From NCBI GenBank assembly GCA_963965975.1, contig OZ014412.1, positions 6,016,501 to 6,080,500 on the forward strand: a stretch of DNA of 64,000 nucleotides, written 5' to 3'. Numbering within the stretch: position 1 is the first letter of the stretch; every line of letters starts with the position of its first letter. A program made the translations under genes and the position numbers. Below are positions 1 to 64,000 of this stretch, one piece after another. This DNA is from Xestospongia bergquistia (taxonomy: Eukaryota > Porifera > Demospongiae > Haplosclerida > Petrosiidae). The notes under the pieces are model-generated. The model was not told where the DNA came from and did no database searches. It saw nothing but the letters and a program-made list of their open reading frames with translations.

Positions 1-85
1 CAGCATTATGTACAGTATATAATATTATGATATATTTATTTTACTGTTAAAGACACTGTTTTGAATTATTTGATTATTCCTACAG

Positions 86-449
86 TGACAGTAACTACAA
101 ATGTTTGTCCAAGTTAGTTAACAATAAAATCTAAAATATAATTATCACTCCATTACAGTTAATAAAAAACAATAAGCCTCATGTTTAGCAGAAGCAGGTA
201 TATATATATAATTATATATGTGTGTGTGTGTGTGTATAATAAACAAACATAATACATTACTGAATTGTTTACTTAACAGTGAGTATACCAGTCAGTTTGT
301 TCCTCTCTTCTGAGAAGGAGAAGCTACAATAAAGATACTCCACACACTACTATTATTCAATATATGATGATGTTAAGTTATCAAAGACCTCAGAACAGAA
401 AGACATTATTGAATTACAAGGAAATACTGCTTATAGATATGTTAATTAG
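86..449 (+). pseudogene. Class B receptor 3' end relic (stalk, TM, tail)
   Basis: Three decayed 3' exons of a class B receptor: stalk exons at 86-112 and 159-191 and the TM/tail exon at 280-449. They align with the intact set at 52157-52531. The second stalk exon has an in-frame TAA. In the last exon, 44 nt covering most of the TM helix are missing between the LSS codons and the Arg-rich stop-transfer codons, so the frame runs into TAA after about 17 codons. The downstream tail sequence is still readable in another frame, including the YDDV motif. The rest of the gene would lie left of the window. Confidence 0.75.
198..238. repeat. (TA)n(TG)n microsatellite
   Basis: Run of TA dinucleotides followed by about eight TG dinucleotides, in the intron of the class B relic. 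Confidence 0.9.
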
Positions 450-544
450 AATTCTTAGTTTGACACGCATCTTGTCACATACAGTATTAATAACTTGTAC
501 TACTTTAGTCATCATAACTGCATTATAAAGATGTTATTGTAAAG

Positions 545-570
545 TAGGTGGACCAGTCTCAACCCACCTA
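545..570 (+). promoter_or_regulatory. CTCAACCCAC motif inside a short dyad, upstream of A1
   Basis: CTCAACCCACC sits at 558-568, about 110 bp before the A1 start codon. It lies within a perfect 7-bp inverted repeat: TAGGTGG at 545-551 and CCACCTA at 564-570. The CTCAACCCAC core recurs upstream of A2, CA, C1, psiC2, C4, an orphan signal exon and, with one change, C3. Its role (promoter or 5' UTR element) is inferred from position and recurrence. Confidence 0.5.
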
Positions 571-678
571 ATACTGACAGTACATTATAAGCATATTCAT
601 AACATTGAACAAGACAATTGTCAATGATAGATAGAAGCTCTATATCACTTAGATATATATCTTTGTGTCATTGTAAGT

Positions 679-3114
679 ATGAATATCAATTCTTATTGTC
701 TATTGCTCCTTTTGAAATGTGTTGTTATCACATGTATGTAAGTTATCAATGTTAGTTTTCTATTTTAAATGATGATTTTATTGTAGTATCATTTACAAGT
801 CTTAATCAAACATCTCCATTATATTCTCCTGTGTGTCTTGGAGATACTGTAGTATTCACTTGTATTGCTAGTGGTACTGGATCTGCTGTATGGAGAGGAG
901 ATAAAGAAACAGTTCGCACTTTATACAGTGGTATACTGTCTCAGGTTGTTGATAGCTTTACAGTGAGTGTTATAGAGATAAATGGCACAACAGTAGTATC
1001 TACTGCTACTGTTCAAACTGTCACATTACAATTAAATGGAGCTAGTATTAGTTGTTCTGCTAATTTACATGGTCCATACATTACACAGTCAATAAATATA
1101 GCAGGTAACTTTAGCTTAGTTATATTAAGTAACATATCATCTACTTACTTTACAGATCCACCGGATATAGTCAATAATGTGACTATTGTACCTGTTAATA
1201 GTACATCAGCTATATTGAGTTGGTCTCCAGGATATTACTGTGTAATGAACTATACTCTCACTGTACTCAGTAGTACTAACAATACAGATCAATATAATAC
1301 AAGTGATAATACTACATCAATTGTTATAAACTTTATAACAGGAGTACAATATTCATTTATTGTTATTGCAAGAGATAATGTTGAAAGAGTAGGACCTCCT
1401 AGTCAGTTATTAAACTATACTTGGGATGGTAAGATAAACAAGTATGTGTTATATAATGTTATAATTTATTAAAGTACCATCATTACAAGTTACAGATGTC
1501 ACTTTGTTTCCAATTTCAAATACTGTTACTGAACTAATTTGGATAGTAAGATAATTTTAAAATAATAGTACTAACTAAATATCTCATTCCTATTTACAGA
1601 CACTAATAGACATATCTCATCCTCCTATTTTATATTATATTGTGACAAATCCATTGACCAATACAGTTATTAATACTACTAATACCAGTGCTATTATTAC
1701 TGGACTAACTCCTGGTCAATATTACAATATTAATATCACAGCTGTTAATATCATTGGACCTGGTCCAGTACTTGTGATAAATGGTAAGTTAATATGATAT
1801 TGTACAGATATAGGTTGATAAACTTCCTTATATAGTTACGATACCACTAATAGTGACAAGTTCTTCTTCAGGTCAGTCCACAATATTCTGTATTAATTTC
1901 AATAAATATCTCCCATTGATCTTGAAACATTAACACTTAGTATTAATAGTTAGTTAATTTATTTTATCTATTATGTCAATTACTTGGAATTTAATAAAAA
2001 ATTATAAATAATACAAATATATTATATAAAACTGATTACATAATTAATTGTTTATTTATTACAGTTACTACTACTAAATCATTATCAATATACAATACTG
2101 TTATATCTACATTATCAACAACTGATACTACTAGTCTGACTACTACATATACAGGTATGTTAAATATAAGAGTAGAAAATATTACTAACGAAGATGTATG
2201 GACAGCTAATGTCAGTTCATTACAAAGACTTCAAACAAGTGGGTAGTGATCATTCTTACACATATATAAAATTAATTTAACTAGATAGCTATTATTTTAG
2301 ATTGTTTAGTTTATCAATAGGGATGATGTTATTAAACAAGATACTAATATACACACAAGTGCATTAAAATAATGTAAATCTAAGAGGTTTTACACACTGA
2401 AAGTTTGCTGACAAAATAACTACTTTCATTTATAAAGCTCTCAAAATATACTGACAAAAGGGGATACTTCATATCTATTGTGTTACCCAGATAATTGTCA
2501 ACATGATTTTAATTTTTTAAAATTAAAATATCTATGATCGGGGACAACTCTACACATCCTATATGTTAACAATAAGACCAAAACCTACCTATTACTATAG
2601 TCATAAATTAAATTCTATCTACTAACACTGTAGTACCTACAACATCATCTATACCTACTGTAACAAGTCCCCCTACTGATAGACCTAGTAGTGGTGAGTT
2701 ATATATTACTACTGTTGTTTAGTATCTCTCTTATATCTAGTGTTAAGTTATGGAGTTATTGCTGGTATTATTAGTAGTATTGTTATCTTACTAGTACTAA
2801 TAATAATTGTTATCTTAACTATTGTAGTAATCTTGATATATAAAGGTCAGTACTATATAGTATAGTGAGTTGTATTATTACCACTGTATGTATGTATGTA
2901 TGTCCTACTAGTGTCCAGTACTAAACAGAGTAGAGGTGAGACTAGTCCAGTGATAAAAGAGTTCTTCTCAGAGAAAAATGAAGCCTATGGTATAACTAGA
3001 GGATCAGATGATCAGTCACCAATTGAAGTAACAGAGAATGTAGCATATAGTACAATGGAACAACAACTATCACTTAATACTCCTCCAGTTAATGTTTATG
3101 AGACAATAAATTAA
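679..3114 (+). CDS. A1: Ig-FN3-FN3 receptor with class A tyrosine tail
   Basis: Ten exons: 679-737 region with donor at 734 (exon 679-733), 787-1104, 1156-1428, 1475-1545, 1600-1783, 1836-1871, 2065-2154, 2634-2693, 2741-2845, 2912-3114. They join to 465 codons (464 aa). Intron phase is 1 throughout except inside FN3-2 (phase 0). Signal peptide about 1-18; Ig about 20-124 with the FTC Cys, a VW Trp and the ISC Cys; FN3-1 about 125-215 (LSW); FN3-2 about 216-300; Thr/Ser stalk 301-362; TM about 366-395 (Ile/Val/Leu-rich); tail 398-464 with Tyr423 (NEAYG), Tyr443 (NVAYSTM, both NxxY and YxxM) and Tyr460 (VYETIN at the C terminus). Many N-x-S/T sites lie in the ectodomain. AATAAA follows the stop at 3121. 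Family motifs suggest PTB and SH2 binding (inference). Ligand unknown. Confidence 0.85.
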
Positions 3115-3679
3115 AATAATAATAAAGCAACTACTAATGTCTTAATTTAATTTTATGGTTAAATGACAGCATAGAAGGTATTAATTTTCATTAACAAGAA
3201 AATTGTTTCTTGCTACAAGAGTTGAAGTTGTTCACCTGGGTGGGTCTTGTACAATGAAAACAATAAGGATTTCACTACTTATAGGCCCTTTTCAATGTAT
3301 ACTGGTTGTATATAACTATATTGCTATATTTTTATGATGACAAGAAGCCAAAAAATGATCTATTGTTCATGGCTTCAATTAAAGTCATGAGTATATACTA
3401 TTTCAACTGAACTAATCTAATTAGTTTAATTAAAACAGTATCCATCTCTTGTTTATGGTTTCAAAAATTGGCAATAAACTACAAAGATTACTTTTTGGCT
3501 TCTCATTGTCTTTATATATATTAAGTTAGACTAGTTTTGGTTTTGTGGTAACTCACTATTGGGCAAACAACATATCAATGAAACTATGGTAACAAAGAGC
3601 ACGGTTAAAATGACAAAATGCAATTTTTAATGTAATTTAAAAACAAACATGTTACATTACTGAATTTTTTCCTAACACT
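3115..3679. other. Spacer after A1
   Basis: AT-rich spacer. AATAAA at 3121-3126 is a likely A1 polyadenylation signal. I see no gene in 3130-3679. Confidence 0.6.
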
Positions 3680-3898
3680 AAGTATACCAGTCAGTACGTT
3701 TATCTCTTCTCTATTAATTGCTGTTATTGCTACACTTATTTTTGATCTCATTATGATAAGGAGGAGCTACAATAAAGACACTCAATCCACTACTACTACC
3801 CAATGAAGTCTGATATATGATGATGATTAGTTACCAGAGACCTCCCAACAGAAAGAGATCATTGAATTACAAGGATACTGCTTATGGTTATGTATAGA
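3680..3898 (+). pseudogene. Class B TM/tail exon relic
   Basis: Clear copy of the class B last exon (IPVS...LLIAVIATL helix, Arg-Arg-Ser-Tyr, then the ITQLGxIYDD region). Codon CAA is followed by TGA where intact copies read TTA, and a second stop replaces the codon after YDD. The acceptor AG is also displaced. There is no upstream ectodomain, so this is an orphan exon between two class A genes. Confidence 0.8.
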
Positions 3899-4126
3899 TT
3901 AATAAGAATTTTTTAGTTTGACAAAATACATTTTGTTACATATTATTATATTATGTTCAATATATATTTTAATCATCATAACAGCATTTAATATAAGTAT
4001 ATAAATAGTAATTATAATTGTGTCAATAATTGATGACTGATTTGTGTAGTGTTGACATAAGATAGTGTCAAAATGAATTGTCAGTGTTATCATTAGGATT
4101 GAATTTTGTTATTATAATATAATAGG

Positions 4127-4150
4127 TGGACCACCAGTCTCAACCCACCT
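4127..4150 (+). promoter_or_regulatory. CTCAACCCAC motif with dyad, upstream of A2
   Basis: CTCAACCCACC at 4139-4149, 50 bp before the A2 start. As in A1, a TAGGTGG arm lies just upstream, although here 3 bp are inserted between the arms. Confidence 0.5.
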
Positions 4151-4198
4151 CCAAGGAAGCTCTAATAACTCAATTGAATTCTTAGTTTTATTATAAGT

Positions 4199-6315
4199 AT
4201 GAACATCAATTCTTATTGTCTATTCCTCCTTTTGAAATGTGTTGTTGTCACATGTATGTAAGTTACCAATGTTATTTTTTATTTTAAATGATCATTTTAT
4301 TGTAGTATCATTTACAAGTCTTAATCAAACATCTCCATTATATTCTCCTGTGTGTCTTGGAGATACTGTAGTATTCACTTGTATTGCTAGTGGTATTGCT
4401 AGATCTGCTGTATGGAGAGGAGATAAAGGAACAACACGTGTTTTAGACAGTGTTACACATTCCGGTGTTGTCAATAGCTTTACAATAAATCTTACAGAAA
4501 TAAATGGTGATACAGTAATTTCTACTGCTACTGTTCAGACAGTCACATTATCATTGAATGGATCTAGTATTAGTTGTGGTAATGGAATAAATTCATCTTT
4601 AATGGAGCATGTTGTAATTTCAGGTTAGTGAGCCAATTTATAAAGAAATTAACCAAAACAATATTACAGATCCACCAGATATAGTCAATAATGTGACTAT
4701 TATACCTGTTAGTAGTACATCAGCTATATTGAGTTGGTCTCCAGGATATTACTGTGTAGTGAACTATACTGTCACTGTACTCAGTAGTACTAACAATACA
4801 GATCAATATAATACAAGTGATAATACTACATCAATTGTTATAAATTTTATAACAGGAGTACAATATTCATTTATTGTTATTGCAAGAGACAATGTTGGAA
4901 GAGTAGGACCTCCTAGTCAGTTATTAAACTATACTTGGGATGGTAAGATAAAATAAATAAGTATGTGTTATATAATGTTATAATTTATTAAAGTACCTTC
5001 ATTACAAGTTACAAACGTCACATTGTTTCCAATTTCAAATAATGTTACTGAACTAATTTGGATAGTAAGATAATTTTAAAATAATAGTACTAACTAAATA
5101 TATCATTTCTATTTACAGACACTAATAGACATATCTCATCCTCCTATTTTATATTATATTGTGACAAATCCATTGACCAATACAGTTATTAATACTACTA
5201 ATACCAGTGTTATTATTACTGGACTAACTTCTGGTCAATATTATAATATTAATATCACAGCTGTTAATATCATTGGACATGGTCGAGTATTGATAATAAA
5301 TGGTAAGTAATATAATATTGTACAGATATAAGTTGATAAACTTCCTTATATAGTTACAATATCATTAATAGTGACAAGTTCTTCTTCAGGTCAGTCCACA
5401 ATATTCTGTATTTTATTTTAATTAATATCCTCCATTGAACTTATAATAACAGGAACATTCAGTATTAATAGTTAATTAATTAATTTGTGGCTATTATATG
5501 TACTTGAAATTTAATCAATAATTTTTAAATTACACAAATGCAAAATGTAAACTTGATTACCTAATTAATTGTTTATTTATTACAGTTACTACTACTAAAT
5601 CATTATCAACATACAATACTGTTATATCTACATTATTAACAACTGATACTACTAGTCTGACTACCACATATACAGGTATGTTAAATATAAGATTGTTAAT
5701 GAAGATGAAGGAACAATTCTTTCAATTAAATCATCATGTTCAGAGACATCCCTATATAGTAATGCTACCAACAGCCTTATATATTAACAATAAGACCAAC
5801 ACCCACTTATTATTATAGTCATAAATTGAATACTATCTATTAACACTATAGTTTCTACAATATCATCTACACCTACCATAACAAGTCCACCTATCGATAG
5901 ACCCAGTAGTGGTAAGTTGAAATATACTATTGTTGTTTAGTATCTCTCTTATATCTAGTATTAAGTGATGGAGTTATTGCTGGTATTATTAGTAGTATTG
6001 TTATCTTACTAGTACTGATAATAATTATTATCTTAACTATTATAGTAATCTTGATATATAAAGGTCAGTACTATAGAGTTGTAGTATTACCACTGTATGT
6101 ATGTGTGTGTCCTACTAGTGTCCAGTACTAAACAGAGTAGAGGTGAGACTAGTCCAGTGATAAAAGAGTTCTTCTCAGAAAAAAATGAAGCCTATGGTAT
6201 AACTAAAGGATCAGATGATCGGTCACCAATTGAAGTAACAGAGAATGTAGCATATAGTACAATGGAACAACAACTATCACTTAATACTCCTCCAGTTTAT
6301 GAGACAATTAATTAA
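4199..6315 (+). CDS. A2: Ig-FN3-FN3 receptor with class A tyrosine tail
   Basis: Ten exons: 4199-4253, 4306-4623, 4670-4942, 4994-5064, 5119-5302, 5354-5389, 5586-5675, 5852-5911, 5959-6063, 6119-6315. The sum is 463 codons (462 aa), and every exon except the last has the same length as in A1. Same plan as A1: signal peptide, Ig with Cys/Trp/Cys, two FN3, stalk, TM and tail with NEAYG, NVAYSTM and a terminal VYETIN. The two ectodomains are near identical in FN3-1 but differ clearly in the Ig strands after the Trp and before the second Cys. The tail keeps a pure run of seven A (6179-6185) in frame. AATAAA at 6322. A recent tandem duplicate of A1. Confidence 0.85.
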
Positions 6316-6616
6316 AATAATAATAAAACAACTAGTAATATGTGCTAGTTTAATTTTATGTTTGGAATTATCACATGGAGGATATTAATTTTTATTTATC
6401 AAGAAGAATATGTCTAGCTAAAAGAAATGAGACCATTCACCTGGTTATATCTTGTACAATTGAAACACTAAACATTCTACATGTAAGACCTTTCCAATGT
6501 GTGCTGGTTGTATATAACTATACTGCTAGATTATGAGAATACACATTTATACATGTGCAAATTGTATAGTTACGTATGAGTCATATCTACAATACACTGT
6601 CCATTTTACTAACTAA
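6316..6616. other. Spacer between A2 and CA
   Basis: AT-rich. Holds the likely A2 polyadenylation signal (6322-6327). No gene seen. Confidence 0.6.
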
Positions 6617-6626
6617 CTCAACCCAC
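6617..6626 (+). promoter_or_regulatory. CTCAACCCAC motif upstream of CA
   Basis: Exact CTCAACCCAC only 20 bp before the start codon. It is followed by the CACTCCTCAAxATGGA start context shared with the signal exons at 32526 and 44206. Confidence 0.5.
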
Positions 6627-6645
6627 AATTATAACACTCCTCAAG

Positions 6646-8919
6646 ATGGAAGATTACACTGTAACATTAGTTTGTATTCTTGTCCTTGTTATAGGTGAGT
6701 TGATCTAGTAATTACAACATTAAATGTAATCATTTCCTTCATAGTCAAGACAAAAGCTTCAGTAACAAGTCTAGATTGCAGTCATGGAGTATGTCTACAG
6801 ACACAAGGAGCAATCACTTGTACAATAACAGGCATTCTAGCACATTGGTATTCTCCTCCATCCGATAGTACTCCCATTGCTACTGTAAGTTCTGGATTAG
6901 TTAGTAATATTGATAATTCTGGATTTACTGCTGCTTTTGTGAGCAATAATTCTGGACTAACAACTAATTTAAGTTTTACTGCCACTACTGATAAGAATGG
7001 AACACAAGTCAGGTGTAATGATGTAATAGATACAAACTCAATGACTTGTACTATTATGATATCAGGTATGTCACTAACAGTATCATATATAACTAACATG
7101 TACTATCATTATAAGGTCCTCCAAGTGATGCTCCTATAGGACTGGGTTTTATAGCTCTCACAAACACTTCAGTCACTCTTTACTGGTCACCTCTTACTCT
7201 TCATCCTAACTGTATAGTTAACTATACTGTTGAGATCAGGACAACCAGTGACAATATATTGATAAGTGGTCTTAGTACTGGTAGTAATATAACCAGTATT
7301 AATATATCCACTGGTCTCTCTCAGTCAGTAGAGTATCAGTACAGAGTAGTAGGATCTGATACTGTTAATAGATTAGGACCCTATAGTCAATATACAATGT
7401 TCACTTTAGATGGTAAGAACTAAATTATTTTAACCTTTTAAGCAGTGCTATTTTAGTTCTACAGGCTGTACCACTAATCACATATAATATCACAAAGAAT
7501 ACTGAGAACTACATTATTGTTATGATTTGGGAGGTAGATATTATTAATATCATAAATGAATCTAGTTTTCATTTAGTCTCCTCCTCTGTCCTCTCGTCCT
7601 CCTCTCTTGTATTATAAAGTCTATCACAATGTATCAGGTTCACTAACTGTTAATATAACTACTGTTACTAACATTACATTGACTGGAGTACTAGCTGGAT
7701 ATACCTACATTATAACAGTGGTACCAGTTAATATACTAGGAGATGGATACCCTAATAAGACTATAGGTTATTTAAATATTACTATAAAGTGTGTTATGAT
7801 TATCTCTCATGCAGTTATCATTCCTAAAGAACCAACAACATCCATTTTATTAGTATCTTCTGAATTTTATAGTAAGAATAGACAGTATAATCCTTAATTA
7901 TAATGTTAATTAAATATTAAATTGTACCAGTAAGAATATCCAGTACCTCTACAATAGTAAACAACAAGACATCAAATACTAGTAAGTACAATTTAATGTA
8001 TCATACATCTAATATTGTTAGTATATTCTGAGTATAGATGGTAATTACTAGTTCAGTGAAGTCTTTGTCATGCAATTACTCGACTTGGATTAAGGTCATA
8101 TAGACTACTTCATTAAATGATCAGTTATCTATATTGTAGATGCTTTTTTGAGTTCTTTTATATTGTTAATGTCTTCAACTGTTTATTCAAGTAAATTAAT
8201 AGTAAATTTATAATCCATTATAGCTAATGAAAATCAATAAACCTCATGTTTAACAGGTAACAAACAAATATGTTACATACTGAAGCAACTAACATCACAC
8301 TATCATCTTGTTTGTATTCTATGTACAACAGACTAATGTAAACTGATTTTTTTATTACTTATAATTCAAAGAAAACCATGTAATAATTACTAAAACTGCT
8401 ATATCAGTCATTGCTTCATAGACCTTGTTCTGAAAAAATATACAATGTTAATAGGTTCTGGGCAATATTTCGTGAGATATGTTACCTGCTAGTCCGGACT
8501 ATCCCTACATAGGCAATGCTGTATATATACTATCTGGTTGATATGTTGACTGTATATAGGATCCATGCCTACTATCACATTAGTACCTTCAGTATCATCT
8601 ACAGATAGACTTCATAACACTAGAGGTAGGCATATATATTATTAACTACTGTTGTTAACTATCTTTCTTATATCTAGTACTACGTGATGAAGTTATTGCT
8701 GGTATTATTATTAGTGGTGTTATCTCACTAGTATTAATAATAATTGTTATCTTAACTATTGTAGTAACCTTGATGTATAAAGGTCAGTACTATATAGTAT
8801 AGTGAGTTATACTATTACCACTGTATGTATGTGTGCGTGTCCTACTAGTGTCCAGTACTAAACAGAGTAGAGGTGAGACTAGTCCAGTGATAAAAGAGTT
8901 CTTCTCAGAAAAAAAATGA
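6646..8919 (+). CDS. CA: mosaic receptor, class C-like ectodomain on class A TM, tail truncated
   Basis: Ten exons: 6646-6694, 6745-7065, 7116-7412, 7457-7533, 7577-7766, 7815-7871, 7931-7981, 8560-8625, 8678-8782, 8849-8919. The sum is 428 codons (427 aa). Signal peptide 1-16; Ig about 17-123; FN3-1 to about 222; FN3-2 to about 311; stalk to about 369; TM about 372-402. Ig and both FN3 modules match C1/C3, while the last stalk, TM and tail exons match A1. In the tail exon the A run is eight bases (8909-8916). This shifts the frame to a TGA right after EFFSEKK, so the three tyrosine motifs (still present to 9046 in another frame) are not translated. It could be a natural short-tail receptor, a pseudogene in the making, or a sequencing error in a homopolymer. 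The 578-bp intron before 8560 contains decayed class B stalk exons. Confidence 0.75.
8224..8256 (+). pseudogene. Decayed class B stalk exon inside a CA intron
   Basis: 33 bp bounded by TAG and GT, aligning with the intact stalk exon at 52231-52263 but with an in-frame TAA. It suggests the CA 3' half was assembled next to, or replaced, a class B 3' half. Confidence 0.6.
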
Positions 8920-9046
8920 AGCCTATGGTATAACTAAAGGATCAGATGATCAGTCACCAATTGAAGTAACAGAGAATGTAGCATATAGTACAATGGAACA
9001 ACAACCATCACTTAATACTCCTTCAGTTTATGAGACAATAAATTAA

Positions 9047-9886
9047 AATAATAATTAATCATCTAATAATGTCTGTTAATTTATTGAAATGTGATGTATT
9101 GTATAAATTTTTGAATCAATTTAAATGTTTTGAAAAATAAGAAATGTCGGTCACTATTAAATAAGTTTAAATCACAATTGCTTTTTTTAAGTAAATGAGA
9201 TAGTTATGTACAGTACTAGAATTATTAAAGAATAAAGTACTTTGATTCGTCAATTAGATGACTCCAAAACAAAATCGTATTAATGCAAATCAGTCTGTTT
9301 ATGTCATCAAATGCTTATTAAAAATGTCTCAATACTATGAAAGGAGAAACTGTTTTTAAAACTTAAAAAACACTTGCATACTACTTTTTGGTTTTTGCTA
9401 CAATTTACAATGTATACTATAATTAAATGTACCACATTTACAATAATCATTACTCAAATATGACTAAATGTGGAAGAGTTAATACATTTATATCAAAGAG
9501 AGAATTGTGATTCTAACACTCTTCATAAATGTATATATGTATATATTTTTGATATGTGCATTTCATTTTACATTATATTAACTGCCGTACTAGTAAAAGC
9601 ACAGTGTAATTATTGTAATAGTATACTAGCAAGAACATATATAGTAATTGCAAATGCAGCTACTGGCTACCAGTACAAGTGCTATTACTTTCAACTACAC
9701 TGTCATTACATACATAAACCAAATTAATAGTACTATGGTATCAAATGGTACATTATTCATTTCTATGGTACATAACTAGATATATGAACAGATCAACAAT
9801 ATATATTGCTATTTAATACATCTGTATTGAAGGTGGAGATACTTTCTTTTCTCCTCCCACTTCTTCATTAAGCCATTTCAGAGATA
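9047..9886. other. Spacer upstream of B1 (copy of spacers at 14092 and 17368)
   Basis: AT-rich, non-coding. The same segment, with recognisable blocks such as the AAATGTA...GAGAATTGTGATT stretch and the GGTGGAGA...CTCCTCCCA block just before the start codon, precedes BA and psiB2. It therefore marks the class B 5' flank. No gene seen. Confidence 0.6.
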
Positions 9887-11696
9887 ATGTTCTTATTATT
9901 TCAGTTTATTATTATTGTTGTTTCTCTTCAAGATTTGTCCTTAAGTAGATCATGCTCATTGTGATGATTTTATAATTAATTGTTTTTTGGATCTTTAGGT
10001 CTTCTATATCAAAGTTCTCCATCTTATTCTCCTGTATGTCCTGAAGATAATGTGGTCTTTACTTGTACCACAAACACTGGAATTGTCTCATGGGCAGATA
10101 ATTCTGATGGAACTGGAGCTCTGGGATTCTCTAGTTCTAATGCAATAGGACAACCACCAAGACAATTAGGAATATTTAAAATTGCCCTCATTAGTGTCAA
10201 TGGAAGCATGTTTGTATCAACAGCTACAGTAGATAATATAACATACAGTCAGTCATCTTCTAATATTTACTGTTCAGCAGATACTATAAACTACAATGAC
10301 ATGAATACACTAACTGTGAGAAGTAAGTTATGATCATTAAATGCAAGTGATATAATTGTTCTCTGTGATAAGATTTAAATCAAATTGGTTCACCTATTGG
10401 ATTATTAGCAGTAGCACTTGATAACAGTCAAGTCCAACTCACTTGGTCTCCACCATCTGATCACTCTATCTGTATTATTAAATACACTATCAGAGCTATC
10501 AATGATACTGGAGGAGATAAAACAGCTAATACCAGTGGAAATATGACAATATTTACAATAATGGAGTTATCATCAGGAAATGTGTATAATTTTAGTGTTG
10601 CTGGAGTAGATAAGAGAGACATCATTGGATTATTTAGTAAACCAGTAATAATTGATTTATCAGGTAAATAATTTGATTGTATAATTTAATTTGATGTCAT
10701 GCATATAGTTCCAGATCAAGTTATAGATCTTCAATATAATATTACTTACATTGGATCAAATAATGTTAATATCACTGTGTACTGGAATGTAAGTTATATG
10801 TTGTTATATCAGTTATTACCGGTCTATTTTCTTTAGTCACCTTTGACCTCATATCGTCCTTATATAACACATTATAATATCTATCATAATACCTCCTCTA
10901 TTATATCACATGATACAACAATACTGACTTATTATGTATTGTCCAATGTTCCTATTGGCCACACCTACTTTATTAGTGTGTCTAGTGAGAATGTAGTTGG
11001 AGAGGGAGACAATGATACCATATATGGTAATGTGTTATTAATGAGTAATGACATTACTTTGACTATTCACATGATTAATTACTTTATGGTTTCTTGATTT
11101 TCCTATATAGTATATCCAACTATAGCAATAATACCAACTAGTATTACAAGTAAGATATTAACTAGATGGTCATTTATATATGAATTACTTATAATGTTAG
11201 ATATTATCACGTTTCAAATTGCTAAATCAATTATAAGGTATTACAATCATTTTTATCACTTTGTATTTCATTAGGTGTCTTGTTTACACTAATAATTACT
11301 ACCAGTACTATTACATCAACAATGTACACACAAAGTACATTAGTATATAGTACTGTTATATCTACATCATCAACAACTGATACTTCTTGTGTGACATTAT
11401 GTACAGCTGGTATGTTAAGTAAATTCAATACATACAAAATTTATGTTTACTTCAACACAGTTACTATACCGGTCAGTATGTTGTTCTCTTCTCTATTAAC
11501 TGCTGTTATTACTACACTTATTGTCTGTCTCATTATGAGAAGGAGGAGCTACAACAAAGACACTCCACCCACTACTACTACCAAATTAGGTCCAATATAT
11601 GATGATGTTAAGTTACCAGAGACCTCAGAACAGAAAGAGATCATTGAATTACAAGGAAATACTGCATATGGATATAACAGACAGAATATAACATAA
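9887..11696 (+). CDS. B1: Ig-FN3-FN3 receptor with class B tyrosine tail
   Basis: Eight exons: 9887-9944, 9999-10322, 10373-10663, 10709-10788, 10837-11026, 11111-11149, 11275-11409, 11461-11696. The sum is 451 codons (450 aa). Signal peptide about 1-19; Ig about 20-127 (FTC, VSW, YC); FN3-1 about 128-224; FN3-2 about 225-314; Thr/Ser stalk about 315-372 containing one 17-residue TTSTITST...QSTLVY unit; TM about 378-398; stop-transfer RRRSY; tail to 450 with Tyr419 (PIYDDVKL) and Tyr442/Tyr444 (NTAYGY). Unlike other class B tails it ends YNRQNIT rather than YIN, through a small 3' change. The class B TM and tail share one exon, unlike class A. No CTCAACCCAC motif upstream. Confidence 0.85.
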
Positions 11697-11849
11697 TTGC
11701 AATTCATGATGTTTCAAACTGATATAAAACTGTCAAAACTCAAGTGTGTAATATATACCGGATATTAATGATTCATATTCACTAATTGAATATTCATTAT
11801 TAGCCCTAAAAATAGAACATTCTATTTATAGAACTACCCTGAGCTAGTA

Positions 11850-14091
11850 ATGTTGATGAGAAGATGGAGCCTTTCAGTAACACTAGTGCTGAATATATTA
11901 TCATGTAAAACTCAAGGTAAAGCATCTATATATAATGATCAATTGACTTATATACACTTGCTATAGTTAGTCTAGAACAGACATCTCCTTCTTACTCTAC
12001 TGTATGTCCTGGAGATGATGTAGTTTTCACTTGTAATGTCACTGGTAATATACTGATATGGGACTATTATGGACAAGCAAGAGCATACCTGGCTGGTAGT
12101 TCAAGTGAGACAGTTCTTGGTGGCTTTAATATTAGTCTTATTAGTATAATGAATGGAGTGATTAGATCAGAATCTAGACTTCAACATGTTACATCTAATG
12201 ATAATGGTAGAAATATAAATTGTACTGATACTAGTGCAGTACGACATCAGGCTACAGTTATAGTTGCTGGTAAGTTAGCATGACATAACTAATTGATATT
12301 AATTATTAATTACTATATAGATATTCCCTCAAGTCCACAAAATGTTACTTTCTCTTCTCTCAATTCATCATCTCTCATATTACACTGGTCAGTACTATTG
12401 GAGAGTGGACACTGTATAGTTAACTACAGTGTTAAAGTGAACAATACTTGGCAACAATTAGTAACTACTAGTACTTCAGTAGTAATAAGTGGTCTATCTG
12501 TTGACTCAATATATGAGATTATAGTAACTGGAAGAGACAGTGAAGGAAGACAAGGAGTTAACAGTGACTTACTAACTGTTACATGGGATGGTAAATGATA
12601 CACTAACTTACTATTATGTTATCTGATATATCTAGTACCTCTACCAGTTATAATATTAAATGTTACTACTACTTATGAGGGATTATTAACAACTATTAAC
12701 ATATTCTGGGAGGTATGATACATCTATCATTAATGTACATTAACTATTATGTAGTCAAATATTGATACTTCAAGACCATCAGTTCTGTACTATATAATAT
12801 CTCATAATATTAATGGAGGAAATATCACTATAACTAATATGACTAGTATTGTCTTCACTTATATCACTATTATACCTGGAGTATATGATATTAATGTATC
12901 TGCTGTGAATATATTGGGAGAAAGTCTACAGAGAAATGCAGCAGGTATAATTCTTCAATAATTATTATATTAATTGTATAATACTTTTTAGTGAATATTG
13001 ACATTAACTTTGTCAGTACTACTAAATCAACAGGTATTTATAAAATATTAAATGAACAGTTAATCTAGTAGATTAAATGAAATTTTAACTGTTTTCTGCT
13101 CGTTATCTCTAGAATATAGCACTATTGGTTATACATCATTAGTGACTTCATATAGTAAGTAAAAATTTTATTTCTACTCAAATGAAGTAGCTATTAATCG
13201 TTTTTAAGTTGATGAATTGGGATAATAATCTTCCTTATGGTTTATTATAGGACGTTTATAGATTAATGATATCATTTATAATTATTATAGTTATAATACA
13301 AACAACAATGAAAAAAGTGACAAGCTCTTCATCAGGTCTGTTAAAGTATCAATACTGACACACTTACCACCAACATGATATATACAATAAACCCTTGTAT
13401 TACAATTACAAACAATCAAGATTAACTATATATATATATATATATATACATACATGCATGAGAGACTAATCAGTTTTGGTAAGATATTTCATGTTTTCTA
13501 TTACAATAATGTCAATAGATATTCTAGGCCTTCCTTATATACCTGTATAGACAGTGTTATACCCTCTGCCCAATATTATGATTATAGGACTCACACCTAA
13601 TACCACAGTAGTATCTTCAGTCCTTGCTACACCTACTGAAACAAGTTCTCCCTGGAAGAGACCTAGTGGTGAGTTATAAATTACTGTATATTTTTATTCA
13701 CTATCTCTTTTAAACATATATAGTATTAAGTGATGGAGTTATTGCTGGTATTATTATTAGTATTGTTATCTTACTAGTACTAATAATAATTGTTATCTTA
13801 ACTATTGTAGTAATCTTGATATATAAAGGTCAGTACTATATAGTATAGTGAGTTGTACTATTACCACTATATGTATGTGTGTGTGTCCTACTAGTGTCCA
13901 GTACTAAACAGAGTAGAGATGAGACTAGTCCAGTGATAAAAGAGTTCTTCTCAGAAAGAAATGAAGCCTATGGTATAATTAAAGGATCAGATGATCAGTC
14001 ATCAATTGAAGTAACAGAGAATGTAGCATATAGTACAATGGAACAACAACCATCACTTAATACTCCTCCAGTTTATGAGACAATAAATTAA
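11850..14091 (+). CDS. A3: Ig-FN3-FN3 receptor with intact class A tail, divergent ectodomain
   Basis: Eleven exons: 11850-11916, 11967-12269, 12321-12590, 12636-12712, 12755-12944, 12992-13033, 13113-13154, 13291-13335, 13588-13668, 13724-13828, 13895-14091. The sum is 473 codons (472 aa). Signal peptide 1-22; Ig about 23-123 (FTC, IWD, NC); FN3-1 to 213 (LHW, Tyr/Leu core); FN3-2 to 302; four small stalk exons to 372; TM about 376-405; tail 408-472. The ectodomain is the most divergent of the class A genes, but TM and tail are nearly identical to A1/A2, consistent with tail homogenisation by recombination. The A run in the tail is interrupted (GAAAGAAAT), which keeps frame. The gene starts only about 150 bp after the B1 stop. 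Confidence 0.85.
13424..13450. repeat. (TA)n microsatellite
   Basis: About 12 TA dinucleotides within the intron before the last stalk exon of A3. Confidence 0.85.
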
Positions 14092-14939
14092 GATAATAAT
14101 AAAACAACTAATAATGTCTATTAACTTCTTTTGTCTGTATATTTATTGAATGTAATGTATACTGTAACTTTTTAGGAATGAAATTTAGCTTACAAATGTA
14201 AAATTACCATTAAATAAGTTTTCACACCACAATTCTTATTTAAAAATAATGAGATAGTTATGTACAATACTAGAAACTAAAGAACAATGTACTTTGATTT
14301 ATCAATTAGATGATTCATAAACAAAATTATATTAATACAAATTAAGTTATAAGTTTAAGTCATCAAATGTTCATCAACATTGTGTCAATATTTATAGTAA
14401 TGAAAACAAAAACTGTTTTAAAAACCTTTAACAACATTTGCATATTGTCTTGTTACAATTCATTTATACTACAAGTAAACATACTCCATTTATAATGATC
14501 ATTAATCAGATATAACTAAATGTATTTGTTATACACTGGAAAAGGGTCACCACATGTATATAAAATTAATTATTTCAAGTGAGAATTGTGATTTTTAAAA
14601 CTCTTCTTAAAAGTATGTATGTATTTGTGGCATGTGTTTTTCATTTGACATTATACTAACTACAGTACCAGTGAAAGTACAATACAATTATAGTAGTAAG
14701 AACATATATAGTACTGCTGTATACAACTGCTAACAATACTAGTAGAATTACTGTTACTTTCAGCTACACAATCATTTATACATTAATAGTAGTATGGTGT
14801 ACATTATTCCTTTCTATGGTACAATACTAGATATAGATGAACAGATCAACAGTTTTGTATTGCTTCTGTGTTGAAGGTGGAGAGACTTTCCTTACTCCTC
14901 CCATTCCAATATTCAACTTTTAAAAGCATCTTAGAGACT
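14092..14939. other. Spacer upstream of BA
   Basis: Second copy of the class B 5' flank seen at 9047-9886. AATAAA at about 14098 is a likely A3 polyadenylation signal. No gene seen. Confidence 0.6.
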
Positions 14940-17240
14940 ATGTCATCTTTAATTCAGTTTATTATTATTGTTGCTAGTCTTCAAGATCTATCCTTAAGTA
15001 TGTCATGTTCATTCTAGTGTCTTTACATACCTTATAAACTATTATTTTATTGGATCTTTAGGTCTCCTTTATCAAAGTTCTCCATCTTATTCTCCTGTAT
15101 GTCCTGGAGATAATGTGGTCATTACTTGTATCACAAACACTGGATTTGTCTCATGGACAGATAATACTGGAAATGCAGGTCTAGGATACACTAGTTCTAA
15201 TGCAATAGGACAACCATCAAGACAATTAGGAATATTTAAAATTGCTCTCATTAGTGTCAATGGAAGCATGTTTGTATCAACAGCTACAGTAGATAATGTA
15301 ACATACAGTCAGTCATCTTCTAATATTTACTGTTCAGCAGATGCTATGAACTACAATGACATGGATACATTAACTGTGAGAGGTAAGTTATGATCATTAA
15401 ATGCAAGTGATATATTTGTTCTCTGTGATAAGATTTAAATCAAATTGGTTCACCTATTGGATTATCAGCAGTAGCACTTGATAGCAGTCAAGTCCAACTC
15501 ACTTGGTCTCCACCATCTGATCACTCTATCTGTATTATTAAATACACTATCAGAGCTATCAGTGATACTATAGAAGATAAAACAGCTAATACCAGTGGAA
15601 ATATGACAGCATTTACAATAATGGAGTTATCATCAGAAAATGTGTATAACTTTAGTGTTGCTGGAATAGATAAGAGAGACATCATTGGATTATTTAGTAA
15701 ACCAGTGATAATCAATTTATCAGGTAAATACTTGAAATTTAAAAAAACTTTATTTAAATTAATTTAGTTCCTGGTCAAGTTACAAACCTTCAATATAATA
15801 TCACTTACATTGAGTTGAACAATGTTAGCATTGTTGTCTACTGGAATGTAAGTTTAGGAATGCCTTATTTTTAACTATTGTTTTTAACTGTTGAGATTAA
15901 GACAATACATATTCATCAGTAGTCATAGTACTTGTAATAACACTATTAGCATTAATATATCTACTGAACTTACTTGCAGGGTTTAGTATTAGATTAATAG
16001 ACAATACTTCCTTTATTCTTTTTTTTATTTCTCGTCTTATTGCCTATTGTCTTAATATTAATATTCTTATTCACAGTCTCAGGTAGACTTATCTCATCCT
16101 CCTATCTTGTACTATACTTTGTCAAATCCATTGACCAATACAGTTATTAACACTACTAATACCGGTGCTATTATTACTGGACTAACTCCTGGTCAATATT
16201 ATAATATTAATATCACAGCTGTTAATATCATTGGGCCTGGACAAGTACTTATGATAAATGGTATGTAATATATTATTATAGAGATATAGGTTAATCAAAT
16301 TCCTTATAGTTACAATACCATCAATAGTAATAAGCTCTTCATCAGGTCAGTAAATTATGACATTGTAATTACATTTCAATGTTATCTAGAAATATCCAGT
16401 ATTGATCTTACAACATCAATACTCAGTATTAATAGTGAGTTAATTTATTAATTTTTGTCTATTATGTTAAATATTTTGAATTCATCATCAAGTTATCCAC
16501 ATTAATAAACTCAGTCAATTTATATTTTGTCTCAGGTGTGTTCAATTCATATCAACTAAGTACTACAACTAATTCATCATCTATTGACACACAGTGTACC
16601 ATGACCAGTGATACATCTTGTTTGACTATCAAATATATAGGTGTGTTAAATACACTAATAAAAGTATTAGTTATTGATAATAAATAAGATTTAATTCAGT
16701 TCATTAATAAGAATACTAAAAAGATGGTGGGATGATAATTGCATAGCAACAGAAAATGTAATTATTAAATTATACACATTTTATGTCATCATTTTAGTTT
16801 ATATAATTATATTTTCTCTATTTTGTGACAATAATGCAAAAATCTGGGTCATTCCTATATATAGACAGTGTTGTACTTCCTACCTACAATAGGAACCACA
16901 CCTACTACCACAATAGTACCTTCAATATCTGGAGCTAGTAGTGGTAAGGTATATACATATTACTACTATTGTTTAGCATCTCTCTTATATCTATGTAGTA
17001 TTAAGTGATGGAGTTATTGCTGGTATTATTAGTAGTATTGTTATATTTCTAGTACTAATAATAATTGTTATCTTAACTATTGTAGTAATCTTAATATATA
17101 AAGGTCAGTACTATATAGTATAGTGAGTTGTACTATTACCACTGTATGTATGTGTGTATGCCCTACTAGTGTCTAGTACTAAACAGAGTAGAGGTGAGAC
17201 TAGTCCAGTGATAAAAGAGTTCTTCTCAGGAAAAAAATGA
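14940..17240 (+). CDS. BA: mosaic receptor, class B Ig/FN3 on class A TM, tail truncated
   Basis: Ten exons: 14940-14997, 15062-15382, 15433-15723, 15768-15847, 16077-16260, 16310-16345, 16536-16640, 16893-16943, 16999-17103, 17170-17240. The sum is 434 codons (433 aa). Signal peptide, Ig, FN3-1 and the first FN3-2 exon are near-copies of B1. The second FN3-2 exon and first stalk exon match A1/A2 (184 and 36 nt). The TM and tail exons are class A. The switch therefore falls in the intron splitting FN3-2. The tail reads TCA GGA AAA AAA TGA: one extra base at the purine run (17229-17237) gives a stop at 17238, so the tyrosine motifs, still present to 17367, are out of frame. This is the same lesion site as in CA. 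Confidence 0.75.
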
Positions 17241-17367
17241 AGCCTATGGTATAACTAAAGGATCAGATGATCAGTCATCAATTGAAGTAACAGAGAATGT
17301 AGCATATAGTACAATGGAACAACAACCATCACTTAATACTCCTCCAGTTTATGAGACAATAAATTAA

Positions 17368-18216
17368 AATAATAACAAAACAACTACTAGCATTTGTTAT
17401 ATTATTGAAATGTAATGTATTTATAATTATTTATGCAGTTAGATTTTATAAAAACAAGAAACTGAAAAATGTCAATTGAATAATTTTTAAACCACAATTC
17501 CTATTTATAAATATATTTATAAAATATTATTTATGAATGAGATAATTATGTACAATACCAGAAAGAACAAAAGTACTTTGATTTGTCAATTAGATGATTC
17601 AAAAACGAAATCATATTAATACAAATCAAATTATAAGTCTCATCAAATGAACACTGTACATTTATAGGTAATGAAAACAAAAATTGTTCCAATTTATTGT
17701 ATATTTACAATAAATTGGAATAAATAAATTTTTATTAATTTTTTAATTTGTATATTTAGTTTTTGCTTATTGTATTTAATTATAGTATACATATTTACAT
17801 ATGTATGCTATAATTAAATGTCCCAAACTATTAATCAAATACGACTAAATGTATTTATTATACACGAAGAGATACCACATTTATATCAAAGAAAGAATTT
17901 GTATATATATTTGTGATGTGTGTTTATCATTTGACATTCTACAAACTACTGTACCAGTGAAAGTACAATATAATTACTGTAATAGTAGCAAGAACATATA
18001 TAGTACTAGCAAATGCAGCTACTAACAGTACTAGTACTTTAGCTACACTATCATTTATACATAACCCAAATTAATAGTAGTATGGTATCAAATGGTACAT
18101 TATTCCTTTCTATGGTACTAGATATAAATAAACAGACCAATAGTTATATATTGTTATTTAATACTTCTGTGTTAAAGATAGAGAGGCTTTCCTTTCACCT
18201 CCCATTTCATTAATCA
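17368..18216. other. Spacer upstream of psiB2
   Basis: Third copy of the class B 5' flank. It contains a local inverted repeat around 17684-17720 (CAATTTATTGTA...TACAATAAATTG). No gene seen. Confidence 0.6.
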
Positions 18217-20721
18217 AACTTTCAAACTCTAGTTCTAATACAATAGGACAACAACCAAGACAATTAGGAATATTTAAAATTGCTCTCATTAGTGTCAATG
18301 GAATGATGTTTGTATCAACAGCTACAGTAGACAATGTAACATACAATCAGTCATCTTCTAATATTTTCTGTTCAGTTGATAATATTAATTACAATTAAAT
18401 GGAAATGTTAATTGTGAGAAGTAAGTTATGATCATAAGAGACATACAAATCAAATGACATTTCATTATTTTTTTAAAACTAGACCTATATCAACTTGGCT
18501 CACCTATTGGATTAACATCACTAGTAATTAATTAGTCCAACTCACCTGGTCTTCACCATCTGATCACTCTATCTGTATTACTAAATACACTATCAGAGTT
18601 ATTAGTGATACTGTAGATGATAAAATACCTAATACCAGTGGAAATATGACAATATTTACAATAATGGAGGAGTTATCATCAGGAAATGTGTATAATTTTA
18701 GTGTTGCTGGAGTAGATAAGAGAGACATCATTGGATTATTTAGTTAACCAGTAATAATTTAGTTAACCAGTAATAATTGATTTATCAGGTAATTATGAGA
18801 ACTGTTTTGACTCTATGCATTTATATTATGTATAGTTCCAGATCAAGTTATAACAACGTTAATATCACTGTGTACTGGAATGTAAGTCATATTTGTTATA
18901 TCAGTTATTACTAGTCTATTTTCTTTAGTCACCTTTGACCTCATTATATCGTCCTAATATAACACATTTTAATATCTATCATAGTATCTCCTCTATTATA
19001 TCACATGATATAACACTATTGACTTATTTTTTGTTGTTGATGTTCCTGTTGACCACACCTACTTTATGAGTGTATCTTGTGAGAATACAGTTGGAAAATG
19101 AGACAGCAAATACCATATATGGTAATGTGTTATTATTATTTGATAAACTAATATTATAAACTAATGACATTAACTTTGACTACTCACATGACAAATTAGT
19201 TTATTAATTATTATAATTAATTTTATTAATTAATAATTATTAATTTTTTTATAATGTTAGTATTACAAGTAAGATATTTACTGAGTGACAGCCTCAATTA
19301 TAATGTAAATTTTATTTTAGATGTACCTACTATTGACATCATATAGTATATTAAAGACATTCAGTATTAATAGTGAGTTTATATATGAATTACTTATAAT
19401 GTTTCATATTATCACTTATTAAATTACTAACTCAATTATAAGGTCACACAATCACTTTCATCAATTTGTATTTCATAAGGTGTCTTGTTTACACAAATAA
19501 GTACCACATATACTACCAGTACTATTACATCAACAATGTACACACAAAGTACATTAGTATATACTACCAGTACTATTGCATCAACAATGTACACACAAAG
19601 TACATTAGTATATACTACCAGTACTATTACATCAACACTGTACACACAAAGTACATTAGTATATACTACCAGTACTATTACATCAACAATGTACACACAA
19701 AGTACCAGCAATGTACACACAAAGTACATTAGTACATACTACCAGTACTATTACATCAACAATGTACACACAAAGTACATTAGTATATACTACCAGTACT
19801 ATTACATCAACACTGTACACACAAAGTACATTAGTATATACTACCAGTACTATTACATCAACAATGTACACACAAAGTACCAGCAATGTACACACAAAGT
19901 ACATTAGTACATACTACCAGTACTATTACATCAACAATGTACACACAAAGTACATTAGTACATACTACCAGTACAAAGTACATTAGTATATGCTACCAGT
20001 ACAAAGTACATTAGTATATGCTACCAGTACTATTACATCAACAATGTACACACAAAGTACATTAGTATATATACTACCAGTACTATTACATCAACAATGT
20101 ACACACAAAGTACATTAGTACATACTACCAGTACTATTACATCAACAATGTACACACAAAGTACATTAGTATATATACTACCAGTACTATTACATCAACA
20201 ATGTACACACAAAGTACATTAGTACATACTACCAGTACTATTACATCAACAATGTACACACAAAGTACATTAGTACATACTACCAGTACTATTACATTAA
20301 CAATGTACACACAAAGTACATTAGTATATACTACCAATACTATTACATCAACAATGTACACACAAAGTACATTAGTATATAGTACTGTTATATCTACATT
20401 ATCAACAACTGATACTTGTTGTGTGACATTATGTACAGCTGGTATGTTATGTTAATTCAATACATACAAAATTATGTTTACTTAAACACAGTTGCTATAC
20501 CAATCAGTATGTTCCTCTCTTCTCTATTAACTGCTGTTATTACTACACTTATCGTCTACCTCATTATGAGAAGGAGAAGCTACAATAAAGAGACTCCACC
20601 CACTATTATTACCCAATTAGGTCTGATATATGATGATGTTAAGTTACCAGAGACCTCAGAAAAGAAAGAGATCATTGAATTACAAAGAAATACATATGCT
20701 GCTTGTGGATATATTAATTAG
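18217..20721 (+). pseudogene. psiB2: class B receptor pseudogene with expanded stalk
   Basis: The signal exon and first half of the Ig exon are missing. The remaining Ig (18217-18420) ends in an in-frame TAA, FN3-1 (18484-18788) has a TAG, and a short duplication near 18745-18775 introduces TAA. FN3-2 (about 18836-19121) is frameshifted. The stalk exon (from about 19481) has expanded into a 51-bp VNTR whose unit lengths do not keep a single frame. The last exon (20492-20721) is still intact: IPISMFLSS TM, RRRSY, IYDDVKL and a terminal CGYIN. Splice sites around the tail exon are intact, so it could serve as a donor of tail sequence. Confidence 0.8.
19500..20385 (+). repeat. 51-bp stalk VNTR with 175-bp higher-order unit
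   Basis: About 17 copies of a unit ending TGTACACACAAAGTACATTAG, mostly at 51-bp spacing (17 codons: Thr/Ser-rich mucin-like). Spacing breaks at two 22-bp partial units (19688 to 19710, 19863 to 19885), two 28-bp mini-units (19960-20030) and two 53-bp steps. The blocks at about 19636 and 19811 repeat at 175 bp (3x51+22), a higher-order duplication. Single units occur in the B1 stalk exon, which marks the origin. The unit is open in several frames on both strands, explaining spurious ORFs. Confidence 0.9.
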
Positions 20722-21420
20722 AATTTCTTAGTTTGACACACCGTTTGTCACATACAATATTAATAACTTGTAATGTCTTAACATATAGAACACAGTTATT
20801 TAGAAAATATAAATATTACTAGTTATATATAATGCGATTGATTATGCTAATAATTGATTATGGTATTTAGTTCTAAAGGTATCATTAAGGTTATGAAAAT
20901 TATTGAAAAAGAAAAGGTTGATTGTTCTTAATTTAATGACAATAAGATCAGCAACGATTTATAAAATACAACAGGATAATATACAAGTAAACAAATTTAA
21001 ACAAATGGTTAAATGTATAATCAGGTTTTACAATTTTTGCAATTAATTTTGCAATTTACATTTCACCTTTCTAAGTATCTACATGTATATATATATAGAT
21101 AGATCTCAACAACTCCCACACATACAGCATGTGGTCTGTTCAGTCTACATTAACTATCATAACATAAGTACTTCATTTCCTTTATAACCAACAAAATATA
21201 ATGTACAATATATAAAACAAGGAAAGGTGACTTTACAATATTACTAGTACATCATTGATGTGTATGTGTGTCAGTTATATGTTAAACTAGTAACATTTAT
21301 TGTGACATATTTCATGTTCATTTCACACCACTTTGTCAATATAATTATTTTATGTACAATAATTAATAACGTACAGCTTTTACATTGATCATCATGGAGT
21401 ATGACAATTTTAGCATTATA
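20722..21420. other. Spacer with dispersed repeat copy
   Basis: AT-rich. Contains a copy (about 21100-21260) of a dispersed repeat whose core is CATGTGGTCTGTTCAGTTTA followed by a CTTCATTTCCTTTATAACCA block. Other copies lie near 33420, 43727, 49817, 53318, 57946 and 58110. No gene seen. Confidence 0.6.
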
Positions 21421-21424
21421 GGTG

Positions 21425-21565
21425 ACATTTACATTAGGAAGTTCCTATATTTCCAGAAGGAAATGATACATTGTTGTATATAATTAATGTTTAGGAAGTA
21501 CCTATTGGTCCAGCAGGAAGTGATACATTGTTGTGTATAGTTAATGTTTAGGAAGTGCCTTTACT
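21425..21565. repeat. About 58-bp tandem repeat upstream of C1
   Basis: Two to three imperfect copies of a unit containing TTTAGGAAGTGCCTATAGGT, then CAGCAGGAAGTGATACATTG and a short AT tail. The same unit lies at 28060-28165, 33935-34005, 35860-35935 and 58310-58505, each time in front of a class C promoter. Confidence 0.7.
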
Positions 21566-21628
21566 CTGAACAGTGAGAATGAAATTAGTATAATTTTCTA
21601 AACATTTTATATATACTTTAATGATTAG

Positions 21629-21705
21629 TACTACAGGCTGTACCACCAATCACTTATAATATTACAAAGAAAACAGAAAACTACACAATTGTTGTGATTT
21701 GAGAG
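21629..21705 (+). pseudogene. Relic FN3-2 first exon in the C1 5' flank
   Basis: Exactly 77 bp between an AG and a GT, aligning with the functional exon 22685-22761, but the key Trp codon is TGA. It lies about 170 bp before the C1 start codon and cannot belong to C1. Equivalent relics precede the other class C genes. Confidence 0.75.
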
Positions 21706-21778
21706 GTGTATATTGTTTATTTAGTAATATAATTAGTCTAAATGTTACTAAATAGATATTACACTAATACTATATAAA

Positions 21779-21788
21779 CTCAACCCAC
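21779..21788 (+). promoter_or_regulatory. CTCAACCCAC motif upstream of C1
   Basis: Exact motif 87 bp before the start codon, directly after a TATATAAA-like stretch, so a core promoter is plausible here. Confidence 0.55.
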
Positions 21789-21874
21789 AAAGACACCACC
21801 TCCATAAATAAGTATATTAATTATACTGCAATGTCATAAGTTAATAACCCATTTAGTCTACAAATATAGTCAAA

Positions 21875-24670
21875 ATGGATAAGTGTACTACAACATATTT
21901 GATTTCTCTTCTCTTACTTATCATAAGTAAGTTAATATATTATAACACAATATTTGTAGTTTATTTCTTATAGTGAAAATAGAAGCTTCAGTTACAAGTC
22001 TAGATTGTAATCATGGAGTATGTCCACAGACACAAGGAGCAGTCACTTGTACAATAACAGGCAGTATAGCAGAATGGTATTCTTCTCCATCAAAATACAT
22101 TGCTACTGTAAGTTCTGTACAAGTTATTAATGTTGCTAATCCTGAGTTTACTGCTACTCTTGTGAGTATTAACAATCTTGGACTAACAACTAAATTAAGT
22201 TTTAATGCCACTACTGATAAGAATGGAACACAAGTCAGGTGCTTTGATCGTCAAGATAAAATCTCAAGTACTTGTATTATTATGATATCAGGTATGTCAC
22301 TAACAGTATCATATATAACTAACATGTACTATCATTATAAGGTCCTCCAAGTAATGTTCCTACAGGACTGGGTTTTACAGCTCTCACAAACACTTCAGTC
22401 ACTCTTTACTGGTCACCTCCTACTCTTCATCCTAACTGTATAGTTAACTACACTGTTGAGATCAGAACAACCAGTGACAATATATTGATAAGTAGTCTTA
22501 GTACTGGTAGTAATATCACCAGTATTAATGTATCTACTGGTCTCTCTCAATCAGTAGAATATCAGTCCATGGTAGTAGCATCTGATATTATTAATAGATT
22601 AGGACCCTATAGTCAATATACCATGTTCATTTTGGATAGTAAGAACTATATTATTTTAACTTCGTAAGTATTAAAAATTTTTAGTTTTACAGGCTGTGCC
22701 ACTAATCACTTATGATATTACAAAGAATACAGAGAACTACACTATTGTTGTGATTTGGGAGGTAGACATTACTGTTTACAATAATTATGTCTAAATTTTT
22801 ATTTAGTCTCCTCCTCTCTCCTCTTGTCCTCCTCTCTTGTACTATAAAGTCTATCACAACATATCAAGTTCACTAACTGTTAATATAACTACTATCACTA
22901 ATATTACATTGACTGGAGTACTAGCTGGATATACCTACATTATAACAGTGGTACCAGTTAATATACTAGGAGATGGATACCCTAATAAGACTATAGGTTA
23001 TTTAAATATTATTATAAAGTGTGTTATGTTTACTTCTCAAATAGTTGTTATTCCTAAAGAACTAGTTATTACTAGTACTAGTGTTGTTACAACATCATCT
23101 CAATATCATAGTAAAATGCTTAATATAAAAGTATTATTTTAGCTTAAACAATCAATTTTTTAACATCAACATTGTTAGGTGTACTTAGTACATTGTCTAC
23201 AACTGTAATCATGACAAGTGATACATCAAATATTAGTAACCGTACAATAATGTACAAAATGTTACTGTCATACTTAACTTGTGATTGAGTATAGAAACTA
23301 CAAGTACTTCAATGTCTTCATCGCAAGTTATAGCTCAGACAATTACTGCATTAGCTACCAATATCTATATATTTCTGTTAATTATTAATTGTAAATATAA
23401 TGAGTATATAATTTATAGTATTTTATATATCAGATTCTATCTATAGCTTTTAAAGTTCATTCCTATAAATAATCTAACAAGTATCAATTTATTTATTTGA
23501 CAGTCACTACTACAACATCATCATCATCATCTGCTGGAATATATTATGTTATTGGTGCTGTTGGAGGTATTATTGTTCTAACACTAATTGCTGTAGTACT
23601 AGTTCTAACTGGTTGTATAATGATTAGAAGAAAAAATAAAAGTCAGACCTTCATGTAATTTCTTGATCCTTTAATACACTTAATATAGATAACAAATCAA
23701 GTGGTAGTCCATTAACTGTTTCTCTGAGGTAAGCTAATACAGTCATATATGTTAACAGTTCAATGATCATACTTTAGAAGTATCAAAGACAATAACATAG
23801 AAGAGGTATAATATTGTTACTTACATGTATAAATACTAGAACAGGAATCAAGTTTTAAATCCTATACAATACATACAAAATACATTAAATAAAATATAAC
23901 ATTTATTTGATATTAAAATGAACGTTAAATTCATTATTAGTTGTGACACATTCAAGTCATTCTAATGTCAGAAGTAATCATCATTTCTTTAAATTAGATT
24001 TTAATAGTCACATCCAATTTTTATTAATTCTGTTATAGATATCTTCAAATCTCGTCTATGCAGAAGTTAACAAGAAACCAAACACCTCCCCTACCACTGA
24101 TAATGATCAACCACCACCTATACCTCTGTTCCATGGTAGAGATGAACCTCCTCTACCAACATATAATAAATCTGTGACAACACAGTACCCCAAAGTCATG
24201 AAAAAGCATGCAACACCTAATGTACAACCTCATACTAGTACAGCAGCTGGAGGTGATTATTCAGTATTAAAGAGAGATGATATATCTCATGTACCACTAC
24301 ATAATGTGATAGCTGAAGGAGACTACTCTGTCATAAAGAGAGATGATGCATCTCATGGACCACCTTATAGTACATCAGCTGGAGGTGACTATTCTGTCTT
24401 CAATAGAGAAGAGAGAGAGGTTAGTTAAACATAAGTGGACAATCATAGTCTAATTTACAATATTATTATTATAGAGTAGAGAAAATAATTCTCAGTCACA
24501 ACTGACAAATTTGTATTCAACTCTAAATAATGAAGTATGAGATAATACAATCTACTATAATTATCATGATAACTTATATTATATATTAGCAAAACAAACC
24601 AACTAAAACTATGCCAAAAGAAGCTGGAAGTATAGTGTATGATGAATTAGGCAATGCTCCTAAGAACTGA
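21875..24670 (+). CDS. C1: Ig-FN3-FN3 receptor with long multi-ITIM class C tail
   Basis: Thirteen exons: 21875-21926, 21974-22291, 22342-22638, 22685-22761, 22807-22996, 23045-23110, 23179-23235, 23504-23641, 23689-23728, 23778-23805, 24039-24419, 24475-24534, 24590-24670. The sum is 595 codons (594 aa). Signal peptide 1-17; Ig about 18-123 (extra Cys pair near the N terminus plus TC, EW, RC...TC); FN3-1 to 222; FN3-2 to 311; stalk to about 362; TM about 363-390 (GIIVLTLIAVVLVLTGC); tail about 394-594. Tail motifs in order: LVYAEV (Tyr428, ITIM form), TQYPKV, DYSVL, DYSVI, DYSVF, LYSTL, IVYDEL (ITIM form). A PPPIPLF stretch could bind SH3 domains. Tail introns shift to phase 2 and phase 0, unlike the ectodomain. 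ITIM function is inferred from motif form only. Confidence 0.85.
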
Positions 24671-26255
24671 TAGGTTCTCTACAAATGGAGGACAATCAAC
24701 AACAGTAATATCCTCCAATAAATCACCTGTAAAATGATAAACAATGTGTGTTTTAATTCTTTATTGACTTGTATAATGTTGTAATGTGTCACTTTTTAGT
24801 TCATTTTTTATTGTGTCATGTTTTATTATAGGTCATTGAGTTATTTAGTGTTCTTTATAAGACTAGTTATTAATTTATTAATATGAGCTCCATATGATCA
24901 TCTTTTATCATTATAGCAGCTGTCAATATTATCACTCATTAGGAAGTATGTTACAATAATATAACTACATCTACATGTACCAATATATGTAATTATAGAC
25001 CACATCACAATATACATGTACATGTACATGTATATAACCACATAGAATACAGATTAATACAATGAGTATATTTAATGTCCACTAATTTCATAATACTGAA
25101 GACAATATCAAAATGAGTTATCAACTTATATTCTTATTAGTCACATAATGATGTATATCAAATTTAGATGATATCTTGGCAGCAGTTCACACTGAATAGA
25201 GTATGATACTGTTATAGTAAATATTACTATATATACCAGTATATAATACATTATGTTGCTATGCTGCCAGTAATATCACTGATAATAAACTTGATTGCCA
25301 CATGCTCTACTAAGCACATGTTACATGTAGAGACAACTAGTCTACATTTCCTATAACATGTGTATGGTTTGTATAGTGGTAGTACTACCATAGTGATTAT
25401 AATATAATTAATAATATATAACTCTTATATTAGTGACCTGTTTACAGATCTTTATTGATTTAACTACGTTATTAACAAGTCATGTTGACAGCTGTTCATA
25501 CTAAACAGAGTATGATATACTGTTGTAGTAAGTATTACTATATACCAGTATATAATACATTATAATACAGTATAATACTACTATAATGATAATATATGAT
25601 ACATTATATTAGTACACTATTGCCAATAGTCCATATTATTAACAGATTGTCATTGTCACTGATAATAAATAAAGTACACTTAATACAGTATTACATTCCA
25701 TTACATACACCCTCATATTTCCTTTATTTATGTAATCCAAATTTACTACACATATAGAATAGTATCAGAGGAGATAGAATTAAAGTGTACCATAAAAGTA
25801 ACATTATTACAGTAATATTCTTACTATGACTACTATCATTACATTGACAGAATAGTATATATTATGAACTGTTATTAATTGGACAGTATTAGATAAGTCA
25901 TCATACTAACAGACCTTAAAGTATTAATAATGTAATATTTAGATAGAAAACTGCTAATATTACAATCAAATTATTTATAGTTTGTTCTATATCAGTATTT
26001 TAGAGTCAGTTGTTATATTGTTTAACACATGTAGGATACAACAGAGATAATACAGCATACATTGATTATATAGTATATAATAGTTTTAGTTGAAGTAATG
26101 TTTGTACAAAATATATCATTTACTTTGAGTTGTTAGTTTAAGTATATAACAACATTGACATGTTTATTTATCATTAGTAACTATGTATAACTATAGTTAT
26201 TGTAACCTAATGCTATATATGACTAACATTAGTAAAATTTATATAAGGGAAGACT
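24671..26255. other. Class C 3' spacer, first part
   Basis: Duplicated spacer; the same order of blocks recurs after C3 (39018 on) and C4 (61915 on). Just after the C1 stop, 24671-24720 resembles the penultimate/last coding exons of C4, now 3' UTR. A CATGTACATGTACATGTAT palindromic stretch (about 25014-25034) is typical. No gene seen. Confidence 0.6.
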
Positions 26256-26372
26256 AATTGCTGTTATATCATCTATCTTATTATGAGGAAGAGGAGCTAC
26301 AATAAAGACACTCCACTCACTACTACTATCACTTCTACCTAATTAGGTCTGATATATAAGTTACCAGAGAAA
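26256..26372 (+). pseudogene. Class B tail relic in the C1 3' spacer
   Basis: Decayed copy of the class B TM/tail exon (CTGTTAT...CTTATTATGAGG, then the Ser-Tyr-Asn-Lys-Asp-Thr region and the LGLIY remnant), cut short by deletions. The same relic in the same place follows C3 and C4. Confidence 0.65.
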
Positions 26373-26889
26373 GAAATATGGATTTCAAAATACATCATTA
26401 ACAATTTAAATTTGATATTTTTGTTAAATTACTATATTGATCTATTGATCTGGAAATAATATTATAATTGTAAAATGTCATCTTACAATTGTTTTTAAAG
26501 TGCCTTTATTATCATTACTAGATATAGGTATAGACTGGTTTCATTGACCTTATAATAAACAGCTTCTTCCTCTACTAATAAGTTAAGAAATATGTGGTTC
26601 TATAAGTCATTACTTCAATGACTATTATATAATAGCAATATTTGGTTATATAACAATTCAGTGTAATTATGAACTATAATAGACACTATATACAACGTTA
26701 TTCAACTACTACCACTAGATATTAGTTAAGACTTCATAATGTATATATATTCCTAACAGTGGATATTGGAAGATGTCCTCAAAGGTGACTGAACTTATAA
26801 CAAACCAAATTAAAAAAAAATTTTAAGCAAGTACTTCTTAACATGATTATGACTTTAAATTATGCAATATCATACTGACATGCAACTTT
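26373..26889. other. Class C 3' spacer, middle part
   Basis: AT-rich duplicated spacer, matching 41033-41520. No gene seen. Confidence 0.5.
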
Positions 26890-27671
26890 TATCTAGTTCT
26901 TCTCAAATTACTGGACAATGCGTAGGACATGATTTGGCTTCATCAGGAAAGAGGATAGTTTTGTAAGAATAGTATAACAATTAGATACAACACATTCATT
27001 TACCTGAACAATTTGATTGTTGAGGTGAGTCTGATGAGGATGGAATAATAGACAATTTTTATTTCAATAATTTTCATTATTAAAATATTTACATTGAACA
27101 AACAGCTCCTCTATTAATTATATAATACTCAAGAGAACTCTTAAGTTGGTAGACATTATACTAAGTAAATTATATGATTTATGAATATTACAGCTTAATT
27201 ATGTGTATGTATTATATGTAAAATTAATGTATTGTAGTGAGTAGAAGTTGTTTCCATTAGCTAAACAACCACCATACTGAAATTACTTTATCTTAAGAAA
27301 TGACCAGTATATTCAAGGTCCCTTATAAGGTGGTAGAGTACAAGGCAGGCTCAATAGAAATGAAATGAGAACAATCACATCATTGAAGGTAAACTGGTGA
27401 ACAAATAATTGGTTTCTTCTGTTGTAGAGTTTTGATGACATGGTTTAGATATCTCTACATCAAATGGACAAACACGTGAAATAATTTAGACAATGTTTTA
27501 TGATTGATGTATGGCAATGATCAGTAATGTCATCTTGATTGATAAAGAATATAATCTTATATTGATCACATCTATCAACTCTACATTGAGCTTCAGGATA
27601 TTGAGGACAAATTTGATGATCACAATGATTAATAAAACAGATAATGTAAGGTTTGTTAGCAGAACATGTTA
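26890..27671 (-). pseudogene. Minus-strand cysteine-rich gene remnant, copy 1
   Basis: On the minus strand an exon starting at 27671 after TTTGTAG encodes a Cys-rich module with the spacing C-x-N-H-C-D-H-x-x-C-P-Q-Y-P-E-A-Q-C-x-x-D-x-C. From memory this resembles a CxxNPC...CPxxPxAxC...CGGC module of secreted invertebrate proteins. Further along the minus strand a short exon near 26895-26955 encodes DEAKSCPTHCPVI then stop. A second copy (41540-42268) confirms the block is conserved in the duplicated spacer. Exon joins are uncertain, and copy 1 lacks some expected Cys. Confidence 0.4.
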
Positions 27672-27933
27672 CTACAAAAATAAAAATGTTACCATCATTG
27701 TTATAATTACGCAAACGTATCATTTGTTGTTCATTATAAATATCTTTGACTATATTTCTTATTTTTGGTAATACTATAACTAAAACTAAAATTGTAAATA
27801 TACTAATATACTAATGGGTCTACAGTATTAGTATTAAAGTAATTCTAAAATTAGAAGAATTCTATAAATAAAATTGATGCTAAAATTTGGACATTTTCAA
27901 AACTATTGTTTATAGTTAATGTTTATTTTATTA

Positions 27934-27968
<35 letters not shown>

Positions 27969-28059
27969 TGTATGTTAACTTTGTTATGCATAATTACTAA
28001 ACTCAGTCAAGTTATGTGATGACAGTATGCTTAATGTTTTGTTATAAACATACAGTATG
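27672..28059. other. Spacer with (TAA)n microsatellite
   Basis: AT-rich; an ATA trinucleotide run lies at about 27935-27966. No gene seen. Confidence 0.6.
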
Positions 28060-28216
28060 TTTAATGTTTAGGAAGTATCTATTGGTGCATCAGAAAGTGA
28101 TACATTGCTAAGTATAGTTAATGTTTAGGAAGCACCTATAGGTCTGGCAGGAAAATATATATTGCTGTGTAACAAAAAATCTTTTTCTACAAAATTATGT
28201 ATACTTCATTGATTAG

Positions 28217-28293
28217 TACTATGGGTTGTACCACTAATTCCATATAATGTTATAAAGAATACAGAGAAGTACACTATTGTTGTAATTTGTGAG
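28217..28293 (+). pseudogene. Relic FN3-2 first exon in the psiC2 5' flank
   Basis: 77 bp between GATTAG and GT, aligned with the functional class C exon 4. The Trp codon is changed to TGT. Same position relative to the promoter as at C1. Confidence 0.7.
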
Positions 28294-28369
28294 GTTTATA
28301 TTATTTATTTAGTAAAATAATAATTAGTATACATGTTACTAAATAGACATTACACTAATAATATATAAA

Positions 28370-28379
28370 CTCAACCCAC
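28370..28379 (+). promoter_or_regulatory. CTCAACCCAC motif upstream of psiC2
   Basis: Exact motif after TATATAAA, 88 bp before the ATG. Confidence 0.5.
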
Positions 28380-28466
28380 AAAGACACAACCTCCATAAAT
28401 AAGTTCCATTTATTATATTACAATATAATAAGTAAATAGCCCATTTAGTCTACCAATGCAATCAAA

Positions 28467-31221
28467 ATGGATAAGTGTGCTACAATATATTTGGTTTCTC
28501 TTCTCTTACTTATCATAAGTGAGTTAATATATTATAACACAATATTTGTAGTTTATTTCTTATAGTGAAAATAGAAGCTTCAGTTACAAGTCTAGACTGT
28601 AATCATGAAGTGTGTCCACAGACACAAGGAGCAGTCACTTGTACAATAACAGGAGGTGAAGCAGCTTGGTATTCTCCTCCATCAGATAGTAGTCTCGTTG
28701 CTACAGTAAATTCTAAAAACATTTATAATGTTCCTAATACTGGGTTTACTGCGCTCTTGTGAGTATTAATAATCCTGGACTAGCAACTAATTTAAGTTTT
28801 AATGCCACTACTAATAAGAATAGAACACAAGTCAGGTGCTTTGATCGTCAAAATAAAACCTCAATGACTTGTACTATTATGATATCAGGTATGTCACTAA
28901 CAGTATCATATATAACTAACATGTACTATCATTATAAGGTCCTCCAAGTGATGTTCCTACAGGACTGGGTTTTATAGCTCTCACAAACACTTCAGTCACT
29001 CTCTACTGGTCACCTCCTACTCTTAATCCTAACTGTATAGTTAACTACACTGTTGAGATCAGAACAACCAGTGATAATATATTGATCAGTAGTCTTAGTA
29101 CTGATAGTAATATCACCAGTATTAATGTATCTACTGGTCTCAATCAGTCAGTAGAGTATCAATACAGAGTAGCAGGGTCTGATGCTGTTAATAGATTAGG
29201 ACCCTATAGTCAATATACTAAGTTTACTCTGGATGGTAAGAATCAAATAGTTTTAATATCTTAAGTAATGTGCTTTACTAGTTCTACAAGCTGTACCAAT
29301 AATCACTTATATTATCACTAACAACACAGACGATTATACTATTTTTATTTTTTTGGAGGTATGATATTATCAACAATCACTTGATTATATTCTAGTTTTT
29401 CATTTAGTCTCCTCAACTCCTCTCTCACCCTCCCCTCTTATACTACAAAATATATGACAACAGTTCACTAACTGTTAATATAACTACTGTTACTAACATT
29501 ACATTGACTGGAGTACTAGCTGGATATACCTACATTATAACAGTGGTACCAGTTAATATACTAGGAGATGGATACCCTAATAAGACTATAGGTTATTTAA
29601 ATATTATTATAAATTGTGTTATGTTTACTTCTTGTATAGTTATCATTCCTGATAAAGATCCAGTTATTACTAGTACTAGAATTGTAACAATATCATCATC
29701 TCAATATCATAGTAAGAGTGTTTAATATAAAAATATTATTTTAGTTTAAAACAATCAACTATTTATCATCAACAACATCATTAGGTACACTTAGTACATT
29801 GTCTACTTAACTTGTAATGAAGCATATGTCTACATTAAAATTAAAGCTCAGACAATTACTGTATCTTCAAATTTTGCTAATAGGTTCTGTGTATTTTGAA
29901 AAAGTATTTATAACTATTAATTGTGAATATAATGAGTATATAATTTATATTATTTCAAATATCAGGTTCTACCTATATCTTTTTAAGTTCATTTCCTATA
30001 AATAATTTGATATTTTACTCATTCTAAAAAAAATAACTATTTCTACTTTAACAGTCACTACTACAACATCATCATCATCTGTTGGAATATATTATGTTAT
30101 TGGTGTTGTTGGAGGTATTATTGTTTTCATACTAATTGCTGTAGTACTAGTTCTAACTGGTTGTATAATAATTAGAAGACAAAATAAAAGTGAGACCCTC
30201 TAGTAATTTCTTGATCCTTTAAAACTCTTAATATAGAGAACAAACCAAGTGGTAGTCCATTAGCTATTTCTCTAAGGTAAGCTAATACAATCATATGTGT
30301 TAACAGTTCAATGATCATACTTTAGAAGTATCAAAGACAATAACATAGAAGAGGTATAATATTGTTACTTACATGTACAAAGATAAGAACAGGAATCAAG
30401 TTTCAAATCCTATACAATCCCTACACAATAAATATAAAATATAACATTTATTTGATATTAAAATGAACATTAAACTCACAACTAGTTGTAACCCAGTCTA
30501 ATGTCAGGAGTTAGTCATCCATCATTCCTTTAAAATAGACTTTAATAGTCACAATTAGATTTATTAATTCCATTATAGATATCTTCAAATCCTGTCTATG
30601 CTCAAGTAAACAAGAAACCACAACCTTTATCTCTACAACATGATAAAGTCGCTCCTCCCACATCACCTTACTTAGTTGATAATGACCAACCACCTCCTAT
30701 ACCTCTGTTCAATGGTGGAAATGAACCTTTTGTACCTGAATATGTGACAACACAGTACTCTGAAGTCAAGAAAAAGCATGTGGCACCTCATGTATTACAT
30801 CATAATAGTACAGCAGCTGGAAGTGATTATTCAGTAATAAAAACAGATTATATACCTCATGTACCAATACATAATGTGACAGCTGGAGGAGACTACTCTG
30901 TCGTAAAGAGAGATGATGTATCTCATACACCACCTTATAGTACATCAGCTGGAGGGGACTATTCTGTCTTGAAGAGAGAAGAGAGAGAAGTTAGTTATAC
31001 ATAAGTATACAATCATTGTCTAATTTGTAATATTGTTATTATAGAGCAGAGAAAATAATTCTCAGTTACAACAAACAAATTTGTATTCAACTCTAAAAAA
31101 TGAAGTAAGAGATAATACAGTCCACTTTATCATAATACCTTATATATCATACTAGATAAACAAACCAAAAGGAGATGGCATTATAGTATATGATGAAGTA
31201 AACAATATTCCTAAGAACTGA
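28467..31221 (+). pseudogene. psiC2: class C receptor with one-base Ig frameshift
   Basis: Exons: 28467-28518, 28566-28888, 28939-29235, 29282-29358, 29408-29591, 29640-29711, (29785 on, broken), 30055-30189, 30237-30276, 30326-30353, 30579-30989, 31045-31104, 31156-31221. The Ig exon lacks one base near 28750 (ACTGCGCTC against ACTGCTGCTC), giving TGA at about 28759. The rest of the Ig is open in the next frame. The stalk exon beginning near 29785 is fused by a deletion to intron sequence and meets TAA, but skipping it would keep frame. The FN3-2 Trp is Leu. The tail is complete, with VYAQV, QYSEV, DYSVI, DYSVV, DYSVL, LYSTL and IVYDEV. A single indel could be an assembly error; if so, this gene is functional. 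Confidence 0.7.
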
Positions 31222-31540
31222 TAGGTTCTCTACAAGTGGAGTACAAGTTTTCTTCACACATCACCTGTAAAATGATAAACATTGTGTGTCTTAATTTACT
31301 GCTGACTTGTATAATACTATAATGTGTTACTTTTTAGTTCATTATTTTATTATGTCATGTTTTATTATAATTTATTGAGTTATTTAGTATTCATTATAAG
31401 ACTAGTTATTAATTTATTAATATGAGATCTATATGATCACCTCGTATTATTATAGCAGCTGTCAATATATTATCACTCTTTAACAAGTATGATAAAATAA
31501 CATAACTACATGTACCAATATATGTACTATAGACCATATC
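31222..31540. other. Truncated class C 3' spacer
   Basis: Same start as the other class C 3' spacers (to the CCAATATATGTACTATAGACCA block at about 31511-31532), then an abrupt change to class A stalk sequence. Confidence 0.6.
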
Positions 31541-32026
31541 ACAATAATACCACAGTAGTATCTTCAGTCCTTGCTACACCTACTGTAACAAGTCCTCCTA
31601 CTGATAGACCTAGTAGTGGTAAGTTATATATTACTACTGTTGTTTAGTATCTCTCTTATGTCTAGTATTAAGTGATGGAGTTATTGCTGGTAGTATTATT
31701 AGTATTGTTATATTACTAGTACTAATAATAATTGTTATCTTAACTATTGCAGTAATCTTAATATATAAAGGTTAGTACTATAAAGTATAGTGAGTTGTAC
31801 TATTACCACTGTATGTGTGTGTATGTCCTACTAGTGTCTAGTACTAAACAGATTAGAGATGAGACTAGTCCAGTGATAATTAGTTCTCAGAAAAAATGAA
31901 GTGTATGGTATAACTAAAGGATCAGATCATCAGTCACCAATTGAAGTAACAGAGAATGTAGCATATAGTACAATGGAACAACAACCATCACTTAACTCTC
32001 CTCCAGTTTATGAGACAATTAATTAA
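31541..32026 (+). pseudogene. Class A 3' relic (stalk, TM, tail)
   Basis: Last stalk exon (to 31618), TM exon 31666-31770 (open) and tail exon 31835-32026 of a class A gene, without any ectodomain. In the tail, a small deletion before the A run and a six-A run shift the frame, giving TGA at 31897. NVAYSTM and VYETIN remain downstream in another frame. The stalk exon most resembles A3. Confidence 0.75.
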
Positions 32027-32496
32027 GATTGAGTTTGTATGATTTTCTAAGCGCTAATCCTTAAGAATTAACACTTTCTAAAAAATTAGTACAAGCTAAA
32101 ATTACAGTTGAAAAAGTTTTCAATCCTCAATTCCTATCTATAAATTAGTAAGATAAATGTGTATAATACTAGAAATTAAAGAGTGAAATTCTTTGATTTG
32201 TCAAACTTTTTTTATCAAATGATTCTATAATAAGAAAATGTACTCTAGTTATTAAGTGATCACCAACACAACTTTCATGATATTAGCTAATAAAAACCAA
32301 AACTGAAGCAATATTATTATATGTCTCAGAGATGTTTGTTGAAAATATTAATGCTTGTTGTATTTTACATACATTACCATATGTCATTTTGCATAAATTA
32401 CAATATCAATTATGATTGTTGTGTTACCATATAGGAAGACTGACATTAACACATATAAAACTTAAAACAATACACTTTTATATATATAATCTTTAA
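32027..32496. other. Spacer
   Basis: AT-rich 3' flank of class A type, resembling 49131-49330. No gene seen. Confidence 0.5.
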
Positions 32497-32506
32497 CTCA
32501 ACCCAC
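32497..32506 (+). promoter_or_regulatory. CTCAACCCAC motif upstream of orphan signal exon
   Basis: Exact motif 20 bp before an ATG in the CACTCCTCAAAATGGA context, as at CA. Confidence 0.45.
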
Positions 32507-32525
32507 AAACATACCACTCCTCAAA

Positions 32526-32580
32526 ATGGAGAAGTACATCTTTACTGCATCTATAATTTTTATTGTCATTTTTATTGTAT
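32526..32580 (+). pseudogene. Orphan signal-peptide exon
   Basis: Open 55-nt exon encoding MEKYIFTASIIFIVIFIV, a good signal peptide, and ending at a phase-1 GTGAGT donor. No Ig exon follows; the sequence changes to a spacer that elsewhere follows class B tails (compare 32612-32700 with 52530-52640). It is the remaining head of a deleted receptor of the CA/psiC5 type. Confidence 0.6.
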
Positions 32581-34066
32581 GTGAGTGAGTTGTTGTTATA
32601 ATATATTAATTAAGAATATGTGTTAACTTTTTTATTATACATAATTACTAAACTCAGTCAAATTATGCGATGACATACTGTTATAAAGAATGAAAATACT
32701 AACTTAGAAAAGAATCATAAAAAAGCACACGTACATCATCCATTAGGAAATATAATCCTGATAAATACACCAACATATTAATTAACCAATAACAATAACA
32801 ATTAAAATACAAGCCAAATAAATATGACATCATATATAGACAACATGTTATAGTTTATGTACTATACTCCAATATAAGTTGATACTTAAAACTAGTGCTT
32901 ATTGTATTTTCAATGTTGTAATTATCTTATTTACATAATGTAGTAATTAACCCTCTCCACAACATATTGGTGATGGTTACAGTACTTGCTTTGTTACAGC
33001 TAGTAATTAACTGAGATATTTACTTTTAAAACGTTATTAAGACTATGATTGAAGTTGTTAGTTTTACAGACCCAAATATTATATATATTAAATATAATAA
33101 TATAATATTAAGTGTTATATATATAAATGGTATTCAGTTCTAAAATACTATTGTGATTATGAAAAATTATTGAAAAGAAAAGGTTGATTGTTCTTAGTTT
33201 AGTGATAATGAAACACCCTTCATTTGAAAAATGCAACAAAATAATATAACAATAAAAAAATGGAAAAAAACAAATGGTTAATGTACAATAATATACATTA
33301 TTAGGTTTACAATTTTCACATTAAATTATGCAATTTGCTTTCATCTTTCAATGTATGTACTGCATACACTTGTACATGTATATAGCACTCAACAACATCC
33401 ACATATAGAGTAATTATAACATGTGGTCTGTTCAGTTTACATTAACTATCATAACATATGTACTTTATTTCCTTTATGACAAACAAAATATAATATACAT
33501 TATATAAAACAAGGAAAGTACATTTGTGAAAACAAAGTGGCATCTCTACATTATATATTTAAAAACATGAAATTACATAGTGGGGATGTATAGAGATTTG
33601 TTGCAGCAAATTAATTCCATATAACTTTTTATTTACATATAAGTAACAATTGACTTTTATTTCTTGTTTCCAAGTTTTTTTGATTAATACCAAAATCATA
33701 TTAAGTAGTATCATATCATTAGATATCTTGCTCACAGTATATAGTGACACAATGGAAATGATACCAAACATTAATGGTCAAGATTTAATTGTCAAACTTT
33801 AAAACATTGTTTTACTATATTGACTTATATAGATGACTATATAGTTATTTTGTGTACATAATTAATAACTTATGGCTTTTACGTTGATCATCATCAAGTA
33901 TGACACTATTAACTTTTTGGGTGACATTTACATTAGGTAGTGCCTATAGGTTCAGCAGGAAGTGATACATTGCTTTATATAATTAATGTTTAGGAAGTGT
34001 ATTTACTCTGGACAGTGAGAATGAAATAAGTATATTTTCTAAAAAATTTAGTGTATTTTATATTAG
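32581..34066. other. Spacer with dispersed and tandem repeats
   Basis: Contains a copy of the CATGTGGTCTGTTCAG repeat (33410-33520) and one unit of the GGAAGTGATACATTG tandem repeat (33935-34005). No gene seen. Confidence 0.55.
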
Positions 34067-34136
34067 TACTACAGACTGTACCACTTATAATATTACAAAT
34101 AATACAGAAAACTACACTTTTGTTGTGATTTGAGAG
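34067..34136 (+). pseudogene. Relic FN3-2 first exon
   Basis: Copy of class C exon 4 with a 7-bp deletion and TGA in place of the Trp codon, in the usual place ahead of a class C promoter. Confidence 0.65.
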
Positions 34137-34210
34137 GTGTGTATTATTTATTTAGTAATATAATTAGTCTACATGTTATTAAATAGACATTACACTAATA
34201 ATATTATAAA

Positions 34211-34330
34211 CTCAACCTACAAAGACACCACCTTCATAAATAAGTCTACTCATTACATTACAATATCATAAGTTATACAACAGTAACCTCCTCCAATATA
34301 TCACCTACAAAATGAGAACAATATAATTTA
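34211..34330 (+). pseudogene. Scar of a deleted class C gene
   Basis: A class C promoter (CTCAACCTAC at 34211-34220, one change from the motif) and 5' UTR (up to CATAAGTTA near 34275) run straight into class C 3' UTR (CAACAGTAACCTCCTCC, compare 24700-24720 after C1). The complete coding region of a class C gene, about 2.5-3 kb, is missing. The class C 3' spacer continues normally afterwards. Confidence 0.7.
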
Positions 34331-35217
34331 ACTCACTACTGACTTGTAAAGTGTTATATTGTGTCGTTATTTTATTGTCATGTTTTATAATAAGTCATTG
34401 AATTTTTCGTGTTCATTATAAGACTAGATGTATCATTATAGGAGCTGTTAATATTATCACTCATTATCAAGTATGATACAATAACATAACTACATGTACC
34501 AATATATGTACTATAGACCACATCACAATATACATGTACATGTACATGTATATAACCACATAGAATACACATTAATACTTTTACTATATTTAATGTTGAT
34601 TAATTTCATAACTACTGAAGACAATATCAAAATGAGTTACATTCTTATTAGTCACATAATGATGTATATCAAGTTTAGATGATAATTTGGCAGCTGTTCA
34701 TACTAAATGAGTATAATATACTGTTGTAGTAAATATTACTATATACCAGTATATAATATACTATGTTATACTAGTACATAACATGTGAACAGTTTTTATA
34801 GTAGTAGTACTAACATAGTGATTACAATTTAATTAATGATATATAACTGTTATAATAGTGACCTGCTTACAGAGCTTTTATTGGTTTAACTATGTTAACA
34901 AATTATGTTGACAACTGTTCATAGTGAGTAGAATATGATATATTTTTGCAGTAAATATTATAACATATCATATACTAATATAATATAATATATTATATTA
35001 TTATAGTATTATTAGTACTACTATAATAATATATAATACACTATATTACTATACTATTGTAAAAAATATCACTATTGCCTTAATTATTAACAGATTTGCC
35101 ATTGTCTCTGATAATAAATAAAGTACACTTAATACAGTATTACATTACATTACAAATGTCCTTATATTTCCTTTATATATGTGCTCCACATTCACTACAC
35201 ATATCATGTACACAATA
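34331..35217. other. Class C 3' spacer after the deleted gene
   Basis: Homologous to 24720-25700 and 39060-40020, including the CATGTACATGTACATGTAT block at about 34533-34552. No gene seen. Confidence 0.6.
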
Positions 35218-35418
35218 ACCACATGTTATAAAGAAGAGAGGAACATTACTACACTTATTGTCTATCTTATTGTTAGAAGAAAGAGCTACAATAAAGACAG
35301 TCCACCCACTATTACTACCCAATCAAGTCCGATATATGATGTTAAGTTACCAGAGACATCAAAACATAAAGAGATTATTGAATTACAAGAAAATACTGCT
35401 TACGGATATATTAATTAA
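35218..35418 (+). pseudogene. Class B TM/tail relic with open tail
   Basis: Aligns with the class B last exon from the second half of the TM (TTLIVYLIV) through the IYDVKLPE and NTAYGYIN tail, and is open to TAA at 35416. The first half of the TM and the acceptor are replaced by spacer sequence, and YDDV has lost one Asp codon. Better preserved than the other spacer B relics. Confidence 0.7.
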
Positions 35419-36000
35419 GAACATCATGTTAACTTTATTATACATAATTACTAAACTCAGTCAATTTATGTGATGGCAGTTTATTGTTATAAAGAGTGAA
35501 AATACTAACTTAGAAAAAAATCGTAAAGAATCATATTGGTGACAACATAATTATGCTGCATACTACTGATCACTTTAGGAATAACACTAGTGCTCATTAT
35601 ACTTTAGATAATAGATAATTATATTATTCTATTATATATATATTATATATTACTGTTTTATTTCTAAGGAAAGGAAAAGATGACATTACAATATTACTAG
35701 TACATCTTGATGTGTGTGTGTGTCAGTTACATGTTAACATTCAATGTGACATATTTTGTGTTCACTTTATCATTATAATTATTTATGTACAAAATTAGTA
35801 ACTTATAGCTTCACCAACATCATCAAGTATGACATTATTTACATTATAGGTAACATTTAAATTAGGCAGTGCTTGTGGGTCCAGCAGGAAGTGATACATT
35901 GCTGTCTATAGTTAATATTTAAGAAGTACCTTTTATTCTGGACAGTGAGAATGAAATAAGATTCATTTTATAAAAATTTTATGTATACTTCATTAATTAG
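35419..36000. other. Spacer before C3
   Basis: AT-rich. One unit of the GGAAGTGATACATTG repeat at 35860-35935. No gene seen. Confidence 0.55.
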
Positions 36001-36077
36001 TACTACAGACTGTACCATTAATCACATATAATATTGCAAAGAATATAGAGAACTGTACTAATGTTATGATTTGTGAA
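36001..36077 (+). pseudogene. Relic FN3-2 first exon in the C3 5' flank
   Basis: 77-bp copy of class C exon 4 with Trp to Cys change and a lost donor (GAAGTTTATA). Same position as at C1 and psiC2. Confidence 0.7.
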
Positions 36078-36150
36078 GTTTATATTATTTATATAGTAAT
36101 ATAATTAGTCTACATGTTATTAAGTGAACATTACATTAATAATATATAAA

Positions 36151-36160
36151 CTCAGCCCAC
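36151..36160 (+). promoter_or_regulatory. CTCAGCCCAC motif upstream of C3
   Basis: One-base variant of the CTCAACCCAC motif, after TATATAAA, 83 bp before the start codon. Confidence 0.45.
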
Positions 36161-36242
36161 AATGACACCACTTCCATAAATAAGTCTATTCATTATTACA
36201 TATTACAATATCATAAGTTAATGATCCATTTAGTCTACCAAA

Positions 36243-39017
36243 ATGGATAATTGTCCCACAGTATATTTGATTTCTCTTCTCCTACTTATCATAAGTGAGT
36301 TAATATATTTTATCACAATATTTGTAGTTTATTTGTTATAGTGAAAATAGAAGTTTCAGTTACAAATCTAGACTGCTATCATGGAGTATGTCCACAGACA
36401 CAAGTAGTACTCACTTGTACAATAAAAGGCAGTAGAGCTGCTTGGTATTATTCTACTCCATTAATTTTCATTGCTACAGTTACTTCTGAACAAGGTAGCT
36501 CTGTTAGTAATATGGGGTTTATTGCTGCTCTTGTGAGTAATAATGATCCTGGACTAACAACTAATTTAAGTTTTACTGCCACTACTGATAAGAATAGAAC
36601 ACAAGTCAGGTGTGTTGATATAATAAATAGAAACTCGACCTCACTTACTTGTACTATTATGATATCAGGTATGTCACTAACAGTGTCATATATAACTAAC
36701 ATGTACTATCATTATAAGGTCCTTCAAGTGATGCTCCTACAGGACTGGGTTTTACAGCTCTCACAAACACTTCAGTCACTCTCTACTGGTCACCTCCTAC
36801 TCTTTACCTTAGCTATATACATAGCTACACTGTTGAGATTAGGACAGCCAGTGATAATATGTTGATCAATAGTCTTAGTACTGGTAGTAATATCACCAGT
36901 ATTAATGTGTCTACTGGTCTCTCTCAATCAGTAGAATATCAGTATAGAGTAGTAGCATTAGAACCCTGTGGTCAATATTCTATGTTTACTCTGGATGGTA
37001 AGAATCAAATAATTTCAATAAATTAAGTAATGTCCTTTACTAGTTCTTCAAGCTGTACCACTAATCACTTATACTATTACTAACAACACAGAGGACTATA
37101 CTATTTTTATTTTTTGGAAGGTATAAAATTATTAATAATAACTTGATAATATTCTAGTTTCATTTAGTCTCCTCCTCACTCCTCTCGTCCTCCTCTATTG
37201 TATTATAAAGTCTATCACAACATATCAAGTTCACTAACTGTTAATATAACTACTGTTACTAACATTACATTGACTGGAGTACTAGCTGGATATACCTACA
37301 TTATAACAGTGGTACCAGTTAATATACTAGGAGATGGATACCCTAATAAGATTATAGGTTATTTAAATATTATTATAAAGTGTGTTATGTTGACTTCTCA
37401 TGCAGTTATCATTCCTAAAGAACCAAATATTACTAATACTAGTATTAGTGTTGTAACAACATCATCTCAATATCATAGTAAGAATGCTTAATATAAAAAA
37501 ATTATTTTAAGTTTAAAACAATCAATTATTTATCTTCAATAACATCATTAGGTGTACTTATCACAATGTCTTCAACTGTAGTCATGACAAGTGATACATC
37601 AAATATTAGTGAGTGTACAATAATGTATTAAATGTTACTGTCATACTTAACCTGTGATGGAGTATAGAAACTACAAGTACTTCAATGTTTCATTACAAAT
37701 TACAGCTCAAATAATTACCACATATTCAAACTTAGCTAGTGGGTTCTATTTATTCTGAAAATTGTTTTGGTAATTGTTTATATATCAGGTTCTATCTATA
37801 GCTTTTTAAGTTCATTCCTATAAATATTCTAACAAGTATTAATTTATTTATTTGACAGTCACTACTACAACATCATCATCATCATCTGTTGGAATATATT
37901 CTACTATTGGGATTGTTGGAGGTATTATTGTTTTCATTCTAATTGTTGTAGTACTAGTTCTAACTGGTTGTATAATGATTAGAAGACAAAATAAAAGTCA
38001 GACCTTCATGTAATTTCTTGATCCTTTAATACTCTTAATATAGATAACAACCCAAGTGGTAGTCCATTAACTGTTTCTCTGAGGTAAGCTAATACAGTCA
38101 TATGTGTTAACAGTTCAATGATCATACTTTAGAAGTATCAAAGACAATAATATAGAAGAGGTATAATATTGTTACCTACATGTACAAAGATTAGAACAGG
38201 AATCAAGTTTCAAATCCTATACAATACCTACACAATAAATTAAATAAAATATTATATTTATTTGATATCAAAATGAACATTAAACTCACTATTAGTTGTA
38301 ACACATTCAAGTCAGTCTAATGTCAGGAGTTAGTCATCATTCCTTTTAATTAGAATTATTAATTAATAGTCTCATTCAGTTTTTATTAATTCCATTATAG
38401 ATATCTTCAAATCCTGTCTATGCTCAAGTAAACAAGAAACCACAACCTTTATCTAATCAATATAATGAAGTCCCTCCTCCCATATCACCTTATTTAGTTG
38501 ATAATAACCAACCACCTCCTATACCTCTGTTCCATGGTGAAAATGAACCTACTGTACCTCCTTTTAATGAATCTATGACAACACAGTATTCTGAAGTCAA
38601 GAAAAAACATGTAGCACCTCATGTATTACATCATGATAGTACAGCTGCTGAAGGAGATTATTCAGTATTAAAAACAGGTTATATACCTCATGTACCATTA
38701 CATAATGTGACAGCTGGAGAAGACTACTCTGTCATAAAGAGAGACGATAAATCTCATGCACCACCTTATAATACATCAGCTGGAGGTGACTATTCTGTCT
38801 TGAAGAGAGAAGAGAGAGAGGTTAGTTAAACGTAAGTAGACAATCACAGTCTAATTTACAATATTATTATAGAGTAGAGAAAATAATTCTCAGTTACAAC
38901 AGACTGGTTTGTATTCAACTCTAAATAATAAAGTAAGAGATAGTACAGTCTACTATATCATAATAACTTACATCATATTAGATAAATAAACCAAAAGGAG
39001 CTGGAGGTATAGTATGA
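36243..39017 (+). CDS. C3: class C receptor with multi-tyrosine tail, last ITIM lost
   Basis: Thirteen exons: 36243-36294, 36342-36668, 36719-36997, 37044-37120, 37168-37357, 37406-37477, 37552-37608, 37859-37996, 38044-38083, 38133-38160, 38401-38820, 38873-38932, 38982-39017. The sum is 592 codons (591 aa). Same domain order as C1. Ig has RC...TC with a 12-residue spacer, longer than in C1. FN3-1 has an 18-nt in-frame deletion near its end, and FN3-2 ends its first exon with WK instead of WE. Tail motifs: VYAQV, QYNEV, QYSEV, DYSVL, DYSVI, DYSVL, LYSTL. A 6-bp loss in the last exon turns the IVYDEL codons into a TGA at 39015, so the final ITIM is gone. AATTAGGCAAT of the lost end follows. 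Confidence 0.85.
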
Positions 39018-40950
39018 ATTAGGCAATTCTCCTAAGATAACCTCCTCCATCCATCACATGTAAAATGTAAACAATGTGTGTTTTAACTCACTTCTGACAT
39101 GTATAATGTTATAATGTGTCACCTTTTTAGTTCATTAGTTTATTGTGTCATTTTTTATTATAAGTCATTGAGTTATTTAGTGTTTATTATAAGACTAGTT
39201 ATTAATTTATTAATATGAGCTCCATGTGAGATCACCTTGTATCATTATAGCAGCTGTCAATATATTATCATTCATTATCAAGTATAATACGATAACATAA
39301 CTACATGTACCAATATATGTACTATAGACCACATCACAATTACATGTACATGTATATAACCACATAGAATACACATTAATACATTGAATATATTTAATGT
39401 TTACTAATTTCATAGTTACTGAAGACAATATCAAAATGAGTTATCAACTTACATTCTTATTAGTCACATAATGATGTATATCAAGTTTAGATGATAACTT
39501 GGCAGCTGTTCATACTAAATAGAGTATGATATACTGTTGTAGTAAATATTACCATATACCAGTATATACTACACTATGTTACTATACTACTGCCAATGAT
39601 ATCACTGATAATATTACACCATTTCCCTTCATCTACTACACATACCAAATCTCCTGAAAACCACATGCTCCATTAGGCACATGTTACATGTAGAGACAGC
39701 TAGTCTACACTTCCCATAACATGTGTACAGTTTTTACAGTAGTAGTACTAACATAGTGATTATAATATAATTATGGGTTTGTAACTGTTATAATAGTGAC
39801 CTGTTTATAGAGCTTTGTTGGTTTAACTATGTTAACAAATCATGGTGACAACTGTTCATATTGAGTAGAGTATGATATACTGTTGCAGTAAATATTACTA
39901 TATACCAGTATATAATACATTATAATACATTATAATACTATAATACTGTCAATAATATCATTATTGCCCATAGTATTTAACTGATTGCCATTGTCACTGA
40001 TAATAAATAAAGTACACTTAATGCAGTATTAGCTATTAATAATAAACATACATTTATTTAAGAGGGAAGTACTCACATCACATTATATATTATTGTAATC
40101 ATCACAGTCTACAAAATTGAACAAGCACACATAGATTAATAGTTTAATAAGATATTTCATACAAAATATATTAACTCTACTCTATTTGTTGTATGGAACT
40201 TTAAAATAGTAGTAACACATATTACTTGTTAATATAATGAACTATATATTGTATCTATATAACAATATTCTGATATCTAACTATTTATTATTTACTTTAC
40301 CTATGAGAACAGTGCCCAAATTATTCATATCAGAGGAGACAGAATTAAAGTGTAACATAAAGGTCATTAACATTATTACAGTAATATTCTTACTAAGATT
40401 ACTATCATTATATTGACAGAATAGTAACACTGATGTATCCTACATATGTTAAATAATACACCAATTGACTCTAAAATACTAATATAGAACAAAAGATAAA
40501 TAATTGATTGTAATATTGACAGCTTTGAATCTAACTATTACATTATCAATACTTTAAGGTCTGTCAGTATAACATTTATCAATTCTATCTTTACTGTTGT
40601 TGTTTTTACATAGGATACATACATATAATGGAGAATATACAACTTTCTATTACCATCAGTTTACATATCTTGTCTATGAAAACATAATATTATTACTTAT
40701 TATGACTTAATCTAACACTGCCCAATAATAACAGTTCATAATACAACATACATTGATTATATAGTATGTAATGGTTTTAGTTAAAGCAACATTTGTACAA
40801 GATATATCATTTACTTTGACTTGTTAGTTTAAGTATATAATAACATTGACATGTTTATTTTATCATCAGTAACTATATATAACTATAGTTATTGTAACCT
40901 AATACTATATATGACTAATATTAGTACAATTTATATAAGGGAAGACTTTA
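39018..40950. other. Class C 3' spacer after C3
   Basis: Duplicate of the C1 and C4 3' spacers. No gene seen. Confidence 0.6.
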
Positions 40951-41032
40951 TATCATCTATCTTATTATGGGGAAGAGGAGCTACAATAAAGACACTCCTC
41001 CCACTACTACTACCCAATTAGGTCCTATATAA
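40951..41032 (+). pseudogene. Class B tail relic in the C3 3' spacer
   Basis: Short decayed remnant (CTTATTATGGGG...GACACTCC...CAATTAGGTCCTATAT) at the same spacer position as after C1 and C4. Confidence 0.6.
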
Positions 41033-41539
41033 AAGATACATCAATTAACAGTTTCATTTTGACATTTTTTGTTACATTACCATATTAATCTATTGACCTG
41101 GAAATAATATTATAATTATAAAATGTCATCTTACAATTGTTTTGAAAGTGTCATTATTATCATTACTAGATATAGGTTGAGACTGGTTCCATTGACCTTA
41201 TAACAAACAACTTTCTCTATTAATAAGTTAACAAGTATGTGGTTCTATAAGTCAGGACATATTATATAATAACAATATAATTTGGTTATATAACAATTCG
41301 GTGTAATTATGTACTATAGTAAATACTACATATCAAGTTGTTCATTAGATATTAGTTACGACTTCATAATGTATATATATTCACAATAGTGGATATTAGA
41401 AGTATTCTTATGTGACTGAATCTAAACAAACCAAATTAACAACAATGGTTTTAAGCAAACAATTCTTAACCTGATAATAACTTTAAATTATACAACATCA
41501 TACTCTCATACAGATCTTATCTGGTTCATCTCAAATTAC

Positions 41540-42268
41540 TAAACAATGTGTAGGACATGATTTGGCTTCATCAGGAAATATAATTGTGTTATAAGAATAA
41601 TATAACAAACACACCCACTCACCTGATTGCTGAAGTGAGTCTGATGAGAATGGAACAAAAGACAATTCATATTTTAATAATTTTCATTATTAAAACACTT
41701 ACATTGAACAAACAGCTCCTCATTTAATTAAACAATACTTAAGAGAACACTTAAATTAGTGGACATTATTATATTTGGTAAAATAATATGATTTATAAAT
41801 ATTACAACATAATTATATGTGTGTACCTTGTGTAAAATTAAATGTATTGCTATAGTTTAATGACAGAAGATATAAGCACTGACCACTACATTTTTCTTAA
41901 CAGACAGATATTGAGTAGAAATTGTTTTTATTAGCTAAACAATAACCATACTGAAATTGCTCTAACTTAAAAAATGATAAAGTTCTTTATATGGTGGTAG
42001 AGTACAAGGTTTATAGGGAACAATCAGATCATTGAAGGTAAACTGGCAAACAAATAATTGGTTTCTTCTGTTGTAGAGTTTTGATGACATGATGTACCAT
42101 ATTATTTAGATATCTTTGACAGTGACATCATCTTGATTAACAATGAATTTAGTCTTACATTGGCCACATCTATCAACTATATATTGAGCTTTAGGATATT
42201 GAGGACAAGTTTGATGATCACAAGGATTAATAAGAGAGATAAGAGAGGTTTGTTAGCAGGACATGTTA
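41540..42268 (-). pseudogene. Minus-strand cysteine-rich gene remnant, copy 2
   Basis: Minus-strand exon 42268 to 42106, after a TTTTTTGTAG acceptor. It reads the conserved spacing NPCDHQTCPQYPKAQ, then VDRCGQCK, and ends VTVKDI with a stop. One frameshift lies before NPC. The DEAKSCPTHC exon also recurs, near 41545-41575. Together with copy 1 this shows that a cysteine-rich secreted-type gene was once carried, in opposite orientation, in the class C duplication unit. The family identification rests on memory of the motif. Confidence 0.45.
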
Positions 42269-42538
42269 CTACAAAAAAGAAAAAAAGTTGTCATTGTAAT
42301 CATATACTAACATATCATTTACTATTCATAAAATATCTTTGACTATTACTAGTTAGTGGTGTTGTTTCAGTACTACTATAACTAAAACTAAAAGTGTAAA
42401 TATACTAAATATTTTAGTAATGGGTCTAGAGTAGTAGTATTAAACTAATAATAAACTTACAAAAATTCTATAACTAAAACTGATGTCAAAGTTTGGAGTT
42501 TTTCAAAACTACAGTTTATAACAAATATTTATTTAGTA

Positions 42539-42539
42539 A

Positions 42540-42583
<44 letters not shown>

Positions 42584-42600
42584 AATAATAATAATAATAA
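42539..42600. repeat. (TGA)n(TAA)n microsatellite
   Basis: About 14 TGA units followed by six TAA units. Confidence 0.95.
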
Positions 42601-42874
42601 TCACATCTGGAACTGTTTAGCTGCTGGTGTCTCCTTTGTTCCTCTAGGGGGATGGAGCGATGAAGCAATCAATACTCTCAGGCTGATTGGCAAACAACAA
42701 GCCCAGCGTATGGGTCTCCCACCATCACACTCAACCAATCATCTTTTTCAATGCCTCTCCATTACTCTTTGGCACAGGAATGCCTACATGTGGGTATCCA
42801 TTTGCCATCAGAGGATGGGATTGAATGATCAATTTTTATTTATATATAATAATAATAATTTAATAATAGGGTAA
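42599..42874 (+). mobile_element. GC-richer open fragment, possible retroelement/transposon remnant
   Basis: A 230-bp island with visibly higher GC than anything around it, inserted next to the trinucleotide run. One frame is open from 42599 to TAA at 42872 and reads VPLGGWSDEAINTL, then LPPSHSTNHLFQ and LSITLWHRNAY. From memory the GGWS...LS(I/V)TL...NA pattern resembles a tract in ORFs associated with invertebrate mobile elements. A BLAST search is needed to settle this. No relation to the receptors. Confidence 0.4.
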
Positions 42875-44043
42875 TTCTGCCATGTGGCTCTCTTGTTCCC
42901 CCACCCCTTCTTCTTCTGTTGATGGTATCATATAACAGTTATAATACTAATAAAAATAATAATAATACTTTTATGTTAATGTAATTATACATAATTACTA
43001 AAATCAGTCGAGTTATATGATGACAGTATGTTTAATTTTTCTTATAAATGTAAATGCAAGATATTTATTACACTTGTGTGATTCAAAACTATGTGTACTA
43101 ATTATCATGCATATATGAATTTCATATGATCATCTTTAACAGCTGTTATTGCTATCATTATTATCTGGCTTTCTTTAAAAAATTGTTAAAGACTTGAGTG
43201 TCATCCTTTTAACAAACATAAATTATTTCAATAAATACACTCATATAAAAACAATCATTTACAGACTTTATAATAATTAAAAAATAACAATAAAATATAT
43301 TACATTAAAATATAATCCATATAAATATGACATCCTATATAGACCACATGTTATATATTATACTATACTCCAATATAAGTTATTACTTAAAACTAGCGCT
43401 TGTATTTTTAATGTTGTAATTAAGTTATTTACATAATGTAGTAATTATACCTGGTAATTGGTAGGGTATTCAGTTCAAAAATTATTTTGATTTTGATATG
43501 AAATTCAAGATAGCAACTTGACAAGGTTGATTGTTCTTAATTTGATAATAATAGAATCACCAATGATTTGAAAAATTCATGATAATAATATTAAAAATTT
43601 AAACAAATGATCAATGTATATTTTTTAACTTTTTCCGATGAATTTTGCAATTGCTTTCACCTTTCTAAGTACATATACCTTCACATATATAGTACTCAAC
43701 AACACTCACACACAGAGTAATTATAACATGTGGTCTGTTCGGTTTATATTAACTATCATGACATATGTACTTCATTTCCTTTATAACCAACATAAATTAT
43801 ATAATAAATTATATAATTATTTACAGGAAATCCCTACCTTGTCTCTTTATTTTTAGCATTGTTGTCAACACTATATATTATATCATTTTTAAAATTGATT
43901 CAGGTTATTTGTTTCAAAGGTTTTTCAGTAATGCTAAAATCATGAAGTAGTATCATATCATTAAATATCTTACTCATAAAATATAGTGATACACCAAAAA
44001 TGATACAATTTTGAAAATTGCTATTTATATGTATCTACTGATG

Positions 44044-44083
<40 letters not shown>

Positions 44084-44205
44084 TAATTACTTTATATACA
44101 CAATTAGTAACTTATTGGTTTAGTATTAATCATTATCAAATATGACAATTGAATATTATATTAAATTTTGTAATTGATATCATATATTAAACATTACTCC
44201 TCAAA
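42875..44205. other. Spacer before psiC5
   Basis: AT-rich. Dispersed CATGTGGTCTGTTCGG repeat copy at about 43690-43800 and a (TA)n run at 44046-44082. No gene seen. Confidence 0.55.
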
Positions 44206-44990
44206 ATGGAGAGCTACCTGTATATTACAACATTGGTTTGTATTTTCTTCTTTGTCATAGGTAAGTTGATGATATAATTGTGAAAAAAAATGTAAAGAGT
44301 TTCATTATAACATTATAGAGAACATAGAAGCTTCAGTTACAAGTCTAGATAGTAATCATAAAGTATGTCCACAAACACAAGGAGTAATCACTTGTACAAT
44401 AACAGACAAACTAGAAGCTTAGTATTCTCCTTCATCAGATAATAATCCTATTGTTACAGTAAGTTATGGACGTATTAGTAATGTTGGTAATACTGAGTCA
44501 GTTTACTGCTGCTCTTGTGAGTATTAACAATCCTAGACTAACAACTTATTTAAGTTTTACTGCTACTACTGATAAGAATGGAACACAAGTCAGGTGTGTT
44601 GATGTAATAGATACAAACTCAATGACTTCTACTATTATGATATCAAGGTATGTCACTAACAGTATTATATATAACTAACATGTACTATTATTATGAGATC
44701 CTCCAAGTGATGTTCCTACAGGACTGAGTTTTACATCTCTCACAAACACTTTAGTCACTCTCTACTGGTCAACTCCTACTCTATTTATCCTAACTGTATA
44801 GATGACTACTTGAAATCAGAACAACCATTGATAATATAATAGTCTTAGGACTGATAGTAATATCACCAGTATTAATGTATCTACTGATCTCTCTCAGTCA
44901 GTAGAGTATCAGTACAGAGTAGTGGGCTTGATGCTGTTAATAGATTTGGACCCAGTAGTCAATTTTTGTTTCATTCTGAATAGTAAGAAC
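44206..44990 (+). pseudogene. psiC5: 5' half of a class C-type receptor
   Basis: Signal exon 44206-44260 is intact (MESYLYITTLVCIFFFVI) and splices in phase 1 to an Ig exon from 44319. The first Ig Cys codon is AGT, the Trp codon is TAG, and a small insertion near 44500 shifts frame. FN3-1 (44697 on) has several deletions. Homology ends at the end of FN3-1; FN3-2, stalk, TM and tail are absent. No CTCAACCCAC motif precedes it, but the CTCCTCAAAATGGA start context is kept. Confidence 0.75.
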
Positions 44991-45742
44991 TATACTATAT
45001 CTATAAGTATAATTATGACACACATTCAGATCACAAACAATCATAGCATTATTAATATGGAAAAAAAGCAATTTAGAAAAATTAAATGAGAAAAATTGCA
45101 CTGAAATAGACTTAGAATTTAAGCTATATTATATCACACTTACCAGCTGTTATATTGTAAATGATATGTTCAGATCACAAGTAATCACGGTATCATAAAC
45201 ATGAAAAGAAAAAAGCAATTGAGTAAATAAGTGAAGACATTGCATTGAATTACACTTACATTACTTGAATTTCTATTACATTATAATCACACTTTCAAAC
45301 TATTATATTGCAAATAAGACGTTCAGTTAAAAAGTAATCATGGAAAGAAAAAAATGTAAACATTATGTTACACTGTAGCTAATCCTTATTTTTGTCTCAT
45401 GTATCACTACTTTAACATCTACACTCTCTGACTTTGTTAAGTTACATATTATTGTTGTTAATGTGTAAAGAGTTGACAATTGTCATAGTAAACATAATGA
45501 AAAACAAGGGATAAAAATTGAATTTTTATTATCCACAACTTTTCCTTAAGCTTACACACAAAGCTAGCTTCTGACTACCAAATAAAATCTTTTAAAAGAA
45601 ATTATCATATACTATTATAACACCATATAAAATAATTTGATTAAAATTGTGGGTATCTGTATTTTGAAGAAGGGTATATCAGTTCTATATACTTTAGAAC
45701 TGATAAAATAAAACTGATCAAATCGTCTGACAGACAATACAC
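44991..45742. other. Spacer with dispersed repeats
   Basis: Contains three copies of an ATTCAGATCACAAGTAATCA-type unit (45025, 45170, 45315) and a block with TTTTTGTCTCATGTATCACT (45390-45480) that recurs at 46990 and 48685. No gene seen. Confidence 0.55.
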
Positions 45743-46410
45743 TTTACACTTTACATATGATACATATACATATACATATGGTACACTTTACATATGATAC
45801 ATATACATATACATATGGTACACTTTACATATGATACATATACATATACATATGGTACACTTTACATATGATACATATACATATACATATGGTACACTTT
45901 ACATATGATACATTATACATATACATATGGTACACTTTACATATGATACATATACATATATATATGGTACACTTTACATATGATACATATACATATACAT
46001 ATGGTACACTTTACATATGATACATATATATATACATATGGTACACTTTACATATGATACATATACATATATATATGGTACACTTTACATATGATACATA
46101 TACATATACATATGGTACACATTACATATGTTACATATACATATATATATGGTACACTTTATATATGATACGGTACACTTTACATATGATACGTATACAT
46201 ATACATATTGTACACTTTACATATGATACATATACATATACATATGGTACACTTTACATATGATACATATACATATAGATACATACATATACATATACAT
46301 ATGGTACACTTTACATATGAACATATACATATAGATACATACATATACATATGGTACACTTTACATATGATACATATACATATACATATGGTACACTTTA
46401 CACATGATAA
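45743..46410. repeat. 37-bp minisatellite, about 17 units
   Basis: Unit TACACTTTACATATGATACA plus TATACATATACATATGG; spacing of GGTACAC is 37 bp at 45780, 45817, 45854. Units near 46165 and 46280-46345 vary in length. The unit is rich in CATATG palindromes. The ORFs here are products of the repeat. Confidence 0.95.
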
Positions 46411-46462
46411 TATAAGATATAAGACAATAGTAAAACATGCCCATTCTAATGAATTGAAATAC

Positions 46463-46552
46463 CTTAGTAACAATGTTTATGTCACCATCATGGTTGACTA
46501 ATATTTCGACAATGTTTCTATATCCTTCATGACTTGCATAATGAAGGGAAGC
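46463..46552 (-). pseudogene. Ankyrin-repeat exon remnant (minus strand)
   Basis: Minus-strand exon bounded by TTAG and GTATTT, 30 codons, reading ASLHYASHEGYRNIVEIL then VNHDGDINIV. This is one ankyrin repeat (TPLHxAxxxGxxxIVxxLLxxGADIN pattern). No full gene could be joined, so it is a fragment of a minus-strand ankyrin gene or of a repeat carrying one. Confidence 0.6.
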
Positions 46553-47838
46553 CTAACCAATCTATTGTATCAACAAAGAAACTATTAAGTCTCGAATTAA
46601 ACTACTAACACACTATATTAACAGTTCAAAACACAGATTTCATAAAAACATATATTTTAATTATCCACTTTAATTATCATGATATAATATGTAGGAAATG
46701 ACTACATACATTACTGATAACAATTTTTTAAAATTTTTTTTAAATCAAATAATTCAACTCCTGGCAATAATATAACTTGTAGCTCTTCATATTGTCAACT
46801 ATTATTGTAATGTCAGTACCTCAATAGAAGGTACATGTACATGATATAATGTAATATAAATTCTAAGCGTATTGAAATACACTTAGAATTTATATTACAC
46901 TTACCAACTATTATGTTGTAAATGACACATTCAGATAATGAGTAATCAAAGCATTATTAATAATCCAAACAAAATGTCAAACTGTAGTTAATTCTTACTA
47001 TTGTCTCATGTATTACTACTTTAACATCTACGGTATCTGACTTTGTTAAGTTACATATTATTATTGTTAATGTGTAAAGAGTTGAGATTTGTCATAATAA
47101 ACATAATGAAAAACAAGGAAGAAAAAGAATTGGAATTCTATTAGCCGCAACTTTTCCTTACACACAAAGTTAGCTTCTGACTCTCAACTAAAATGATTTA
47201 AAATACATCATTACATACTATTATGACATCATATAAAATAATTTGATTAAAATTGTGAGTATCTTCATTTTGAAAAAGGGAGTTCTGCAAAACTGATATA
47301 ATATGTACAAAATGGCTACATATATTACTAATAATGATTTTTTTAAATCAAATAATTTAACACCTGGCAATAATATAACTTGTAGCTCTTCATGTTATCA
47401 ACTATTGTCATGTCAGTACTTCAATAGGAGGTACATACAAGTACACTACACTTCTATTTCTAGAGAATTTTAAAAGATATTTCAAAGCTAAACAAATTAT
47501 ACTTCACATCATGATCTCACTACTATACTTGTGTATACACCTGAACTGATCATTTAAAAAATCCTAAAATATATTGTCTTTATTTATCAATTAGCATCTA
47601 ATAAGTTGGAAAATTGATCTCTGCACATATTGTAAAACAATTACACTTTTGTCTAATGTTATGATGAGGGCTTTCTATCCTGTTCTTCCAATATTCATCT
47701 TATTTAGCATATTTTTAAGACTATATTCCAACTTTAACAGTGCCACTATGACTACAAAACTATCAAAATTAACAACATTTTTAAGGAAAAAGAACTTTAC
47801 TTTTACTTATATAGGGGTTTATGCATGTATATAAACAC
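46553..47838. other. Spacer with dispersed repeat blocks
   Basis: Holds second copies of the blocks at 45390 and of a CTTGTAGCTCTTCAT block (46770 and 47375). No gene seen. Confidence 0.5.
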
Positions 47839-47941
47839 TTATTCTGTTAACAAGGTCTAAATTGGCTCCTTTCTTTGTTAAAATCAAAACAACATCTTTG
47901 TGTCCCTTCTTTGCTGCTAATATAACTGGAGTACATCCCTT
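47839..47941 (-). pseudogene. Second ankyrin-repeat exon remnant (minus strand)
   Basis: Minus-strand open stretch after a TATTTAG acceptor: KGCTPVILAAKKGHKDVV, then LTKKGANLDLVNR. This is a textbook ankyrin repeat of 33 codons. The donor is unclear (AAGTGTTT). It lies about 1.3 kb upstream of the other ankyrin exon on the same strand, so both may belong to one gene. Confidence 0.65.
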
Positions 47942-48805
47942 CTAAATATATTATAATAACCTATTAATGTGTACCAAGACAACATATAATAACAGTTTGT
48001 ATATTATCAATATTAAGACATATGTATATATATTACATCACTATACTAGTAACATTACAAATTAAGACAACATTATATTAATCACAATAATCACTCATGC
48101 ACTAAATAAACCACTCTCAATAATTCTTACAATAATGACACTAATACAAATAACGCTCTGCAGTATATACATAATCATTACATCACAATAGACACAACTC
48201 ATCACAATACTATAATTATGGATAAAACATGAGTAAATAAAATGAAAACATTGCATTGAAATACACTTCAAATTTATATTATATATATATTATAACATAC
48301 TTACAAACTATTATATTGTAAATAACACATTCAGATCACAAGTAATCACATCATTATTAATATGGAAAGAAAAAGCAATTAAATTAAAAAATTGCATTGA
48401 AATACGCTTATAATTTATATTACATTATATCACACTTACAAACTATTATATTGTAAATGACACATTCAGCTCACAGGTAATCATAGCATTGTTAAATTGA
48501 GTAAATAAATAAAAATTTGCTTTAAAAATACACTTAGTATTATATCCCATTTACCATTGAATACACTTAGAATTTATCACACTTACTGGCTATTATATTA
48601 TAAATGATACATTAAGATAACAAGTAATCAGAACAATATTAATATGGAAAGAAAAAATAATTCAAACAAAATGTCACATTGTAGTTAATCCTTATTTTTG
48701 TCTCATGTATCACTACTTTAACATTTACACTATCTGACTTTGTTAAGTTACATATTAGTGTTGTTAATATGTAGAGAGCTGACAATTTGTTATAGTAAAC
48801 ATAAT
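47942..48805. other. Spacer with dispersed repeats
   Basis: Further copies of the CACATTCAGATCACAAGTAA unit (48320, 48455, 48605) and the TTTTTGTCTCATGTATCACT block (48700). No gene seen. Confidence 0.5.
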
Positions 48806-49130
48806 AAATCTAGTAGCGGTAAGTTATATATTACTATTGATGTTAGTATCTTTCTTATATCTAGTATTAAGTGATGGAGTTGTTGCTGGTATTATTATTA
48901 GTATTGTTATCTTACTAGTACTAATAATAATTGTTATCTTAACTATTGTAGTAATCTTGATATATAAAGGTCAGTACTATATAGTATAGTGAGTTATACT
49001 ATTACCACTGTATGTATGTATGTGTATCCTACTAGTGTCCAGTACTAAACAGAGTAGAGATGAGTCTAGTCCCGTGATAAAAGAGTTCTTCTCAGAAAAA
49101 ATGAAGATCTATGGTATAACTAAAGGGTAA
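48806..49130 (+). pseudogene. Class A 3' relic (stalk end, TM, tail)
   Basis: Stalk remnant 48806-48816, open TM exon 48865-48969, tail exon from 49036. The A run is six bases (49096-49101), shifting the frame so the tail ends at TAA 49128 after IYGITKG. Class A homology then stops, so NVAYSTM and VYETIN are deleted. No ectodomain. Confidence 0.75.
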
Positions 49131-50679
49131 GATCAGATAATATTATTGAATCTATTCTATAGCACGATTTTTAATAGGAATTATGTTTTTTTTAAAAAGT
49201 ATGAACAAGTTGCAAATCACAGTTGAAAAAGTTTTCAATCACATTTCCTATTTATAAATTAGTGAGATAATTGTGTATGATACTAGAAATTAAAGAGTGA
49301 ACTATTTGATTTGTCAAATGTATATTTTAATCAAATGATTCTAGAACAATGCAAGAACATGTAACCATATGTATAGTGAATGAAAGGACACAAATATAAT
49401 AATATTTAACACCATTTATTTCTATAATTAAGGGATCGTGTTATTAGCCAATAATATTAGTCAGTATTTTAAGTAGCATGATACATGTGTAAAAGTTCTT
49501 GTGATAAACATGTGTTAACTAACATATGTACTCATTTCCTCTATAAATAACATAAACTTATATAAAACAAAGAGAGGTATCTTTATAATATAATATTGTT
49601 TTAAAAGTGAAATACCATATTAAAGATGATAATATGGGATGTCAACAAAGTAATAACATTGTGTTATTCATTTGAAATATTTCTACTTATATGTACATCA
49701 ATTATAATATGGAATTGATGTGTTACTATGTTTGGTTATATTTTGACACCCTATATTGTATTTATTCTGTATTTTTGTACATCTAACAACATCCACACAA
49801 ACCTTCTTAATTATAACATGTGGTCTATTCAGTTTACATTAATTATCAAAACATATGTACTTCATTTCCTTTATAACCAACAAAATATAATATACAGTGT
49901 AGGAAAGGTGACTTTACAATATTATGTTTAAAAAATTATACATAAATGAGATGACAATGTGAAAAGTAAGCAAAGTAGAGATTTGTTGCACTACATCATT
50001 CCAATTAAAAATTCCTATACAAGTAGCAACTATTTTAGTGATAATATAACATCATATAAGTCTCATGTAGAGATTGGTATATGGGAGTTGTGTCATTAAA
50101 AAAAATCCTTACCTTGTTATGTTTACTTTTTGTTATTGTCCAGTTCACTACATGTTCATTCATTTTTAAAAGTGATTTTCATTTACTTGTTTCCAAACTT
50201 TATTCATTGATCATATTATTATGTTAAGTGATATAATAGCATAGAAAATATGAAAGTCTTATTTGACATTTTACAGTAACTAATGACACACTAAATGATA
50301 CTGTTTCCTCAAACTAAATAACCAAGATTTATCAAGGCTTATCAGGAACATGGTAGCAGCACCTACATATGTAGGAATGGTACAGAATTATTCTTTGAAA
50401 TGTATTTGCAGGAAACAATAAATATATCACTCAAAACTGATTAATGCTCAAATCTAGTCATTAATCATGTGAACATTTCATAAATTATCAACATCAGAAC
50501 ATATTGGGGATGAAGAATTCAGCTGTGCACTACATAACAGTAATTATTGCTACAAAGGATATCTCAGCAAAATATATAACCATTAACTTTAATAGCAAAT
50601 TAAGCCTACAATATACCTAAGCATTGACAAATTGACATTTACATTCAAATCCCGCCCATTTATTAGTTTCATAGTTATT
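49131..50679. other. Spacer before psiCB
   Basis: AT-rich. Dispersed CATGTGGTCTATTCAG repeat copy at about 49780-49925. No gene seen. Confidence 0.55.
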
Positions 50680-52531
50680 ATGTATGCCCTGTTGACTCTA
50701 CTTCTTTCTACTCAAGGTAATGTAATATTCTTGGTTTTCATTGCTTAAAATATTTGTAGTGTGTTCTCAAGTAATATCTTTAAACTGTCCTAATGAAGTG
50801 TGCCCTTTGGAACATACTGAATTGACATGTCATGTCAATGGAAATTGATGCAGTGGTATCACAGTGGAACTGGACTTGGAATAATAATAGCTTTAATCAG
50901 CTCAACTCACACTTTTACAACCCCAGATTTTACTGCCACTTTTATCAACTATACCAATGTGTCTGGAATGTGGACTATGTTAAGTTTTACCGCTACTACT
51001 AATAAAAATGGAACAATAGTTCAATGTCGTGATTTAACAGTTGCAAGTTTACCATCAAATTGTACAATACTAATATTAGGTATGAAATGACTTATATCAA
51101 AATATCACTAGATCTATATATCATTTTAAGATCCTCCAAGTAATGTTCCTACAGGACTGGGTTTTACAGCTCTCACAAACACTTCAGTCACTCTCTACTG
51201 GTCACCTCCTACTCTTCATCCTAACTGTATAGTTAACTACACTGTTGAGATCAGGACAACCAGTGATAATGTATTGATCAATAGTTTTAGTACTGGTAGT
51301 AATATCACCAGTATTAATGTATCTACTGGTCTCTCTTAATCAGTAGAGTATCAGTACAGAGTAGTAGGGTCTGATACTATCAATAGATTAGGACCCTATA
51401 GTCAATATACTGTGTTCACTCTGAATGGTAAGAAGTAAGCTATTATTTTAACCTCTCAAGTTTTACTAATTTTTTAGTTCTACAAGCTGTGCCACTAATC
51501 ACCTATAATATTACAAATAATACAGAGAATTACACTATTTTTATAATTTGGGAGGTATATATTACTATTTACAATAACTGAGTCTAGTTTCCTTTAGTCT
51601 CCTCCTATTTCCTCTTGTCCTCCTCTCTTGTACTATAAAGTCTATCACAACATATCAGGTTCATTAACTGCTAATATAACTACTGTTACTAACATTACAT
51701 TGACTGGAGTACTAGCTGGATATACCTACATTATAACAGTGGTACCAGTTAATATACTAGGAGATGGATACTCTAATAAGACTATAGGTTATTTAAATAT
51801 TATTATAATTTTTTTTAATGATTACTTCTTATACAGTTATCATTCCTAAAGAACCAATAAATACTAGTGTTGTAACAACTACAACTATAGTCATTACAAG
51901 TGATACATCAACTATTAGTAAGTACAAAATGGTAATCATTTTTTTACTATTAAGGTGTTTGTTTTAATTATTTGCTTAGACAGTGACAGTATGTTCACCA
52001 GTAACTACTACTGTTTATCCAAGTATGTCTTCACTACTATATAGTACAATTAGGTATATTTCTATTATAGCTAATGTAAACCAACAAACATCATACTTAT
52101 CAGGTAATTTATAAAACAAACATGTATAGTAAGATACTTTTTTATTATTTCTACAGTAGCCATAACTTCAAATGTTTGTCCAAGTAAGCTAACATTAAAA
52201 CATAATAATACAATTGTATTTCCATTATAGCTAATAAAAGACAACAAACATCATGTTTATCAGGTAATAAACAAACATGTTACATTACCAAATTATTTAC
52301 TTTACAGTGAGTATACCGGTCAGTATGTTCCTCTCTTCTCTATTAACTGCTGTTATTACTACACTTATTGTCTATCTCATTATGAGAAGGAAGAGCTACA
52401 ATAAAAACACTCCACCCACTACTACTACCCAATTAGGTCCATTATATGATGATGTTAAGTTACCAGAGACTTCAGAACAGAAAGAGATCATTGAATTACA
52501 AGGAAATACTGCTTATGGATATATTAATTAA
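50680..52531 (+). pseudogene. psiCB: mosaic receptor pseudogene, class C-like ectodomain with class B tail
   Basis: Exons: 50680-50716, 50760-51079, 51131-51427, 51478-51554, 51598-51787, 51837-51917, 51984-52022, 52071-52103, 52157-52183, 52231-52263, 52308-52531. Signal peptide MYALLTLLLSTQ; a divergent Ig (LTC, QWY, QC) with a one-base frameshift near 50845; FN3-1 with TAA replacing Gln near 51339; FN3-2 intact; stalk built from two tandem copies of an exon pair; intact class B TM and tail (LYDDVKL, NTAYGYIN). Two lesions make it a probable pseudogene. The intron after 51787 is 49 bp here against 48 in paralogues. Confidence 0.8.
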
Positions 52532-53759
52532 GAACATGTGTTAACTTTATTATGCATAATTACTAAATTCAGTCAAGTTATATGTGATTGCAGGATGTCA
52601 TAAAGAGTGAAAATACTCACTTAGAAAAGATTCACATTGGTAACAAAATAAAAAATGCAGTTAATAATTTATATATATTACTCTATTATTTCTATTGTTA
52701 AGCTAACATATTCACATCAATTTATTATCTAAAATATATTCTGTTTATTCTGTTATAAAAGTATTGTAAAATAATATGTTATATTTGTGTAATGAGTGTT
52801 ATTTTAAAAAATTGATATTAATTTGAGTATCATCCTTTTAGCAAATATAAAGTATTTCATCATAAATAAATACACCCACAGTCATCTACAGAATGTAGAT
52901 TATATACTAACCCCAATACAGGTTACTACTTAAAACTAGTGCTTCTATTTTCAATGAAATAATTGTGTTATTACATAATAATGTAGTAATTAACCCTCTC
53001 CACAACATGTTGGTGATGGTTACACTACCTGCTTTGTTACAATTAGTAATTGACTGTTATATTTAGTTCTAAAAATATTATTAAGATAATGAAAATTATT
53101 GAAAAATGTAAAGTTGATTGTCCTTACTTTGGTAATAATGAAATCACCAATGATTTTAAAAAATACAACAAAATATTACATTAAACAAATTTTTTAAAAT
53201 GGTTAATGTCTCATTAGTTTCTTTACAAATATTTCAATTTACTTTCACTTTTCCAACTATGCACATATACCTGTATCTATATAGATCCAACGACACCCAC
53301 ACATACAGTAATTATATCATGTGGTTTGTTCAGTTTATATTAACTATCATAACATATGTACTTCGTTTCCTTTATAACCAACAAAAATTACATATATAAA
53401 CATAGAGAGGTATCTTTATAATAAAAAACATTATTATATCGGTAACAACAGTGTCAGCTACAAAACTTTACAGAAAATGGTGAAAGTTAAGTACTAGCAA
53501 ATCATTATAGATAAAAGTTGTCAGCAGAAGACAAGGTTTGAAAAGACAGGAAGAACTTTAAAAAAGTCACAGAGAAGTTAGAACAAGTTTTTGTTCCAAT
53601 AAAACTACTATAGGTACAAAACAATGGAATTTTTATTAAAATATTTAATTTTGAAGTTACAGTAAATTTTACTCACCTTGATGCATACAAAGAAAATAAT
53701 ATAATTGATGAGAGTAATGAATAACTAATCTTTCATAGTAGAACCAGAGCACATACATG

Positions 53760-53822
<63 letters not shown>

Positions 53823-55246
53823 CATCTGTTGGCTAACACCATACAATACATTTAGCAGCCAGATTGCTTCACTTGATGAGAACTATGAACTTAGTAGATC
53901 ATTCAGCAGTATTATGCTTATTTTACATTGTGGACCAAACATTTATTGTGTGTCTAATGAAAGGAGATCTAACTGAACAAAAGTAATATAGAAACAAATG
54001 TATTGATGAAAGAAAAACATTAAGCAATAACTACTTTTGTACATCTGTTTAAACATTTCTAGTTACCATATTATTCAGTACTTTATCTTCATTGACAAAA
54101 TTTATATTTAAAGTTATAATTATAACAAAAAATATTTAGTGATGGAAGTAACTAACTACATGTAAGAAGTAGTAAATAATATTTTTTATAGGAGCAAATA
54201 TAACTAAAATTAATTGTAAGTGTAACTACTAAGAGTAATTGTATACATAAGAGGCCAAAATAATGAATACTATAACTATATTCTATACATTTTAGTAAGT
54301 TCTCATGCAGTGCCAACATGGTAATTCTAAACAAACTCACATCACTACAGAAAAAGTAGCAAAAGAGTTCTACACTTTAATTCTTTTTATTTGGTCAGTG
54401 TATTTGGCTCACATTTTAAGTTTATTAACACAGACTAAAAGACACAAACGGTTCACTTATTGACACAAACACAATAATGATTAATAGTATTTGTGATAAA
54501 CTAAACTCATTCCTTCAGCTTTAGTTTGCCACACCTTTTGTGTGGCAATAAATTCATTATGGAACTCTATTCTTTGTTAGCCTGACTTTATAGGATAATA
54601 TTCAATATAATTAATTCAAAAACACAGAACTGCTCAAAATTGTGTACATTTACTATAATATATTATATTGCAATATTGTACATGAAAGTTTCAAAGAGTA
54701 TAATTTAAAAATGGAATATGAAAGTGATGTAAGACACTTTTAGATAATGATGCAGATATTGTATTCACTAAGACTTTTGAAGTGGAAACAGATCCATCTG
54801 TGATATTAATAGTCAATAAAAAGAAAAGGGTTAATAATTATATTATTACTAAATGAAGATGCATATGCAATGTACTAGCCTAACTATAAATGGCTACTGC
54901 ATGCATTACAGTATTAGTTGTATATATACTGTGTATTATATATTCATAATAACAACAGTTAAATATGACAAAGAATCACTACTTGCATATATATTGTTGT
55001 TGATGATAATATCGTTTATTAAACCATTATAATAAGTATGTACTAATATTAATGTTTAGTCTATTTATGTACATAAACAGAGTAATAATAGTAAAACATA
55101 GAAGCAAACAAGAATATAAACTAATTAATACCATGAGCTACAGTGCTATATGCATATATATGAGATATAGTGGGAGATTAGTACCAATTAAATGTATACA
55201 AGACTCCTACTCATCTGGGTAATAAAAGAACATATAACAATGTTCT
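52532..55246. other. Spacer between psiCB and psiB3
   Basis: AT-rich. Dispersed CATGTGGTTTGTTCAG repeat at about 53280-53400; (AC)n(AT)n run at 53765-53819; a short perfect hairpin at about 54528-54546 (CCACACC...TGTGTGG type). No gene seen. Confidence 0.55.
53765..53819. repeat. (AC)n(AT)n compound microsatellite
   Basis: About 13 AC units followed by about 13 AT units. Confidence 0.95.
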
Positions 55247-57212
55247 TTAATTAATATATCCATAAGCAGTATTTCCTTGTAATTCAATGATCTCTTTCTG
55301 TTCTGAAGTCTCTGGTAACTTAACATCATCATATATCAGACCTAATTGGGTAGTAGTAGTGGGTGGAGTGTCTTTATTGTAGTTCCTCTTCCTTATAATA
55401 AGATAAAAAATATATGCACTAATAACAGCAGTTAATAGAGAAGACAAGATGATACTGACTGGAATACCAAATGTGAACAATAATAAACAATAAAATAATG
55501 ATGTCATATATTTAATATACCTGTACATGATGTAGTATCAGTTGCTAACACAAAAGTACTATCTATTAATGAAGTCACAGTACACTGTGTATATGTTGAT
55601 GATGTAGTACTTAATGGATGTAAAATGAGAACATCTAAAACAAATGAGTGAATTTAATAATGAAATAATTAATACAATAACTCAATAATATATATGAACT
55701 AGTATTTCACACAATGTATCAATATTAAAAGACTCAGTATTTAAGACTTGATATGACTCCATATGTTAGCAATGTAAATTAGGGAATAAAATGTTAATAA
55801 TATGTTTATTTTTGTGCTAAGTAGTTAATAACATAGTATACTATTGGTAGTATAATACTTACTGACCTGTTAATGAAATATCAGTAGTTATTAATGAATC
55901 TAAAAAATATATAATTAGTAGAGAAAGTAATTTTTGCAGATTGTTTATAGTGACTACAGTAAAAATACACATATTATCTTCAACATTGTTCTCTTAACCT
56001 GCTTCTACTAGCCAATCTAAGTAATAGTCCTTCTTAAAACATAGTAATATAATTACATCGTGTACTCCAACATCAAATTAGTAACACATTATTAAATAGT
56101 TCTATTAATTCACTTACTAGGTAGAATAAATTGATGATATATATGTGTATGTTCCTAAATTAATAATTTAAAACCAGAGTTACTAATAACAATTTACCTG
56201 TAGCCATAATACTAGTGAAAGATCCTGTTACTAGTTTATTAACAGCTGGTACACTGATGATATAAGTATGTCCTAGTTGTGATCCATTAAATATGATACT
56301 TGTATTGTTAGTTGCTAATGACATAGACTTGTTACTGATATTATGTATTACTGAATAGTACTCAACTGATGGATATGATGTATTGTCAATATGCTAATAA
56401 TGAAATATAATAGTTAATATAATGAAATATAAATGAACCATACATTCCACAATATTGTCTAAATTTGTGACGCTGACTCTAAATCCTTTCACCAAAGGAG
56501 GAACTATGAATATTATGATTAAGAAAATATAATAAGTTATGACAAATTACATACCATTCCATATAACCTTTAAAGTAAGACTTATATTTCCACTTCTATT
56601 ACCACTATATTTCCCATTACATAAAACACATAGACAAAACCAAGAGATCTATTATCTATCAGTAGTGATGTAATGTTATCAGTTGTATACAGTACTTTTG
56701 TAGTATTAATATCAATTATATAATTTGTAATACAGATAGCATTCTGTTGTGGTAGTGACCAAGTTAGTAAAAGGGAATGTGTATTGATTGCTCTGAATTC
56801 AAGATCTAATGGAGACCTAGGAACATCTGTGGCCATAGACTACATTATTGTCATCAGATTATTTGTACCTTACCTCTAACAGTGACTGTAGCTGTGACTG
56901 GTTGACTCACTACATCAGAACAATTAATCCTCTTACCATTGTCTGATGGAGTTACTGGTGTATTCAATATAGCTTGACTACATACTGTTGACTGATTTCC
57001 ATTAACAAATATTAATATGAAACTTTGAAATAAAATAGGATAAGGAACCAATTTAGTAATGTCAGTGATGTTTGTAAATATTACTGCACTGACTTTACTA
57101 TCAGTGGGATCAGACCATTTAAGAAATCCAGTACCAACTGTTTTACAAGTGAAGATTAGTTCATCTCCTGGACATAACAGACCAGTATGTGGTACAGTTT
57201 GTTCTAAAATGA
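55247..57212 (-). pseudogene. psiB3: inverted class B receptor, headless, two frameshifts
   Basis: Minus-strand exons in order: 57212-56874 (Ig, open, 113 codons: LLCPGDELIFTC, FLKW, RINC), 56826-56555 (FN3-1, one base short), 56503-56444 (FN3-2 first half, 60 nt against the usual 77), 56393-56198, 55899-55867, 55634-55521 (stalk), 55458-55247 (TM and tail). The tail is intact: IYDDVKL, NTAYGYIN. There is no signal exon, because homology breaks at about 57290, where a + strand fragment begins. The usual acceptor of the last exon is lost (CACATTTG), but an AG three codons in (ATTCCAG) would keep frame. Confidence 0.75.
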
Positions 57213-57291
57213 CTAAAGAGGAATTCTTGGAATTAATATGCTAACTGTAATAATGATGATACTTTTTGACTCAGTAAACATTAAGCAAGAT

Positions 57292-57902
57292 ATCAGCAGT
57301 AGTACTTAATAACAGTCAAATCCAACTCACTTGGTCTTCATTACCTGATCACTCTATCTGTATTTTTAAATACACTATCAGAGCTACCAGTGATACTATA
57401 GAAGATAAAACAGCTAATACCAGTGGAAACATGACAATATTTACAATAATGGAGTTATCATCAGGAAATGTGTATAACTTTAGTGTTGCTGGAATAGATA
57501 AGAAAGATATCATTGGATTATTTAGTAAACCTGTGATAATTGATTTATCAAGTAAGTAAGTTGGCTGTATAATTTAATTTGTATAGTTCCAGATCAAGTT
57601 ATAAACCTTCAACATAACATTACTTACATTGGATCTAACAACATTGATATCACTGTGTACTGGAATGTAAGTTATGTTTGTTATATCAATTATTATTGGT
57701 TTATTTTCTCTAGTCACCATTGACCTCATTATATTGTCCTAATATAAAACATTATAATATCTATCATAATACCTCCTCTATTATATCACATGATATAACA
57801 ATACTGACTTATTATTTGATGTTCCTATTGGCCACACATAGTTTATTAGTGTATCTTATGAGAATATAGTTGGAAAAGGAGACAGCAATACCATATATGG
57901 TA
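57292..57902 (+). pseudogene. psiB4: class B FN3 fragment
   Basis: Starts inside FN3-1 at the ISAVVLNNSQIQLTW codons without Ig or signal exon. FN3-1 is open to 57551; the first FN3-2 exon is 57589-57668; the second (57715 on) is frameshifted near 57820. It ends at the exon 5 donor, and no stalk, TM or tail follows. Closest to B1/BA. It abuts the inverted psiB3 head to head. Confidence 0.75.
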
Positions 57903-58572
57903 ATGTGTAAGTGCAACAATATCCACACACAGAGAGAAATTATAACATGTGGTCTTTCAGTTTAAATTAACTATTATAACATATGTACTTCAAATTACTT
58001 TATAATTATAAAAAGGTAATATGACTTTATAATATAACTAGTACATATATAATATATATATATATATATATATCTGTATCTATATAGATGCCACACACAG
58101 AGTAATTATAACATGTGGTCTGTTCAGTTTACATTAACATATGTACTTCATTTCCTTTATGACAAAGAAAGGTAACTTTATAATATTACTAGCACATATA
58201 TAATATTTCCTTTATAACCAAAAAATGTACAGTTATGAAAACAAAGAGGTATCTGTGTACATAATTAGTAGCTTATATTTCATCATTATCAAGTATGACT
58301 ATATCAACATTATAGGTGACATTTACATTAAGCACTGACTATAGATCTGGCAGGAAATGATGCATGGCTGTGTATAGTTAATGTTTAGGAAGTGTCTACA
58401 GGTCTGGCAGGAAATGATACATTGCTATGTACAGTTAAATTAGGAAGTGCCTATAGGTGACAGGAAACAGGAAGTGATGCATTGCTGTGTTTTAGACAAT
58501 GTCTTTACTCTGGACAGTGAGGATGAAATAAGTATAAGTTTCTCAATATTTCGTATATACTTTATTGATTAG
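57903..58572. other. Spacer with two dispersed repeats and tandem units
   Basis: Two adjacent copies of the CATGTGGTC repeat (57920-58030 and 58085-58200) separated by an (AT)n run (58040-58072), then three units of the GGAAATGATACATTG tandem repeat (58310-58505). Confidence 0.65.
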
Positions 58573-58637
58573 TTCTGTAGTCTGTATCACTTATAATATT
58601 ACAAAGAATATAGAGAACTATTGTTATGATTTGGGAG
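58573..58637 (+). pseudogene. Relic FN3-2 first exon in the C4 5' flank
   Basis: Shortened copy of class C exon 4 with the Trp codon kept, in the same position ahead of the promoter as at C1, psiC2 and C3. Confidence 0.65.
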
Positions 58638-58698
58638 GTGTACATTGTTTATTTAGTAAATTAGTTACTAAATAGACATTACACTAATAATATATAAA

Positions 58699-58708
58699 CT
58701 CAACCCAC
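58699..58708 (+). promoter_or_regulatory. CTCAACCCAC motif upstream of C4
   Basis: Exact motif after TATATAAA, 87 bp before the start codon, the same spacing as in C1. Confidence 0.55.
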
Positions 58709-58794
58709 AAAGACACCACCTTCATAAATAAGTCTATTCATTATATTACAATATCATAAGTTAATGATCCATTTAGTCTACCAACATAGTCAAA

Positions 58795-61700
58795 ATGGAT
58801 AAGTGTACTACAACATATTTGATTTCTCTTCTCTTACTTATCATAAGTGAGTTAATATATTATAACACAATATTTGTAGTTTATTTCTTATAGTGAAAAT
58901 AGAAGCTTTAGTTATAAGTCTAGACTGTAAAGTATGTCCACAGACACAAGGAACCATCACTTGTACAATTACAGACAGTATAGCAGCTTGGTATTCTCCT
59001 CCATCAGGTAGACATCCAATTGCTACAGTAAGTTCTAACAAGGTTTATAATGGTCATAATACTGGTTTCACTGCTGCTCTTGTGAGTATTAACAATCCTG
59101 GAATAACAGCTAATTTAAGTTTTACTGTCACTACTGATAAGAATGGAACACAAGTCAGGTGTGCTAGTAGTAATGGTGGCATGGATATAAACTCAATGAA
59201 TTGTACTATTATGATATCAGGTATGTCATTAACAGTATCATATATAACTAACATGTACTATCATTATAAGGTCCTCCAAGTGATCCTCCTACAGGACTGA
59301 GTTTTACAGCTGTCACAAACACTTCAGTCACTCTTTACTGGTCACCTCCTACTCTTCATCCTAACTGTATAGTTAACTACACTATTGAGATCAGGACAAC
59401 CAGTGATAATATATTGATCAGTAGTCTTAGTACTGGTAGTAATATCACAAGTATTAATGTATCTACTGGTCTCTCTCAGTCAGTAGAGTATCAGTACAGA
59501 GTAGTGGGGTCTGATATTATTAATAGATTAGGACCCTATAGTAAATATGTAAACTTTACTCTGGATGGTGAGAACGGAATAATTTTAATATTTAACTAAT
59601 GCTTCATTAGTTCTACAGGCTATACCACTAATTACTTATGATATTACAAAGAATACAGATAAATATACTATTGTTCTTAATTGGGAGGTATATATTATTG
59701 TCTTAATATTGTTAATCTAGTTTCATTTAGTCACCTCCTCTCTCCTCTCGTCCTCCTCTCTTGTACTACAAAGTCTATCACAACATATCAGGTTCACTAA
59801 CTGTTAATATAACTAATGTTACTAACATTACATTGACTGGAGTACTAGCTGGATATAACTACATTATAACAGTGGTACCAGTTAATATACTAGGAGATGG
59901 ATACCCTAATAAGACTATAGGTTATTTTAATATTATTATAAAGTGTGTTATGTTTACTTCTCATACAGCTATTATTCCTGATAAAGAACCAGTTATTACT
60001 AGTGTTGTAATAACATCATCTCAATATCATAGTAAGAGTACTTAGCATAAAAATATTATTCAGGTTAAAAACAATCACATCACTAAGTATACTTAGTACA
60101 TTGTCTACAACTATAGTCATGACAAGTGATACATCAAATGTTAGTAATTGTACAATAATGTATTTAATGTTACTGTCATACTTAACTTGTGATGAAGTAT
60201 AGAAACTACAAGTACTTCAATGTCTTCATTACAAATTACAGCTGAGACAATTACTGCATCCTCAAACTTAGCTAGTAGGTTCTGTGTATTTTGAAAAAAG
60301 TTTAACAAAAAAGTTTTTACTTGTACATATAATGAATATATAATTTATAGTATTTTCATATATATCAGATTCTACTAATATCTTTTAAAGTTCATTTCCT
60401 ATAAATAATCTAACAACTGTTAATTTAATTATTCTAATAAAATTAACTATTTCTACTTTAACAGTCACTACATCATCATCATCATCATCATCAGTTGGAA
60501 TATATTATGTTATTGGTGTTGTTGGAGGTATTATTGTTTTCATACTAATTGTTGTAGTACTAGTTCTAACTGGTTGTATAATGATTAGAAGACAAAATAA
60601 AAGTGAGACTCTCTAGTAATTTCTTGATGCTTTAAACTCTCAATATAGATAACAAACCAAGTGGTAGTCCATTAACTGTTTCTCTGAGGTAAGCTAATAC
60701 AGTCATATGTGTTAACAGTTCAATGACCATACTTTAGAAGTATCAAAGACAATAACATAGAAGAGGTATAATATTGTTACTTACATGTATAAAGATAAGA
60801 ACAGGAATCAAGTTTCAAATTCTATACAATACCTACACAATAAATTATATAAGATATAACATTTATTTGATATCAAAGTGAACATTAAACTTACTATTAG
60901 TTGTAACACATTCAAGTCAATCTAATGTCAGGAGTTAGTCATCATTCCTTTAATTAAAATTATTAATTAATAGTCACATCCGGTCTTTATTAATTTCATT
61001 ACAGTTATCTTCAAATCCCATCTATTCTGAAGTAAACAAGAAACCACAACCTTTATCTCTAAAACTTGATGAAGCTCCTCCTACAATATCACCTTACTTA
61101 GCTGATGATGACCAGCCACCTCCTATACCTCTGTTCTATGGAGGAGATGAACCTCATGTACCTCCTTATAATGGACCTGTGACAGCTCAGTATTCTGAAA
61201 TCAAGAGAAACGATATGGCACCTCATGTACTACTTCATACTAGTACAGTATATCAAGGAGATTATTCAGTACTAAAGAGAGATGACATACCTAATGTACC
61301 ACTGCATAATGTGACAGCTGGAGGAGACTACTCTGTCATAAGTAGAGATGTTACTCCTCGTGATGCAGCAGCTGGAGGTGAGTATTCTGTCTTAAAAAGA
61401 GAAGAGAGAGAGGTTAGTTAATTATAGGTTGACAATCATAGTCTAATATTATTATAGAGCAGAGAAAATAATTCTCAGTTACAACAGACTGGTTTGTATT
61501 CAACTCTAAATAATGAAGTAAGAGATAATACAGTCTACTATATCATAATAACTTACATTATATTAGATAAACAAACCAATTGGAGCCAGAGCTGAGCGAA
61601 AAGGAGCTGGAGGTATAATATATGATAAACTAGGTAGTGTTCCTATGAATAGTCCAATGGCACCTCCTACGTCAAATTTAGATCAGTCTATTATCTACTC

Positions 61701-61914
61701 TGATAACAAGGCACCAACTGATCTTAATAAGGTATTACATGTCATGATACATCAATGTTGCTATAGTTACAATTTTCTTCTTTGTCACTAGCAGAGACTC
61801 TCTACAAGAGGTGCTATGATTCAGGCTCAATTAGGAGAACCACAACTTCTACGACATCTTCCTAAGGCTGATACCAAGAAGGTTCCCATGGTAGTGGAGG
61901 ACAGTCAACAATAG
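58795..61914 (+). CDS. C4: class C receptor with the longest tyrosine tail
   Basis: Exons: 58795-58846, 58894-59220, 59271-59567, 59611-59687, 59731-59920, 59969-60031, (60093-60149 probably skipped), 60465-60602, 60649-60688, 60738-60765, 61005-61412, 61458-61517, 61567-61731, 61792-61914. Without the stalk cassette exon the sum is 656 codons (655 aa). Domain order as in C1. The Ig RC...NC spacer is 13 residues, the longest in the cluster. Tail motifs: IYSEV, QYSEI, DYSVL, DYSVI, EYSVL, LYSTL, IIYDKL (ITIM form) and IIYSDN, with PPPIPLF between. Two extra 3' exons add about 75 residues ending VVEDSQQ; in C1, psiC2 and C3 this end is deleted. The stalk exon at 60093 has lost its proper acceptor (one-base shift), and including it would give a stop. 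Confidence 0.85.
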
Positions 61915-63493
61915 TAATCTCCTACACAAATCAACCATAAAATGAAAACAATGCGTGTTTCAATTCACTCCTGTCTTGTGTAATGTTATAATGTGTCACT
62001 TTTTAGTTCATTATTTTATTGTGTAATGTTTTATTATAAGTCATTGAGTTATTTAGTGTTTATTATAAGACTAGTTTATTAATTTATTAATATGAGCTCT
62101 ATATGATTACTTTGTATCATTATAGCAGCTGTTAATATTATCACTATTATCAAGTATAATACAATAACATAACTACATGTACCAATATATGTACTATAGA
62201 CCACATCACAATATACATGTACATGTATATAACTATATAGAATACACATTAATACATTAACTATATTTCATGTTGATTAATTTCATATTATTGAAGACAA
62301 TATCAAAATGAGTTACATTCTTATTTGTCATATAATGATGTATATCAAATTTAGATGATAACTTGGCAGCTGTTCACACTAAATAGAGTATGATATACTG
62401 CTGTAGTAAATATTACTATATACCAGTATATAATATGGTATGTTACTATACTACTACCCATCATGTCATTTGCACATTCACTATAAAAGCCAGTGTTAAT
62501 AAATTTAATAATTAAATATTTTATTAAACAGACTACATAGGACATATTTCAATTAAGAGAGAAGATACTGTACATGTTGGAGTTAACAATATCCTTTGTA
62601 CCTTTTACATGACAAACAAACATATCATTGATGTGTTGAAAATACCTATTACTGATGACAGTATGACACTAACTGGTACTCAACTGGATGTGGTTGTATA
62701 CTCCTAATAATAAACTTGTGTCTATCTAACAGGAATGTATTCATATCATATTCTATATTATTGTAATTGTCACAGTCTACAAAATTGAACAAACACACAT
62801 AGATTAATAGCTTAATAAGATATTTCATATAAAATATATTTACTCTACTCTATTTGGTGTATGGAACTTTAAAATAGTAGTAACACATATTACTTGTTAA
62901 TATAATGAACTATATATTGTATCTATATAACAATATACTGATATATAACTATTTATTATTTACTTTACCTATGAGAACAGTACCCAAAATATTCATATCA
63001 GAGGAGATAGAATTAAAGTGTACCATAAAAGTAACATTATTACAGTAATATTGTTACTAACACTACTATCATTACATTGACAGAATAGTATCTCTGTTGT
63101 ATCCTACATATGTTAAACAACACAACACTTGACTCTAAAGTACTGATATAGAATGAAACATAAATAATTTAGTTGTAATATTGATAGCTTTGTATCTAAC
63201 TATTACATTATCAATACTTTAAGGTCTGTCAGTATAATGTTTATCATGACTTATCCAATATTATCCAATAATATCAGTACATAATATATAATACAACATA
63301 TATTGATTATATAGTATGTAATGGTTTTAGTTGAAATAATGTTTGTACAAAATATATCATTTACTTTAAGTTATTAGTTTAAGTATATAACAACATTGAC
63401 ATGTTTATTTATCATCAGTAACTATGTATAACTATAGTTATTGTAACCTAATACTATATATGACTAACATTAGTAAAATTTATATAAGTGAAG
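61915..63493. other. Class C 3' spacer after C4
   Basis: Third full copy of the class C 3' spacer, colinear with 24720-26250 and 39060-40950 apart from small indels. No gene seen. Confidence 0.6.
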
Positions 63494-63606
63494 AGTAACT
63501 GATGTTATTATCATCCATCTAATTATGAGGAGGAGGAGCTACAATAAAGACACTCCACCCAGTGCTACTACTACTGCCACCCAATATATAAATTACCAGA
63601 GAAAGA
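63494..63606 (+). pseudogene. Class B tail relic in the C4 3' spacer
   Basis: Decayed class B tail (TGTTATTATCATCCATCTAA, AGGAGCTACAATAAAGACAC, then ACCAGAGAAAGAAA) at the same position as after C1 and C3, preceded by the same AACATTAGTAAAATTTATAT block. Confidence 0.6.
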
Positions 63607-64000
63607 AACATGTATTATAAGATACATCATTAACAATTTCATTTTAACATTTTTTTGTTAAATTACTATATTTACCTATTGATCTACAAACAATATTATA
63701 ATTGTAAAATATCATCTTACAATTGTTTTGAAAGTGCCATTATTATCATTACTAAATGTAAGTTGAGACTAGTTCCGTTGACCATTTAACAAAAAGCTTC
63801 TTTCTCAACTAATAAGTTAACAAGTATGTGGTTCTATAAGTCATTACTTTAATAACATATTACACGATAACAATATAATTCAGTCAGTATAATTATGTAC
63901 TATAATAGATACTAGATATCTAGTGGTTCAACTACTATCACTAGATATAAATTAAGACTTCATAATGTATATATATTTTCTAACAGTGGATATTGGAGGA

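Follow-up and report, generated by a model that had tools for sequence, protein, structure and literature searches.

The closest known counterparts of the receptor family described here are the Alr genes of Hydractinia, the FcoR genes of Botryllus and the paired receptors of vertebrates. The accessible part of the Alr description (PMC11067881) depicts clustered invertebrate Ig-superfamily single-pass receptors with many paralogues and presumed pseudogenes, all features that recur here, and excerpts of PMC12065747 mention Alr candidate genes carrying ITAM/ITIM motifs. Compared with these descriptions, the present family is set apart by a single V-type Ig followed by two FN3 domains, and by three tail modules that can be exchanged. 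The FcoR family is likewise large and has a V-type Ig ectodomain; the excerpts list 53 loci with tails bearing ITIM, hemITAM or bare Yxx[ILV] motifs, and motif swapping through alternative splicing at some of them (PMC12065747). It differs in having sushi and C2 Ig domains where FN3 occurs here, and its motifs vary by locus, allele or splicing, whereas here the variation lies between distinct genes that differ in their tail exons (PMC12065747, in the part available). Vertebrate paired receptors (CEACAM, Siglec, FcR-like, CD300), as outlined in the excerpts consulted, also place similar ectodomains on opposed tails and evolve rapidly.

For sponges, the accessible parts of two papers name aggregation factors and Ig-domain kinases or adhesion molecules as candidates for self/non-self recognition (PMC11999971, PMC2248247). 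In the available parts of the open-licence literature on sponges, Porifera or Amphimedon and on ITIM/ITAM-type or Ig/FN3 receptors, no locus of the present kind is described (PMC11999971, PMC12065747, PMC9505182, PMC2248247, PMC12723187). We consider the family to be probably one of germline paired receptors, i.e., a clustered type I multigene family, with a probability of about 0.62. The alternatives weighed below partly overlap and their odds need not sum to 1.

A clustered, modular receptor family

The window, i.e., the whole 64,000-nucleotide stretch analysed, contains 21 copies or fragments of receptors with an Ig-FN3-FN3-stalk-TM architecture, seven of which are intact over the exons located. 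The family extends contiguously over at least 255 kb with 70 units, and further members occur elsewhere in the 146-Mb genome. A preceding sequence-only reading had counted at least fifteen genes or pseudogenes in about 61 kb; its observation of clustered modular receptors is confirmed, and the cluster is larger than first stated. The gene architecture it proposed is present as well: a signal peptide is followed by one Ig-type exon, two FN3 domains (the latter of them encoded by two exons, FN2a and FN2b), stalk exons, TM and tail, with GT/AG splice sites, and full spliced models were obtained for four genes (G1, G4, G5 and G12). The ectodomain and the tail are each encoded by exon modules of their own, with phase-1 introns in front. 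Of the single shared ectodomain that had been envisaged, the common architecture stands, but the ectodomains form at least six clades, not one.

A B-tail piece at 307-440 is part of a unit starting upstream; the units that follow lie on the forward strand, except G17. The complete gene G1 (679-3114) joins an alpha ectodomain to tail A in ten exons (679-733, 787-1104, 1156-1428, 1475-1545, 1600-1783, 1836-1871, 2065-2154, 2634-2693, 2741-2845 and 2912-3114), spliced at GT/AG sites throughout into one open frame of 464 aa. Located 3' of its A tail is a decayed B-type TM and tail exon with internal stops (3632-3891), recognised by DNA identity. G2 (4199-6315), also alpha with tail A, has its located exons intact by exon snapping, its first short stalk exon not being found by the scan; G3 (6745-9046), gamma with tail A and with no signal exon found, is frameshifted by 1 nt in an A-run where its tail begins. 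Complete spliced models are available for G4 (9887-11696; beta with tail B, eight exons) and G5 (11850-14091; delta with tail A, ten exons). G6 (14940-17367) is a mosaic of beta Ig-FN1-FN2a, an alpha-type FN2b and a tail A with a 1-nt frameshift in an A-run, and G7 (18219-20718) combines a broken beta ectodomain, an expanded stalk repeat and tail B. Gamma ectodomains with tail C are found in G8 (21875-24534) and G19 (58795-61517), both intact over their located exons with the last tail exon not located and, in G19, one stalk border unset; in G9 (28467-31221), which has a 1-nt frameshift in the Ig and whose exons after FN2b were read by eye; and in the 12-exon spliced model of G12 (36243-39017). 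G16 (50845-52528) bears a gamma-type ectodomain, its Ig only partly found, with a stop in FN1 and tail B, and G17 (55250-57219, reverse strand) an epsilon ectodomain with a 1-nt frameshift in FN1 and tail B. The remainder consists of tail B fragments (26268-26369, 35245-35409, 40952-41029 and 63495-63572), a tail A fragment with stalk, TM and broken tail (31579-32023), a gamma Ig-FN1 pseudogene (44327-44927), a TM-tail A pseudogene (48867-49169) and a beta FN1-FN2 fragment (57296-57898).

FN3 exons are very numerous in the genome (150 scored of 2143 candidates), and on C5 and C10 some of them are a few kb or less away from PTP matches. The genome also holds 76 peptidase C1 matches; the three genes read among them all have a cathepsin-type GSCWAF, and no silicatein was found among them.

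Ectodomain identity and loop diversification

Comparison of the proposed domains with Pfam profiles gave a divided outcome. For the fn3 profile, FN1 of beta, gamma and delta scores above the cut-off, alpha FN1 lies just under it (24.6 vs. 25 bits) and the FN2b exon of gamma is below it (18.7); the Ig exons of alpha and delta gave sub-threshold matches, and no Pfam match was obtained for the Ig of two gamma copies, of one beta copy and of one epsilon copy. The Ig label thus appears less firmly backed by profile than the FN3 label. The alpha Ig is predicted to be a V domain of the kind found in T-cell receptors and antibodies: its AlphaFold2 model is confident (pLDDT 87, pTM 0.78), resembles TCR and antibody V domains and shows a V-type fold with the B-F cysteines and the tryptophan. 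Gamma-type and alpha-type Ig match each other in profile-profile comparison (hhalign, prob 95, E 1.8e-8; prob 67.5 with smaller, window-only alignments). The AlphaFold2 model of the gamma Ig is of low confidence (pLDDT 41), and a search of the PDB with the gamma Ig gave no significant match.

Selection was assessed with purpose-written, unvalidated code for the models M0, M1a and M2a. For the gamma Ig, M2a is favoured over M1a (LRT 68.0, p 2e-15), with 19% of codons at omega 4.0, and 11 of the 12 top sites fall in three loop (CDR-like) stretches, which fits a class of codons under positive selection residing mostly in such stretches. These stretches were drawn after the counts had been seen, and were afterwards applied to alpha and delta. 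Over the whole gamma Ig exon omega is 0.97 by the codon model vs. 1.46 by counting. Gamma FN1 has an omega of 0.61 and an M2a p of 0.13, yet six of its codons pass 0.95, and gamma FN2b carries a positive-selection signal as well (p 8e-5). No positive selection was detected in the alpha Ig (M0 omega 0.35; M2a p 0.59 to 1 in two runs), and alpha FN1 gave an omega of 0.40 and an M2a p of 0.97. Structure-defined loops of the alpha Ig have a ratio of 2.15, reached in 3 of 104 rotations, together with an excess of synonymous change. A weak loop excess is seen in gamma2 (11/109 rotations as high), zeta (13/106) and “other” (19/103), and none in the delta2 clade (ratio 0.60, 73/105). A yardstick of four pooled introns counts against positive selection on the Ig, whose pN exceeds the intron distance in only 44 of 125 pairs; the pooled introns fail to back it because those between FN1 and FN2a and between FN2a and FN2b (0.34) have diverged far more than those beside the Ig (0.03-0.07). 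Recombination, which is plainly present, may moreover inflate the M2a signal.

A sub-case of the paired-receptor reading, to which we give real but less than even weight, is recognition of microbes or symbionts, by phagocytic receptors or CEACAM-like decoy pairs, instead of allorecognition. In its favour, the V-domain loops differ among paralogues of one genome, which provides breadth, and vertebrate paired receptors, e.g., CEACAMs, are discussed as pathogen receptors in the excerpts at hand. The sequence itself, however, gives no preference for microbes over self ligands. Alternatively, these could be adhesion or tissue-patterning Ig/FN3 receptors that signal through SH2 proteins in development and expanded in copy number with no self/non-self role. 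The abundance of FN3 exons in the genome and their proximity to PTP matches on C5 and C10 are in keeping with this idea, but diversification focused on loops, a high pseudogene load, repeated tail change and dozens of copies would be unusual for structural adhesion, and we regard it as unlikely.

Tyrosine tails and their exchange

Tail A contains YxxM and YETI and tail B YDDV and TAYGYI; in tail C, a proline-rich stretch accompanies five to seven Yxx-hydrophobic motifs. An additional C exon with LYSTL is seen in G8, G9, G12 and G19, and a final exon with VYDEV in G9 only, G12 having a TGA at that place. The three types had been called unrelated, and no significant similarity among them was found, although the profiles, built from three to four sequences, are weak; a PDB search with the C tail gave no match. 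The description of tail C as a string of ITIM-like motifs holds for the Yxx-hydrophobic pattern (49 of the 80 tyrosines that nine C tails contain fit Yxx[ILVM]) but is a loose label, the strict ITIM [SILV]xYxx[ILV] occurring at six of the same 80. It occurs at 3 of 67 tyrosines in 18 A tails; TxYxx[VI] is found at 23 of 105 tyrosines in 27 B exons, TM tyrosines included. Strict ITIMs are few in tails C and B. The A tails of the window do not show the ITAM pattern Yxx[LI]-x6-12-Yxx[LI] because their first motif ends in methionine (YSTM followed by YETI, with 11 or 13 residues between); three of 18 A tails have YSTL, YNTL or YSTI at the YSTM position. Activating vertebrate paired receptors often use a charged TM residue and an adaptor, whereas all three tails here bear tyrosines of their own. 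Tail A also terminates receptors of another Ig/FN3 architecture (Pfam I-set and FN3).

Near-identical ectodomains are found on different tails. G1 (tail A) and the gene at C2:5955238 (tail B) share 95% identity in Ig, 94% in FN1 and 93% in FN2b, which directly documents, at up to 93-95% for the three exons compared, the claim that different tyrosine tails share ectodomains. The neighbours L035_3021 (C) and L035_7419 (B) are 89% identical in Ig and 88% in FN1, and an alpha gene with tail C matches one with tail B at 94.6% over 980 bp, homology stopping 9 bp beyond FN2b. Such cross-tail homology breaks off at or near the ectodomain/tail border. Highly similar ectodomains, different tails and clustered genes are thus combined as in paired receptors, and the comparison drawn earlier with those receptors is apt.

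The decayed B tail behind the live A tail of G1 points to tail exchange: it is 78-88% identical in DNA to the B tail of two alpha genes with tail B, and the same two genes match G1 over 614-1899 too. Of 22 A-tail pieces, 5 have a decayed B tail behind them, and no two intact tails of different type stand behind one ectodomain among the units of the 255 kb. Topology tests reject a single clade of C tails within gamma (p-AU 7e-6) and of B tails within alpha (p-AU 2e-5), and do not reject one of A tails within alpha (p 0.125).

Mapped onto a 41-ectodomain tree, the three tail types require 13 changes, the least possible being 2 and the mean of shuffled labels 15.2, with 23 of 200 shufflings as low as 13. 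Such near-random distribution, together with the many fragments and frameshifts, might reflect a tandem array shaped for the most part by neutral birth-and-death and exon shuffling, with tails of no opposing function. This is improbable in our view: purifying selection acts on the B tails of gamma genes (dN/dS 0.34, n=10), the five main tyrosines of tail C are invariant in all four window copies, and the counted nonsynonymous/synonymous ratio differs between Ig and FN1 exons (Fisher p 4e-5). It is very improbable that collapsed or switched haplotypes in the assembly mimic tail swaps and frameshifts, as the tail-exon frameshifts in A-runs, seen in 3 of 9 pattern-matched copies and resembling homopolymer error or slippage, might suggest, since G1 retains its decayed B tail and tail changes occur near one exon border in many copies and at different loci (C2:2.8 Mb and 5.9-6.15 Mb).

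Candidate readers and implications of the locus

In the paired-receptor reading, the membrane-distal V-type Ig would bind ligand, presented by the two FN3 domains and the Ser/Thr-rich stalk, and the tail tyrosines, once phosphorylated, would recruit SH2 proteins. Duplication and exchange would recombine ectodomain and tail modules, and one binding specificity could thereby be wired to tail A, B or C, the layout of paired receptors. This presumes transcription of the modelled ectodomain-tail joins, phosphorylation of the tails and a ligand. From its motifs, tail C is most likely SHP-recruiting and inhibitory and tail A most likely of PI3K type, activating or mixed. SHPs, the phosphatase class that would read such tails, are present and multiplied: judged by positions and frames, the genome has seven open single-frame SH2-SH2-PTP copies. 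The two that were read (L039 and L040; L040 vs. SHP-2, E 1e-196) are SHP2-like and have the domain order of SHP-1/SHP-2 (PTPN6/PTPN11), which are two genes in vertebrates as opposed to seven open copies here.

As a whole, the earlier interpretation, i.e., paired activating/inhibitory logic in an immune setting, is partly supported. The receptors may act in self/non-self (allorecognition) or microbe recognition, and may thus have an immune function. More tentatively, and with odds below even, the locus may represent a non-vertebrate germline V-domain repertoire, KIR/LILR-like, in which positively selected CDR-type loops are joined to any of three tails and served by expanded SHP readers, possibly a self/non-self system of an early-branching lineage.

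If the tails signal oppositely, paired activating/inhibitory logic would be a general solution extending beyond vertebrates and tunicates, and the genetic mechanism behind it would be visible, i.e., capture of a tail module that leaves the decayed other tail as a record. The locus yields named candidate receptors, candidate readers (the SHP cluster) and defined loops for ligand tests and, the host being a sponge, it would bear on how sponge cells distinguish self from non-self.

Receptor architecture and extent of the family

The sequence-only reading, which described clustered receptors with one Ig domain, two FN3 domains, a stalk, a TM segment and one of three exchangeable tyrosine tails (A, B and C), was borne out exon by exon, and its sequence observation was confirmed and extended over the window (C2:6016501-6080500 of a 146.46-Mb assembly of 21 contigs) and the 255 kb that include it. 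Receptor unit G1 (679-3114) forms a clean gene with ten exons, GT/AG at all introns and a predicted product of 464 aa, in which the signal peptide, Ig, FN3 (FN1), second FN3 (two exons, FN2a and FN2b), three stalk exons, TM and tail follow each other; spliced models of G4, G5 and G12 were built likewise. With the exception of the split FN3, ectodomain exons have phase 1 borders at both ends and can, therefore, be swapped without loss of frame. Of the 21 receptor units counted within the window, seven (G1, G2, G4, G5, G8, G12 and G19) show no break in any exon that was located. This leaves aside an initial short stalk exon in G2 and the final tail exon in both G8 and G19, which were not located, and the border of one G19 stalk exon was not set. 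The remaining units are frameshifted, interrupted by stops or fragments. The stalk exon of G7 (19406-20472) is enlarged by a tandem repeat with a 51-bp period and a TTSTITSTMYTQSTLVY-like unit, and a 37-bp tandem repeat array lies amid receptor fragments at 45671-46342.

When 200 kb of surrounding DNA (191 kb of it new) was added, 70 receptor units were found in 255 kb (C2:5895001-6150000). In single-protein searches of the genome (E up to 1) tail A was matched at least 94 times, spread over nine contigs. Tail B gave at least 82 matches, two of which lie outside C2, and tail C at least 22, on C2 alone; these counts are lower bounds, and one tail may give two matches. Tail A also terminates another receptor kind at C2:0.29 Mb (C2:292001-300500), behind I-set Ig and FN3 exons (Pfam) and with an added DVYDNI motif. 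Matches to tail A are densely clustered at C2:0.28-0.38 Mb. Elsewhere, at C9:1502757-1523415, a peptidase C1 exon array was observed, the single unit read being of cathepsin type.

Ectodomain clades and tail exchange

Assigned by nearest reference exon, the Ig exons make up six or more clades (alpha, beta, gamma, delta, epsilon and zeta), with a divergent gamma2 within gamma and delta2 within delta; three further minus-strand Ig-like exons fit every clade poorly. An intact Ig and an intact first tail exon occur together in 40 of the 81 units in all scanned loci, although some of these 40 have other exons broken. Among them tail A occurs behind alpha, gamma2 and delta ectodomains, tail B behind alpha, beta, gamma, gamma2, delta2, epsilon and zeta, and tail C behind alpha and gamma. 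Two further combinations, gamma-A (G3) and beta-A (G6), are shifted out of frame by 1 nt within an A-run where the tail begins. The A-run at the start of tail A (noted at window 8849-8920 and 17170-17240, also at C2:6065574) varies from 3 to 8 A, and in three of nine pattern-matched tail A copies the frame is lost through its length, ahead of the tail tyrosines. This could reflect an error in the assembly, decay of the copies, or a switch to receptors lacking a tail that is prone to slippage. Mosaics also occur within the ectodomain: G6 is beta through FN2a followed by an alpha FN2b, and three delta2 genes have a delta-type FN1 and a gamma-type FN2b.

A quick tree was built from 41 ectodomains (Ig+FN1), for which the program gave a long-branch warning. 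The tail label changes 13 times on it, against a possible minimum of two; shuffled labels gave a mean of 15.2 changes and as few as 13 in 23 of 200 shuffles. Grouping the seven C tails within 22 gamma rows was rejected (p-AU 7e-6), as was grouping the B tails within nine alpha rows (2e-5); for the A tails within the same nine rows a single group was not rejected (0.125). An alpha gene with tail C (C2:5908160) and one with tail B (C2:5918418) are 94.6% identical over 980 bp, and similarity is lost 9 bp past FN2b. In three cross-tail gamma DNA comparisons the main match stops near the FN2b end, at points ranging from ca. 40 bp short of it to ca. 120 bp beyond it, and a short weaker match or two follow further on.

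The most telling case is G1, which matches two alpha genes with tail B at 614-1899 and again at 3632-3891; between these stretches lies an A stalk-TM-tail block. The second stretch is a B TM and tail exon with stops, situated behind the A tail of G1. Read most simply, an A block would have moved in ahead of an older B tail, displacing sequence between ectodomain and tail, after which the B tail would have decayed. Because ca. 0.5 kb of the intron and stalk of the tail B genes is missing from G1, this event would have been a replacement and not a clean insertion. Within the 255 kb, a broken B tail lies at most 1.5 kb downstream of 5 of 22 A-tail pieces, some of which are halves of one broken tail.

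Probable selection on the Ig domain

Among the 153 pairs formed by 18 gamma genes, dN is larger than dS in 126 for the Ig exon vs. 25 for FN1. By tree-based counts dN/dS is highest in Ig, at 1.46 (codon bootstrap 1.02-2.18), followed by tail C (0.83), FN2b (0.79), FN1 (0.65), the signal exon (0.53) and tail B (0.34), and the counts for Ig and FN1 differ (Fisher p 4e-5). The codon model gives a more cautious picture: mean omega is 0.97 in Ig, which does not differ from 1, 0.61 in FN1 and 0.63 in FN2b. It supports a selected codon class in Ig (LRT 68.0, p 2e-15; omega 4.0 at 19% of codons); there is some such signal in FN2b (p 8e-5), and in FN1 a selected class is not supported (p 0.13). Three stretches, corresponding to the BC, C'-C'' and FG regions, take in eleven of the 12 Ig codons above 0.95 (hypergeometric p 1e-5, the stretches having been drawn on the same data). 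The gamma intron next to this hypervariable exon (Ig-FN1) hardly varies (mean distance 0.034), while a distance of 0.34 separates the copies in introns further downstream.

In the same stretches nonsynonymous density is raised 3.3-fold in alpha (0 of 105 rotations as high) and 2.8-fold in three delta genes (0 of 101); gamma2 and zeta show a weak excess and delta2 none (ratio 0.60). With structure-defined loops the increase in alpha is 2.15-fold (3 of 104 rotations as high). However, M2a finds no selected class in the alpha Ig and synonymous change is raised in the loops too, so that the alpha pattern may result from recombination of old loop variants. Recombination between copies can also inflate the gamma selection result.

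Tail motifs, candidate readers and known systems

The tyrosine motifs of all three tails are Yxx-hydrophobic: EAYGIT, VAYSTM and PVYETI in tail A, PIYDDV and TAYGYI in tail B, and PVYAQV, [TA]QYSEV, three [GE][DE]YSV[ILV] repeats and LYSTL in tail C, with VYDEV in addition in G9. TAYGYI and TQYSEV agree with the consensus of an ITSM, and YSTM with that of a PI3K motif. Few motifs fit the strict ITIM form and, therefore, the description of tail C as "ITIM-like" is to be taken loosely.

The genome contains 81 SH2 matches. Positions and frame lengths indicate SH2-SH2-PTP in seven single open frames, at C7:8.318 Mb (C7:8318067-8319560), C3:0.916 Mb (C3:916188-917681) and, five in tandem, C3:1.265-1.284 Mb (C3:1265457-1283528), besides one stop-interrupted copy and one PTP piece. 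Both loci whose sequence was read are SH2-SH2-PTP by Pfam, and one of them (L040) matches SHP-2 at E 1e-196. Matches in separate exons at C6:0.200 Mb (C6:199640-201523), set against the mostly tandem single-frame SHP2-like genes, hint at a retrocopy expansion. By position, the order SH2, SH2, kinase at C5:8.492-8.494 Mb suggests a Syk/Shark-type kinase. Ten tandem SH2 plus kinase pairs (single frames of 398-500 aa, positions only) lie at C6:1621395-1697212. Judged from these frames, a reader class for such tails exists in the genome, its members being candidate readers for these receptors.

The nearest published systems found are Hydractinia Alr (PMC11067881) and Botryllus FcoR (PMC12065747), two sets of Ig receptors that bear tyrosine motifs and are linked to allorecognition, and the vertebrate paired receptors. 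The present family differs in its V-FN3-FN3 ectodomain, its three self-contained tail modules and its visible record of tail replacement. A paired-receptor architecture is strongly supported; it is plausible that these receptors signal as pairs and that they serve in immunity or allorecognition.
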